DNA from: Amphibalanus amphitrite
Taxonomy: Eukaryota; Arthropoda; Thecostraca; Balanomorpha; Balanidae
Direction of reading: 5' to 3'
Assembly (NCBI RefSeq): GCF_019059575.1
Contig: NW_024882036.1
Coordinates: 1 to 64,000, forward strand
DNA: 64,000 nucleotides
Below, piece after piece: positions 1 to 64,000 of the stretch; within the stretch, counting starts at the first letter, position 1; every line of letters starts with the position of its first letter. Under the pieces are notes generated by a model. That model was given only the letters and a program-made list of their open reading frames with translations, was not told the DNA's origin and ran no database searches. Made by a program: the position numbers and the translations under genes.

Positions 1-3000
1 AGCAGTAGCATTCGAAAAAAATCCGAGGTCAAGGTCAGAGGTCAAGGTCAAGGTCACTTAACGTTAATTTTACGTTAATTTTAGTCCCCGTACCCTGTAG
101 AATCTTGTTTATGGTCCGATTGAAATTTCGGCCACCACTGTGTTCGTCTCATCGAGAAGCAGTAGCACATTCGAAAAAATCCGAGGTCAAGGTCATAGGT
201 CAAGGTCAAGGTCACTTTAAACGTAATTTTAGTCCCCGTACCCTGTAGAATCTTTGTTTATGGTCCGATTTGAAAATTCGGCCACCACTGTGTCGTCTCA
301 TCGAGAAGCAGTAGCACATTCGAAAAATCCGAGGTCAAGGTCATAGGTCAAGGTCAAGGTCACTTTAAACGTTAATTTTAGTCCCCGTACCCTGTAGAAT
401 CTTTGTTTATGGTCCGATTTGAAAATTTCGGCCACCACTGTGTTCGTCATCGAGAAGCAGTAGCACATTCGAAAAATCCGAGGTCAAGGTCATAGGTCAA
501 GGTCAAGGTCACTTTAAACGTTAATTTTAGTCCCCGTACCCTGTAGAATCTTTGTTTATGGTCCGATTTGAAAATTTCGGCCACCACTGTGTTCGTCTCA
601 TCGAGAAGCAGTAGCACATTCAAAAAAATCCGAGGTCAAGGTCAGAGGTCAAGGTCAAGGTCACTTTAAACGTTAATTTTAGTCCCCGTACCCTATAAAA
701 TCTTCATTTTTGGAGCTATCGGAAAATTCGGCCACCACTGTGTTCGTCTCATCGAGAAGCAGTAGCACATTCGAGAAAAATCCGAGGTCAAGGTCATAGG
801 TCAAGGTCAAGGTCACTTTAAACGTTAATTTTAGTCCCCGTACCCTGTAGAATCTTTGTTTATGGTCCGATTTGAAAATTTCGGCCACCACTGTGTTCGT
901 CTCATCGAGAAGCGTAGCACATTCAAAAAAATCCGAGGTCAAGGTCAGAGGTCAAGGTCAAGGTCACTTTAAACGTTAATTTTAGTCCCCGTACCCTATA
1001 AATCTTCATTTTTGGAGCTATCGGAAAATTTCGGCCACCACTGTGTTCGTCTCATCGAAGCAGTAGCACATTCGAGAAAATCCGAGGTCAAGGTCTAGGT
1101 CAAGGTCAAGGTCACTTTAACGTTAATTTTAGTCCCCGTACCCTGTAATCTTTGTTTATGGTCCGATTTGAAAATTTCGGCACCCCTGTGTTCGTCTCAT
1201 CGAGAAGCAGTAGCACATTCGAAAAAATCCGAGGTCAAGGTCATAGGTCAAGGTCAGGTCACTTTAAACGTTAATTTTAGTCCCCGTACCCTGTAGAATC
1301 TTTGTTTATGGTCCGATTTGAAAATTTCGGCCACCACTGTGTTCGTCTCATCGAGAAGCAGTAGCACATTTGAAAAAATCCGAGGTCAAGGTCATAGGTC
1401 AAGGTCAAGGTCACTTTAAACGTTAATTTTAGTCCCCGTACCCTGAATCTTTGTTTATGGTCCGATTTGAAAATTTCGGCCACCACTGTGTTCGTCTCAT
1501 CGAGAAGCAGTAGCACATTCGAAAAAATCCGAGGTCAAGGTCATAGGTCAAGGTCAAGGTCACTTTAAAACGTTAATTTAGTCCCCGTACCCTGTAGAAT
1601 CTTTGTTATGGTCCGATTTGAAAATTTCGGCCACCACTGTGTTCGTCTCATCGAGAAGCAGTAGCACATTCGAAAAAATCCGAGGTCAAGGTCATAGGTC
1701 AAGGTCAAGGTCACTTTAAACGTTAATTTTAGTCCCCGTACCCTGTAGAATCTTTGTTTATGGTCCGATTTGAAAATTTCGGCCACCACTGTGTTCGTCT
1801 CATCGAGAAGCAGTAGCACATTCGAAAAAATCCGAGGTCAAGGTCATAGGTCAAGGTCAAGGTCACTTTAAACGTTAATTTTAGTCCCCGTACCCTGTAG
1901 AATCTTTGTTATGGTCCGATTTGAAAATTTCGGCCACCACTGTGTTCATCTCATCGAGAAGCAGTAGCACATTCGAAAAAATCCTAGGTCAAGGTCATAG
2001 GTCAAGGTCAAGGTCACTTTAAACGTTAATTTTAGTCCCCGTACCCTGTAGAATCTTTGTTTATGGTCCGATTTGAAAATTTCGGCCACCACTGTGTTCG
2101 TCTCATCGAGAAGCAGTAGCACATTCGAAAAAATCCGAGGTCAAGGTCATAGGTCAAGGTCAAGGTCACTTTAAACGTTAATTTTAGTCCCCGTACCCTG
2201 TAGAATCTTTGTTTATGGTCCGATTTAAAAATTTTGGCCACCACTGTGTTCGTCTCATCGAGAAGCAGTAGCACATTCGAAAAAATCCGAGGTCAAGGTC
2301 ATAGGTCAAGGTCAAGGTCACTTTAAACGTTAATTTTAGTCCCCGTACCCTGTAGAATCTTTGTTTATGGTCCGATTTAAAAATTTTGGCCACCACTGTG
2401 TTCGTCTCATCGAGAAGCAGTAGCACATTCGAAAAAATCCGAGGTCAAGGTCATAGGTCAAGGTCAAGGTCACTTTAAACGTTATTTTTAGTCCCCGTAC
2501 CCTGTAGAATCTTTGTTTATGGTCCGATTTAAAAATTTTGGCCACCACTGTGTTCGTCGCATCGAGAAGCAGTAGCACATTCGAAAAAATCCGAGGTCAA
2601 GGTCATAGGTCAAGGTCAAGGTCACTTTAAACGTTAATTTTAGTCCCCGTACCCTGTAGAATCTTTGTTTATGGTCTGATTTGAAAATTTCGGCCACCAC
2701 TGTGTTCGTCTGATCGAGAAGCAGTAGCACATTGGAAAAAATCCGAGGTCAAGGTCATAGGTCAAGGTCAAGGTCACTTTAAACGTTAATTTTAGTCCCC
2801 GTACCCTATAAAATCTTCATTTTTGGAGCTATCGGAAAATTTCGGCCACCACTGTGTTCGTCTCATCGAGAAGCAGTAGCACATTCGAAAAAATCCGAGG
2901 TCAAGGTCATAGGTCAAGGTCAAGGTCACTTTAAACGTTAATTTTAGTCCCCGTACCCTGTAGAATCTTTGTTTATGGTCCGATTTGAAAATTTCGGCCA

Positions 3001-3244
3001 CCACTGTGTTCGTCTCATCGAGAAGCAGTAGCACATTCGAAAAAATCCGAGGTCAAGGTCATAGGTCAAGGTCAAGGTCACTTTAAACGTTAATTTTAGT
3101 CCCCGTACCCTGTAGAATCTTTGTTTATGGTCCGATTTGAAAATTTCGGCCACCACTGTGTTCGTCTCATCGAGAAGCAGTAGCACATTCGAAAAAATCC
3201 GAGGTCAAGGTCATAGGTCAAGGTCAAGGTCACTTTAAACGTTA

Positions 3245-3395
3245 AAATTCGGATTCAAATTCGAGTAATGATTTCGCTCAAAATTGGCATACAGATAGCC
3301 CATGGCACGCTGAGTTCGAAAATGGTGACCTTTTTTTCCTAGGTCAAACCGTTTGACCTTGAGAGGTCAAAATACTGCGTACACTGTAGAATCTT
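3245..3395 (-). repeat. Non-satellite block inside left array, copy 1
   Basis: A ~150-bp block interrupts the satellite. It contains GGATTCAAATTCGAGTAATG, CATACAGATAGCCCATGGCA and an everted pair of half-sites, TGACCT-TGAG-AGGTCA. The same block recurs at ~4877-5015 in this array, in part at 7525-7583, and at the far end of the right array (16053-16185). The two left-array copies are 1633 bp apart and are followed by the same order of unit variants, so they mark a ~1.63 kb higher-order repeat. Confidence 0.9.
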
Positions 3396-4876
3396 TGTTT
3401 ATGGTCCGATTTGAAAAATTCGACCACCAGTGTGTTTGTCCCATCGAGAAGCAGTAGCACATTTAAAAAAATCCGAGGTCAAGGTCATAGGTCAAGGTCA
3501 AGGTCACTTTAAAAATCGCCGTACCCTATAAAATCTTCATTTTTGGAGCTATCGAAAAATTTCGGCCACCACTGTGTTCGTCTCATCGAGAAGCAGTAGC
3601 ACATTCGAAAAAATCCGAGGTCAAGGTCATAGGTCAAGGTCAAGGTCACTTTAAACGTTAATTTTAGTCCCCGTACCCTGTAGAATCTTTGTTTATGGTC
3701 CGATTTGAAAATTTCGGCCACCACTGTGTTCGTCTCATCGAGAAGCAGTAGCACATTTGAAAAAATCCGAGGTCAAGGTCATAGGTCAAGGTCAAGGTCA
3801 CTTTAAACGTTAATTTTAGTCCCCGTACCCTGTAGAATCTTTGTTTATGGTCCGATTTGAAAATTTCGGCCACCACTGTGTTCGTCTCATCGAGAAGCAG
3901 TAGCACATTCGAAAAAATCCGAGGTCAAGGTCATAGGTCAAGGTCAAGGTCACTTTAAACGTTAATTTTAGTCCCCGTACCCTGTAGAATCTTTGTTTAT
4001 GGTCCGATTTGAAAATTTCGGCCACCACTGTGTTCGTCTCATCGAGAAGCAGTAGCACATTCGAAAAAATCCGAGGTCAAGGTCATAGGTCAAGGTCAAG
4101 GTCACTTTAAACGTTAATTTTAGTCCCCGTACCCTGTAGAATCTTTGTTTATGGTCCGATTTAAAAATTTTTGCCACCACTGTGTTCGTTGCATCGAGAA
4201 GCAGTAGCACATTCGAAAAAATCCGAGGTCAAGGTCATAGGTCAAGGTCAAGGTCACTTTAAACGTTAATTTTAGTCCCCGTACCCTGTAGAATCTTTGT
4301 TTATGGTCCGATTTGAAAATTTCGGCCACCACTGTGTTCGTCTGATCGAGAAGCAGTAGCACATTCGAAAAAATCCGAGGTCAAGGTCATAGGTCAAGGT
4401 CAAGGTCACTTTAAACGTTAATTTTAGTCCCCGTACCCTATAAAATCTTCATTTTTGGAGCTATCGGAAAATTTCGGCCACCACTGTGTTCGTCTCATCG
4501 AGAAGCAGTAGCACATTCGAAAAAATCCGAGGTCAAGGTCATAGGTCAAGGTCAAGGTCACTTTAAACGTTAATTTTAGTCCCCGTACCCTGTAGAATCT
4601 TTGTTTATGGTCCGATTTGAAAATTTCGGCCACCACTGTGTTCGTCTCATCGAGAAGCAGTAGCACATTCGAAAAAAATCCGAGGTCAAGGTCATAGGTC
4701 AAGGTCAAGGTCACTTTAAACGTTAATTTTAGTCCCCGTACCCTGTAGAATCTTTGTTTATGGTCCGATTTGAAAATTTGGGCCACCACTGTGTTCGTCT
4801 CATCGAGAAGCAGTAGCATATTCGAAAAAATCCGAGGTCAAGGTCATAGGTCAAGGTCAAGGTCACTTTAAACGTT

Positions 4877-5015
4877 AAAATTCGGATTCAAATTCGAGTA
4901 ATGATTTCGCTCAAAATTGGCATACAGATAGCCCATGGCACGCTGAGTTCGAAAATGGTGACCTTTTTTTCCTAGGTCAAACCGTTTGACCTTGAGAGGT
5001 CAAAATACTGCGTAC
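4877..5015 (-). repeat. Non-satellite block inside left array, copy 2
   Basis: Second copy of the block seen at 3245-3395, nearly identical, 1633 bp downstream. The flanking satellite units, including the unit with the short AAAATCGCCGTACCC junction, are repeated too, so the duplication covers the block and about ten satellite units together. Confidence 0.9.
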
Positions 5016-6771
5016 CCTGTAGAATCTTTGTTTATGGTCCGATTTGAAAAATTCGACCACCAGTGTGTTCGTCCCATCGAGAAGCAGTAGCACATTTAAA
5101 AAAATCCGAGGTCAAGGTCATAGGTCAAGGTCAAGGTCACTTTAAAAATCGCCGTACCCTATAAAATCTTCATTTTTGGAGCTATCGAAAAATTGCGGCC
5201 ACCACTGTGTTCGTCTCATCGAGAAGCAGTAGCACATTCGAAAAAATCCGAGGTCAAGGTCATAGGTCAAGGTCAAGGTCACTTTAAACGTTAATTTTAG
5301 TCCCCGTACCCTGTAGAATCTTTGTTTATGGTCCGATTTGAAAATTTCGGCCACCACTGTGTTCGTCTCATCGAGAAGCAGTAGCACATTTGAAAAAATC
5401 CGAGGTCAAGGTCATAGGTCAAGGTCAAGGTCACTTTAAACGTTAATTTTAGTCCCCGTACCCTGTAGAATCTTTGTTTATGGTCCGATTTGAAAATTTC
5501 GGCCACCACTGTGTTCGTCTCATCGAGAAGCAGTAGCACATTCGAAAAAATCCGAGGTCAAGGTCATAGGTCAAGGTCAAGGTCACTTTAAACGTTAATT
5601 TTAGTCCCCGTACCCTGTAGAATCTTTGTTTATGGTCCGATTTAAAAATTTTTGCCACCACTGTGTTCGTCGCATCGAGAAGCAGTAGCACATTCGAAAA
5701 AATCCGAGGTCAAGGTCATAGGTCAAGGTCAAGGTCACTTTAAACGTTAATTTTAGTCCCCGTACCCTGTAGAATCTTTGTTTATGGTCCGATTTGAAAA
5801 TTTCGGCCACCACTGTGTTCGTCTGATCGAGAAGCAGTAGCACATTCGAAAAAATCCGAGGTCAAGGTCATAGGTCAAGGTCAAGGTCACTTTAAACGTT
5901 AATTTTAGTCCCCGTACCCTGTAGAATCTTTGTTTATGGTCCGATTTGAAAATTTCGGCCACCACTGTGTTCGTCTCATCGAGAAGCAGTAGCACATTCG
6001 AAAAAATCCGAGGTCAAGGTCATAGGTCAAGGTCAAGGTCACTTTAAACGTTAATTTTAGTCCCCGTACCCTGTAGAATCTTTGTTTATGGTCCGATTTG
6101 AAAATTTCGGCCACCACTGTGTTCGTCTCATCGAGAAGCAGTAGCACAATCGAAAAAATCCGAGGTCAAGGTCCTATGTCAAGGTCAAGGTCACTTTAAA
6201 CGTTAATTTTAGTCCCCGTACCCTGTAGAATCTTTGTTTATGGTCCGATTTGAAAATTTCGGCCACCACTGTGTTCGTCTCATCGAGAAGCAGTAGCACA
6301 TTCAAAAAAAATCCGAGGTCAAGGTCAGAGGTCAAGGTCAAGGTCACTTTAAACGTTAATTTTAGTCCCTACCCTATAAAATCTTCATTTTTGGAGCTAT
6401 CGGAAAATTTCGGCCACCACTGTGTTCGTCTCATCGAGAAGCAGTAGCACATTCGAAAAAAATCCGAGGTCAAGGTCATAGGTCAAGGTCAAGGTCACTT
6501 TAAACGTTAATTTTAGTCCCCGTACCCTGTAGAATCTTTGTTTATGGTCCGATTTGAAAATTTCGGCCACCACTGTGTTCGTCTCATCGAGAAGCAGTAG
6601 CACATTTGAAAAAAATCCGAGGTCAAGGTCATAGGTCAAGGTCAAGGTCACTTTAAACGTTAATTTTAGTCCCCGTACCCTATAAAATCTTCATTTTTGG
6701 AGCTATCGAAAAATTTCGGCCACCACTGTGTTCGTCTCATCGAGAAGCAGTAGCACATTCAAAAAAATCCT

Positions 6772-7583
6772 AATCTTCTGTATTTAGGTGCTAGTTAAAA
6801 CCATATATACGATCTTTGTTTTCATAAGGTTAAAAGTATCCGTGAAAAACGCACGTGAAATTTCGATTATCAATTTAGACAATTAGACCCACATGCCATG
6901 CATAGCGTTACGATGTCAGCGATGCTTAACGTCAGCAGGCGTCGCCGCATCTCCTGTACCGTTCTGCCGACAAACTGCTTCTGGTTGCCGCTGTTGCTCG
7001 GAATCTTCAGGGGCGCTCCGGTACAAAAGGCTTTATTTAAATTCCTTTCGCTTTTATTCATCAAAGAACGTGGCCATCCAAACGCTCGCAGCCTATGTCA
7101 CAAAGCCGCGGTAATGGACCCGGTGAGGGGCCGGGGCCGCTCCGAGCTCGTTGGCAGGCTGCACCAATGGCAGACACAACCCCCTCCCGTCGCGACACGC
7201 TGGGAATAAATGTGCTATACAAACTCTTAAGGCACTCATTACGCCGCTATAGACACATGCGCTCCCCCTGTACTCGGACCACTCGAAATCGAGAGCCCGC
7301 ACATAAAGCAGCTGGGTTGGCGGACCACACTAATCGGCCAGCGATCACCAACTGAGCTCACCTTCTGTCCAAACTCAGCACGCAAGGTAATGCTAGCAAG
7401 ACTCCGTGTCAGCACTTCATACCTTTGTTTAGCCTTTCCGGGTCACTCAATGTTAATTCTGTCCAAAAATGCATGGGCATGCGCGCGCCCGTGCTGCCAT
7501 CTCTGGGCAGGACGGGAAAGCCGCGGTTCACCGGCTATCTGTATGCCAATTTTGAGCGAAATCGTTACTCGAATTTGAATCCG
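6772..7583. other. Spacer between the inverted satellite arrays
   Basis: About 810 bp of non-satellite DNA. The first ~120 bp are AT-rich. Positions ~6900-7500 are GC-rich, with short open frames on both strands and no protein I recognise. The last ~60 bp (7525-7583) are the array-edge block also found at 16115-16180, and lead directly into the right array. I see no terminal repeats, tRNA fold or gene that can be supported here. Confidence 0.7.
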
Positions 7584-10500
7584 AATTTTAACGTTTAAAG
7601 TGACCTTGACCTTGACCTATGACCTTGACCTCGGATTTTTTTGAATGTGCTACTGCTTCTCGATGAGACGAACACAGTGGTGGCCGAAATTTTCCGATAG
7701 CTCCAAAAATGAAGATTTTATAGGGTACGGGGACTAAAATTAACGTTTAAAGTGACCTTGACCTTGACCTATGACCTTGACCTCGGATTTTTTCGAATGT
7801 GCTACTGCTTCTCGATCAGACGAACACAGTGGTGGCCGAAATTTTCAAATCGGACCATAAACAAAGATTCTACAGGGTACGGGGACTAAAATTAACGTTT
7901 AAAGTGACCTTGACCTTGACCTATGACCTTGACCTCGGATTTTTTCGAATGTGCTACTGCTTCTCGATGAGACGAACACAGTGGTGGCCGAAATTTTCAA
8001 ATCGGACCATAAACAAAGATTCTACAGGGTACGGGGACTAAAATTAACGTTTAAAGTGACCTTGACCTTGACCTATGACCTTGACCTCGGATTTTTCAAA
8101 TGTGCTACTGCTTCTCGATGAGACGAACACAGTGGTGGCCCAAAATTTTTAAATCGGACCATAACAAAGATTCTACAGGGTACGGGGACTAAAATTAACG
8201 TTTAAAGTGAACCTTGACCTTGACCTATGACCTTGACCTCGGATTTTTTCGAATGTGCTACTGCTTCTCGATGAGACGAACACAGTGGTGGCCGAATTTT
8301 CAAATCGGACCATAAACAAATATTCTACAGGGTACGGGGATAAAATTAACGTTAAAGTGACCCTTGACCTTGACCTAGCCTGACCTCGGATTTTTTCGAA
8401 TGTGCACTGCTTCTCGATGAGACGAACACAGTGGTGGCCGACATTTTCCGATAGCTCCAAAATGGAAGATTTTATAGGGTACGGGGACTAAAATTAACGT
8501 TTAAAGTGACCTTGACCTTGACCTATGACCTTGACCTCGGATTTTTTCGAATGTGCTACTGCTTCTCGATGAGACGAACACAGTGGTGGCCGAAATTTCC
8601 GATAGCTCCAAAAATGAAGATTTTATAGGTACGGGGACTAAAATTAACGTTTTAAAGTGACCTGACCTTGACCTATGACCTTGACCTCGGATTTTTTCAA
8701 ATGTGCTACTGATTCTCGATCAGACGAACACAGTGGTGGCCGAAATTTTCAAATCGGACCATAAACAAAGATTCTACAGGGTACGGGGACTAAAATTAAC
8801 GTTTAAAGTGACCTTGACCTTGACCTAGACCTTGACCTCGGATTTTTTCGAATGTGCTACTGCTTCTCGATGAGACGAACACAGTGGTGGCCAAAATTTT
8901 TAAATCGGACCATAACAAAGATTCTACAGGTACGGGGACTAAAATTAACGTTTTAAAGTGACCTTGACCTTGACCTATGACCTTGACCTCGGATTTTTTC
9001 AAATGTGCTACTGCTTCTCGATGAGACGAACACAGTGGTGGCCGAAATTTCAAATCGGACCATAACAAAGATTCTACAGGGTACGGGGACTAAAATTAAC
9101 GTTTAAAGTGACCTTGACCTTGACCATGACCTTGACCTCGGATTTTTTCGAATGTGCTACTGCTTCTCGATGAGACGAACACAGTGGTGGCCAAATTTTA
9201 AATCGGACCATAAACAAGATTCTACAGGGTACGGGACTAAAATTAAGTTTTAAAGTGACCTTGACCTGACCTATGACCTTGACTCGGATTTTTTCAAATG
9301 TGCTACTGCTCTCGATGAACGAACACAGTGGTGGCCGAAATTTTCAAATCGGACCATAAACAAAGATCTACAGGGACGGGGACTAAAATTAACGTTTAAA
9401 GTGACCTTGACCTTGACCTATGACCTTGACCTCGGATTTTTTCGAATGTCTACTGCTTCTCGATGAGACGAAAACAGTGGGCCGAAATTTTCAAATCGGA
9501 CCATAAACAAAGATTCTACAGGGTACGGGGACTAAAAATAACGTTTAAAGTGACTTGACCTTGACCTATGACCTTGACCTCGGATTTTTTCGAATGTGCT
9601 ACTGCTCTCGATGCGACGAACACAGTGGTGGCCAAATTTTTAAATCGGACCATAAACAAAGATTCTACAGGGTAGGGGACTCTAAAATTAACGTTTAAAG
9701 TGACCTGACCTTGACCTATGACCTTGACTCGGATTTTTTCGAATGTGCTACTGCTTCTCGATGAGACGAACACAGTGGTGGCCGAAATTTTCAAATCGGA
9801 CCATAAACAAAGATTCTACAGGGTACGGGGACTAAAAATTAACGTTTAAAGTGACCTTGACCTTGACCTATGCCTTGACCTCGGATTTTTTCGAATGTGC
9901 TACTGCTTCTCGATGAGACGAACACAGTGGTGGCCGAAATTTTCGATAGCTCCAAATGAAGATTTATAGGGTACGGGGACTAAAATAACGTTAAAGTGAC
10001 CTTGACCTTGACCTATGACCTTGACCTCGGATTTTTTCGAATGTGTGCTACTGCTTCTCGATCAGACGAACACAGTGGTGGCCGAAATTTTCAAATCGGA
10101 CCATAAACAAAGATTCTACAGGGTACGGGGACTAAAATTAACGTTTAAAGTGACCTTGACCTTGACCTATGACCTTGACCTCGGATTTTTTCGAATGTGC
10201 TACTGCTTCTCGATGAGACGAACACAGTGGTGGCCAAAATTTTTAAATCGGACCATAAACAAAGATTCTACAGGGTACGGGGACTAAAATTAACGTTTAA
10301 AGTGACCTTGACCTTGACCTATGACCTTGACCTCGGATTTTTTCAAATGTGCTACTGCTTCTCGATGAGACGAACACAGTGGTGGCCGAAATTTTCAAAT
10401 CGGACCATAAACAAAGATTTTATAGGGTACGGGGACTAAAATTAACGTTTAAAGTGACCTTGACCTTGACCTATGACCTTGACCTCGGATTTTTTTCGAA

Positions 10501-13500
10501 TGTGCTACTGCTTCTCGATCAGACGAACACAGTGGTGGCCGAAATTTTCAAATCGGACCATAAACAAAGATTCTACAGGGTACGGGGACTAAAATTAACG
10601 TTTTAAAGTGACCTTGACCTTGACCTATGACCTTGACCTCGGATTTTTTCGAATGTGCTACTGCTTCTCGATCAGACGAACACAGTGGTGGCCGAAATTT
10701 TCAAATCGGACCATAAACAAAGATTCTACAGGGTACGGGGACTAAAATTAACGTTTAAAGTGACCTTGACCTTGACCTATGACCTTGACCTCGGATTTTT
10801 TCAAATGTGCTACTGCTTCTCGATGAGACGAACACAGTGGTGGCCAAAATTTTTAAATCGGACCATAAACAAAGATTCTACAGGGTACGGGGACTAAAAT
10901 TAACGTTTAAAGTGACCTTGACCTTGACCTATGACCTTGACCTCGGATTTTTTCGAATGTGCTACTGCTTCTCGATGAGACGAACACAGTGGTGGCCGAA
11001 ATTTTCAAATCGGACCATAAACAAATATTCTACAGGGTACGGGGACTAAAATTAACGTTTAAAGTGACCTTGACCTTGACCTATGACCTTGACCTCGGAT
11101 TTTTTCGAATGTGCTACTGCTTCTCGATGAGACGAACACAGTGGTGGCCGAAATTTTCAAATCGGACCATAAACAAAGATTCTACAGGGTACGGGGACTA
11201 AAATTAACGTTTAAAGTGACCTTGACCTTGACCTATGACCTTGACCTCGGATTTTTTCGAATGTGCTACTGCTTCTCGATGAGACGAACACAGTGGTGGC
11301 CAAAATTTTTAAATCGGACCATAAACAAAGATTCTACAGGGTACGGGGACTAAAATTAACGTTTAAAGTGACCTTGACCTTGACCTATGACCTTGACCTC
11401 GGATTTTTTCAAATGTGCTACTGCTTCTCGATGAGACGAACACAGTGGTGGCCGAAATTTTCAAATCGGACCATAAACAAAGATTCTACAGGGTACGGGG
11501 ACTAAAATTAACGTTTAAAGTGACCTTGACCTTGACCTATGACCTTGACCTCGGATTTTTTCGAATGTGCTACTGCTTCTCGATGAGACGAACACAGTGG
11601 TGGCCGAAATTTTCCGATAGCTCCAAAAATGAAGATTTTATAGGGTACGGGGACTAAAATTAACGTTTAAAGTGACCTTGACCTTGACCTATGACCTTGA
11701 CCTCGGATTTTTTCAAATGTGCTACTGCTTTTCGATCAGACGAACACAGTGGTGGCCGAAATTTTCAAATCGGACCATAAACAAAGATTCTACAGGGTAC
11801 GGGGACTAAATTTAACGTTTAAAGTGACCTTGACCTTGACCTATGACCTTGACCTCGGATTTTTTTCGAATGTGCTACTGCTTCTCGATGAGACGAACAC
11901 AGTGGTGGCCAAAATTTTTAAATCGGAGCATAAACAAAGATTCTACAGGGTACGGGGACTAAAATTAACGTTTAAAGTGACCTTGACCTTGACCTATGAC
12001 CTTGACCTCGGATTTTTTCGAATGTGCTACTGCTTCTCGATGAGACGAACACAGTGGTGGCCAAAATTTTTAAATCGGACCATAAACAAAGATTCTACAG
12101 GGTACGGGGACTAAAATTAACGTTTAAAGTGACCTTGACCTTGACCTATGACCTTGACCTCGGATTTTTTCAAATGTGCTACTGCTTCTCGATGAGACGA
12201 ACACAGTGGTGGCCGAAATTTTCAAATCGGACCATAAACAAAGATTCTACAGGGTACGGGGACTAAAATTAACGTTTAAAGTGACCTTGACCTTGACCTA
12301 TGACCTTGACCTCGGATTTTTTCGAATGTGCTACTGCTTCTCGATGAGACGAACACAGTGGTGGCCGAAATTTTCAAATCGGACCATAAACAAAGATTCT
12401 ACAGGGTACGGGGACTAAAATTAACGTTTAAAGTGACCTTGACCTTGACCTATGACCTTGACCTCGGATTTTTTCGAATGTGCTACTGCTTCTCGATGAG
12501 ACGAACACAGTGGTGGCCAAAATTTTTAAATCGGACCATAAACAAAGATTCTACAGGGTACGGGGACTAAAATTAACGTTTAAAGTGACCTTGACCTTGA
12601 CCTATGACCTTGACCTCGGATTTTTTCAAATGTGCTACTGCTTCTCGATGAGACGAACACAGTGGTGGCCGAAATTTTCAAATCGGACCATAAACAAAGA
12701 TTCTACAGGGTACGGGGACTAAAATTAACGTTTAAAGTGACCTTGACCTTGACCTATGACCTTGACCTCGGATTTTTTCGAATGTGCTACTGCTTCTCGA
12801 TGAGACGAACACAGTGGTGGCCGAAATTTTCCGATAGCTCCAAAAATGAAGATTTTATAGGGTACGGGGACTAAAATTAACGTTTAAAGTGACCTTGACC
12901 TTGACCTATGACCTTGACCTCGGATTTTTTCGAATGTGCTACTGCTTCTCGATCAGACGAACACAGTGGTGGCCGAAATTTTCAAATCGGACCATAAACA
13001 AAGATTCTACAGGGTACGGGGACTAAAATTAACGTTTAAAGTGACCTTGACCTTGACCTATGACCTTGACCTCGGATTTTTTCGAATGTGCTACTGCTTC
13101 TCGATGAGACGAACACAGTGGTGGCCAAAATTTTTAAATCGGACCATAAACAAAGATTCTACAGGGTACGGGGACTAAAATTAACGTTTAAAGTGACCTT
13201 GACCTTGACCTATGACCTTGACCTCGGATTTTTTCAAATGTGCTACTGCTTCTCGATGAGACGAACACAGTGGTGGCCGAAATTTTCAAATCGGACCATA
13301 AACAAAGATTCTACAGGGTACGGGGACTAAAATTAACGTTTAAAGTGACCTTGACCTTGACCTATGACCTTGACCTCGGATTTTTTTCGAATGTGCTACT
13401 GCTTCTCGATGAGACGAACACAGTGGTGGCCAAAATTTTTAAATCGGACCATAAACAAAGATTCTACAGGGTACGGGGACTAAAATTAACGTTTAAAGTG

Positions 13501-16068
13501 ACCTTGACCTTGACCTATGACCTTGACCTCGGATTTTTTCAAATGTGCTACTGCTTCTCGATGAGACGAACACAGTGGTGGCCGAAATTTTCAAATCGGA
13601 CCATAAACAAAGATTCTACAGGGTACGGGGACTAAAATTAACGTTTAAAGTGACCTTGACCTTGACCTATGACCTTGACCTCGGATTTTTTCGAATGTGC
13701 TACTGCTTCTCGATGAGACGAACACAGTGGTGGCCGAAATTTTCAAATCGGACCATAAACAAAGATTCTACAGGGTACGGGGACTAAAATTAACGTTTAA
13801 AGTGACCTTGACCTTGACCTATGACCTTGACCTCGGATTTTTTTCGAATGTGCTACTGCTTCTCGATGAGACGAACACAGTGGTGGCCAAAATTTTTAAA
13901 TCGGACCATAAACAAAGATTCTACAGGGTACGGGGACTAAAATTAACGTTTAAAGTGACCTTGACCTTGACCTATGACCTTGACCTCGGATTTTTTCGAA
14001 TGTGCTACTGCTTCTCGATGAGACGAACACAGTGGTGGCCGAAATTTTCAAATCGGACCATAAACAAAGATTCTACAGGGTACGGGGACTAAAATTAACG
14101 TTTAAAGTGACCTTGACCTTGACCTATGACCTTGACCTCGGATTTTTTCGAATGTGCTACTGCTTCTCGATGAGACGAACACAGTGGTGGCCGAAATTTT
14201 CCGATAGCTCCAAAAATGAAGATTTTATAGGGTACGGGGACTAAAATTAACGTTTAAAGTGACCTTGACCTTGACCTATGACCTTGACCTCGGATTTTTA
14301 CGAATGTGCTACTGCTTCTCGATCAGACGAACACAGTGGTGGCCGAAATTTTCAAATCGGACCATAAACAAAGATTCTACAGGGTACGGGGACTAAAATT
14401 AACGTTTAAAGTGACCTTGACCTTGACCTATGACCTTGACCTCGGATTTTTTCGAATGTGCTACTGCTTCTCGATGAGACGAACACAGTGGTGGCCAAAA
14501 TTTTTAAATCGGACCATAAACAAAGATTCTACAGGGTACGGGGACTAAAATTAACGTTTAAAGTGACCTTGACCTTGACCTATGACCTTGACCTCGGATT
14601 TTTTTCAAATGTGCTACTGCTTCTCGATGAGACGAACACAGTGGTGGCCGAAATTTTCAAATCGGACCATAAACAAAGATTTTATAGGGTACGGGGACTA
14701 AAATTAACGTTTAAAGTGACCTTGACCTTGACCTATGACCTTGACCTCGGATTTTTTTCGAATGTGCTACTGCTTCTCGATCAGACGAACACAGTGGTGG
14801 CCGAAATTTTCAAATCGGACCATAAACAAAGATTCTACAGGGTACGGGGACTAAAATTAACGTTTAAAGTGACCTTGACCTTGACCTATGACCTTGACCT
14901 CGGATTTTTTCGAATGTGCTACTGCTTCTCGATCAGACGAACACAGTGGTGGCCGAAATTTTCAAATCGGACCATAAACAAAGATTCTACAGGGTACGGG
15001 GACTAAAATTAACGTTTAAAGTGACCTTGACCTTGACCTATGACCTTGACCTCGGATTTTTTCGAATGTGCTACTGCTTCTCGATGAGACGAACACAGTG
15101 GTGGCCGAAATTTTCCGATAGCTCCAAAAATGAAGATTTTATAGGGTACGGGGACTAAAATTAACGTTTAAAGTGACCTTGACCTTGACCTATGACCTTG
15201 ACCTCGGATTTATTCGAATGTGCTACTGCTTCTCGATCAGACGAACACAGTGGTGGCCGAAATTTTCAAATCGGACCATAAACAAAGATTCTACAGGGTA
15301 CGGGGACTAAAATTAACGTTTAAAGTGACCTTGACCTTGACCTATGACCTTGACCTCGGATTTTTTCAAATGTGCTACTGCTTCTCGATGAGACGAACAC
15401 AGTGGTGGCCAAAATTTTTAAATCGGACCATAAACAAAGATTCTACAGGGTACGGGGACTAAAATTAACGTTTAAAGTGACCTTGACCTTGACCTATGAC
15501 CTTGACCTCGGATTTTTTCGAATGTGCTACTGCTTCTCGATGAGACGAACACAGTGGTGGCCGAAATTTTCAAATCGGACCATAAACAAATATTCTACAG
15601 GGTACGGGGACTAAAATTAACGTTTAAAGTGACCTTGACCTTGACCTATGACCTTGACCTCGGATTTTTTCGAATGTGCTACTGCTTCTCGATGAGACGA
15701 ACACAGTGGTGGCCAAAATTTTTAAATCGGACCATAAACAAAGATTCTACAGGGTACGGGGACTAAAATTAACGTTTAAAGTGACCTTGACCTTGACCTA
15801 TGACCTTGACCTCGGATTTTTTCAAATGTGCTACTGCTTCTCGATGAGACGAACACAGTGGTGGCCGAAATTTTTCGATAGCTCCAAAAATGAAGATTTT
15901 ATAGGGTACGGCGATATTTAAAGTGACCTTGACCTTGACCTATGACCTTGACCTCGGATTTTTTTGAATGTGCTACTGCTTCTCGATGAGACGAACACAC
16001 TGGTGGTCGAATTTTTCAAATCGGACCATAAACAAAGATTCTACAGGGTACGCAGTATTTTGACCTCT
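7584..16068 (+). repeat. 152-bp satellite array, right arm (plus orientation)
   Basis: About 55 units of the same satellite as 1-6771, in the opposite orientation. From ~10,000 to 16,000 the units are highly regular (152-153 bp). From ~8,080 to 10,000 many units carry single-base deletions. Three sub-variants recur: the Clai-like CGATGAGACG or CGATCAGACG change, CCGAAATTTT versus CCAAAATTTTT, and the CTCCAAAAATGAAG variant, the last returning every six to nine units. The array ends in a degenerate unit at ~16,050 and the edge block 16053-16185. Confidence 0.97.
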
Positions 16069-16185
16069 CAAGGTCAAACGGTTTGACCTAGGATAAAAAG
16101 GTCACCATTTTCGAACTCAGCGTGCCATGGGCTATCTGTATGCCAATTTCGAGCGAAATCATTACTCGAATTTGAATCCGAATAC
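16053..16185 (+). repeat. Right boundary block of satellite array
   Basis: Plus-strand copy of the block at 3245-3395 and 4877-5015. It contains the everted AGGTCA pair, GCCATGGGCTATCTGTATGC and ATTACTCGAATTTGAATCCG. It is followed by ATACGAATACGACGC and then unrelated DNA, so it looks like the true end of the satellite-bearing unit. Confidence 0.85.
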
Positions 16186-18208
16186 GAATACGACGCTAAC
16201 TTTATGGACATGGAAAACCAAAAATATCACGGTCGGTTCAGTGCTCCGACGGGGCCGGGCGCCGTACGGTGCGTAGTAATGCAGACAGAGATGAGTTATC
16301 GGATTCGGCTCTCTGGTGGGATTTTAACCCTATTAGTGGCAGGCTCCTGGCTACCCCTATTAGTGGCAGGGGGGGGCTGTTTACGACCCCCCCTTGATAT
16401 CTCGAGATCTAACGGGCCGATTTTCAAAATTCAAACGGCATTCGATTTCGCTCAACGTGATCTACATTTCTAAAAAATAAAAATTAAAAAATGTCAATAG
16501 GGGGGGTAGAGGGGGGTAAAAACGGGCAAATTGCAGATACATTTTAGACTGTTTATCACGGCCAGGTTTCTGAACCAATCTTAACGCAACTTTTGCCGAT
16601 CGATAGAGAATGAACCAGGGAATTCACATGGATCCTAAAAATATGCATTTTCAAAAATCATAGGCGGATACAGATCATTGAGATTGGGGGTACACAAAAA
16701 GTATAGTAAATAAGGTTTTTATTGGTACTGTTTCTAAAAAGGGTGGTAATGGTCTTGTTATGTTACAATTTTCTTATGAGAGAACGACTACAATTGTATT
16801 GGTCATGCATAGGCGGTGTCAGGGCACCTATGTTGGGAGGTAAAACATAACCCCCCTTTTTGGACGCCTGGATCCGCCTATTATAGCAAAAACGTGTCAC
16901 AAGAGGATGCACAATAACTGTATATGTTATCACATGATACCTTTCATTCACTGTTCGTAAAACTGGTGCAGCATCGTGATCTTCGCCCAAATGACTCGCT
17001 TCACGAATAGGACCCCCCAATTCCCAGTGCTCTGGAGCCGCCCCTGGTAAAGTTATGAACTTGAAATTTTCAGGGAATGTGCCCAATTTAGTTTTAGGAA
17101 AAGTCAGAAAATTTCAGCATCGTAGCTTCAGCGGTTTCGGTGATATTCCCGAAAAACCTGAGGGGTGGATGAAAACAACCCCCCCTGCCACTGTGAATTT
17201 ATAGGTGGTGTTTGGGATGGGGACAAGGATAAGGATGACTGGGAGAAGGATGAGGATGTAGAGTGGGTCAAGGATGGGTGTGTGGAAGGATTCAGGCCCG
17301 CCTACTGGCTGTTGTGGTAGCTTCTACTAATATTCCTCGCGTGTCTAGGGGTATTCTAATCTGTGTCATCTGCACAATCCTACTCATCGTTGTCTAGGGG
17401 TATCGTCTTAACACTCAACAATCCTTTAGCCGTTGTCTAGGGGTATTCTGATCGACCAAAAACCATGTGTCCCACAAACCCGTTCGTGTCCGAATCATCA
17501 TATTGCCAGCGTTTCCACAATCATTTCCAACCTCGAGAAAGAACGTAGAAGGTATACATATTAAATATGTATTGTAATTGAAAAGGCCGAAATAAATAAA
17601 AGCGAACAATTCAAACAAAAAGAGCCAGAAAATGAGCAATGTCACGGTAACCGTGCACTGCTAAAGTAAATATAGCCAAAGTGCCGAAACAAAAACCGAA
17701 ACAATGACCCAGCCAAATCATAACGCCGATTCGATATTGCCAAAGGGGTGGGACTGACTCATATAGTAGCCAAATAAGGCAACCGGAAGAGCCGAAATGG
17801 AATGAGTCAAGTCCCAAGGACCGTGTCTCACAGTCACGACTCACAGTGACAGGTAAACCAACCTGTCGCTCTTAATTCTAGTCACAGTACCGCGGCCAAA
17901 TCCTAAAGTGTTGTTTCCTACATCAGTGAGTGTATATGTGCGTGTCTGTGCCTGAGACATATCTCCGACCACAGCCGAGACTTTATCCGAAGTCAGGCTC
18001 AAACCCCCTCGCTCCCCGGCCAGCTAGCCAGGGACGCGACTAGGGCAGTGCAAGAATTCAGTCCAGAGACCTCCGACTGGGTGGAAGATAGGCCCCAGGT
18101 ACTTACATTGTGAGAGAAGTGTCGAGTCGTCCACCGCGAGCGGCGTCAGCACCACGAATGAGCGAGAGCTCCCAAGAGAAAGGAAGTGAAGCCCCGAACT
18201 CCCGAACA

Positions 18209-18230
18209 CACGCTTTTTATATCACTCGGT
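18209..18230 (+). promoter_or_regulatory. TATA-like site in left LTR
   Basis: A TTTTTATATC stretch sits at the start of a GC-rich segment about 1.0 kb into the LTR, with the identical site in the right LTR near 25763. The position is plausible for a U3 promoter. This rests on the motif alone. Confidence 0.25.
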
Positions 18231-19667
18231 CACGGCCAGCCTCGCCTTCTCCCCAGCCCTCCGTCGCGAGGAGGAGCTACACGGCACCGCCATCTTGTCG
18301 TCGACTAGCGGACCAGGAGCCGGGTAGCCTCAGGCCCTTAGCAGCCCAGCCCCGACGCAGTTCCCACCCCGGGCGCGCCTCGTGACGTCACGCGCCCCAC
18401 CGCTCGGGCCGGGCGGCGAATTCCTGCCTCGGGCACCCTCGTCCGGCCGCCGTGTTCTCTTGGCCTTGGTTCGCGCTGTCTTCTGTGGTCGACTGGTCCA
18501 GAGGTGCAGCTCCGTCGTGCCGTGTCTATGCCTCCGGCGTTGCCGTCAGGCCGACGCAACCTTGGCCGCGCGTTCCGAGTCCAGGCGGCCCGCTGCTCGG
18601 AGTGCGATGTGAGGACGGCCGGTCACGAAGTTTTCCACACTTTATACACAGGTAATGGAGAACAGATTAGTTCGCCGATCAACTACCACCACCAGCCATG
18701 TTACGCTTTCGTAGATAACATGTCATTCGTTCCAGTTATAGATTTCCTAAAAACAGCTCGTAGAACTCGCAAAAAAGTCTTTCTAATATCTAATCACTAT
18801 CACACCGTGTTACCTATATATCTTTACCAAAGCTGTAAAGATTGACGACCATTTATCCTTTAGCTTTACATTTCCACTAAGTCTCGTAAGACCCGATCGG
18901 CAACACTGCAAGGCATCTCGTCATTGTTACGTCCCCATCGCGAGAGATGCACGATATGTCAACCCTGTCACGCCTCCATTGCGACTCGCGAAAGGTTTAC
19001 CAGTTACCACCTGTCCGTTGATACTGTCCACTGCTCTTTGATCACCTGAGGATGTCAGTTAACATGGACGAAACTGACAGAAGTTGAGAGATGATTGAAT
19101 TAGACGATGTTACCGTTGAAAGGTGGCGCTTAATCATTGCCACGCCCGACGCCTGTGTCGATGCCCCCAGCCTGCGTAGATCCGGACTGGTCGTAATTGA
19201 TGACGAATCACCATTGCATGCCGTCTATCTCCCTCTCCAGGGATACGAGCGAAATCTGAGCGCATCTCCGGCTGGTCGCCCATTGATTCGAGCGTCACGC
19301 GCGGCTCGGCTCCAACGTTCATTGCCTGCATGTCATTGCAGAATGCAGGGCTCGGTGCGCCTGTGCTAGTTCTGTGAATAGGAGTAAAGTCACCCTTCCC
19401 CGGTCCCCACGTCTTTTAATTCTACCAAATTTATTGCAAGCTTCGGTACTTTTATAAGTATGTAGAATTAAGTCTAAAATCGCTCCAAAGATAACGTCAA
19501 ATCATTATTTGTTCCACAAGGTTACGACAAACGCACTAAAAGCATTCATGGCGTCGCCGCGCTGGCACGCATACATAATAGCCTCATATTTAGGACACGG
19601 CGTCCTTCAGAGCAGAGCCTGCCGGGCGTCGGCTGTCCCGAGCCGCGCGCGCCATAATGTATGCATG

Positions 19668-19723
<56 letters not shown>

Positions 19724-19725
19724 GG

Positions 19726-19756
<31 letters not shown>

Positions 19757-19818
19757 GAGAGAGAGAAGGAAAGAGAGAAAGAGAGAGAGAGAGAGAGAGA
19801 GGGAGGTAGGGAAAGACA
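19668..19818. repeat. GA microsatellite in left LTR
   Basis: Long imperfect (GA)n tract with GG interruptions. It differs in length from its counterpart in the right LTR and accounts for the 35-bp length difference between the LTRs. The Arg-Glu open frames over it are artefacts of the dinucleotide repeat. Confidence 0.95.
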
Positions 19819-19961
19819 GACAGAGACAGAACAGGCTCACCACTGGCGTCTGCTTGTCATTAAAAGTCAGCTGTCAGGTAGCCTTGCACCGTCTATCCGA
19901 GGAATTCGGAGTGCTCCGAAAGTTTCGCAGTCCAACGCAGCCGGAAACCCAATTTCTCACA

Positions 19962-22900
19962 TTCCTCCATTTTTTATAACAAAATGATGATTACCACCTA
20001 TGGGTTCTGAACCAATTTGTTTCTATATGCTCGTATTACCGCCAATGTGCTTTTGAACTAACTTTAAAAACGTTACAATTATGCGACGCCGACGACATGT
20101 TAAATGCGGTTGTTTCCATTTGGCCATTGTCCTACATCACCTACAACCATGACCATTCTCTCGTCCACTATCCATGGCTACGCCGTTTGGCTGTCTTTGC
20201 CTCTGTAAATCTAAACCAATTCTAGCGAAAAGTGTGTTTAGTCATCGGTTATGGCTACATGATAGCCTATTTTCCCCCTTTCATTAGCACCCAACCTTCT
20301 CCGTCTCCCATTGCTGCACCAGAGCATAATTTTGCAACAAAGCAATCCTATAACTCCCACCAGATCAAAAGATGAATCATGAGCTCTGAATAAATTGGAG
20401 CTTGGACGGTTTACCCTTTATCCTGTACCATGCGTACCGCATGTCTTTCACTCACTGTCCGTTGCAAATTGGGCAGGAAGTGTGTTCCTTCCAGGAGTTG
20501 CATTTAATCGTACTGCTGTCCCTGTCGTTTGGATCCTCGCGGAAGGGTTCTGTTATACAAGAAAATAGTAAGTTGTTCTGTTGTCAGGACTTCTGCGACA
20601 GATGTCTTCGTCCCTACTTATTGAGTGTGCGGGGCGAGAATAGTGACAAAGGTCTCGGGGAGGTTGGTTGCTTGGTAGTCACACAGAACACCACTTGAGA
20701 TGCCGTCACGCCTTGGTCTCGCTTGTGCTGTTTGACCCCTCATAGGAGTAAACATTGCCACTCTTGTATTCGGTAAGCGACGTACCAGTACTCGTGAAGT
20801 GTTCTTCACGTGCGTGGGGTCGACCGATCCGGAGGGCAGGGAACGAATGTTCCTTTGGGATTGACTGCATCTCATGCTCTGTCATCCCACGTCGGCTGGT
20901 CTTAGCCACCGATAAGCTGAGATCCCGCTCGTGACATTACTGGCCATTGTAAGGGTTGGACTGAGGACTTCTGCGACCATTTACCCTTGAACGCCAACTG
21001 CTCACCATATTCTGCCTTTGCACTCTCAGAGTAGTCAGAGGACATCGTGCTAGTCGAGACAAGAGCCAACCGACCATTTGGTTGTTTACATTCTCACAGG
21101 TTGTTTTTACGTTATCCCAACAGTGGGTTAGTCACTCTGCTGTCTTATAAGGAAACTCACGACTTTATTGGATAGCAGTCGCTGGTTGAGTTGATCTCGC
21201 CGACCTTTGGTCCGACTATCTCTGCAAACGCCCATGCCAACAGACCAGCGGTTATGACATTCAGTAGCGGTCACTGGGTAAATTGGGTTGCCAGTCCATC
21301 GATAATTATAAAGTGTTCGTCCACAACAAGACGTGTACTAGGAAAATTTGGACATTAAAAAACCTCCAGACCTCAAAATATTTCACCGTATATTTCACCG
21401 TACTAAAGCCCAAAACCGTCCGGTTATTGCTAACGACATTGGTCTGTCCTCATGACTATTCAATGTCGTGCCCACTGGATCGCAACGCACTTGATCGTTC
21501 CTAACATTTTTTGTTTCGAATTCTGTAAAAAAAAATGTTCAAAAGGTATTTCACCTGGTTCCGAACACCTAGCAAGTTACGCCAAACCAGATAAAAATAT
21601 AATCCAGCTCAGTAGCTAGATCGTCAAAGATGCACACAAAAGATGCACCCTCGCCCAAAATGCACCGAACTGTGCACGTTCTTTCTCACTCTCTCCTCGC
21701 CCTATATATCCCTATAGGACTTAAGCGACCTGGTGGTCACCGGTCCCTGTGGACCTCCAGCGTGACCGCTGCATGAACTGACGCAAGCGTAGAGGGGGAT
21801 TCTTCCCAGACAAGCTGTCCGCGGACTCGCTGTCGTCTCTAGCTTTTTGCATTATCTTCCCCATCCTCTTACCCGCAGGAAGATAGGTACCTCAGACTTC
21901 GAATCGTCTCCCTCAGACCAATTCGATCGCACACCTCCACCCTCTCCCAAGGGTTTTCATGACCTCTTGACACCACTGTCAAGCAGATGGCCACGAGCCT
22001 GTCCTCGACAAGAGAATCGTCTCTGAGTCGAAATTTGCCATTGGCGTCGCCGCCGCGAGCGAAACCTTCCGAATGGTCGGCTTCGGGCACGAATTATAAT
22101 AGTTCTCGTCTCCTCCCGTCGCTGAAGGGGCCGTGGTTGGGCAGTCCACGCCAATTCCGTCATACCCCGCGGGCAGACGCCTTCACGCCCACGGGTTTCC
22201 ATATTGCTAGAACCAGGAAAACGGAAACGAGGGCAACTGATATCCTCTTTTCCAATGACTGTCGTGGGGTCACGCAGACGTCACCCATTATTCGATCTGT
22301 ACCCCTCTGGCGCCTCGTCACTGGCAGTGTCCAAAACTGCTGGGCTCGCTGATCAGGCGCAGCCGAGCAGCGCGTATTGCCCAGGGGGAGTTGCCCCTAT
22401 ACGCTATTCCCGGCCCGTAGAGTTGGGCGACTTATCCTCCTATCTAATACTCTACGTCCGGACACTCCAAGCACCCGATCGCCAGATGACCTCATGCCAG
22501 CCGTAGTCTTTCAACGTGCTGGTGGCCCCACCTCGTGGCGGCCGAGTCGTCCCGTATCACCGTCACATTTACCCCGGTGCCTACGTTGGGTATCAGTGCC
22601 AAAATTATCATAATAACCGTGTCCGCCTGCCAAGTAACAATTTCCGTTTGTGATTGTCCTGCACATATCCTGTGAGAGATTACGTCAAAACCGTCGTTAC
22701 GTCTGCTCCGTCATGGTAAGCTGAGCTTACTTTTGGTCCTCACACTTTAATTAAGTGTTTCAAAAGTCAATATCTAATATCCCTTAAATCTCCGTCGACC
22801 AAAAGTTTGCTTGATACGGGGGATGATCGTCTAGTCATTGTGTCATTAGTCACGCTGTAAGAACTGAGCATTCACATCAATTCTCATGCGTCACACACAC

Positions 22901-24740
22901 ATGTCACAGATCAATTAACACATAACACACGTAAGGTCACACTCAATTCCACAATCATGCACATCAAAGGAAAGTCAAGATTTAGCCAGCAAATTTAACC
23001 ACTAACTGAATTGTGATAAAAGTCTTTAGTTTGAAAATAGCATTCACTGTAATATGTACCTTAAATGTCTGTTACTGTGAAATAAAATGTTACTGTAATA
23101 CGTTAAACATTTCATGAACTTCCAACTCCGGGTGTTGACACAGCCCAGGTGTTCACAAACTCTGCCCTGCTGTCCTCCGGTGAATCTGTCCGGTGTAATC
23201 GGTGTAACGGCCTGTGGTGACCTTGACCGTGAGGCGCGCAGTAGCCACGTCACCGCTAGCCCTGGGCGAGTGCGTGTGCGTACAGCGGTGTCCTACTTCC
23301 ACCTGAAAGCTTTCACCGACCGAGCCGCACTTTCGCCAACAGAGACTTCGAAAAAAAGTGGAGTTGCGAGAGCCACCTGTGAAACGTTAACGTCCGAAGC
23401 ATGGCGGTAATTGCAATAAATGAACGGCAAGAAAAATATTCTACCAATTTTTGTAAGAAATCAATGCTTTATCGCCATACTATAGACCCTTGGAACAAAA
23501 CCAACCGAGCAGAGATAATGTCACTTCCCATGTTATATATTGAACGTTGTTGCAATAAAAAACCGTAACCGAAGTACAATATCAGGCTCTTAAAATGGAA
23601 GCTGAGAATCAAATAAAACCAGCAAGGAAAAGTTTTAAGCTTGACGAAATCTGATGTAATTCACGGTACAGAACCAAAATATTAATCGACCATTATACCG
23701 TGAATGATATAAAACGAACTGTCACCAGGCGATGCTAGCTGCTGTAAATGCAAGTCAGAATGAAGTCACATGAAATTATCGAATGGATCCCATGTCCGAA
23801 ATTCCCTAAGAAACCAATTAAACCGACGTTGGCCGCGCTTAATTCTCCAGATATCATGGAAGCCATACAACTGCAAAATTAGCCTAAAAATTTCCCCAAC
23901 ATGAAGGCCACAATGTCATAAAATGTCATGAAAAATGACCATGCCGGTTACAAATCAATAGCATTTGAAGGCGGAGCGAAATCCAGCTGAATACCGTCAA
24001 ACCTAATAGAAATAGCGCTATAATGAAAATATTCAATCAGAAGCCAACCACACTACCCAATCAGAAGCCAACCACACAACTTCCTTACATCATTACGAAT
24101 CCGGAACACCTCCAGATCTCTAGCTCAAGCAGATCGAGATGCAAATCTCAGCACGCACACAACTTTCTCACAACCTGTCGGCACCGGACCACGCCCGGGT
24201 CTCTTGATCGAGCAGATCAAGATGCAACCCCCGGCACCCACAACCTCCTAACCGCATGCTGACGCAGGAACACATCCAGGCTTCGTGATCGAGCCGATCA
24301 ACATGCAAATTTGCACCATTACCGAAGAATACCTTCTGGTAATGAAGGCACCGAATAAATCATGGTTACAGGTGTTTGTAACCCTTGCCGTGCGAAGAGG
24401 TCAACGCCCTCCGCGCACCTTCCCAGTCCCGTTGTCTGTGTGTAATGATCGTGTCCATTCCGTATCCGTAACGTTCAATTTCAAACTTAACCTCAGGCTC
24501 GCGGTACTGTGAACACTAACCGACCCTCATAATTTGTTTATGCGTGTTTTGCACCTAGCGTCCTCAATCACTTTCACTGATGGCCGAGCCCAGACTGAAT
24601 GTGATTACAGTTCGGAGCCGGAAACAATGACCATAAACAAAATAATAAACAAGGTTATTAAACAAGCAAAAGCCAGTAGGGGCATCTCCAGGTCTCTTAA
24701 TCGAACTGATTACGATCAAATCCCGGACGACAGCCACCAG
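19962..24740. other. Interior of LTR-type element
   Basis: 4.8 kb with no open frame above ~120 codons and no motif I recognise. Notable content: a CAATCAGAAGCCAACCACAC duplication near 24032-24077, and three imperfect ~85-bp repeats from ~24105 to 24320, with a fourth, partial copy at ~24685-24720 just before the right LTR. These carry a TCTCTTGATCGAGCAGATCA-like core. Confidence 0.6.
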
Positions 24741-24869
24741 TGTGAATTTATAAGTAGTGTTTGGGATGGGGATAAGGATAAAGATGACTGGGAGAAGGAT
24801 GAGGATGTAGAGTGGGTCAAGGATGGGTGTGTGGAAGGATTCAGGCCCGCCTACTGGCTGTTGTGGTAG
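24534..24869 (+). CDS. Short ORF crossing the interior / right LTR junction
   Basis: A 111-codon frame begins 207 bp upstream of the right LTR and ends 129 bp inside it. The LTR part encodes an acidic, lysine- and tryptophan-containing tail (DGDKDKDDW..., ending WLLW). Two of the four base differences from the left LTR in this stretch are silent and two are Gly/Ser changes in this frame. I do not recognise a family. It may be a chance frame. Confidence 0.25.
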   Translation: MFMRVLHLASSITFTDGRAQTECDYSSEPETMTINKIINKVIKQAKASRGISRSLNRTDYDQIPDDSHQCEFISSVWDGDKDKDDWEKDEDVEWVKDGCVEGFRPAYWLLW

Positions 24870-27216
24870 CTTCTACTAATATTCCTCGCGTGTCTAGGGG
24901 TATTCTAATCTGTGTCATCTGCACAATCCTACTCATCGTTGTCTAGGGGTATCGTCTTAACACTCAACAATCCTTTAGCCGTTGTCTAGGGGTATTCTGA
25001 TCGACCAAAAACCATGTGTCCCACAAACCCGTTCGTGTCCGAATCATCATATTGCCAGCGTTTCCACAATCATTTCCAACCTCGAGAAAGAACGTAGAAG
25101 GTATACATATTAAATATGTATTGTAATTGAAAAGGCCGAAATAAATAAAAGCGAACAATTCAAACAAAAAGAGCCAGAAAATGAGCAATGTCACGGTAAC
25201 CGTGCACTGCTAAAGTAAATATAGCCAAAGTGCCGAAACAAAAACCGAAACAATGACCCAGCCAAATCATAACGCCGATTCGATATTGCCAAAGGGGTGG
25301 GACTGACTCATATAGTAGCCAAATAAGTCAACCGGAAGAGCCGAAATGGAATGAGTCAAGTCCCAAGGACCGTGTCTCACAGTCACGACTCACAGTGACA
25401 GGTAAACCAACCTGTCGCTCTTAATTCTAGTCACAGTACCGCGGCCAAATCCTAAAGTGTTGTTTCCTACATCAGTGAGTGTATATGTGCGTGTCTGTGC
25501 CTGAGACATATCTCCGACCACAGCCGAGACTTTATCCGAAGTCAGGCTCAAACCCCCTCGCTCCCCGGCCAGCTAGCCAGGGACGCGACTAGGGCAGTGC
25601 AAGAATTCAGTCCAGAGACCTCCGACTGGGTGGAAGATAGGCCCCAGGTACTTACATTGTGAGAGAAGTGTCGAGTCGTCCACCGCGAGCGGCGTCAGCA
25701 CCACGAATGAGCGAGAGCTCCCAAGAGAAAGGAAGTGAAGCCCCGAACTCCCGAACACACGCTTTTTATATCACTCGGTCACGGCCAGCCTCGCCTTCTC
25801 CCCAGCCCTCCGTCGCGAGGAGGAGCTACACGGCACCGCCATCTTGTCGTCGACGAGCGGACCAGGAGCCGGGTAGCCTCAGGCCCTTAGCAGCCCAGCC
25901 CCGACGCAGTTCCCACCCCGGGCGCGCCTCGTGACGTCACGCGCCCCACCGCTCGGGCCGGGCGGCGAATTCCTGCCTCGGGCACCCTCGTCCGGCCGCC
26001 GTGTTCTCTTGGCCTTGGTTCGCGCTGTCTTCTGTGGTCGACTGGTCCAGAGGTGCAGCTCCGTCGTGCCGTGTCTATGCCTCCGGCGTTGCCGTCAGGC
26101 CGACGCAACCTTGGCCGCGCGTTCCGAGTCCAGGCGGCCCGCTGCTCGGAGTGCGATGTGAGGACGGCCGGTCACGAAGTTTTCCACACTTTATACACAG
26201 GTAATGGAGAACAGATTAGTTCGCCGATCAACTACCACCACCAGCCATGTTACGCTTTCGTAGATAACATGTCATTCGTTCCAGTTATAGATTTCCTAAA
26301 AACAGCTCGTAGAACTCGCAAAAAAGTCTTTCTAATATCTAATCACTATCACACCGTGTTACCTATATATCTTTACCAAAGCTGTTAAGATTGACGACCA
26401 TTTATCCTTTAGCTTTACATTTCCACTAAGTCTCGTAAGACCCGATCGGCAACACTGCAAGGCATCTCGTCATTGTTACGTCCCCATCGCGAGAGATGCA
26501 CGATATGTCAACCCTGTCACGCCTCCATTGCGACTCGCGAAAGGTTTACCAGTTACCACCTGTCCGTTGATACTGTCCACTGCTCTTTGATCACCTGAGG
26601 ATGTCAGTTAACATGGACGAAACTGACAGAAGTTGAGAGATGATTGAATTAGACGATGTTACCGTTGAAAGGTGGCGCTTAATCATTGCCACGCCCGACG
26701 CCTGTGTCGATGCCCCCAGCCTGCGTAGATCCGGACTGGTCGTAATTGATGACGAATCACCATTGCATGCCGTCTATCTCCCTCTCCAGGGATACGAGCG
26801 AAATCTGAGCGCATCTCCGGCTGGTCGCCCATTGATTCGAGCGTCACGCGCGGCTCGGCTCCAACGTTCATTGCCTGCATGTCATTGCAGAATGCAGGGC
26901 TCGGTGCGCCTGTGCTAGTTCTGTGAATAGGAGTAAAGTCACCCTTCCCCGGTCCCCACGTCTTTTAATTCTACCAAATTTATTGCAAGCTTCGGTACTT
27001 TTATAAGTATGTAGAATTAAGTCTAAAATCGCTCCAAAGATAACGTCAAATCATTATTTGTTCCACAAGGTTACGACAAACGCACTAAAAGCATTCATGG
27101 CGTCGCCGCGCTGGCACGCATACATAATAGCCTCATATTTAGGACACGGCGTCCTTCAGAGCAGAGCCTGCCGGGCGTCGGCTGTCCCGAGCCGCGCGCG
27201 CCATAATGTATGCATG

Positions 27217-27304
<88 letters not shown>

Positions 27305-27317
27305 GAGAGAGAAGGAA

Positions 27318-27390
<73 letters not shown>

Positions 27391-27545
27391 TAGGGAAAGA
27401 CAGACAGAGACAGAACAGGCTCACCACTGGCGTCTGCTTGTCATTAAAAGTCAGCTGTCAGGTAGCCTTGCACCGTCTATCCGAGGAATTCGGAGTGCTC
27501 CGAAAGTTTCGCAGTCCAACGCAGCCGGAAACCCAATTTCTCACA
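24741..27545 (+). repeat. Right long terminal repeat (2805 bp)
   Basis: Direct repeat partner of 17192-19961, with the same TGTGA...TCACA ends. It is followed immediately by CCAC, the target duplication, and then TAATAGGG-TTAA, the right end of the host element. The GA tract is longer than in the left copy. Confidence 0.85.
27218..27388. repeat. GA microsatellite in right LTR
   Basis: Imperfect (GA)n tract, the expanded counterpart of 19668-19818. Confidence 0.95.
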
Positions 27546-27561
27546 CCACTAATAGGGTTAA

Positions 27562-28840
27562 GACGTTTTTAGTTAAGCTCAGGGTGGGGCAGCCCGCTGG
27601 CGATTGCAAGGGAAGGCATTCGGGACAAATGTTATCCCCCACAGGCCCACATCCGGGGCAGCGTCCGCCGTCCGAAATCGTTTTTCGAGAATAAAACGAA
27701 AACTTCACAACTTTTATGAGGAAAAGTTTTTTGATCGAACTGCACAGTAGTGCGCAAGGAATCGAAATCCGATGTTTTTTTAATTCACAGAAACCTTTTT
27801 TAGGGTATATGCCCCCCGATGTGTTCAAGACCGCTTCCTGGATCCGCCAGCTAAGAATATGTCACGGTCGATTATCGAGCTTCGGCGGGACTGGGCGCTG
27901 TATGCGTCGTACCACAATGAAGAGGCGTACAGACACCTCACCCCACATCCTACTGTTCTATCCGTGCCTCTGGGTGAAGCACTGAAGCATCACGGAAGCC
28001 CACAGGACCTGCGAGTCGACGAGGTGGCCGCCGGATACTGCAGCTCCCCGGAGTTGCCCGGGACCGAGGGTTTAACAGTAGTAATTTCACTGGTGGTGAA
28101 TCCTCGTAATGTAGAGATAATATCCTCAAGGACCTCCGTTACGATTTTATATTCCTAAACAATATGGCACACCAATTATGCTCGCCTACGTTCAGGCATT
28201 ATCCCTGATGCTTATCCGCCCACTACATGTGTTGTCTGTCAATCAACCATCGCTCGACGACGGGATCAATTCTAACCATCGGTATTCGGTTGTCAATTCA
28301 CCCACCCCGTTTCCCTAAAAATAGACGGGTCAGACTCGGCCTGGGTCCTAACGAGTCCTAAAATCGCCAGAGACGGGATCGGCTCGCCGTTATTGCACCG
28401 GTCTTGGCGTCTTTTGGTACATATAGAGTAGACAGCTTCGACCACGGACGCCGGACCGTTCTACGAATGTACGCACCATCCAGGCCTAAGATGCGTCGAG
28501 CTTTATAAGAATGCAGTCTAGATCAATCAACATAACAATGGTGGTATGCAAACGCTTTAAAATCTCTCCCCGGCTCCCGCAACGTCCCAACGCTGCTCCG
28601 TTATACGCTCGCTCGATGAGTCCGCCGAGCCGGCTTGCCTCCAATGACGTCATCGGCCGGCCGGCGGCGTTCAAGGTCAAACGGCTGTTGTCCTTACCTG
28701 GAGTTCTATAGCCTTGATTATTAGCGGCGGAACGCGGTGGGTGAGGGTCTAGGGGTGCGGTTATTTTTTCTCATCCTAGTTTGCTATTTTGGCGCGATTT
28801 TGACAATATCTGGCGCATTCCACTTATTTACTTTAGCGGC
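27562..28840. other. Unassigned mixed-composition DNA
   Basis: There is no gene I can support. A plus-strand frame at 27859-28158 reads a moderately protein-like stretch (MSRSIIELRRDWALYASY...), but I do not recognise it. Around 28,590-28,680 is a GC-rich patch with TGACGTCA and GGCCGGCCGG, promoter-like in composition only. Confidence 0.4.
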
Positions 28841-30290
28841 CATGGTTGGCAATGGTTGGCAATGGTTGCAATGGTTTACCATGGCAATGGTTTACTAACG
28901 GGAGATGTGATGAATTGCAGCAATACTTGGAATTGGAATATAAAGAAGAAGTGAAGCAATTATGATGCCTATTATTTTTTAATGACAGAAGGAACGTGGA
29001 AGAAAAAACATTTGGTGCAGCATGTGAAAACAAGGAAATAGAATGAAAGAAGGGCTGCTACTTTTCATGCGCCTTGGCCTAAAACCAGCCACCTCATCAT
29101 CAAAGCAAGGTAATTATAGTTGAAGTTTATGTTAAAAAAAGAATAGGAGGAGCTGCTGCAAAGGTGATGCCTCAAAGCGGTTAAGTCAAGTCAGGCATGC
29201 TCTTACAGACTGAACGTTCAAGTTACGAGACCCTATCATACGGCTCCTAGTGACTGGTGCTTATATTGTGCAATTTCAATTTTTGTGCAATTTCATTTTC
29301 AATTGTGCAATTTCAGATACTTTGTTCATTTTTTATGGCATGATATCTAGAAAGTTTTTTACAAGTCTGGTGATGACTGATAATTCAAATAAGTGATGTA
29401 GTAAAATTAAGTTGAGTGGGTACAAGTGCTTTTTTCTGTAGAAGAAATGTTTGATTTTATTTTTACTTTGCTTACATGCTGTCATTATCATAATTGCCTC
29501 TGTTGAGCTGGGTATTTCATTATATGTTGAACTACCGAATTTATATTTGAAAAGTAGGTATTTAATCTGTAATCAACGAGCATTAGGCTGCATGGCAGTA
29601 ATCGAGCTTGTCAAATACCTAAATGTTTTGCTCAGAAATTGTTTGCTTTATTGGTTTCTTGAGTTTCACCCGATAAAGATACAAGGTTGGCTGATTTGGT
29701 GTTAGTTATCCATATTAAAGTGCACTGTTTGTGACAAGATTATGGAAATTGTAACCTCAATAATGAAATTTCATGCTGTCAAAGCTATGAGATGTTGCCT
29801 TGAGTTTGAAATCAGGCAAACATGGATTGAAGCTGTTTTCTAAAAAAAAACTGCTTTTTAGTAACTTTCACCTCATAATTTGTATTTATTCAATCTCAGA
29901 ATGGGAACAAGGTTGAATCACAATTTCTTTTGAACCGCTCTACAAAAGTGCATTGTTTTTATTTCTGTGGCATGATTTTGTACCTAATTCAAAGACTTAC
30001 TTTGAAACTACACCAGAACCTAATTCTCTGGTGTAGTTTGTAAGATTGTTTGAACTTCTTCTTTCTTCCCTGTTTGTTGCCAATAAATCCTGCAACCTAT
30101 TCCCATGTCCCATATGCCAACCTTACATCACATCCCAACCTAGTCCCATGATCTTCGGCCATGATCTTACTGAGAACCAGGGAATCAGCATAACACATCA
30201 TCTCCATGCATACATTGTACATACTCAACGCTTCAACACACACACACAGCAATAACACACACACACACACTACACAACATCGTACCCCAT
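28841..30290. other. AT-rich non-coding stretch
   Basis: It starts with a small run of GGCAATGGTT-like repeats (28845-28905). The rest is AT-rich without a convincing ORF. It contains a hairpin at 30005-30039 and a CA-rich microsatellite at ~30236-30275. I see no gene. Confidence 0.5.
30005..30039. other. Perfect 13-bp hairpin
   Basis: AAACTACACCAGA (30005-30017) and its exact reverse complement (30027-30039) are separated by 9 bases. No T-run follows, so this is not a simple terminator. Confidence 0.6.
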
Positions 30291-30567
30291 TGCTGCTGCC
30301 CGGGGCACGGACACCTGGTGACTATGTCCGGAGGGCTGCTCGGCGGGCTGCTGGCGGGGCCGTCGTGACCTGTGGCCAGGTGGTTTTATTTTGCACTTAA
30401 TTATCGTGTTAATATTTCCTTTTTTGTGTGTTTATTTGTGTTTATGTTTTGTGGGAAAGGCGCTTTGATTTAAGCATTTTGCTTTTGCGCCGATCCAAGA
30501 TTATTTTCTCCGACGTTTTTTGTCCTTGGTTACCAAAATACACAACTGAACTGAACTGAACTGAACC
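30290..30567 (+). mobile_element. Possible 5'-truncated LINE 3' end with (CTGAA)n tail
   Basis: A short GC-rich frame remnant (reading ...PGARTPGDYVRRAARRAAG..., stop near 30400) is followed by a ~150-bp AT-rich 3'-UTR-like stretch and a terminal microsatellite of ACTGAACTGAACTGAACTGA. A short tandem tail after a truncated coding end is typical of non-LTR retrotransposons. I cannot name the clade. Confidence 0.4.
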
Positions 30568-30973
30568 TATTTGGCTTAGTTACCCATCTCTCTTGCCATT
30601 CCTACATATTTCATGTCAGTCTATTGCATAAATATTGTGTAGTTAACATACTCATGATATACAAATGAATGGTACCTATAGAGGCTCGATGTGGGTAAAT
30701 GAGAACCAATGTCCCTATATTTTTTACAATTGCATCAAGTCCTCTTGTCACGGCCATGGATATCACAGAAGATTTTGCTGAACTGCTCAAGAGAATCCTG
30801 TGCAAGGAAATGTTTTGCATGATTTAGCTTAACAGCATAAATTTTATTTTCCCAGTTGCATTGGAGCTCTGCTGGAGTTTGCTGATGACAGGATGCTGAA
30901 GGGCTGAAGCTGGTAGCTCTGGCAGGAGTCCAGTGTCCACCAGCTCAAGATCCGACGCCGCCGCGTCGCCGCC

Positions 30974-31258
30974 GTGCGGCACTCCGCGGAGACGGGGACG
31001 GCGGTCATGATTGAAGACACCGCATTTCCCGCCTGGACTGTCCGGTCGGAGACTGGTAATACCTCCGGTGAGCCGCACACCGTGGAGCTACTGCACCGCG
31101 CGTGTCCACCCGCAGCGCAGTGCCAGCAACGGTGCCGTGAGTGCGACATCTGCGTGCATTTGACGCAGTGCGACTGTCACGACTCAAGGCTCAGTGTTAA
31201 CTGTCAGTGTGACAGTGCGGCTCGCGCTCGTTTTAGCGAGGTGCTCTGTTGTATATAA
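30974..31258 (+). pseudogene. Cysteine-rich relic, SWIM-like zinc-finger pattern
   Basis: The 94-codon frame ends with a run of cysteines and one histidine: C-x5-C-x3-C-x2-C-x2-C-x-H, then C-x-C-H-D and a later C-x-C. The ordering C..C..C-x-H-x4-C-x-C resembles the SWIM-type finger at the C-terminus of some transposon-derived invertebrate proteins. Upstream coding sequence is absent, so it looks like a fragment, perhaps one exon. The frame could be entered from ~30,850 by splicing. I make the family assignment by pattern only. Confidence 0.35.
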
Positions 31259-31259
31259 C

Positions 31260-33956
31260 CACCTTGATGGAGACCTATGTGCTGCCGCTTGAGTTTCAAT
31301 GTACAGTTTTATGCATCAAACTAGCGTAAGTAAATGGCTGTCAGAGGTCAATTTGAAGCGCAGTTAGTACCCATAACCCAGCTGGGTTGAGCGAGTCATG
31401 TGACTAGTCCCGATGAACGTACTGTTTCGATGTCGTCAGTCGTAGACTTTTGTAAACCATTCGTTTCGGAGCTCTGTGTTGTGTTGTTCGGGATCGCAGT
31501 TGTTTGAACAGTTTGCTTTATGCGTCGTACGCTGACAGAACGCTGGTCGTACACGAGTCATGTGTTTCCTTTCGCCCCTAATGGGTTACTGCGGTACCTA
31601 TGCAGTTGGAATGTGTCTCGAGACACTAACTGGTCGCACTTGGTTGTGAAAATGACACTAGCTGGTCGCACTTGGTTTCAAGCTGCGCTTGGAAATGGTG
31701 CAATTTTATTTCCATTTTGCAGTGCAATTTTATTGCCGTTACCGTATTAGTAGATAGTGTCAGACGTTGGTCATTTGATGCGTTGTCACTTGTTAGACGC
31801 TGTTGCCTTAGTACTGACAAATTGATGGGCCGCGTTTGTGTTCCTGTTAAGAAACGGATCTCAATATAAGGTGATTCAGAGGTAGGAACCTGAATCATGA
31901 ATGCATTCGTTCAGACTTTTCATTTTATGGGGATGCACTGTTTCATGAGCAAGAACGAGCATGGCTCTGGTTGAGCGAAGCGCAATCGACATTTGTTATC
32001 GTGTTTGTAGACTGTGGCCACATTTACATCACTATTAGACTCCACGCACCAGCATTATTTGCTTCAACCTATACTTCATTTCGCTAAATTTCGGGGTCGT
32101 CAACCTACGGTCCGTGGCCGTTACGTTTGGCCAATAACTAGAATATAATCACAGCATGATGCCCCGGACAATTTTTATTTGATTCGCTGATAATGAATGC
32201 ATCCCAGTACCGCACAAACTGAGACTGCAACTGGACAACTCGCTTTTCAAGGTTCAAGTTCATGATCTTCAGATGTTATGGTATGGTAAGCATTTAATGT
32301 TTGAATAAAATGGTCAGCGTTAGCAGTGCTAAGCGGGTATTATGAGCTTTCAGTTATTTCAATATTTGTTTAGGCTATTATTCTTGTGGTATCTCCTGTC
32401 AATTTCACGCGGAATATATAGCATTATCTTATACAATCGCGGTAACCACATATTTTCTGCCGGTTACTATTTCGCTACGAGCGTGGCTCGATTCACATTG
32501 TTATTAAATTGGCATTCAAGGTTTAAGAATAAACATCTTTTAATGCATTCCAATTCCATCAAAATGTCAATATGCAAAAAAAAAGTTAAAAAAATTGCAG
32601 CAGTTTTGTGAATCAAAAAATAGCTGTAAAATAGGCCTGTATAACTTCAACAACAGTGCGCCGAAAAACGTCTAAAAACGCGTAAACAAAAACTAAGATG
32701 TAAAAAAATAACTGCACCCATTTATAGTCACCGTGGTCTTGATAGTGTTTTTATATACCTTGGTCTTGATCAAGGCCCTAAATACAAGGTTGCACGGACT
32801 TATTTCTACTAAACCTACCAGAATATAGTTTCACGGTTGATTATTTAAATAATTATTCAATCAAAATTTCTTTATTAATATCTCGTAATCATTTATAAGC
32901 AATTTTATAAATCAACTTTCAATTTGCTTGCCTTTTACTAGCAAAATAACTTTTCTAGTATTGGGTCAACATAGTGGTGTAGCAGTAGGAACCACATCTG
33001 GCAAAACCCCAATACCTACATACAGCAGAAAAGCAGCCACCAGGTGTCGCTACAGTCGCAGCACAGATGTCGCGCGCGTCGCCAATCGCCAAACTACCGA
33101 TTTCCATAAGGCTGCATATGTACAGATATGTAACGGAAAGTCGCCCTTAAGGATTACGCTTACATCCTTTGCTTATCAGGTCGATGGTTGGAAATTGGGA
33201 GGGTCTCGGCTATTTTCGACCACGGATATGCCTTTATCACATGATGAGGAACATGCTGATAAGCGTTTTATGTGTCATAACAGCACAAAAGTATTTTTAA
33301 TCATTTTTCAAAAATAGCCGTTCTGCCGTATCTTTCAGTGCAAGGTGCCGTCGGTCATCCCCGACGTGACGTCACGCCGGGGATTTCCAGATTTTCCTAC
33401 TAGACTTCGACGCCCCCTGGTCTTGATGACATATGACATAGCCTTGGTCTTGATCAAGATCCTTACAGAATCTTGAAATCTTGCAAACAGTCTTGATAAC
33501 GTCTGCGAAATGTAAAAAATGTATTTATTTTCCTGCAACGTCGTCTGCAAAATGTATTTGTAGTCAGCGTGGTATTTTCAAATTGGGAGGGGGGGGGATG
33601 TGTAGTGTTTTTATTGGGATGTGTCCCTTCTTTTCATATGTTTGTGTTTGTTTTGTGAACTCAAACTTCTTCAGTTATTTAAAGGATGCAGAAGGAGCAT
33701 TCACGGGGATTCACTATTACCTGATTTCTGACGTGGCGTAATATGTTTTTTTTATTCTATGATCAAGAATGAGCAAAAAATCGAATTTTGTAATGGGCAT
33801 CTTGATCTTCCCGGGTGGTGCTTCAGGGTAAAGCACTGCAGTGTGCTTCAGCTCGTTGGGTTTCCATGGGAACATAACAAATCCGAATGCCTTGCAATGC
33901 TGAAGTTTTGAGCCTAAATTGTCTTGAACGCCGCACCAGTGTGCTGCAGTTCACAT
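31260..33956. other. AT-rich non-coding stretch
   Basis: I see no convincing gene. A palindromic motif CTTGGTCTTGATCAAG occurs near 32759 and again near 33440, with further TGGTCTTGAT fragments around each, suggesting a degenerate repeat. A G-run lies at ~33589. Confidence 0.45.
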
Positions 33957-34845
33957 CACGGACACCATTTTCATGTTCAGTGTGTCTAAACCACTTGTAA
34001 TTCGGTGTTTGGGAGTGTTTATAATGTCTTTTGTCCAAAAGAGGCGCATTTCAATTTTCTCCCATTGACTTATAATGATAATGGGGAGGTCGCAAAATTG
34101 ACCTGACCTTAGGTCATCGATATCAAAATTCTGAGATATACATTTTGTACAGTGGATCTAGTAAGGATCTCCAGACGTTACTAGATGGCGTTGAGCCTCA
34201 GTCGAGTCCATGTCAAATTCAAGGGGAGGTCAGTACCTACCGAGCTGGGCCCGATGGGGAGGTGGGCGGGGGGGGCGAGGTCACGGTGCGGGTGACCTGT
34301 CAAACAGCCCCGGCGTGGTGTGGCACTGCCGCAGGCAAATGGCGCACTCCAGTGTTGTTCTATATCGCGGTGGTGAGCCGGGCGGCCGGATAGCTTGGCT
34401 GCTTGGAAGGAAAGGATAATGAGGCATGGGTTTGCTGTGGTCGGTTCATCTACTGTCAACTATGATGAACCCAAAGTAATGCAAATATGATGTTGATAAT
34501 TGCAGCTAGCAATGGAATGCTAGCGAATGCTCCGAGCGCCCGGTAGCTAAGGATTAAGATTAATTATGTCTGCTGAAATTTTCATTGAATATAATTCAAG
34601 CACTAGAAATAGGCATCGTATGGTTCGCCAGTTTTTTGACCGGCTGGCGTTTCTTGCGTAGAGCGCCCTTGGGCAAATAATTATTACGCAGGTGATTTAT
34701 TTTTTGCTGGTAAGATTTAAGGTCCAATCAAGTCGCTGAGAGAAGATGAGGAAAAGCGGACGAATGCCACATTTTTGTGCATGAAGTCTCGATTAAAAAA
34801 GCTTTAAGTTATTATACGTGTAAGCTAAAAAAACAATAAGATCGG

Positions 34846-36032
34846 TTAACCCGCGCCCTGCTCGGGGGGGGGGGGGTGTTTGAACACCCCCCCCCTTGTG
34901 TTTTTTCGCAAATATGCGCCGCCGTTTTTGGTACATTTTATCATACATCAATTCTACACATGTTGTGAAAATTTCAGACCAAGGTCATTCAAGGTCAGGT
35001 CACCAGGTCACTTGAAGTGACCTCACCTCATAAAAAGTTTCAATGTCTGTCATAGCTACACCGAGTGACCGATCGCTTTGAAACTTTCAGCGATTGCTAA
35101 GAGCAATAGCATGTACAAAATGTATATCTCAGAATTTTGATATCGATGACCTAAGGTCAGGTCAATTTTGCGACCTCCCCATTATAAGTCAATGGGAGAA
35201 AATTGAAATGCGTCTCTTTTGGACGAAAGGCATTATAAACACTCCCAAACACCGAATTACAAGTGGTTTAGACACACTGAACATGAAAATGGTGTCCGTG
35301 ACCCTTGTTTATGCCCTGAGGTCATCTTAGGTCACGAATGGTATCTAACAGTTTTTCGCAAATAACTTTTGATAGAGGTATGCTAGAGCGATGAAAACGC
35401 CTTATATGTGTTCAGCTCGACGATACGGATCGACTGATATGCAACATGACCCTTTCCGGTCAGGTCATGACCTTGACCTGAGGTCAAATTTTCAAGTTGA
35501 CCTTTCAAGGTCAAATTATAGTTCCTTCGATGCGTCTTGACGAGAGGAACACGATGCCGGTAAAAGTAAGCTCGTACAAGGGTTGGGTCAAAAGTTATTG
35601 CAGAAAAACTGTTTCCGAAAAAATCGGCTATTTTAGCAGTTTTTGCCCCCTGCAGGCAAAACCGTTGATGTTAGGTCAGATCTGAGAGAATTATTCAGAA
35701 AGGGCGTTAATAGGGCTATCGAATGCGCTTTTCCGCGGCGCTGTAGCTCTATTGGTTCCCGAGTTATGCGTTGGCTTCTTGGAACTTTTCGACATTTGAC
35801 CTGGAAATCGGCGAAATTTTGCCTTCAATGACCTCTGGTGACCTGACCTTTGACCTGATTAAAAATTGACTGAAGTGATTTCGTCATTATTTTTTACGCT
35901 CTTTCGAACGCCGCCTTCTGCGTATCGCTACGTGGCCCAGGAGCCGAGTTACAAGGGGGGGTGTTCAAACACACACACCCCCCCCCCCAGCAGGGCGTGG
36001 AAATCCAGGACCCCCAGCCGGGCGCGGGTTAA
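34846..36032 (+). mobile_element. TTAA-type non-autonomous element copy 1 (1179 bp plus TTAA)
   Basis: TTAA (34846-34849) is followed by CCCGCGCCCTGC, and the right end reads GGGCGCGGG then TTAA (36029-36032). Inside each end is a hairpin of a G-run, a short spacer and a C-run (TGTTTGAACA between the runs at 34865-34898, and the matching one at ~35955-35988). The interior is non-coding and rich in AGGTCA half-sites (34,980-35,035, 35,150-35,165, 35,455-35,515, 35,830-35,860). The right end seems to carry a second partial terminus (AGCAGGGCGTGG and AGCCGGGCGCGG). Confidence 0.8.
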
Positions 36033-36138
36033 TAAAAATATTTGACCCGAAATTGACCTCTGTTTTATCTGACCATGATTGCGTGTAAGACACAGGTCCA
36101 ACCGGGTTCAACCCGACCCAACATGGTTCGGCTCCCCC

Positions 36139-36484
36139 TTTTTTAATATAAATTTGGCCCGAACCTTTTGAATGAAAGGAATCACAAGGAAAGAGTCCCC
36201 GCTAAGCTGAGCTTGTTGCGTTGACCCTGCCCTCTACCCTCCGATCAAGTAATTCCTGGTCTATGGCAGAATTAGTCCAAATTTTAACGTGCGCACGTAG
36301 CCGCGCACGGCCGGTCCCCTAACTGACTTCGCCTGGCAGCGGCCTGCCACCAACCACAACGGCATACCCGTCAGGAGCTCAAAAACGTCAAGCACACGTC
36401 GCGTTTCGAACCCGGACTTTTGCAACCGGGACGTGCGCTCTCACCACACGGAGTCCAACGCCCTAATGACCGAGCTACCGGGAC
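36139..36484 (-). mobile_element. tRNA-derived SINE, copy 1 (minus strand)
   Basis: On the minus strand it starts with a tRNA-like head containing GGTAGCTCGGTCATTAGGG (A-box region) and GTCCGGGTTCGAAACG (B box). A shared body follows, then an A-rich 3' tail (T-run on plus at 36139-36144). The sequence matches 62846-63196, which lies in the opposite orientation 26 kb away. The tRNA part has a too-long A-B spacing and is not a functional tRNA. It sits inside the TA-flanked element and is absent from copy B at the equivalent place. Confidence 0.8.
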
Positions 36485-37120
36485 GGACATTTACCTAGGG
36501 GTTTCGCCTCGTGACATTGACAGACGTTAGACACTTTGGCCGAACTTTAGCCGTAGCACTGAGCAAGCTGCGCAGGTCGATAGGTGCTCGTGGCGTTGAG
36601 GTTGGGTAACCTGTGAGCTGAACGCGATGTCGTGAGATCGAGCCCCACTCCCGGGTCTGGTTTTATCTGGACACGAACCAAAACCTTTCCTTCTACTGCA
36701 TCACAGACAAGCACGATGATATCTTTCACCAACATCTTTCCCCAATATCCTCTAAAAAAAGTCAAAATTATCGCTTATAAATGTTTAGCTAAGTTTCATT
36801 TTTAAAGAAAATATTTTTTGATCATTTTTCTGGAGCCATCTTTTCGGATTCTTTTCGACCCGATAAAACCCACCAAAACTGAACGTGCCAAATGAAAAAA
36901 TACCAAACTCAAATAACAATTTAGAAAAGTCTAAGACATCATGCAACTATCGACTGAATAGTTGCATGCTATTTATCCGTCCTAGATTTCAATTATCATT
37001 GTTCAAGATTTTGGCTGGAACTGGCGCTGCCTCTCGCTTGTCCGTTTGTTTGAGATAATGATTCCCTTCAGTCGCATTCTTGCTGGTTCCACATGAACAG
37101 GATACCACCATACCGGAGTG

Positions 37121-37753
37121 CAGAGTTGGCCTGCGCTACGCTACGTTACGCACTACGTTACGCTACGTTTGCTTTTTTGGCCAAAACTACGATACCGAAT
37201 TACGATACGTTATATATTGCTACGTTACTGAATTACGGTATTTGTTAATTAACGCAGCAAATTATTTTATCGTACTACGTTATGCAATATGTCATCATCC
37301 ACTACCCAGTGGAAACGGTTAGTCTCTAGTAACTAAGCCAAATACTGCGCACAATGATCGCCGGCTTTGCAGCATCGTTGGTGCGGCGGTGCCTACGCGC
37401 TACTCGCTAGATGCGCTGGACTTCCGACAGGGAATTCCCTGGGACTCCCCAGTGCGAAATCCCCGGTGTCGGTCCGGCCGGAAGAAAGACTCGGTGGTAT
37501 TCATATAGCAAGCGTCTCACATCCGTGTAAACGGCCGGAGGTCTGGTGACGATATGAGTAAACTGAAGAAAAAATATGTACCTTATACAAATACAGCTGA
37601 CCTGTAATTGCTACGGAATCCATTTCGTAGTTCCTACGTTATTCTATTATTTTCCGTACTACGCTACCGAAACATCCCAATTACGCTACGAAACGGAACT
37701 GACAGCTACGGGTTACCGAAAACTTCAAAATAACGTAACGTAGGCCAACTCTG
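37121..37753. mobile_element. hAT-like MITE with 8-bp target duplication
   Basis: The 633-bp element begins CAGAGTTGGCCT and ends AGGCCAACTCTG. CCGGAGTG is duplicated immediately outside both ends (37113-37120 and 37754-37761). An 8-bp duplication with CA...TG inverted ends is characteristic of the hAT superfamily. The subterminal parts are filled with short TACGTTACGCTACG-like repeats. It has no coding capacity. The element is absent from the matching position of copy B (near 51690). Confidence 0.9.
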
Positions 37754-38273
37754 CCGGAGTGAACGCACCCGCAACCATCATCCCCTCCCCTCAGCCTCGG
37801 CGCAGTGGCGGGCGGCCCTGGGCGGCCCACTCCCGGCGCTACGCACGCCCCATGCGCCGTGATACCGCGTCACTCCCCTCCCTCCTTCCCCCACAATGAC
37901 CGGTGACCTCACTTCCCTCGGGATTTGGACTCGCCCTACCCCGACCGTAGCGCCACGTGGTGGCTCTGGAGATCTTAAATAGACCCACTGTACATGCTAT
38001 TGCTCTTAGCAATCGCTGAAAGTTTCAAAGCGATCGGTCACTCGGTGTAGCTCTGACAGACATTGAAACTTTTTATGAGGTGAGGTCACTTCAAGTGACC
38101 TGGTGACCTGACCTTGAATGACCTTGGTCTGAAATTTTTACAACATGTGTAGAATCGATGTATAATAAGGTGTACCAAAAACGGCGGCGCGGAGCGCCGC
38201 TGTTTTTGAGATATTCGCGAAAAACCACAAAGGGGGTGTTAAAGCACCCCCCCCCCAGCAGGGCGCGGGTTAA

Positions 38274-38676
38274 CTGTGTTCCGATTATAATGTTGCTGTT
38301 TGTATCTTGTCACTCTTGTAAACTCATTCATTTGGCACTTGTGGGCTCACTTTCCCGTTTGGATGTGTTCTCATCCATCGGGCGAGCTCTTTCTATGCGG
38401 GTTCCTTCCCTTCTCCCCATCCCTGCATTTATTTTGGCTACTCTCAGACCAAGGGAACCCCAAACAGGTGAGTTGAACAGGTGAGTAGAAAGGTAAAGGA
38501 AAGAGGTTGGGAAGGAGAATGAAGGAACCCTGAATGTTAAATGTGTGAGCCCCATATCTCCAGCCCATCTTGCAGCAGTCTGTGTACCTAGTTGCAGCTG
38601 GAGCTGTATGTATGTCTTCCTTGTAGTTTGTTGCTTGAGAACCTTGTATTGACATTCTATTTTTGTTTGTTGACAG
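38274..38676. other. Region upstream of the MALT1-like gene
   Basis: About 400 bp with no ORF of note. A pyrimidine tract and TGACAG acceptor end at 38676, so an unseen 5' non-coding exon probably lies upstream. I cannot place its promoter. Confidence 0.5.
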
Positions 38677-38728
38677 CATTACACCGAAGTTTGCTGTCTA
38701 TCTGCTGGGGAGTTGAGTCATTGACCCA
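38677..38728 (+). other. 5' UTR segment of the MALT1-like first coding exon
   Basis: The 52 bases lie between a good acceptor (pyrimidine-rich tract ending TGACAG at 38676) and the ATG at 38729. A TGA just before the ATG makes this the first usable start in frame, and the death-domain homology begins within a few residues. Confidence 0.6.
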
Positions 38729-41700
38729 ATGGAACTCCTAGAAGAGCATCCACGATACAGAGAGCTGCTGTTGGCTTTGGATACCAATAATGCTTGGCAT
38801 GCTCTGGGCGAGATTGCTGATGAGTACAGCAGTCTGCTGTCACCAACAGACCTTGCCGTCGCGGCACACCAGCCCTCCCCATCTCGCTTCCTCCTGGAAC
38901 GGATCACCCTGTTGAATGGACCCCTGACAGTTCACGAGGCTTTCATGCTTCTGGAGTCACTGGATGGGGCAGCCTCTGCAGCCGCCGACCTGCTGCGGCC
39001 GCCCCAGCCGCTGCGTGTCCGGCCCCTCTCCGAGACCAACTCGGCCTGCGTGTGGGCGCCTATCGGCGGCCGGCTGGAGCTGCTCTGCCAGGCTGAGGCG
39101 TGGCCGCCGCCCAGCTTCCAGTGGCGGCGCGACGGCCGGCCGGTGCCGCCCGAGGCCGGCGGGGACCGGGCGCGGCTCTGTGTGCAGCCGTTCTCGGCCG
39201 CCGACGCCGGCCAGTACTGCTGCCAAGTGCTGGACGCGGCCGGCGGCGCCGTGTCGGCCGGCGCCGTGACGGTCGAGCCGCGCCAGGCGCCGCCGCGCCC
39301 GCTGGAGCGCCGGGTGACGGACGTGACGGGCGGCGAGCTGGGCCCGGACGGCTCGGTGTCGGCCAGCGGCGAGCGGCCGCTGCAGCTGCAGGTGCGCTGG
39401 GCCGGCTGGCCCGAGCCGCGGCTGCGCTGGCTGCGCGACCACCAGCCGGTGGACGGCGCCGACGGCGGCACGCTGACCCTACTGCCGGGGCCGGGAGCCA
39501 CCGGCGGCACCTACGTCTGCGTGGCCCAAAACGCCGTCGGGGAGGTGAGCGACCGGCGGGGGGGGGGGGGGGAGGGGGCGGGGCTGAGCGCCCGGCAGGG
39601 GGGGGGGTGAGCACCCGGCAGGGGGGGGTGAGCGCCCGTTGGGGGGGAGGTGAACGCCCGAGGGGGGATGAGCGGCCGGCAGGGGAAGTGAGCGCCCGGC
39701 GGGAGGGATTGAGCGCCCGAGGGGAGGGGGGGGGGGTGCGCCCGGCGAGGAAGAGGTCAGGGCAACATGCTCATTATTCAGCATTTCCTAAAACTGGCAA
39801 TAAGCATGCGGGGTTATCCTTGTCTGTTTGGGATATGAGAACCTCACCCACTGATACGTGTTTCAGGTTTTGTCTTACAGTCTGTCTTGCCGTATGTCTC
39901 CCCCGCAGGTTCACTCGGACCCGTTCCGTGTCTCTGTCTGTCTCTGTTCCTTGTCTCTGTCTGTCTCCGTTCCGTGTTTGACTCTATGTCTGTCTCCGTT
40001 CCCAGGTCCACTCGGACCCGTTCCATGTCTCTGTTCCATGTCTCTGTTCCGTGTCTCTGTCTGTCTCCGTTCCGTGTTTGACTCTATGTCTGTCTCCGTT
40101 CCCAGGTCCACTCGGACCCGTTCCATGTCTCTGTTCCATGTCTCTGTTCCGTGTCTCTGTCTGTCTCCGTTCCGTGTTTGACTCTATGTCTGTCTCCGTT
40201 CCCAGGTCCACTCGGACCCGTTCCATGTCTCTGTTCCATGTCTCTGTTCCGTGTCTCTGTCTGTCTCCGTTCCGTGTTTGACTCTATGTCTGTCTCCGTT
40301 CCCAGGTCCACTCGGACCCGTTCCATGTCTCTGTTCCATGTCTCTGTTCCGTGTCTCTGTCTGTCTCCGTTCCGTGTTTGACTCTATGTCTGTCTCCGTT
40401 CCCAGGTCAACTCGGACCCGTTCCGTGTCTCTGTCTGTCTCTGTTCCTTGTCTCTGTGTCTCCGTTCCGTGTCTGATTCTCTGTCCGTCTCCGCTCCCAG
40501 GTCCACTCGGACCCGTTCCGTGTGGAGTTCGACTCGCGCCCGGTGGTGATCGAGCACCCGCAGACGGCGCAGCGCTGCCATCCCATTGGCCGGCCGCTCA
40601 GACTGCGCTGCAAGGCCTTCTGCCGCAGACAGGTCAAGGTGAGGCCCTCTCCGGCCGGGTGGCGGGACTGGGGAATCGGTACGGGCTCACGGCCACGGCG
40701 GCGAGAGCGCGCTCCTGCCGGGCCGTGGGGTTCAGGAGCCGTGCTGTGTTATGTTGTGCCATGCTGTGCTGTAGCCTGTACTGTGTTGTACCATGCCGTG
40801 CTGTGCTGTGCTGTGCCGTTCTGACCCCGGGCCCGCCGTCGTCAGGTGGTGTGGCGCCACTCTGTGCAGGACGCCGACTCTGGCCGGGACGAGGTGGTAC
40901 CCTGCAGTCAGGTGATGACGGAGCCGCAGCCGGCCGCCGGTCTGGTCACCTCGGAGGTGCGGCTGACGCCCGCCGAGCGCGACGTGCGCCGCCACTGCGG
41001 CGTCACCTGCGAGCTCCTCGCCGAGGGGGACTTCGAGAACAGGTGGGACGCGGCTGAGCGGCGGGGGGGGGGGCGGATTCATCAGGGGTTTGTTTCTTGA
41101 GAAAACCTTCGGACATTGTCTGCGTCGTAATACATATGACGTGATAAGCTGACTTATTTTATAGCTGCATATTGCATATAAACAGCTTGTTTCCACTCAC
41201 TGCCGTTCTGAGCAGTTTGTCCGCTGTTTGACAGTTTCACCCAGAGCCTGCCGGCCCGGTTCAGAGTCGTGTACCCGGCGCACTCCAAAATGGCGCTTAT
41301 CATCGGAAACTCCAACTATCATCACCTGGAGAAACTCCAGGAGGTACGTACCGAAACCCGGGGAACCCCAGGAGGTACCGAAACCCGGGGGAACTGCTCA
41401 ATTATAAAGCCCTGGAGGAGATCTAAGAACATAGGAGGTGGTACCTAGGAGGTGCGTACCGCGTACCAGGACGCACCCCTACCGACCGACTAGCGGCCGT
41501 GGACGTTACTGAGAGCGGCCTGATCGAGCGGAGACGGCGGCGCCGAGTGCCGACCTCTGAGCGTCGCCCCCCTCCCCCACCCTCCCCAGGTGGGGCAGGA
41601 CGTGGCCGACTTTGAGGCGGCCATGCGCAGGCTCGGGTTCGGCACCCTGGTCGCCATGGACCTGACCACCGAGCGCTCGCGGCGCGCGGTGGAGTACTTT

Positions 41701-44181
41701 GCCCGCGTGGCGGCGCCGGACGCCTACCTGGCCGTGCTGGTGGCCGGACACGGGTTCACCTACCAGCGGCGTGACTACCTGGCGCCCGTGGACCACCCGG
41801 CGCTGGACAGCGGCACCGGCGTGCACCCCAGCAGGTACGGGACAGCGGTACAGGGGTGCACCCCAGCAGGCACTCCCTCGGGAGCAGCGGTGCCGCTCCA
41901 AGGGAGCAGCCCGCATGAGATAAAGGTGCCTGTCCAGCCCGGAGTGGGGGTTGCGGCGTGGAGGAGAAGGATTTCAGTATCCTGAGGATGTAAACGACGG
42001 AACGGAGCAGTTACTATCGATAGATATCAGCTTTAGCTCACTTCTGCGCCGACAGAATATGTCTCTGAAGTTAGTTCCCTGACCGCTAACAGATGTCTCT
42101 GACGTTAGTTTCCTACCCCGCTAACAGGTGTCTCTGACGTTAGTTCGCCATCCCTCCGACAGATGTCTCTGACGTTAGTTCGCCAGCCCTCCGACAGGTG
42201 TCTCTGACGTTAGTTCGCCATCCCTCCGACAGGTGTCTCTCGATGCTGGACGACATCGAGGACCGCCTGCAGCGCACGTCGCCCAAGCAGCTGCTCATCT
42301 GCGGCGACATGTGTCGCACCATGAACGACGCGTGCGCCACGGCCGAGGCGGCGGCGGCGGCGGGCGCTCCAGGCGCGCCGGCCGGCCAGCCGCCCCGCTC
42401 GGCCGCCAACGTGGTCCGCCTGTTCTCCACACAGGTACGGCCGGACGGACGGAACGCGACCAACGCTTCGGACCAGAGACATTGACAGACTCAGACCAGA
42501 AACGGGAGGTAGAACGGACTCTGACCTGACGAACAGAGCGGACCATAGACGGGGATGAATGGAGTGAATCAGCCCAGCTCACCCACTGACCCGCTCCCCT
42601 CCCCCCCCCTACTCCAGATGGGCCATGAGGCGATGGACGACAGCAAGTTCATGCGCTGCCTGCTGGCCAACATTGAGCGCGACATCCCCGTCCAGGAGAT
42701 GGGCGTACAGACGCTGCGCGCGCTGGGCTCCATCACTGATGGCGGGCCGGCCGCCGACCAGGTCAGGCGCTGACCCAGCTTACATAACTGCTTCTGAGGT
42801 CAGGTATTTTATAGAGTATCTGTTACCTCAGGGAACTGAGGCCAGACTCTGCAGCTAGAGCGAGCGTCCAGTTCGTCCCTTTTAGTGTAGCGGTACACAG
42901 CTGTCAGCCTGTCTTTCCCTCGCTCTTCTGTCTGTGTCCTTTTGCCGCTTCAAGCGTTCCCGTAGCTGCTCTAACGCAGCCTTTGATACACTGGCCCCGC
43001 GAACCCTTCCTGACCCCGTTTTAACCCCGTATACCCTCCCTCCCATGTCCCAGATTCAGCAGCACCCCATCATGGAGTTGTCTATGGCGGAGCACCGCAG
43101 TCTGCAGGACCCGGCCGACCACCGCACGGCGCTGGACGAACACTGCGAGCTCAACACGACCCTGGAGGTACGGCCGACACCCAGCGGACAGCCGCCGGGC
43201 CGCGCCGAGCTCCCAGCGGGGGTCTCCGCGACCGTAACGTTCGCGGTATCGTTTCTACTGTACTACCCTCTTTTCTGACCCATCTGCACTACCCGTGATT
43301 TCCGTAACAACGTGACCTCTCACTGACCTTTCTGCTGGAGGTCTCTCCATTTACCCCTGTGACCTTTATAGTGCATCCATTGAGACCTGCTGACCCCTGT
43401 ATCGCTTCTCCTGATCGTGGATAACCTGTGGTATCTAAGCTCGTGACCCCTGATGACCTCAGCTACCCCTCCGTGACCCCTGGTGACCCCTCTGACCTCT
43501 GTACCCCTCCCCCTGCCCCCCGGCAGAAGCTGAACCTGCGGCTGGGCATCCGGTGCTCCAACTACGTGTGGGACAGCGAGCCGGAGCTGCTGCTCACCCT
43601 GCGACTCGACCCGTGCACGCCGTACTACGTCTGGAAGGTGCTGCCCCACCCGGACGGCCACCGCGGCCTGGTGAGTCAGAGGCACCGGCGCCGGGCGAGT
43701 CAGAGTCAAACCGGCAGAGTGAGTCACTCACCCCGTCAGGGTGAGTCAGAGTCACCCCGGTCTGATGAGTCCGTCACCGCGGCCGGGTGAGTCAACTGTC
43801 GGGTTTATAGATTTATGGATAGGGGCACGGGACCGATCGTTTTAGCAGCAATGCCAGCAGTTTATTCCATTCTGTAGCTGGTCGGGACACGTCCAGCACT
43901 GCTCAGTGACGCGCCCTCCTCTGCCCTCTCAGTCGTTTGCGCTCGAGAACAACTGCCGGTCGGGCGTCAGCTCGTGGCGTGTGACGGGTCTGCCGGCGTC
44001 CGGCGGCCGCGTCCGGCTGCAAACCATCATCGGCATCGGCTCTGCGGACCGGCGCGACCAGCCGGCCGGGTTCTTCCACCACCCGCCGCTGCTGCTGCAG
44101 CTGCACCCGTACCTGGGACTGGTCGCCGAGCCGGGCCCCGGCCTGCCGCCCGACACCAAGGTCTCCAACGCTGACCGGTAG
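38677..44181 (+). CDS. MALT1: MALT1-type paracaspase, ten exons, complete
   Basis: Exons, all with GT-AG and matching phase: 38677-39544 (start codon 38729), 40501-40638, 40846-41042, 41235-41343, 41590-41834, 42233-42434, 42618-42761, 43054-43167, 43527-43670 and 43933-44181 (stop TAG). The product is 785 residues (human MALT1 is 824). Order: death domain (~1-88), two Ig-like domains (~95-275), a further Ig-like segment (~275-384), caspase-like domain (~385-600) and a C-terminal Ig-like domain (~620-785). The caspase-like part starts MALIIGNSNYHH. His474 lies in AGHG and Cys529 in GDMCR, the family's catalytic dyad. The family cleaves after arginine and works with BCL10/CARD proteins upstream of NF-kB. 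The death domain and both first Ig domains lie in a single 816-bp coding exon. I see no PxExx TRAF6-type motif near the short C-terminus. Confidence 0.93.
39545..39750 (+). repeat. Donor-derived minisatellite in MALT1 intron 1
   Basis: The intron begins GTGAGCGACCGGCGGGG. The following ~200 bp are imperfect ~20-bp repeats of GGTGAGCGCCCGGCAGGGG with long G-runs. Several copies keep GGTGAGC, a good donor, so the true junction is followed by decoys. Confidence 0.8.
39905..40500 (+). repeat. 100-bp acceptor-containing minisatellite in MALT1 intron 1
   Basis: Four near-perfect 100-bp units plus diverged units at both ends. Each contains a pyrimidine-rich TCTCCGTTCCCAG followed by GTCCACTCGGACCCGTTCC, a copy of the real acceptor at 40500 plus the first 19 bases of exon 2. 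Beyond that the units diverge into TCTCTGTTCCATG-type repeats. Long open frames over this stretch are low-complexity artefacts. Confidence 0.93.
42045..42232 (+). repeat. ~35-bp acceptor-containing minisatellite before MALT1 exon 6
   Basis: About five copies of CCGACAG-GTGTCTCTGACG followed by TTAGTTCGCCATCCCT. The last copy runs into the real exon as GTGTCTCTCGATGCTGG. Using any upstream copy would give the in-frame TGA in GTGTCTCTGACG, so those copies would be non-productive acceptors. Confidence 0.9.
43671..43790 (+). repeat. Donor-derived repeats at the start of MALT1 intron 9
   Basis: The donor at 43671 reads GTGAGTCAGAGGC. GTGAGTCA or GCGAGTCAGAGTC recurs about five more times over the next 120 bp, at roughly 30-bp spacing, with CCGGC- or CCCGG-type spacers. 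Confidence 0.7.
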
Positions 44182-46386
44182 TTCCCCCGACACACCCACA
44201 CACGAGCGGTGGCCGCTGCCGCTGTGAGGTGTCTCCGAACCCAGCCCAGAGAACTGCCGGTCACAGAGACTGACCCGCTGTGCGGTCTGCACACTCGACA
44301 GCCGTCGTTCGTTTTCAGTACGGCACGGTGTGAGACACCCATCTGTCAGCGTGCCGTACGCGCGGTGTCCGCCCTCGCAGCGCGGTGCTTGGGCTGTCCG
44401 TTTTACAAACTGTGATGTTGATTGTGGTAACTGATAATTGTGCTTTATGCAGACGGCGCCAGGGTAAAGCGTCCCGCGTACCGCGTACTACGGGTGTCTC
44501 CTGGCTGCCGGCTGGAGGTCTAGAGGTAGTGGATTTGCCAAGATTGTTCACAGGCGTAGCTTGTAGGATTGGGAACGAGCTGATGTTGAGCTCAGCAATT
44601 TACGCGTGCTGCTTTATTTAGCTTTGCTTTACGGTGATATCGCTTTATGGCTTGTTATGATAGACAAGATGAACGTTTGCGCTGCGTGGCCCACCCACTG
44701 CAGTCGCTGTGGTCGCCAGGAGGGGGGAGGGGGTGATACCGTCGCTGTTGTCGCCAAGGAGGGGGGGGGGGGTGATACAGTCGCTGCTGTCGCCAGGGGA
44801 GGAGTCGATGTGGTCGCTGCGATCGCTGTCTACAGTTGATCTCGCTGTGTCGCCACCGCTGTATGATGGCGTTAGCGCCCGGTAGCTGGGGCTGTGTGTG
44901 ATATGTTTCAGCGCCCATCCGCTTAAAAGTCCAGTCCCCCCCGTCAGTCCGCTCCAGTCCAGTCCGGCGCAGTCCTGAGGGACCGACGGATCAGACTGCC
45001 GTGCCAAATTACCCTGCTGGTCGGACTGACCCCACTCCCCATACCCTGTCCCACCAACCGTTCCCCGTCCCATTCTCACTCCGCCCCATCATACCATCCA
45101 TAACCCCTTCGTCCAGCCCGTCCCACCGCCTTATCGTCCCATTCTCGTCCCATCGTGCCGTCCTCTCCTCTCACGGAGTGGCGCACCACACACCAGTCAC
45201 CGGACGCTGATTGCTGGGGTTCGGGTCTGATATGTGTATTGATCGAACACAAAGGGATCACTAGGGCTGAAACCCCATCATCGGCCAACGTATAACAGGT
45301 GATACAGACTGTCATATTGTGTGATACCGCGGGACAGGATTGTAATACTATGATTGTTACCATCAGGCGTTTGTTACCACCATTTGTTACCGACGTTGTG
45401 TCTTTGGGGAAATTGTACGGGCTAGCCCCTATCGCTGGCGGCTCGCGCTGGCCAGCCGCTGAGTTAGGACGGCGGGGCAACTCGGCCTCACAGCAGAGTG
45501 TGTCCGCCAGTCTGCTAATTCGGCCTCACAGCAGAGCGTGTCCGCCAGTCTGCTAACTCGGCCTCACAGCAGAGCGTGTCCGCCAGTCTGCTAACTCGGC
45601 CTCACAGCAGTGTGTCGGCCAGTCCGCTCCTGGGTGCCGCCCGAGGGCTCAGCAATGATAGATATGTGCCTCAACGCGGGGCGGGTGTGTACTAATGACA
45701 CGGCACATCTAACGGCGGACCAGCTGCCGCCGGCCCCACCTCACACTCATTAGCTCTGGTTGGATCTGATCACAGACAGGTGACTGGACCGGCGGGCGTG
45801 CACAGATCACACGGCAATCACTACTGGGTAACACACACACGCTCACACACGGCGCGCGGTGGGTACAAACAAACGGCGCAGACCCGGGCAGCGCTCCACA
45901 TGGCTGTGATATGAGACAGGGCGGGGCTATACTCTGCGGGACCGCAGTAAGGGACTGGGTAGGTTGCGCCGCCCAGCCAGGGACAGCTAGCTCACCGCCT
46001 CGTTCGGCGACAGTTCGGAGTCGCCCCAGTCAGCGGTGTCGCACCCCGTCCCCGCCCGGTCCGCCGGCCGGAGCAGAGTCAGCAGAGTCGGCCGGACACG
46101 GCTGCTCGTCAGCGGCGTCCTCCGGGCCGGAGTCGCCGTCACCGCCGGCCGCGCCTGGGGCAGGGGGCGGCGTCAGGAGCACTGAGACACGGGGAGTACC
46201 TCCAGACTGGAGCTTACGATAATTAGAGCGCTGAGACACAACATCTATAGAACACAGCATCTTAAGAACAAAACATCTTTAGAACACAGTTTCTTTGAAA
46301 CACAACTGACAAGTGAACAGAGGCCCGACTTTTCTGAAGAGTACAGGGAGGTTGGTCGGCGACTGATGGTCTCCACTACGGGGTTA
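44182..46386. other. Intergenic region between convergent MALT1 and PGAP1
   Basis: The 2.2 kb between the two stop codons contain no ORF I would call a gene. They contain a GTCGCTGTYGTCGCCA repeat with G-runs (~44690-44830) and a 38-bp minisatellite (45479-45635). Positions 46020-46170 on the minus strand read an acidic frame (GGDGDSGPEDAADEQ...) behind a CCCCAG acceptor and could be an alternative last exon of PGAP1. A minus-strand AATAAA lies near 44612-44617. Confidence 0.55.
45479..45635. repeat. 38-bp minisatellite
   Basis: Four tandem copies of a 38-bp unit containing CTCGGCCTCACAGCAGAGCG and TGTCCGCCAGTCTGCT. The unit has CAG but is not adjacent to an exon I can identify. Confidence 0.9.
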
Positions 46387-49300
46387 TCATCCTATTCCTA
46401 AGCAAGTAACAATCGGTTGTGGCATGCTCAGGACCCTAAAGCCCCGTCTCCACTGGCCCCGACTCCCACCGCTCAGCCGCTCCTGACCCCACTGACCGTC
46501 CTGCTCCTGCAGCTCTGCCTCCTGCTCCTGAGTCTGCTCTCCCTCCGGCGCCTCCTGCTCTGCCTCCGGCGCCTCCTGCTCTGCCCCGGTGTCCGGCTCG
46601 GCCGGTATCTCTCTGACGGGCGCGGTCAGCTGGTGGACGGCCACAGCCAGGACGGCGGCGGCCGCCAGCCAGAAGGCGCGGTACACGTTCAGCAGACAGA
46701 ACAGGTAGACGGCCACGGCGGCCGTGTGCACCACAGCGGCCACAGCGCGGTAACCGGCCCTGTGAACGTACAGACCACGGTCAGACCACAGACCACAGCG
46801 GCCACAGCGCGGTAACCGGCTCTGTAAATATGCAGACCACAGTCAGACCACAGACCACAGTCTCACAGTCCACAGACCACATACTACATCACAACAGAGC
46901 AGAGACTACAGAACACAGACCAGGGTCAGAGACCAGAGACAAGACCCAGAGATCATAGAGGCCACAGACCACGGCGTCAGGTTGGACCACAGTGGCCACA
47001 ACGCTGTGTAACCAGCACTGTAAACAGACCATAGACTGCAGTACAGTAATCATTACATGGCAACAGATCGGCCAGAAATTGCACACTACACAGTAAGTTA
47101 ACAGATCAAAATTAGTGATCAATGATCAGCTTCCTATCAGCCCTCCCCCGTTTCACCCCAGGTGGAGCTATCTTCCCCCCCCCCCCTCCTCCATCCTCTA
47201 CTCACAGGTCGAGCCGGGGCGCTGCGTCTCGCCAGAGGACGGCCCCGCAGTTACAGAGGACCAGCGCCGCCACCAGACTGGGGTCCTCGGGCAGCTGGGT
47301 GCTCTCACTGCAGAACGGGGGTCAGGTCAGGTCACAGGGAAGTGCTGCGTCACCACCAAAGATACAGTCCGACACCGAACGCACATCATCAGACCTAGAT
47401 CGTCACTCCTCCCCCTCTATGTAATTGCAATCCGCGTGAAATCGACTGGCACCAGATGTAATCTCCCCTGAGCAGTTCAGCAAACTCAGTACACTGACCA
47501 GCCTGGCCCAGTGCCGCCCGCCCCGCGCCGTGGCGTTCCCGTGTTCACAGCAGAGCCCGTGAGTGGCACACCGGCAGACGCACATCCGTCCATCACCTGC
47601 GTATGACACCGGTGGATGCCCCTGGCACTGTCCATCGGTCCTTCACTGACCTACGCAGTGCGCGTCCTGGACCAGACGAGCAGGCAGTGTCCCTCCCCCG
47701 CATACACAGCCCGCCGGCCGGTTACTCTACTGACCTGCGCGTCCTGGACCAGACGAGCAGGCAGTATCCCCCTCCCCCGCATACACAGTCCGACGGCTGG
47801 CTACGCTACTGACCTGCGCGTCCTGGACCAGACGAGCAGGCAGGGCAGGTGGAACAGGGTGACCCAGAGCCAGACCAGAGCCAGCGTCACCGACGTGTAC
47901 GCCTTGAGCGCCGCCAGCCGGCCGCCGCCCGATAGAACCTCCTCGTAACTCTGGAACACCTGTCCGTAACAGACACAACACAGCACTGTCACCGCCGGGT
48001 AACACCTATCGTAACTCTGGAACACCTGTCCGTAACAGACACACAGCACTGTCACCGCCGGGTAACACCTATCGTAACTCTGGAACACCTGTCCGTAACA
48101 GACACAACACAGCACTGTCACCGCCGGGTAACACCTATCGTAACTCTGGAACACCTGTCCGTAACAGACACAACACAGCACTGTCACCGCCGGGTAACAC
48201 CTATCGTAACTCTGGAACACCTGTCCGTAACAGACACAACACAGCACTGTCACCGCCGGGTAACACCTATCGTAACTGGAACATCTGTCACCACAGACAC
48301 AGCTAGGTTACGAAAATCAGTACCTGGCACCGACAATGACCTGAGACCCCCTGGCCTGGGTCTCCTGTGACCCCCTGTGCCCTGAGCTGACCTTGACGCA
48401 GGTGACGATCAGTCCGAGTCCGAGGGCGATCTCTCCGCACGAGGAGAGCGCCAGAGCGGAGAGAGCCACCGAGAGGATGACGGGGAACCGGGCGGCGCCG
48501 GCCACGGCCACCTCGGCCACCGCCTCGGAGCCGCCCACCGCGCGAGATACCAGTCTGGCAGGGAAGAAACGCAGAAAAAAAGTCAGTATACCAGCTTCAA
48601 AAACAACCAGAGAGTGTAAAAGGAAAGTGTAAAGGAACTCTAAAGCGTCCGTCTGAGCGAAGAGACACAGTTTAACAGCTAGAATGACCAGACGGGACTC
48701 TGAATCAGCGACACCGGTTTGTTAAATAACTGAAATTTTGGTGACACCGGTCACAGGGTCGGAACACACCGTCAGGAACACAAGCGTCCCAGACACCAGG
48801 CACAGAGACAGTCATCTGCCCGCTACGGGCTGCGGCGCTCCGACTACCATTCCGGAGCGCCGGGTGGGCAGCCACCTCAAACCTGACCACTACGCGTACC
48901 ATCCCCTTCCCACCGCACGAACTGAGTGCTGCACGATACAACGGTACAAAACAGGACAGGGAGGTGTTAAAATTGGGAAGACGCCTGCACGCCAAACGTA
49001 ACTGCGATGCAAAAATATGACACGAGGTAATGAAGGGTAGTCATGGACAGCTGTAGAAAACAAAACTGGTTATTTTGTAACTAGGGAGACACAACGTTAG
49101 CAACTCCACAAATAAACCACAGCACACGTTAGTAACTCAGGAATTGAGTCACAGCACGCGTAACGCTAAATACCCAGGGAGACAAACCACAGCACACGTC
49201 AGTTAGTGCTTGATCAGCGTCACAGCACACGTTATCAATAGCCAGGCGGTCCGTTCCCGCCCCATACAGTCCACTGAGCGGGCTCCCCGGCCCAGCGCTG

Positions 49301-52300
49301 GGTCCGCCGGCCGGAGCTGTTAGTCAAGGGGCGTCTACTCCAGCTCGGCGCCGGATACACTCCACCGCCGGAGCTCTCCGTAAGCAGCACCTGACGGCCA
49401 GCTTGGCGGCGTAGCGCACAATGCGCGACCGACTCTGGAGACGCGGCAGGAACGGCAGCCACCGGGCCAGCGCCCCGCCGCCGGCGCCGCCGTCCGAGTC
49501 GTCATCGTCGTCATCACTGGACGGGCGGCGTCAGCAGGACCGTCAGCTTACTCAGTGACGTCAGCGGGACAGTCAGCTGGCTTAGTGACGTCATAAGGAC
49601 AGGGACTGAGAAACTACACCCAGCGATGAAGGAACAGAGCTGTATGTACAGTGGATCTAGTTAGGATCTCCAGACGTAACTAGATGGCGTTGAGCCTTAG
49701 TCGAGTCCATGTCAAATTCAAGGGGAGGTCAGTACCGAGATGGGCCCGGTAGGGAGGTGGGGAGGGGCGAGTTCACGGCCGCGGGTGACCTGTCAAACAG
49801 CCCCGGCGCAGCTGGGCGCTGCCGTAGGCAAAGGACGCATTCCAGCCGGCTCGCTGTTCCAAATAGCGGTGGCGGGCCCGGCGGCCCGTAGCCTGGCTGC
49901 TTGGAAGGAAAGGATAAAGGCATGAGTTTGACGTGGTCGCTTCATCTATTGTCACCTATATGACGCACTCAAAGTACTGCATATGTGATGTTGGTAATCC
50001 ATGATGCTATGGTAGGTATTATTGTTGGTAATGATTGCGATGTTGGTAATGCAGCTGGCAGTGGAATACTAGCGAATGCTCCGAGCGCCGAATAGCTCAA
50101 AGGATTAAGATTCTAAATATAGCCTGAAATTTTCATTGAAGATAATTCCAGCACCAGAAATATCCTTCACCAGTTTTGGACTGGCTGGTGTTTCTTGCGT
50201 AGAGCGCCTTTTGACAAATAATTGTCATGGCCGGCGATTTTTTTTGTATGACGGGTCACATCGGACTAAGGGCAAATTTAGTCGCTAAAAGCGGATGAGA
50301 AAAAGTGGACGAGTATCGCATTTTTGTGTATAAGGTTTCGAATTGAAAAACTAAGCCAAAATAAGTTAAACAATAAAAAATTCATAAGAATATATGACCC
50401 GAAACTAACTTCTGTTTTGTATGATCATGATGGGTGTAAGACCCCGGTCCATCCTGGTTCAACCCGGTCTAACGGGTGCTGGAAATGAGGCCGCTTTCTG
50501 GTCCCGGCGTTTTCTTCTCCGGGCGAGTTAATCCCGTCCAGCGTTTAGCCTTTCGAGACCCACTCAGGGTCGCGGCTGTTTTCGCCGCGCGCCCCCAGTC
50601 GAGATGCAAAGTTAATAGTCACACGAAGCTTATTTAGGGCCAGCCAAACCAGCCTAGTCTGGAGTCACTGTTAAATGTATGGATAAAGAAAAAGGTTTTG
50701 TAGAATCGATTAGTTTCGAAGTCGTATATTCAGGGGCTTCAAATAAAGTTCGTCGTGTGACTATCAACTTTGCATCTCGAATGGGCTGAGCGGCGAAAAC
50801 AACCGCGGCCCTGAGAGGGTTCCGAAAGGCTAAGCGCTAAACGGGGCTAACCCACCCGGAGAATAAAACGCCGGGACCAGAAAGCGGCCTCATTTTCAGC
50901 ACCTGGTTCGGCTCCCTCATTTACCTTCGGGCTTCCTCGTGACATTCACAGACGTCAGACATTCAACAAACAATTTTGGCGGAAACACTATCCAGCAAGC
51001 TGCGCAGGGGCGCAGGGTGACAGGTGTTGGTAGCGTTGGTGCTGGGTGATCTGTGTGCCGAGTGCGATATCGTGGGTTCGAGCCCCACTCGGCTCTGGTT
51101 TTATCTAGACACTAGCCAAAACCTTTCCTTTTACTGCAATACTGACAAGCACGGTGATTTGTCTTTCCCGATATCCTCTTACCGAAGTCAAAATTGTCGC
51201 ACCTATATATTTATTTTAATGTTTTGCTGAGTTTCATGAATTTTCATTTTTTTATTTTTGGTCGTTTCTCTGGACCCATTTCAACTCGTGATTATTTTCG
51301 ATCCGATAAAAACCCATCAAGGCTGAGCGTGCCAAATAATGAAAGAAATTATGCAACTGAATATAGATTTAGAAAAACCTTACACATCATGCAAGGATCG
51401 ACTGAAAGTATAGGTCCTAGATTTCAATTATGATTGGTTAACATTTTTGCTGCAAGTTTGAGGCGTTGCCTTTCGCTTGCCCGTTTGTTTGAGATAGCTA
51501 TTCCCTTCAGTTGCATTCTTGCTGGCTTCACATGAACAGGGTGGTGTTTCACCGGCGATCGCAGGACGCTGCTATTACTACGTGTCAAATTGGGTTTCCA
51601 TGGAGACGTCAACAGGCCCATTGCTCCAACACTACCACAAGTGTGACGTCAGCAGATATCACCGGTGAAACACCACCCGGGATACCACCATACCTGAGGG
51701 AGCGCACCCGCAACCAGCATCCCCTCCCCTCAGCCGCGGCGCAGTGGCGGGCGGCCCACTCCCGGCGCTACGCACGCTCCACGCCGCGATAGCAGCGCGT
51801 CACCCCCCCCCCCTCCCTCCTTCCCCCACAATGACCGGTGACCTCGCTCCCCTCGGGAGTTGGACTCGCCCTACCCCGACCGTAGCGCCACGTGGTGGCT
51901 CTGGAGATCTTAAATAGACCCACTGTACGCAGACATTTCGGTAACGCTTGGAGACGGAATGAGGGAAAAGGGGTGTCCGGGATCATGAATGGCACTGGAA
52001 AGATGCTTCCGAATACAAATAACGACATTGCACCAAAAGAACGAATATGCCAGAGATACGCACTCCAAACCACAAACCCCAAATAAAAGTGGCCCGAAGA
52101 AGCAGCACTTGTAAATAAACGAGCTGATTTTTTAGGCAGAGTCAGCATATAATGCACAGCGTAGATACGCCCCGGCGCGTTCAGGCACGCTACGAGCCCT
52201 GAGAGTAGGAGCACCGTGGGGTTACGTTCAGATAAGCCCCGGGCCCTGAGAGTGGGAGCCTCGCGGTGCTACGGTTCCGTCCGTCTCTCCCTACCTGCCG

Positions 52301-55300
52301 GTGACGCGGTGCACCAGTCCGCCGATGAAGGCCACCGCCGCCCATCCGACCAGTGACAGCAGCCAGACCACCGCCCAGGACACAAAGTACAGCAGGAACG
52401 GCAGCACGGAGCAGCTGAGACCGCGGGCGGCCAGCTGCGGCAGGTCGGCCGGCGGCAGGCGAGGCGACAGGAACGACCAGCTGGGGGAGACAGGACCGTC
52501 AGATACTGACAGATACAGACGGAGATACAGACACAGATGTCTGCAGCTGACGGGGTGCCATACCCGCCGACCTCCACACAGTTTAAACTCAGTCAGTCCT
52601 ATTGTATGGATTGTGTATTTCGGTCTGACTCCACCTAAATATTGCATTTTTTTCTTAGTGAGCAGCTGAACGCTTAGACGTCAATTCATTTCCAAAAGAA
52701 AACTCGCCGCTCCTAGCGAAACTGCGGTGACCCGCGCTGACCCAGCGGTGACCGGTACTGACCCAGCGGTGACCGGTACTGACCCAGCGGTGACCGGTAC
52801 TGACCCAGCGGTGACCGGTACTGACCCAGCGGTGACCGGTACTGACCCAGCGGTGACCGGTACTGACCCCGCGGTGACCGGTACTGACCCAGCGGTGACC
52901 GGTAGGTACTGACCCGAGTAGCGAGGTCAGCAGCTGAGAAGGCATCACCAGTTTGAGCGGCGTCAGTCGGAGCAGCGCGCCGTGCGTGGTGAGCGTCTGC
53001 CCGGCATCTGCGGCGCGCAGCTGCTCGGCCAGCGTCACCAGCGTGACCGACAGCACGGCCGGCACGAGCAGCGCGCCGAAATAGCGCGCCATCTGGCCCC
53101 ACAGCTCCGGAAACGAGTTCTGCAGGCTGGCAGAGAGAGAGAGGACGGGTCAGAGGGGTCAGTCTAGGAGAGAGGCGACTCTATGGAGGTACCACCACGG
53201 TGGCAGTTCACAGAATCATAGTGCCGGAGTTCACCTTCTGGTGATGCTCCTAGTACGGCCAGACGTCCGATGGGGCTTTACAGTTATTCAGGCAGACGGT
53301 ACTTAGACAGGTGATTTGACGGTGGACAACCACGGACCACCTCGACCAGCCATGGGTGGGAGGCCGGCGCTCCATTCTGTGTACACTGGCAAGCATGTGA
53401 TCTTGGGTAGACAAACTCCGGATGTCATCTACTCTTTTAAAACTGCCGAACAGAGCTGATATTTCTACTATATTACAGCCGCATTCAGCTGCTGGTGACG
53501 CGTCCTCACCTGATTGAGTAGCGACAGGTGGGATCCAGGTGGGCCGTCACATACGGCAGGACGTCCGCGCTCAGGTTCACCGGCCGGGGAAACTGCAGCT
53601 TGGCAGCCACACTGGCTACCGTAGTACCGCTGCCAAATATATACACCAGTGAACACACACTGACGGGACTGGCGATCACACTGGGTGCCGTGGAGACTGG
53701 TGCCGCTGCAAGATATATACGCATCTATCAAGCCCGTGTGCGAAAAGAACACTGAGAATGTAATCAAGAAGATTAAATGTTAAAGAGTCGACCTCATAAC
53801 TATGATACTGGGGTCCTGAAAATTTACATCATTCAGACAGCCAACATAATTGGAAGATGATCAGAAATGATCCTGCATCTATTAGATGAAGTCGACGAAA
53901 TAAGACTTAGTGAGTAAGTAAGCATTATGCACGGGTTTACAAATAATGACGGTGTGATAGCGACAATTCTGATGACAATAACGTGAAATTCAACAACCCA
54001 CCAGCTCACCACAAATGTCTCAGCGACGTGCACCAAAGCGCCCACCAGAATTATCATAGAAAAACAGCCAATGTCAGTTCCAAGGTGCCAAATGTTTGTG
54101 TTTAGCTATGTAACAATGCCGAAGGTGGTTATCGCTGTCTTCTACTCTTCTCCTTCCTCTCACAGCCTATGTAGACAGTGATCACATCCCCCACAGAACA
54201 CACCGGTCCGGGCGTCGCGCCGTACCTACCTGGTCAGCACGTGCTGGGTCTGCTGCCCCCACGGCACGTGAAAGGAGAGACCCGACTGGCTGCTGAGACC
54301 GCAGGCAGCCGTCGGACGGAGGTACAGACGCACCGCCTGCCACGGCTCCGTCAGAGACTGGGGACAGGGGTCATCAGAGGTCATCACAGGTCACCAGAGG
54401 GCTGTTCACGGGCCCTGTGTGCGGTCGGAACGCACACAGCCTTCAAGCTCCGCCCACTGCGTCCCTACGTCAGCCTTCCGTCACCGCACACAGCGACCGC
54501 TGTGGCCGGTCGGGACTGGCCACAGCGGACCGTCCACCGCACGCAGCCGTGACGTCAGAGCCGCCTACCCATCCCCTACCCCCACGCCTGCTGGACGCAC
54601 CGCACACACCGCACGCAGCAGTGTGCGGTGCCCGTGAACACCCCTCAGTGGTCACCAGAGATCAATACAAGTCACCAGAGGTCAGAGACATACGCACCGC
54701 CTGCCACGGGTCCTTCAGGGACTGGGGACAGGGGTCATCAGAGGTCATCAGAGGTCACAAGAGGTTACCAGAGGTCAACATAGGTCAAGACAGGTCACCA
54801 GAGGTCAAGACAGGTCACCAGAGGTCAACACAGGTCACCAGAGGTCATCAGAGGTCACTACAGGTTATCAGGTACAGACTGCCCCGGGCCCTTCAGGGAC
54901 TGGGGACGGACGTTAGCAAATATGTCAGCGACAGGGCACAAACTGGGTCAATAATCAATAAGCCCTCACCTAGCACAGTATCTATTATATAACATAACTC
55001 AGCTGATCAGTTGCATAGGCCGACTAGCGAGTGTGTGAGCTTCACGAAGGGACGAAAACCCCGACCTACTCCCGAGTGCGCCCTGACCTGGCCTGTCTTC
55101 TTACTTAGTCCATCCCGACTAGGCCGGCAGGTTTTTTGGTCAGCGTATGACCTACGCTCAGCGACACTTTATACCTGACCCGACGTCCTCTGACCTACCT
55201 TCAGTGAGACGTTATAGCTGAGTGCGCCAGCCTGCGTCTCCGCCAGAAGCAGTTGCTGACTGAAGAAGGCGCGAAACGAGCTGAACGCGGGAACATCGGC

Positions 55301-58300
55301 CGTCAGCTGACGGTCGCTGTGGCGACTGACGTCACAGTCCACCGTCACCTGACGGAGGGGGACAGGGGAGGGCTGCCGTCAGCTGACGTCACAGTCCACC
55401 GTCACCTGACGGAGGGGGGGGGGGACAGGGGGGCTGCCGTCAGCTGGACGTCACAGTCCACCGTCACCTGACGGAGGGGGGGGGGGGGGCTGCCGTCAGC
55501 TGTCGTCACAGTCTACCGTTACCTGACGGAGGGGGATGACATCAGAACCAGTACAGTGGGTCAGAGCAGGGTTGGATTAAAGCCGGCTTAAATTGAATTT
55601 ATGCCAGCCAGTGGTTTAAACCGGCTTAAACCGGCTTAAATTAATAAAAACCACCTTCAGTCAAAACATCTACTATAACTTATCTTGTGGGTCAGTGTAC
55701 TCGTTGGTGACTGTGCAGAGTGCAGGAAGTCAATACCGTGTCATTTTGTATTATGTCAACATGTTGGCATGTGATTATGTTGACAATCTGGTCAGTAGCC
55801 ACTAGGTAACTAAGCTAAAAAGCAAAGTAGGTATAAGGCATAAGCACATTCTATTCTTAACATTCGGTTTACCAGTTGAAAGTCTCACTTTATTTTACAT
55901 GTAAAATGTAACTATTCTGACCAATCGTCTGGGGACTGGGCCAGTAACTTAAATATTTTTCATGGTATCACCCTTCCTGTGATTTTTTTAATTGCACAGG
56001 AAATAATTGTAACAACTCATCATTTATAAATCTTCTGGAATGTTCCTATGGTTTTTTCAGGTAGTGCATGTTGTTTTCTTAGTATAGCAGTGTCCCTAAC
56101 TAATCACACTTATTATTGTTTTTACGTGAACTTTGGAGCCTATAATGGTTGCCGTGCTGTCAATTCCTTTGTTTAGTGTCACTGACTGCTTAAGCAATAG
56201 ACAGTTCCCTAGTAAATAGGCAATGTTCTGTATGATAGTTTTTAGGCCTTACCATTCACTGATCCTTGCACCATGCATTTGGCATTAGGTCATGTTTGCT
56301 ACAGCTTCTCATAAAATTGAAATTGGTTTCTTTATTGAACCTGTCTCCAAGACTTTTCATTCCATGAACCACCCATGTAAACAACTAGTTGTGTAAAACA
56401 CTGCAAATCAAAATAAAGATTTGATACAGGGTGATACAGATCAATAATGAATGACATCAAGTTAACCCCCAGGGGAAAAAAACATTACAAGTTAGCATGT
56501 ATAATTGAAAGGTGTGTATAGAAAATGTGAAGAGAAGAAGCAGTTTAACCCAAGTGATGTTACGACAAGTTAACGGAAGTGGCATTTATTATGTTGGTAC
56601 ATACTGGTTTAAACCGGGGTGGCTTAAATTAGTTTATGCCAGCCGGTTTAATCCATGGATTAAACCGGTTTAAACCGGCTGCTGGCATAAATTTGCCAAC
56701 CCTGGGTCAGAGGACAATGACCGTCAGTACAGCGGGTTGGAAGACGACAAACAGGAGCTCAGGAGACTGACCACCAGAACTCTGCCGCCAGTACAGAGGG
56801 TCAGGAGATAACTGACCAGAAGACCGGCCAGGAGCTCAGGAGAGTCAGTGCAGCAGATAAGCATCAATCGATAGCTGGCGCCTAGCAGTACTTCAAAACC
56901 AGCGGAGTTACGATGACATAAAAATTAACGACGCATAATGTTAAAGTTGACCGTTTTGATTATGACTATTATAACCAGGCTCACCTTACTGTTTCACTTC
57001 GTACAGGATATCCGACCAGGACCGAGCAGACTCAGAGTCCCTGTGTGCCGACTCCGCCGCCTGGCGTACCGTGACGTCACGCTGACGTCACCCGGACCGG
57101 ACCAGGGGAGTAGGATCGGCGGCCAGAGGACGGGGACCGGACGGGAGTCGGGTGGAGCGGTCCGGACCACCAACGGCACAGCAGCCGCTGGAAGAGTCGA
57201 CCACAGAGACAGGACGCCGGTTATTGCAACAGATATCAGGGTGGGGTGATAGAAAGGACTGGGTTATTGGGGCAATCAATAGTACAGGTTTTATGGTTCG
57301 TTTGTAGCACATCTAATAAAAAGGGGCCCAGACAGACAGTCCTACGGAAAGAAATCAGGAGAGGAGGGAAAGGGGGCTGCACTGCTGAGCTCGGCTGAGC
57401 GAGGTATGGACCTTGCCACCCCATGACTGCCCATGGTATAGTCTCCCCCTCCCAAGAACCTGGTGACCCCCCACTGACCTGATGACCCCCCACTGACCTG
57501 ATGACCCCCCACTGACCTGATGACCCCCCACTGACCTGATGACCCCCACTGACCCACTGACCTGCTCTGCGGCGGGCCGCACGATGACCACCACGTGAGT
57601 GTAGCCCCGCTCGTGGAGCCGCTCCAGGTCCAGACTGACGGAGCGACGGCGGCCCTGGAGGGAAGGCACCTGCTCCCCCAGGTGGCTCAGGTTGTCACCC
57701 TCCTCACTGACATCAGAGCACAGGGAATGGTGTCAGGACAGTGGCACTGATACATACTACAGGGGACCCGTGTCAGCGACAGTGACACATACAGGGCGCG
57801 CCCTAAATATGGGTAAAACGTAAGCACAGACACTGATATCAAACCAGACGCCGGTGTCAGGTGGGTGGTCTCTCAGTCTCTAAAGTGATTCCCTCCCTTT
57901 CCCTCTCTCCCTCCCTCCCTAAGAACTCACCACATCCTGACCCCCTTGTCCACCTTGCTGGCCACACAGGCCACCAGCCAGTCGCGGCTGGGCAGGTTCA
58001 CCGTGCTGATTGTGGCGCGCTGGTATAGCGGGTTGTTCATCAGGCCGATCATCAGGTACGTGGGACGGCCAGACTCGCCGCGCGCTGCCGGGAGGGCACG
58101 GGGCGGGGGTCACGGTCAGAATAAAACAGAGGAGACGCACTTCTGTACACTGAGCATAGGTAGTATGGATAGCAAGGCACCAGCGTAAGGTCTATCTAAC
58201 TTAAACAGTAAACAGCACTTCAACTAAAAACACAATATTGATTTGCAGAAGTTGAGCAGAGAAAATACAAAAAATGTACAATGAAGCCTCGCACAAACTG

Positions 58301-61300
58301 GAAACAATCGGCAAGATTGTTGTACTCAACACACCGACCTCCGACCAAATACAAAAGTGAATAAGTTACGGGTGAAGTAAATGTTAGTCACACGCATGAT
58401 GGTCTGCGGTTTGCGTCCAGTTGCAATGCTCCGGTGAACAAAACTGGAGTCAAAAGATTATTAGTAGTTACTCATACCTATCTAAACCAAATTCACACAG
58501 CAAAGGAACAAACATACGTGGCTCCGTCAGTTAAAGCACTGCGGAACGGGTTTAACACGGATTAAAGATAAGCACCGTATACTAAAGAAATGCTACGGCC
58601 AACAAGAAAGCCGCCTAGCGGTGTCAGTGCGGGCTGCTGTTCAACTGCAGGTGTTAGCGGTCACACACAGATGTCGCCACCTGCGCCGTGGTTCTCGGGC
58701 CGCGCGGTAGGTGGCGCCAGCGGCACTCCAGTGCGGCGGGAGGGCTCTGAGCTGGCGGCCGACCATCGGCCGGTCGGCGGGGGAGGCCACCGGTCTCTGC
58801 TGGACCCGGGCCGGTCGCCGCCGGTCCCGGGCCGGTCCCCGCCGGACCCGGGCCGGTCCCCGCCGGACCCGGGCCGGTCCCCGCCGGACCAGGACCGGTC
58901 CCCGCCGGACCAGGGCTGGTCTCTGCTGGACCCGGACCGGTCCCCGCCGGACCAGGACCGCGGGCGGCGGCCCTCCGGTCTCCAGGGTCGAGTCGGAGTC
59001 GGAGTCGGAGTCGGAGTCGGAGTCGGAGTCGGCGGGCGGGTTGGAGACGGCAGAGACGGCGGTAGGACAGCCTCTTCACAGTCCATACAGAACCACGTGT
59101 GATCGGGGTGTGCGGTCGTGATAAGACGGTAACAACACAGCGTGGAGGCGTCGCATTGAAACGAGACAAAAGACGAGAAGAGTAGAAGACTAACGAGTTT
59201 ATCAACGCACCGTAGAGTGAGTTCACACACACCTCACCAGTCGATACACAGATGCAATGTTTATGTCAGATCGACGAATACAGTGAGTTTTAACCCTGAA
59301 AATGAGTGCTTTGCGATGAGTGCAAATATGATCAAGTGTCAGCCTAAGTCCCGGGTCCGTACCTGCGGTGTAGCTCCACTGTCGGAGGGCGTATTGTTTC
59401 CACTCGCCGGCCGGGGGGTCTACTGTCTGTCTGTCTGTCTGCCCCCCCCCCCCTCCCCCCTGGGTCTTTACCTGCAGTGTGGCTCCACTGTCGGAGGGCG
59501 TACTGTTTCCACTCGCCGGCCGGGTCCAGCGGGACAGTGGCCGGGTGGAAGGCGTTCCGGTAGTGTTTTCCGTGGGTACGCTGCCGGAGCACAGACACAG
59601 TGTGCTCTCACTCAGCTCTGTATGTTCACTCGGTATCGATAACACTGTCACTCACAGTCATCGCAGAGACGGAGACAGACAGACAAAAACAGACGGAAGC
59701 AGACGACAGGCAGGCACAGCTCTGGCCGCAGACAGTGAAATGTTCACAGCCCTACTGGCCTACCTAGCTCCACTGCACCCCACCGTTCCGGGGCACTGGG
59801 CCAGCCGCCATTCCACCAACACAGCCGGAGCGGTGTCCCACAGAAGTGACCCCCTCACCTGCATAAAGTGGTGTCGGAGCACCACCGCCTCACCTGCACA
59901 AAGTGGTGCCGGAGGACTGCGCGGGCGGCGGCCGGGTCGGTGGTGATCTGGCGGGTGTCGGCGCTCACCAGGTCGAACAGGGCGCGCGCCATCACCAGCA
60001 CCAGCTGGCGGCACCAGACGATGCACTGGTGGTCGGCCGACGCCCACACGCCCGGAACGGAGACCGTCTGGAAGGGACGGCGGTACTGGGGTCAGAGGAG
60101 CAGCGGGCAAAATAAGCAGCGAGCACACTTCTGAAACAATGATGTGAGGGTACGTACTAAGGTTCGATCGCGACTAAAACGACGTCAGTGGCACATACTA
60201 TAACGTGGCTACTGGGATTGCACGGCCCTCTTTCATGGCGCTCTGCTAGCCGCTACTAGCGCGTTTTGGGGGCAGATGACGGCATAGATTGTGGTCGTAC
60301 GTATGATGTCATGTGACTTGGGCCAAACAACGGCTCTTCATTAGTTCTTTTATAGTGTCAACTTCAACTACCAAGCTGATGACGCCACTCAGTATTAAAG
60401 CGTCCGAGTAGGGATAAATACGCGAAGGATCATTGACCTTTTCCTCGAACAAGTAAAAGCAAAGCCAAAAGTTATATTTAATACGGTGAGCTTTCGTCTA
60501 CAAGCCTTCGTCAAACCGACAAAATGACAAGATACAAAATTCATGTACACATGCAACACTCTTGAACTGAATATTTAAGCTGCGGTTGTCGACACTCGTG
60601 TCTATTTCTGGAACAATCTTATCACTCCGCTAAAACACAAGTACACACAATCATATACACAAACATGTGATAAAGATATATGCACTAAACATTTTACAAA
60701 TGATCTGAAGCCGGATTTCCTTACTTACTCTGAATTTTGCATAACAAAACTCCTCATCAACGTATGGCAGAGACAAAAACCATCCTTGCTCTTCTCACCT
60801 ATGCAGTCAGCAGGTTTCTCTTTTTTGCCCTCCACGCCTGACCTCTTCTTAACCCGCGCCCCACTGGGGTCTGCGTATAACACGCCCTACTGGGGCGGGG
60901 GGGGGGGGGCTCTTCATAGCCCCCCTCCTAACTCCGAAACTACTGGGCCGATCGTCAAAATTCAAACGGCGTCTGATAGCCTCGGAAAAACTGTCGAACG
61001 AATCCTAATTTCATTGGCCTCGAGGTCACCGATGACGTCACAGGTCAGGTCAAAGTAAAAATTGACTTAGTGGCTCCAGTGGCGCAGTTGGTAAGGCGTC
61101 GGTTCTGTGGTCGGGAGGACCCGGGTTCGATCCCCGGTGCCGCCCGGCTTCCGGACTGGCGTCCCCAACTGTGTCACTGGGGGGTGGGGTGGGCTCCCGC
61201 CTTGCACCGTAGCCCTGAGGAGGAGCAGGAGCCCTCCCATAAATGGGAAAACATATCCCGTGTGGAGGACGAGGAATAAATAAATAAATAAATAAATAAA

Positions 61301-63879
61301 TAAAATTATTAGCATTTTGGCTTGTTCACCTTTTGGGCTCTGGCCGCCGTCTTACGTGTCAGATCAGGCTCAATTTTTGTTTACACACTCGTGAACAGAT
61401 GCTTTAAATACCCTGAGGGTACCAAACTTGTACTATGATTTTCAGGTCAGGGTCAGGTCATCACAGGTCACGGAAATATTATATCGTACGTCGGTCACGT
61501 GATAAATGTTTTATGGTCCATTTAGGCCACAGATTTCGAATTTGATGTCGTCTAAGTCATTCGAGGTCATTTTGAGTCGAGTTCAGCTTAGGTCAGGTCA
61601 CTTTCAGGTCAAAAAAGGTCAAATTTTGAAGTTAAGATTTTTGAACAAAAAAGGTGTCTATTAGATGCAGTTTGAGCTCAGGAACACGATAGTGCTATTT
61701 ATATTGATGTACGATGTCAAATACGTACTGAAAATTGATTGGAAAAATTAATAATTGAGAATTTTTTGCAATAATGCATATAACTTGGCCATTTTTGAAA
61801 ATATTTAGCTAAAACTTGCTAGAGTAAGTCATAAGCATGCGTTCTATCACATATATTCCGTTTTTTTCGAAAAGTCAAAAAAAAAGAAAAAAATATGAAA
61901 AAAAAATTTGAATTTTACTTTATAAAACTTTCAAAATTTTGAAAATCCAAGATAGCAGTTTGATAGCGAAGTCTATTCTGAGTCATTTCATGCAAAGAAA
62001 TTGGATCTAGCTTAAACACTGAGCTCTTGGGAGCGATTGCCGTGGTTCAATGTTTTGCGTCGAAATCGGCCGAACATGACGTCACTCTGACGTCATTTCC
62101 GGCCGACCTATGGTAGCTACGAAGTTCATATTTTGACAGAAGGTGTCAAATTGATGCAGCCGAAGGTACTGAAAGTTTGGCGTCGATACGTCAAGCGGTT
62201 CGGAAGTTATTGCAGAAAAACGGGAGGGGGGCTATGAATAGCCCCCCCCCCCCCCCCCCAGTGGGGCGCGAGTTGAAGCCTTTGGGAGAATTCTCTTTGG
62301 ATACCCGCTATCAACTAGAAGCCCCCAGAGCTATCCTATACTTCTCTCTTTCCCTGTTTGAAGAATTCCTGATCGCACGGCTAAACTGATTCCTGGCAAT
62401 GTTGTGCTTGGTCGCTGTTGGGTGGGCCGATTTGTAATGGAGGACAAATCCCTGAGTTCGTGGGATTAATGAAAAATTCAGTTTCAATCTTCGCCAAATT
62501 GTCGTCGCTGGTAACAGTAAGCAGCGTTTCTAAAAATGGCACCCCAGATTGTCCCCCGGAGTGTTCGAGGGTAAAACATAGGGTCGGATGCAGGGAGTTC
62601 AAATTGGCCACAAACTCTATGAGTGACTGCTGAGTGCTGACCATGCGTCCAAATCCCCGAGGAAAAGGTCAATGATCCCTCACCTATTCATACTCGCTGT
62701 TTTCCTCGCAAAAACACCTAACTCGATTAATATTTTAGAGCGTCCCAGTTTGTTAGTATCCCCATGGGAACCGAATGCACCACAAGACGTGTGCTAACAG
62801 CGTGCGGTGAAACAGGATCTCTGGAATGTGGACCAAGGCTTAGCCGGTCCCGTAGCTCAGTTGGTTAGAGCGTTGGACTCCGCGTGGTGAGAGCACGCGT
62901 TCCCGGTTATGACAGTCCGGGTACGAAGCGCGACGGGCGCTCGACATTTATGGGCCTCCTGACAGGTATGGTTGCGGTTGGTGGCAGGCCGTAGCCAGGC
63001 GAAGTCAGCGAGGGGACCGGCCGTGCGCGGCTTTGTGCGCACGTTAAAACTTTGGACACTAAATTCTGCCATAGAATCGGAATTGCGCGATCGGAGGGTA
63101 GAGGGCAGGGTCATCGCAACAAGCTACGCTTAGCGGTGGCTCTGTCCTTGTGAATCCTTCCCATCAAAAGGTTCGGACTAAATTTATAAAAAAAGGCTGT
63201 GACGTTATTGGCATTTCACTCAGAATGCTACTGTGATGTCGGAGGTCGTAATTAACTCACTGTCGCAGGTCGTAACTCACTCACGGCTGTGACATCAGGG
63301 CCTCGTTTCATAAAGCGAGTCCGTAACTTACGCCGGTTTTTTGTCTTGAATTGCAAGTGCATGTGAAGTGATGCCGATAGTTTGAATCGTTGAATTTATT
63401 TATCTTGCAAGCAAGAACAGAAGAGAGTAGGGGAAATAAATTTAGCGCTTGACATGCACTTGCAATACAAGACCAAAAACCGGCGTCAGCTACGCACTCG
63501 CTTTATGAAACGAGGCCCTGAAGTCGTAATTCACGCAAGGCTGTGATGTCCGAGCTCGTAATTCGCTCAATGTCGTAGGACGCAACTCACTCACTGTCGG
63601 CGGTCGTAACTCACTCACCACGGCTGTGATGTGGTCGTAACTCACTCACCACGGCTGTGATGTCGGCGGTCGTAGCACACTCACCACGGCTGTGATGTGG
63701 TCATAACACACTCACCACGGCTGTGATGTCGGAGCTGGGGTGCTGCGTCTGGTGCGGTCGGATCTGGACGTCTCTGTCTCCACCGGACAGCGAGACCACG
63801 GTCACAGCCGAGAGCGTGGTGTTGCGCCGCGCTGCCCAGAACGACTCCACCCAGCCGTAGTAGCTCACCATCGCCAGAT
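46387..63879 (-). CDS. PGAP1: PGAP1-like GPI inositol-deacylase, fifteen exons, N-terminus off the window
   Basis: Exons in transcription order, all phase-compatible: 63879-63716, 60067-59894, 59580-59472, 58084-57931, 57706-57562, 55348-55199, 54357-54230, 53629-53510, 53126-52914, 52480-52295, 49516-49391, 48554-48392, 47959-47814, 47307-47206 and 46759-46387 (stop). They encode ~816 residues. PGAP1 removes the inositol-linked acyl chain from GPI-anchored proteins in the ER membrane. Diagnostic segments include a VSLSGGDRDVQIR stretch, then VPGVWASADHQCIVWCRQL followed by RALFDLVSADTRQITTDP, and HERGYTHVVVIVRP. The middle exons are the lumenal domain. From 53126 onward hydrophobic segments alternate with short loops (multi-pass membrane half). 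The lipase GxSxG motif should lie upstream, outside the window. Exon 49516-49391 adds an Asp/Gly-rich loop and has a weak donor (GTGCTG). The C-terminus has a Glu/Gln-rich repeat tail not expected in the family. Confidence 0.92.
46760..47020 (-). repeat. Acceptor/exon-start duplications upstream of PGAP1 last exon
   Basis: On the minus strand the real acceptor TACGTTCACAG followed by GGCCGGTTACCGCGCTGTGG (46759) is preceded by a copy at ~46775-46835 (ATATTTACAG, AGCCGGTTACCGCGCTGTGG). A more diverged copy lies at ~46985-47030 (TGTTTACAG, TGCTGGTTACACAGCG). The intervening DNA is GGTCTGTGGTCTGA-type repeat. Confidence 0.85.
47640..47813 (-). repeat. Exon-end/donor duplications after PGAP1 exon 47959-47814
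   Basis: On the minus strand the exon end CTGGTCCAGGACGCGCAG and donor GTCAGTAG at 47814 are followed by a second copy ~90 bp further (again GCGCAG-GTCAGTAG). A third copy has the donor changed (GCGCAC). The spacers are near-identical GTGTATGCGGGGGAGGG-type sequence. Confidence 0.9.
47960..48290 (-). repeat. 66-bp in-frame acceptor minisatellite upstream of PGAP1 exon 47959-47814
   Basis: Four full units plus a partial one. On the minus strand each unit reads TGTTACGGACAG then GTGTTCCAGAGTTACGA, the same acceptor and exon start as the real exon. The unit is 66 bp (one copy 63 bp), both multiples of three, and is open in the exon's own frame for all copies. Skipping to an upstream acceptor would insert 21-22 residues per unit (VFQSYDRCYPAV plus a Cys-rich part) without a frameshift. 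Confidence 0.92.
50475..50903. mobile_element. Foldback MITE with ~170-bp inverted arms
   Basis: The left end GGTGCTGGAAATGAGGCCGC and the right end, read on the other strand, GGTGCTGAAAATGAGGCCGC continue as near-perfect inverted copies for roughly 170 bp. Both arms reach GAGATGCAAAGTT and the ATAGTCACACGA region, leaving a ~90-bp centre. Copy A of the host element lacks it at the same place, which shows the insertion. I cannot define the target duplication. Confidence 0.8.
51539..51678. mobile_element. ~140-bp MITE with 17-bp inverted ends
   Basis: GGGTGGTGTTTCACCGG at 51539 and its reverse complement CCGGTGAAACACCACCC at 51662-51678. Copy A of the host element reads straight through (AACAGGATACCACC near 37098), so this is an insertion. 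The family is unassigned. Confidence 0.7.
52727..52913 (-). repeat. 21-bp donor-containing minisatellite after PGAP1 exon 53126-52914
   Basis: About eight units of 21 bp. On the minus strand each is GTCAGTACCGGTCACCGCTG plus G, starting with GTCAGT just like the true donor (CTCGG-GTCAGTACC). The unit encodes an open seven-residue repeat (STGHRWV), so intron retention would be translated for some distance before a stop. Confidence 0.92.
53690..53722 (-). repeat. Acceptor duplication upstream of PGAP1 exon 53629-53510
   Basis: On the minus strand ATATATCTTGCAG-CGGCACC at ~53700-53722 repeats ATATATTTGGCAG-CGGTACT of the real acceptor 91 bp downstream, including the start of the exon in diverged form (CCAGTGTG further on). 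Confidence 0.7.
54365..54910 (-). repeat. Intronic minisatellite: acceptor copies plus AGGTCA repeats
   Basis: Upstream of PGAP1 exon 54357-54230, the acceptor and exon start (minus: CTGTCCCCAG-TCTCTGACGGAG) recur in diverged form near 54695-54735 and 54880-54905. Between them run many ~10-20-bp repeats of CAGAGGTCATCAGAGGTCA type, with at least fifteen AGGTCA or AGGTCAC half-sites on the plus strand. Confidence 0.8.
55349..55545 (-). repeat. ~60-bp acceptor minisatellite upstream of PGAP1 exon 55348-55199
   Basis: On the minus strand the acceptor CCCCCTCCGTCAG and exon start GTGACGGTGGACTGTGACG occur three more times upstream of the real one, with C-run spacers of varying length. The true copy is identified because only it continues into the homologous coding sequence (DCDVSRHSDRQL...). 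Confidence 0.88.
55567..56704. mobile_element. hAT-like non-autonomous element with 8-bp target duplication
   Basis: The ends are CAGGGTTGG and CCAACCCTG, with GGTCAGAG duplicated at 55559-55566 and 56705-56712. Subterminal TTAAACCGGCTTAAA and GCCAGCCGGTTTAA motifs repeat at both ends. The ~1 kb interior is AT-rich and non-coding. It sits in a PGAP1 intron. Confidence 0.9.
57465..57561 (-). repeat. ~20-bp donor minisatellite after PGAP1 exon 57706-57562
   Basis: On the minus strand the donor is GAGCAG-GTCAGTGGGTCAGTGG, followed by about four copies of GGGGGGTCATCAGGTCAGTG. Each copy regenerates CAG-GTCAGTG, an equally good donor. Confidence 0.9.
58790..59030. repeat. GC-rich minisatellite and GGAGTC hexamer tract in PGAP1 intron
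   Basis: 58790-58965 is a run of ~21-bp repeats of GGACCCGGGCCGGTCCCCGC. 58988-59028 is (GGAGTC)n. Both give long Pro/Gly or Ser/Glu frames by composition only. I find no exon here. Confidence 0.85.
59356..59471 (-). repeat. Exon-end/donor duplication after PGAP1 exon 59580-59472
   Basis: On the minus strand GGCGAGTGGAAACAGTACGC through CACACTGCAG-GTAAAGACC (donor at 59472) is repeated ~110 bp downstream as GGCGAGTGGAAACAATACGC through CACCGCAG-GTACGGACC. The duplicated piece covers about 50 bp of coding sequence and carries its own good donor. Confidence 0.88.
59846..59893 (-). repeat. Exon-end/donor duplication after PGAP1 exon 60067-59894
   Basis: On the minus strand CACCACTTTGTGCAG-GTGAGGCGG (donor at 59894) is followed by CACCACTTTATGCAG-GTGAGGGGG about 35 bp later. 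Both are intact GT donors. Confidence 0.85.
60849..62276 (+). mobile_element. TTAA-type non-autonomous element copy 3
   Basis: TTAA (60849-60852) is followed by CCCGCGCCCCACTGGGG. The right end reads CCCCAGTGGGGCGCGAG then TTGA, a one-base-degenerate target copy. Subterminal hairpins pair a G-run and a C-run around GCTCTTCATAGC (left) and GCTATGAATAGC (right, ~62224-62258). The interior is non-coding with AGGTCA clusters at 61,033-61,050, 61,443-61,475 and 61,563-61,620. A SINE is inserted at 61071-61304. Confidence 0.75.
61071..61304 (+). mobile_element. tRNA-derived SINE with (AAAT)n tail
   Basis: The head is a well-preserved tRNA-like sequence: A box TGGCGCAGTTGG and B box GGGTTCGATCCCC, ending GTGCCGCC. 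It is followed by a ~120-bp unrelated body and a tail of six or seven AAAT/ATAA repeats (61275-61304). Internal RNA polymerase III boxes plus a simple tail define a SINE. The left flank AAAATTGACTTAG and right flank AAAATTATTAGC may be a degraded target duplication. Confidence 0.85.
62846..63196 (+). mobile_element. tRNA-derived SINE, copy 2 (plus strand)
   Basis: The head GGTCCCGTAGCTCAGTTGG (A-box region) is followed by GTTGGACTCCGCGTGGTGAG, then a degraded B box (CCGGGTACGAAGC), a shared body and an A-run at 63187-63194. It matches 36139-36484 in reverse complement over its whole length. It is not a functional tRNA gene, because the B box is mutated and the spacing is wrong. Confidence 0.8.
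63230..63715 (-). repeat. ~34-bp donor minisatellite after PGAP1 exon 63879-63716
   Basis: On the minus strand the exon end and donor ACATCACAGCCGTG-GTGAGTG (63716) is repeated in the intron at ~63612-63635, ~63644-63668 and ~63678-63702. More diverged copies lie at ~63530-63600 and 63230-63295. The unit is roughly TCACAGCCGTGGTGAGTGAG plus TTACGACC. Most copies keep GTGAGT or GTGTGC. Confidence 0.88.
63296..63520. mobile_element. MITE with ~50-bp inverted ends
   Basis: CAGGGCCTCGTTTCATAAAG at the left and the reverse complement CTTTATGAAACGAGGCCCTG at the right, with inverted homology continuing through CCGGTTTTT and TTGCAAGTGCATGT. It is inserted in the donor minisatellite of the PGAP1 intron. 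I cannot define a target duplication because the flanks are themselves repetitive. Confidence 0.8.
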
Positions 63880-64000
63880 CTGACGCCAGAGACACGGACG
63901 GTGAGTTTGTTGTCAGAGATTGGCCATGGTGGTATTTGTTCAGGCAGCGAGCGTTCGTATTCATATTGGTGGGATCCGACCACACTGTGCTATTACCGCC

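Follow-up and report, generated by a model that had tools for sequence, protein, structure and literature searches.

Why should the borders between exons and introns of two neighbouring genes be found again, as tandem copies, inside the adjoining introns? This question is raised by the window analysed here, i.e. a stretch of 64,000 nucleotides (contig NW_024882036.1) from the acorn barnacle Amphibalanus amphitrite. The first gene, a MALT1-like gene with Ig domains and a caspase-like domain, lies on the forward strand (38729..44181) and has 10 coding exons and 9 introns. Its spliced model (38729-44177 plus the last codon and the stop) shows 100% identity over the full length to P0001, the product of NCBI LOC122393568 of A. 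amphitrite, and the caspase-like part of the protein also matches solved MALT1 chains. The second gene, PGAP1 (GPI inositol-deacylase), lies on the reverse strand (46030..63879), with 15 coding exons in the window and the N-terminus outside it, and its model is exactly residues 214-993 of P0009, a GPI inositol-deacylase-like protein of A. amphitrite. Since both spliced models are identical to NCBI proteins, the splice sites used in our tests agree with the NCBI annotation. Many donors of the two genes read AG|GT. One stretch, 49393-49517, is a PGAP1 exon (SDDDDDDSDGGAGGG...) in another A. amphitrite protein, P0010, which continues beyond it; P0009 skips this exon, which was handled here as intron, its borders being outside the set of 46 junctions.

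In our main test, each border sequence was aligned, allowing gaps, against the remainder of its own intron for 23 introns with 46 junctions, a junction-spanning copy being a match with at least 4 exonic and at least 4 intronic bases and the main cut-off a score of 16. As a control, each border was aligned to the 22 other introns (n=1012), whereby the similarity due to the splice-site consensus is kept. At a score of at least 16, the own intron gave such a copy for 16 of the 46 junctions as against 0/1012 in the cross-intron controls, and with the cut-off at 12 the figures were 16/46 and 1/1012. This confirmed that the splice-junction repeats in the two genes are real. Six of the passing junctions are in the MALT1-like gene (donors 1, 4, 5 and 9; acceptors 1 and 5) and ten in PGAP1 (donors 2, 3, 4, 7 and 13; acceptors 6, 7, 8, 12 and 14), so that both border types are represented, by 9 donors and 7 acceptors. 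The gapped test was made the main one because an ungapped lag scan loses copies with small indels: in the latter, 14/47 junctions reached a score of 16, compared with 16.4% of interior intron positions, and 10/47 reached 20, compared with 14.8%. The acceptor of the incomplete first PGAP1 intron (63879), covered by the ungapped test only, gave no copy there. A coding repeat at 46479-46585, which in the scan without gaps touches donor 46497, was rejected at a gapped score of 11.5.

An earlier note on this DNA had listed 16 repeated junctions, and 14 of these pass at a score of at least 16, namely donors 39544, 41343 and 43670 in the MALT1-like gene and 63716, 59894, 59472 and 47814 in PGAP1, together with acceptors 40500/40501 and 42232/42233 in the former and 55348, 54357, 53629, 47959 and 46759 in the latter. 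The remaining two, donors 57562 and 52914, fail, as the array there begins at or beside the donor GT and shares too few exonic bases; donors 41834 and 55199 pass and were absent from that list. The further statement that every unit spans the junction goes too far, for 9 of 24 intronic arrays cross none by the gapped-test criterion, among them those beside donors 52914 and 57562 and the interior ones at 58789-58960 and 40738-40823. Its claim that a usable GT or AG survives in most copies is borne out, with 35/39 retaining the signal.

What do the repeats look like? In the MALT1-like gene, where all of them are on the forward strand, the end of exon 1 (39544) carries a donor-type array with a G-rich unit of ~21 bp (39539..39731; SW score 21), and the start of exon 2 (40501) an acceptor-type array with a 100-bp unit, 6.3 copies and 23 exonic bases (39906..40523), which consists of five copies and one more diverged, with AG kept in 6/6. 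Donor-type copies at the end of exon 4 (41343; 41333..41460; SW 20) place decoy donors at +31 and +108, and the donor-type duplication at the end of exon 5 (41834; 41805..41873; lag 35 bp; SW 21) takes in ~27-30 exonic bases and only 4 intronic ones, with GC replacing GT in the copy. An acceptor-type array of 5.2 copies of a 35-bp unit with 8 exonic bases precedes exon 6 (42233; 42059..42240), and a donor-type array with a 24/46-bp unit follows exon 9 (43670; 43659..43794; SW 18.5).

In PGAP1, on the reverse strand, donor-type repeats are found at 63716 (an array at 63231..63736 with 24/31/66-bp units and 17 exonic bases; SW 50), 59894 (a duplication at 59849..59917, lag 35, 24 exonic bases; SW 24), 59472 (a duplication at 59350..59524, lag 109, 53 exonic bases; SW 38), 55199 (a duplication at 55148..55221, lag 43, 23 exonic bases; SW 16) and 47814 (an array at 47659..47843 with a 79-bp unit and 30 exonic bases; SW 57.5). 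Those of acceptor type comprise an array at 55348 (55326..55536; 55-57-bp unit, 3.7 copies; SW 48), copies at 54357 with a lag of 364 and others (54324..54907; SW 59), which surround a nested 10-bp CAGAGGTCAC array, a degenerate duplication at 53629 (53596..53720; lag 76; SW 16, with an ungapped score of 13.5, below threshold) and an array at 46759 (46713..47007; 62-bp unit; SW 46). The last acceptor-type array, at 47959 (47943..48289), has 5.3 copies of a 66-bp unit with 17 exonic bases; four copies are near-identical, one of them 63 bp long, and the four nearest are in frame without a stop. Left uncounted were the 21-bp intron array beside donor 52914 (52724..52913), with too few exonic bases, and the 19-bp array beside donor 57562 (57458..57561), which fails the gapped test. 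Over the 16 junctions, the exonic share of the unit ranges from ~6 to 53 bases, and the copies are 64 to 98% identical to their border.

Arrays of this kind are known. Namely, 'mirages' have been described in amphioxus, in Adh3 and the globins BflGb6 and BflGb9 (PMC3087553) and in troponin C and PGBD5 (PMC3902484), as tandem duplications across exon-intron borders, at either donor or acceptor, with units of ~10-160 bp, AG/GT signals in many copies and a copy number that varies between haplotypes (PMC3087553, PMC3902484). The barnacle arrays match them: three structural features of the lancelet cases recur here, i.e. a unit made of exon bases, splice site and intron bases (at the 16 junctions), an occurrence at donors as well as acceptors, and the retention of splice signals. 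The kind is therefore known and the lineage is new: here the host is an arthropod, 16/46 junctions of two adjacent genes carry the arrays, whose excess is quantified, and they are known from DNA and proteins. Among the matches listed from CC-licensed PubMed Central, by titles and starts of abstracts, there was no case of a mirage in a barnacle or other arthropod; the mirage literature found concerns lancelets only, and the dense barnacle set suggests a wider phenomenon.

It is probable, in our judgement, that the arrays are minisatellites of the mirage type that came about by border duplication and amplification and that persist through exon-proximal splicing and tolerance. According to this scheme, a short tandem duplication, mostly of ~20-110 bp, would arise across an exon-intron border, and some such duplications would then be amplified as ordinary minisatellites. 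The true exon end would be the outermost copy, with the additional copies sitting in the intron, and splicing would stay with the exon-proximal copy, most simply via exon definition, where the sites nearest to each other across the exon pair. The protein would remain unchanged owing to this exon-proximal splicing, and the repeats would for that reason be tolerated, comparable duplications within exons being removed by selection.

Would one expect as many junction-spanning arrays if duplications simply fell at random along the gene? In the gapped point test, 34.8% of the junctions (16/46) had a copy, compared with ~13% of 804 interior intron points, and 7.3 hits would be expected if junctions behaved like the interior of their own intron; in exon interiors the figure was 3/158, in line with a purging of exonic duplications. 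Interior points are autocorrelated, and whole arrays were therefore tested as well. Here, 15 of 24 intronic arrays cross a junction, whereas 2.1 would be expected under random placement, a null that is based on just two genes and may not capture effects of local composition, and in 0/200000 simulations were there as many crossings. The same holds for introns below 1000 bp (12/15 arrays, 2.25 expected) and below 600 bp (8/11, 1.9 expected). The 53629 array lies under the ungapped threshold and was thus left out of this count; if it is added by hand along with the coding repeat at 46479, 16/26 cross versus 2.5 expected. This supports, within the window and for its two genes, the suggestion of the earlier note that a recurring process acts at splice sites. 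With about one third of the exon-intron borders repeated, our results suggest that splice borders continue to gain short duplications and to tolerate them.

The best-surviving alternative dispenses with any process at the border: duplications would arise at random along the gene, exonic ones would be purged, and intronic and junction-spanning ones would survive equally. Such a plain neutral sieve fits the nine arrays that lie inside introns, the modest excess that is all the ungapped point test gives, and the biology of barnacles such as Balanus improvisus, which are repeat-rich and highly heterozygous (PMC8270832). It runs, however, against the number of crossings just given, for which the rate at junctions would have to be ~10-20 times higher. 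The simulated detection advantage of exon-anchored copies, 1.3-1.5 fold, is too small and leaves the junction excess unexplained, and with an assumed junction bias P is ~0.35-0.38 at 20-fold and 0.03-0.06 at ten-fold, chance being plausible only at the former. We consider this alternative unlikely.

If mirage-type minisatellites are indeed tolerated at these borders, how is the correct splice site found? Scored with a small matrix derived from the 30 remaining junctions, 15 of the 35 decoys that keep their GT or AG equal or exceed the authentic site (9 have exactly its sequence), and these are spread over 9/16 junctions, so that at those nine site strength alone is not decisive. Nevertheless, as read from annotation and homologues, the outermost, exon-proximal copy is the one used in the annotated NCBI proteins. 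In particular, at none of the 10 PGAP1 mirage junctions does P0011 or P0012 (spiny lobster) have an insertion of the size of a unit; their alignments show gaps of 1-2 residues near two of the 10 borders, and P0012 has extra residues ~ten positions beyond the 47959 border. The contig of P0011, at 3987 bases, is too short for such introns, and presumably is a transcript of a relative. For introns 1 and 4, the MALT1-like protein P0002 aligns to the borders without a gap; for introns 5 and 9, it has gaps of 1-2 residues close by. In amphioxus, the duplicated splice sites of Adh and troponin C are reported to yield no aberrant mRNAs (PMC3902484). Exon definition is reported to pick the sites closest across the exon and, for short introns, the closest across the intron are taken (PMC9225289). 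If it were the only cause of tolerance, mirages should favour long introns. By raw length they do, with a median of 506 versus 317 for introns without mirages (one-sided P 0.014) and mirages in 0/4 introns below 240 bp. With the repeats subtracted, by which raw length is confounded, the difference is gone (306 versus 252.5, P 0.32), and 4/13 host introns are then below 200 bp. For this reason, exon definition as the cause of tolerance is something that we infer, as we do the near neutrality of the repeats and an elevated rate of duplication at exon borders.

One could also imagine that selection favours the repeats, as reserve splice sites or as reiterated signals by which splicing is enhanced or regulated. 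The preservation of GT or AG in so many copies would agree with this, as would the PGAP1 array at 47959, in frame and open across four copies. That said, use of the 35 decoys is predicted to shift the frame in 24 cases and to introduce an in-frame stop in 7, i.e. 31/35 would do one or the other, and the 4 open ones are all in the 66-bp array at 47959. Moreover, decoy distances show no frame preference (11/13/11), and the acceptor array implied by P0010 (see below) is absent from the window's version of the gene. Selection for the repeats thus seems to us very improbable. Around the array at 47959, positions 47804-48307 form one open frame (168 aa) containing it, so that its inner acceptors would add steps of ~22 residues to PGAP1.

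Returning to the mirage reading, two protein versions differ in their copies at one junction. P0010, which is encoded on a different contig, differs from P0009 at 9/493 residues before exon 10 and at 3/112 after the exon-10 start, and could be either another allele or a paralogue of recent origin. At the protein level, the exon-10 start is present in six copies in P0010 and one in P0009; three of the P0010 copies are preceded by what looks like the translated end of intron 9 and two by a shorter link. The matching acceptor in the window has no array (score 7.5). To judge from the protein, the P0010 copies seem to have been taken for coding sequence, which is a warning to annotators.

Do the copies create introns, as the earlier note had considered by analogy with AGGT duplication? 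Under the Rogers model, the two ends of a newly gained intron should be related in sequence. When the donor region of each intron was compared with its own acceptor region, the mean score was 7.50, much the same as for mismatched pairs (7.38); a score of at least 12 was reached by 0/23 own pairs and 3/506 mismatched pairs, and the analogy is therefore unsupported. It is true that AG|GT is common at the donors, that intron gain by tandem genomic duplication with AGGT-like sequence is likewise a matter of tandem duplication involving such sequence (PMC3443670), and that mirages were proposed as a route of intron gain in amphioxus globins (PMC3087553). However, the repeated unit here is an exon-intron border within one intron, not an exon segment that comes to bound an intron. 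That these introns were born when an exon segment containing AGGT was duplicated in tandem is thus highly improbable, although the kinship test applies to recent events and the traces of old ones may have been lost by now. The effect of the copies is to lengthen introns already present, not to found new ones. In Cryptococcus, repeat expansion also alters gene structure within a population, but there whole introns are multiplied (PMC2395259), whereas in the barnacle it is one intron border only. Finally, an artefact of long-read assembly or merged haplotypes has next to no probability: even though the DNA is from one assembly only and an A. amphitrite draft was made from a pool of two heterozygous individuals (PMC8270832), copies with 64-98% identity to their border are not what merging errors would produce, and a second annotated protein version, P0010, also has such an array.

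Could mirage-type duplication be a general property of barnacle genomes? Tentatively, and with more doubt than belief, we put forward that barnacle exon-intron borders are a general hotspot of short tandem duplication, ~ten-fold over intron interiors and independent of lancelets. For the related barnacle Balanus improvisus, extreme nucleotide diversity and an abundance of repeats are reported, and A. amphitrite is reported to be highly heterozygous (PMC8270832); the word 'tandem' is absent from the text of that source. If the hotspot were real, borders in highly polymorphic animals would constantly yield spare splice sites, hidden by exon definition, and so keep permanently in store the material for new isoforms and protein insertions, the in-frame open array at 47943-48289 being an example. 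The mechanism of mirages has been called unclear (PMC3087553), and the density of the barnacle set makes the question of their origin countable, the quantity on offer being the frequency with which tandem arrays cross splice borders relative to chance.

The rest of the window holds repeats of other kinds. No further genes were recognised in 16000-38700, where open frames of at least 110 aa were looked through, and a tRNA scan (ARAGORN) found no tRNA, being negative also at 61073-61146 and 62852-62915, which by eye are tRNA-like and may be tRNA-derived short elements. Among the matches listed are 152-bp satellite arrays in opposite orientations at 1-6770 and 7588-16052, each unit with ~5 AGGTCA hexamers; similar hexamers are seen by eye in an intron array at 54729-54858 and in intron 2 at 61030-61610. 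Lastly, 17188-19961 and 24737-27545 form a direct duplication of ~2.8 kb with 98.5% identity.
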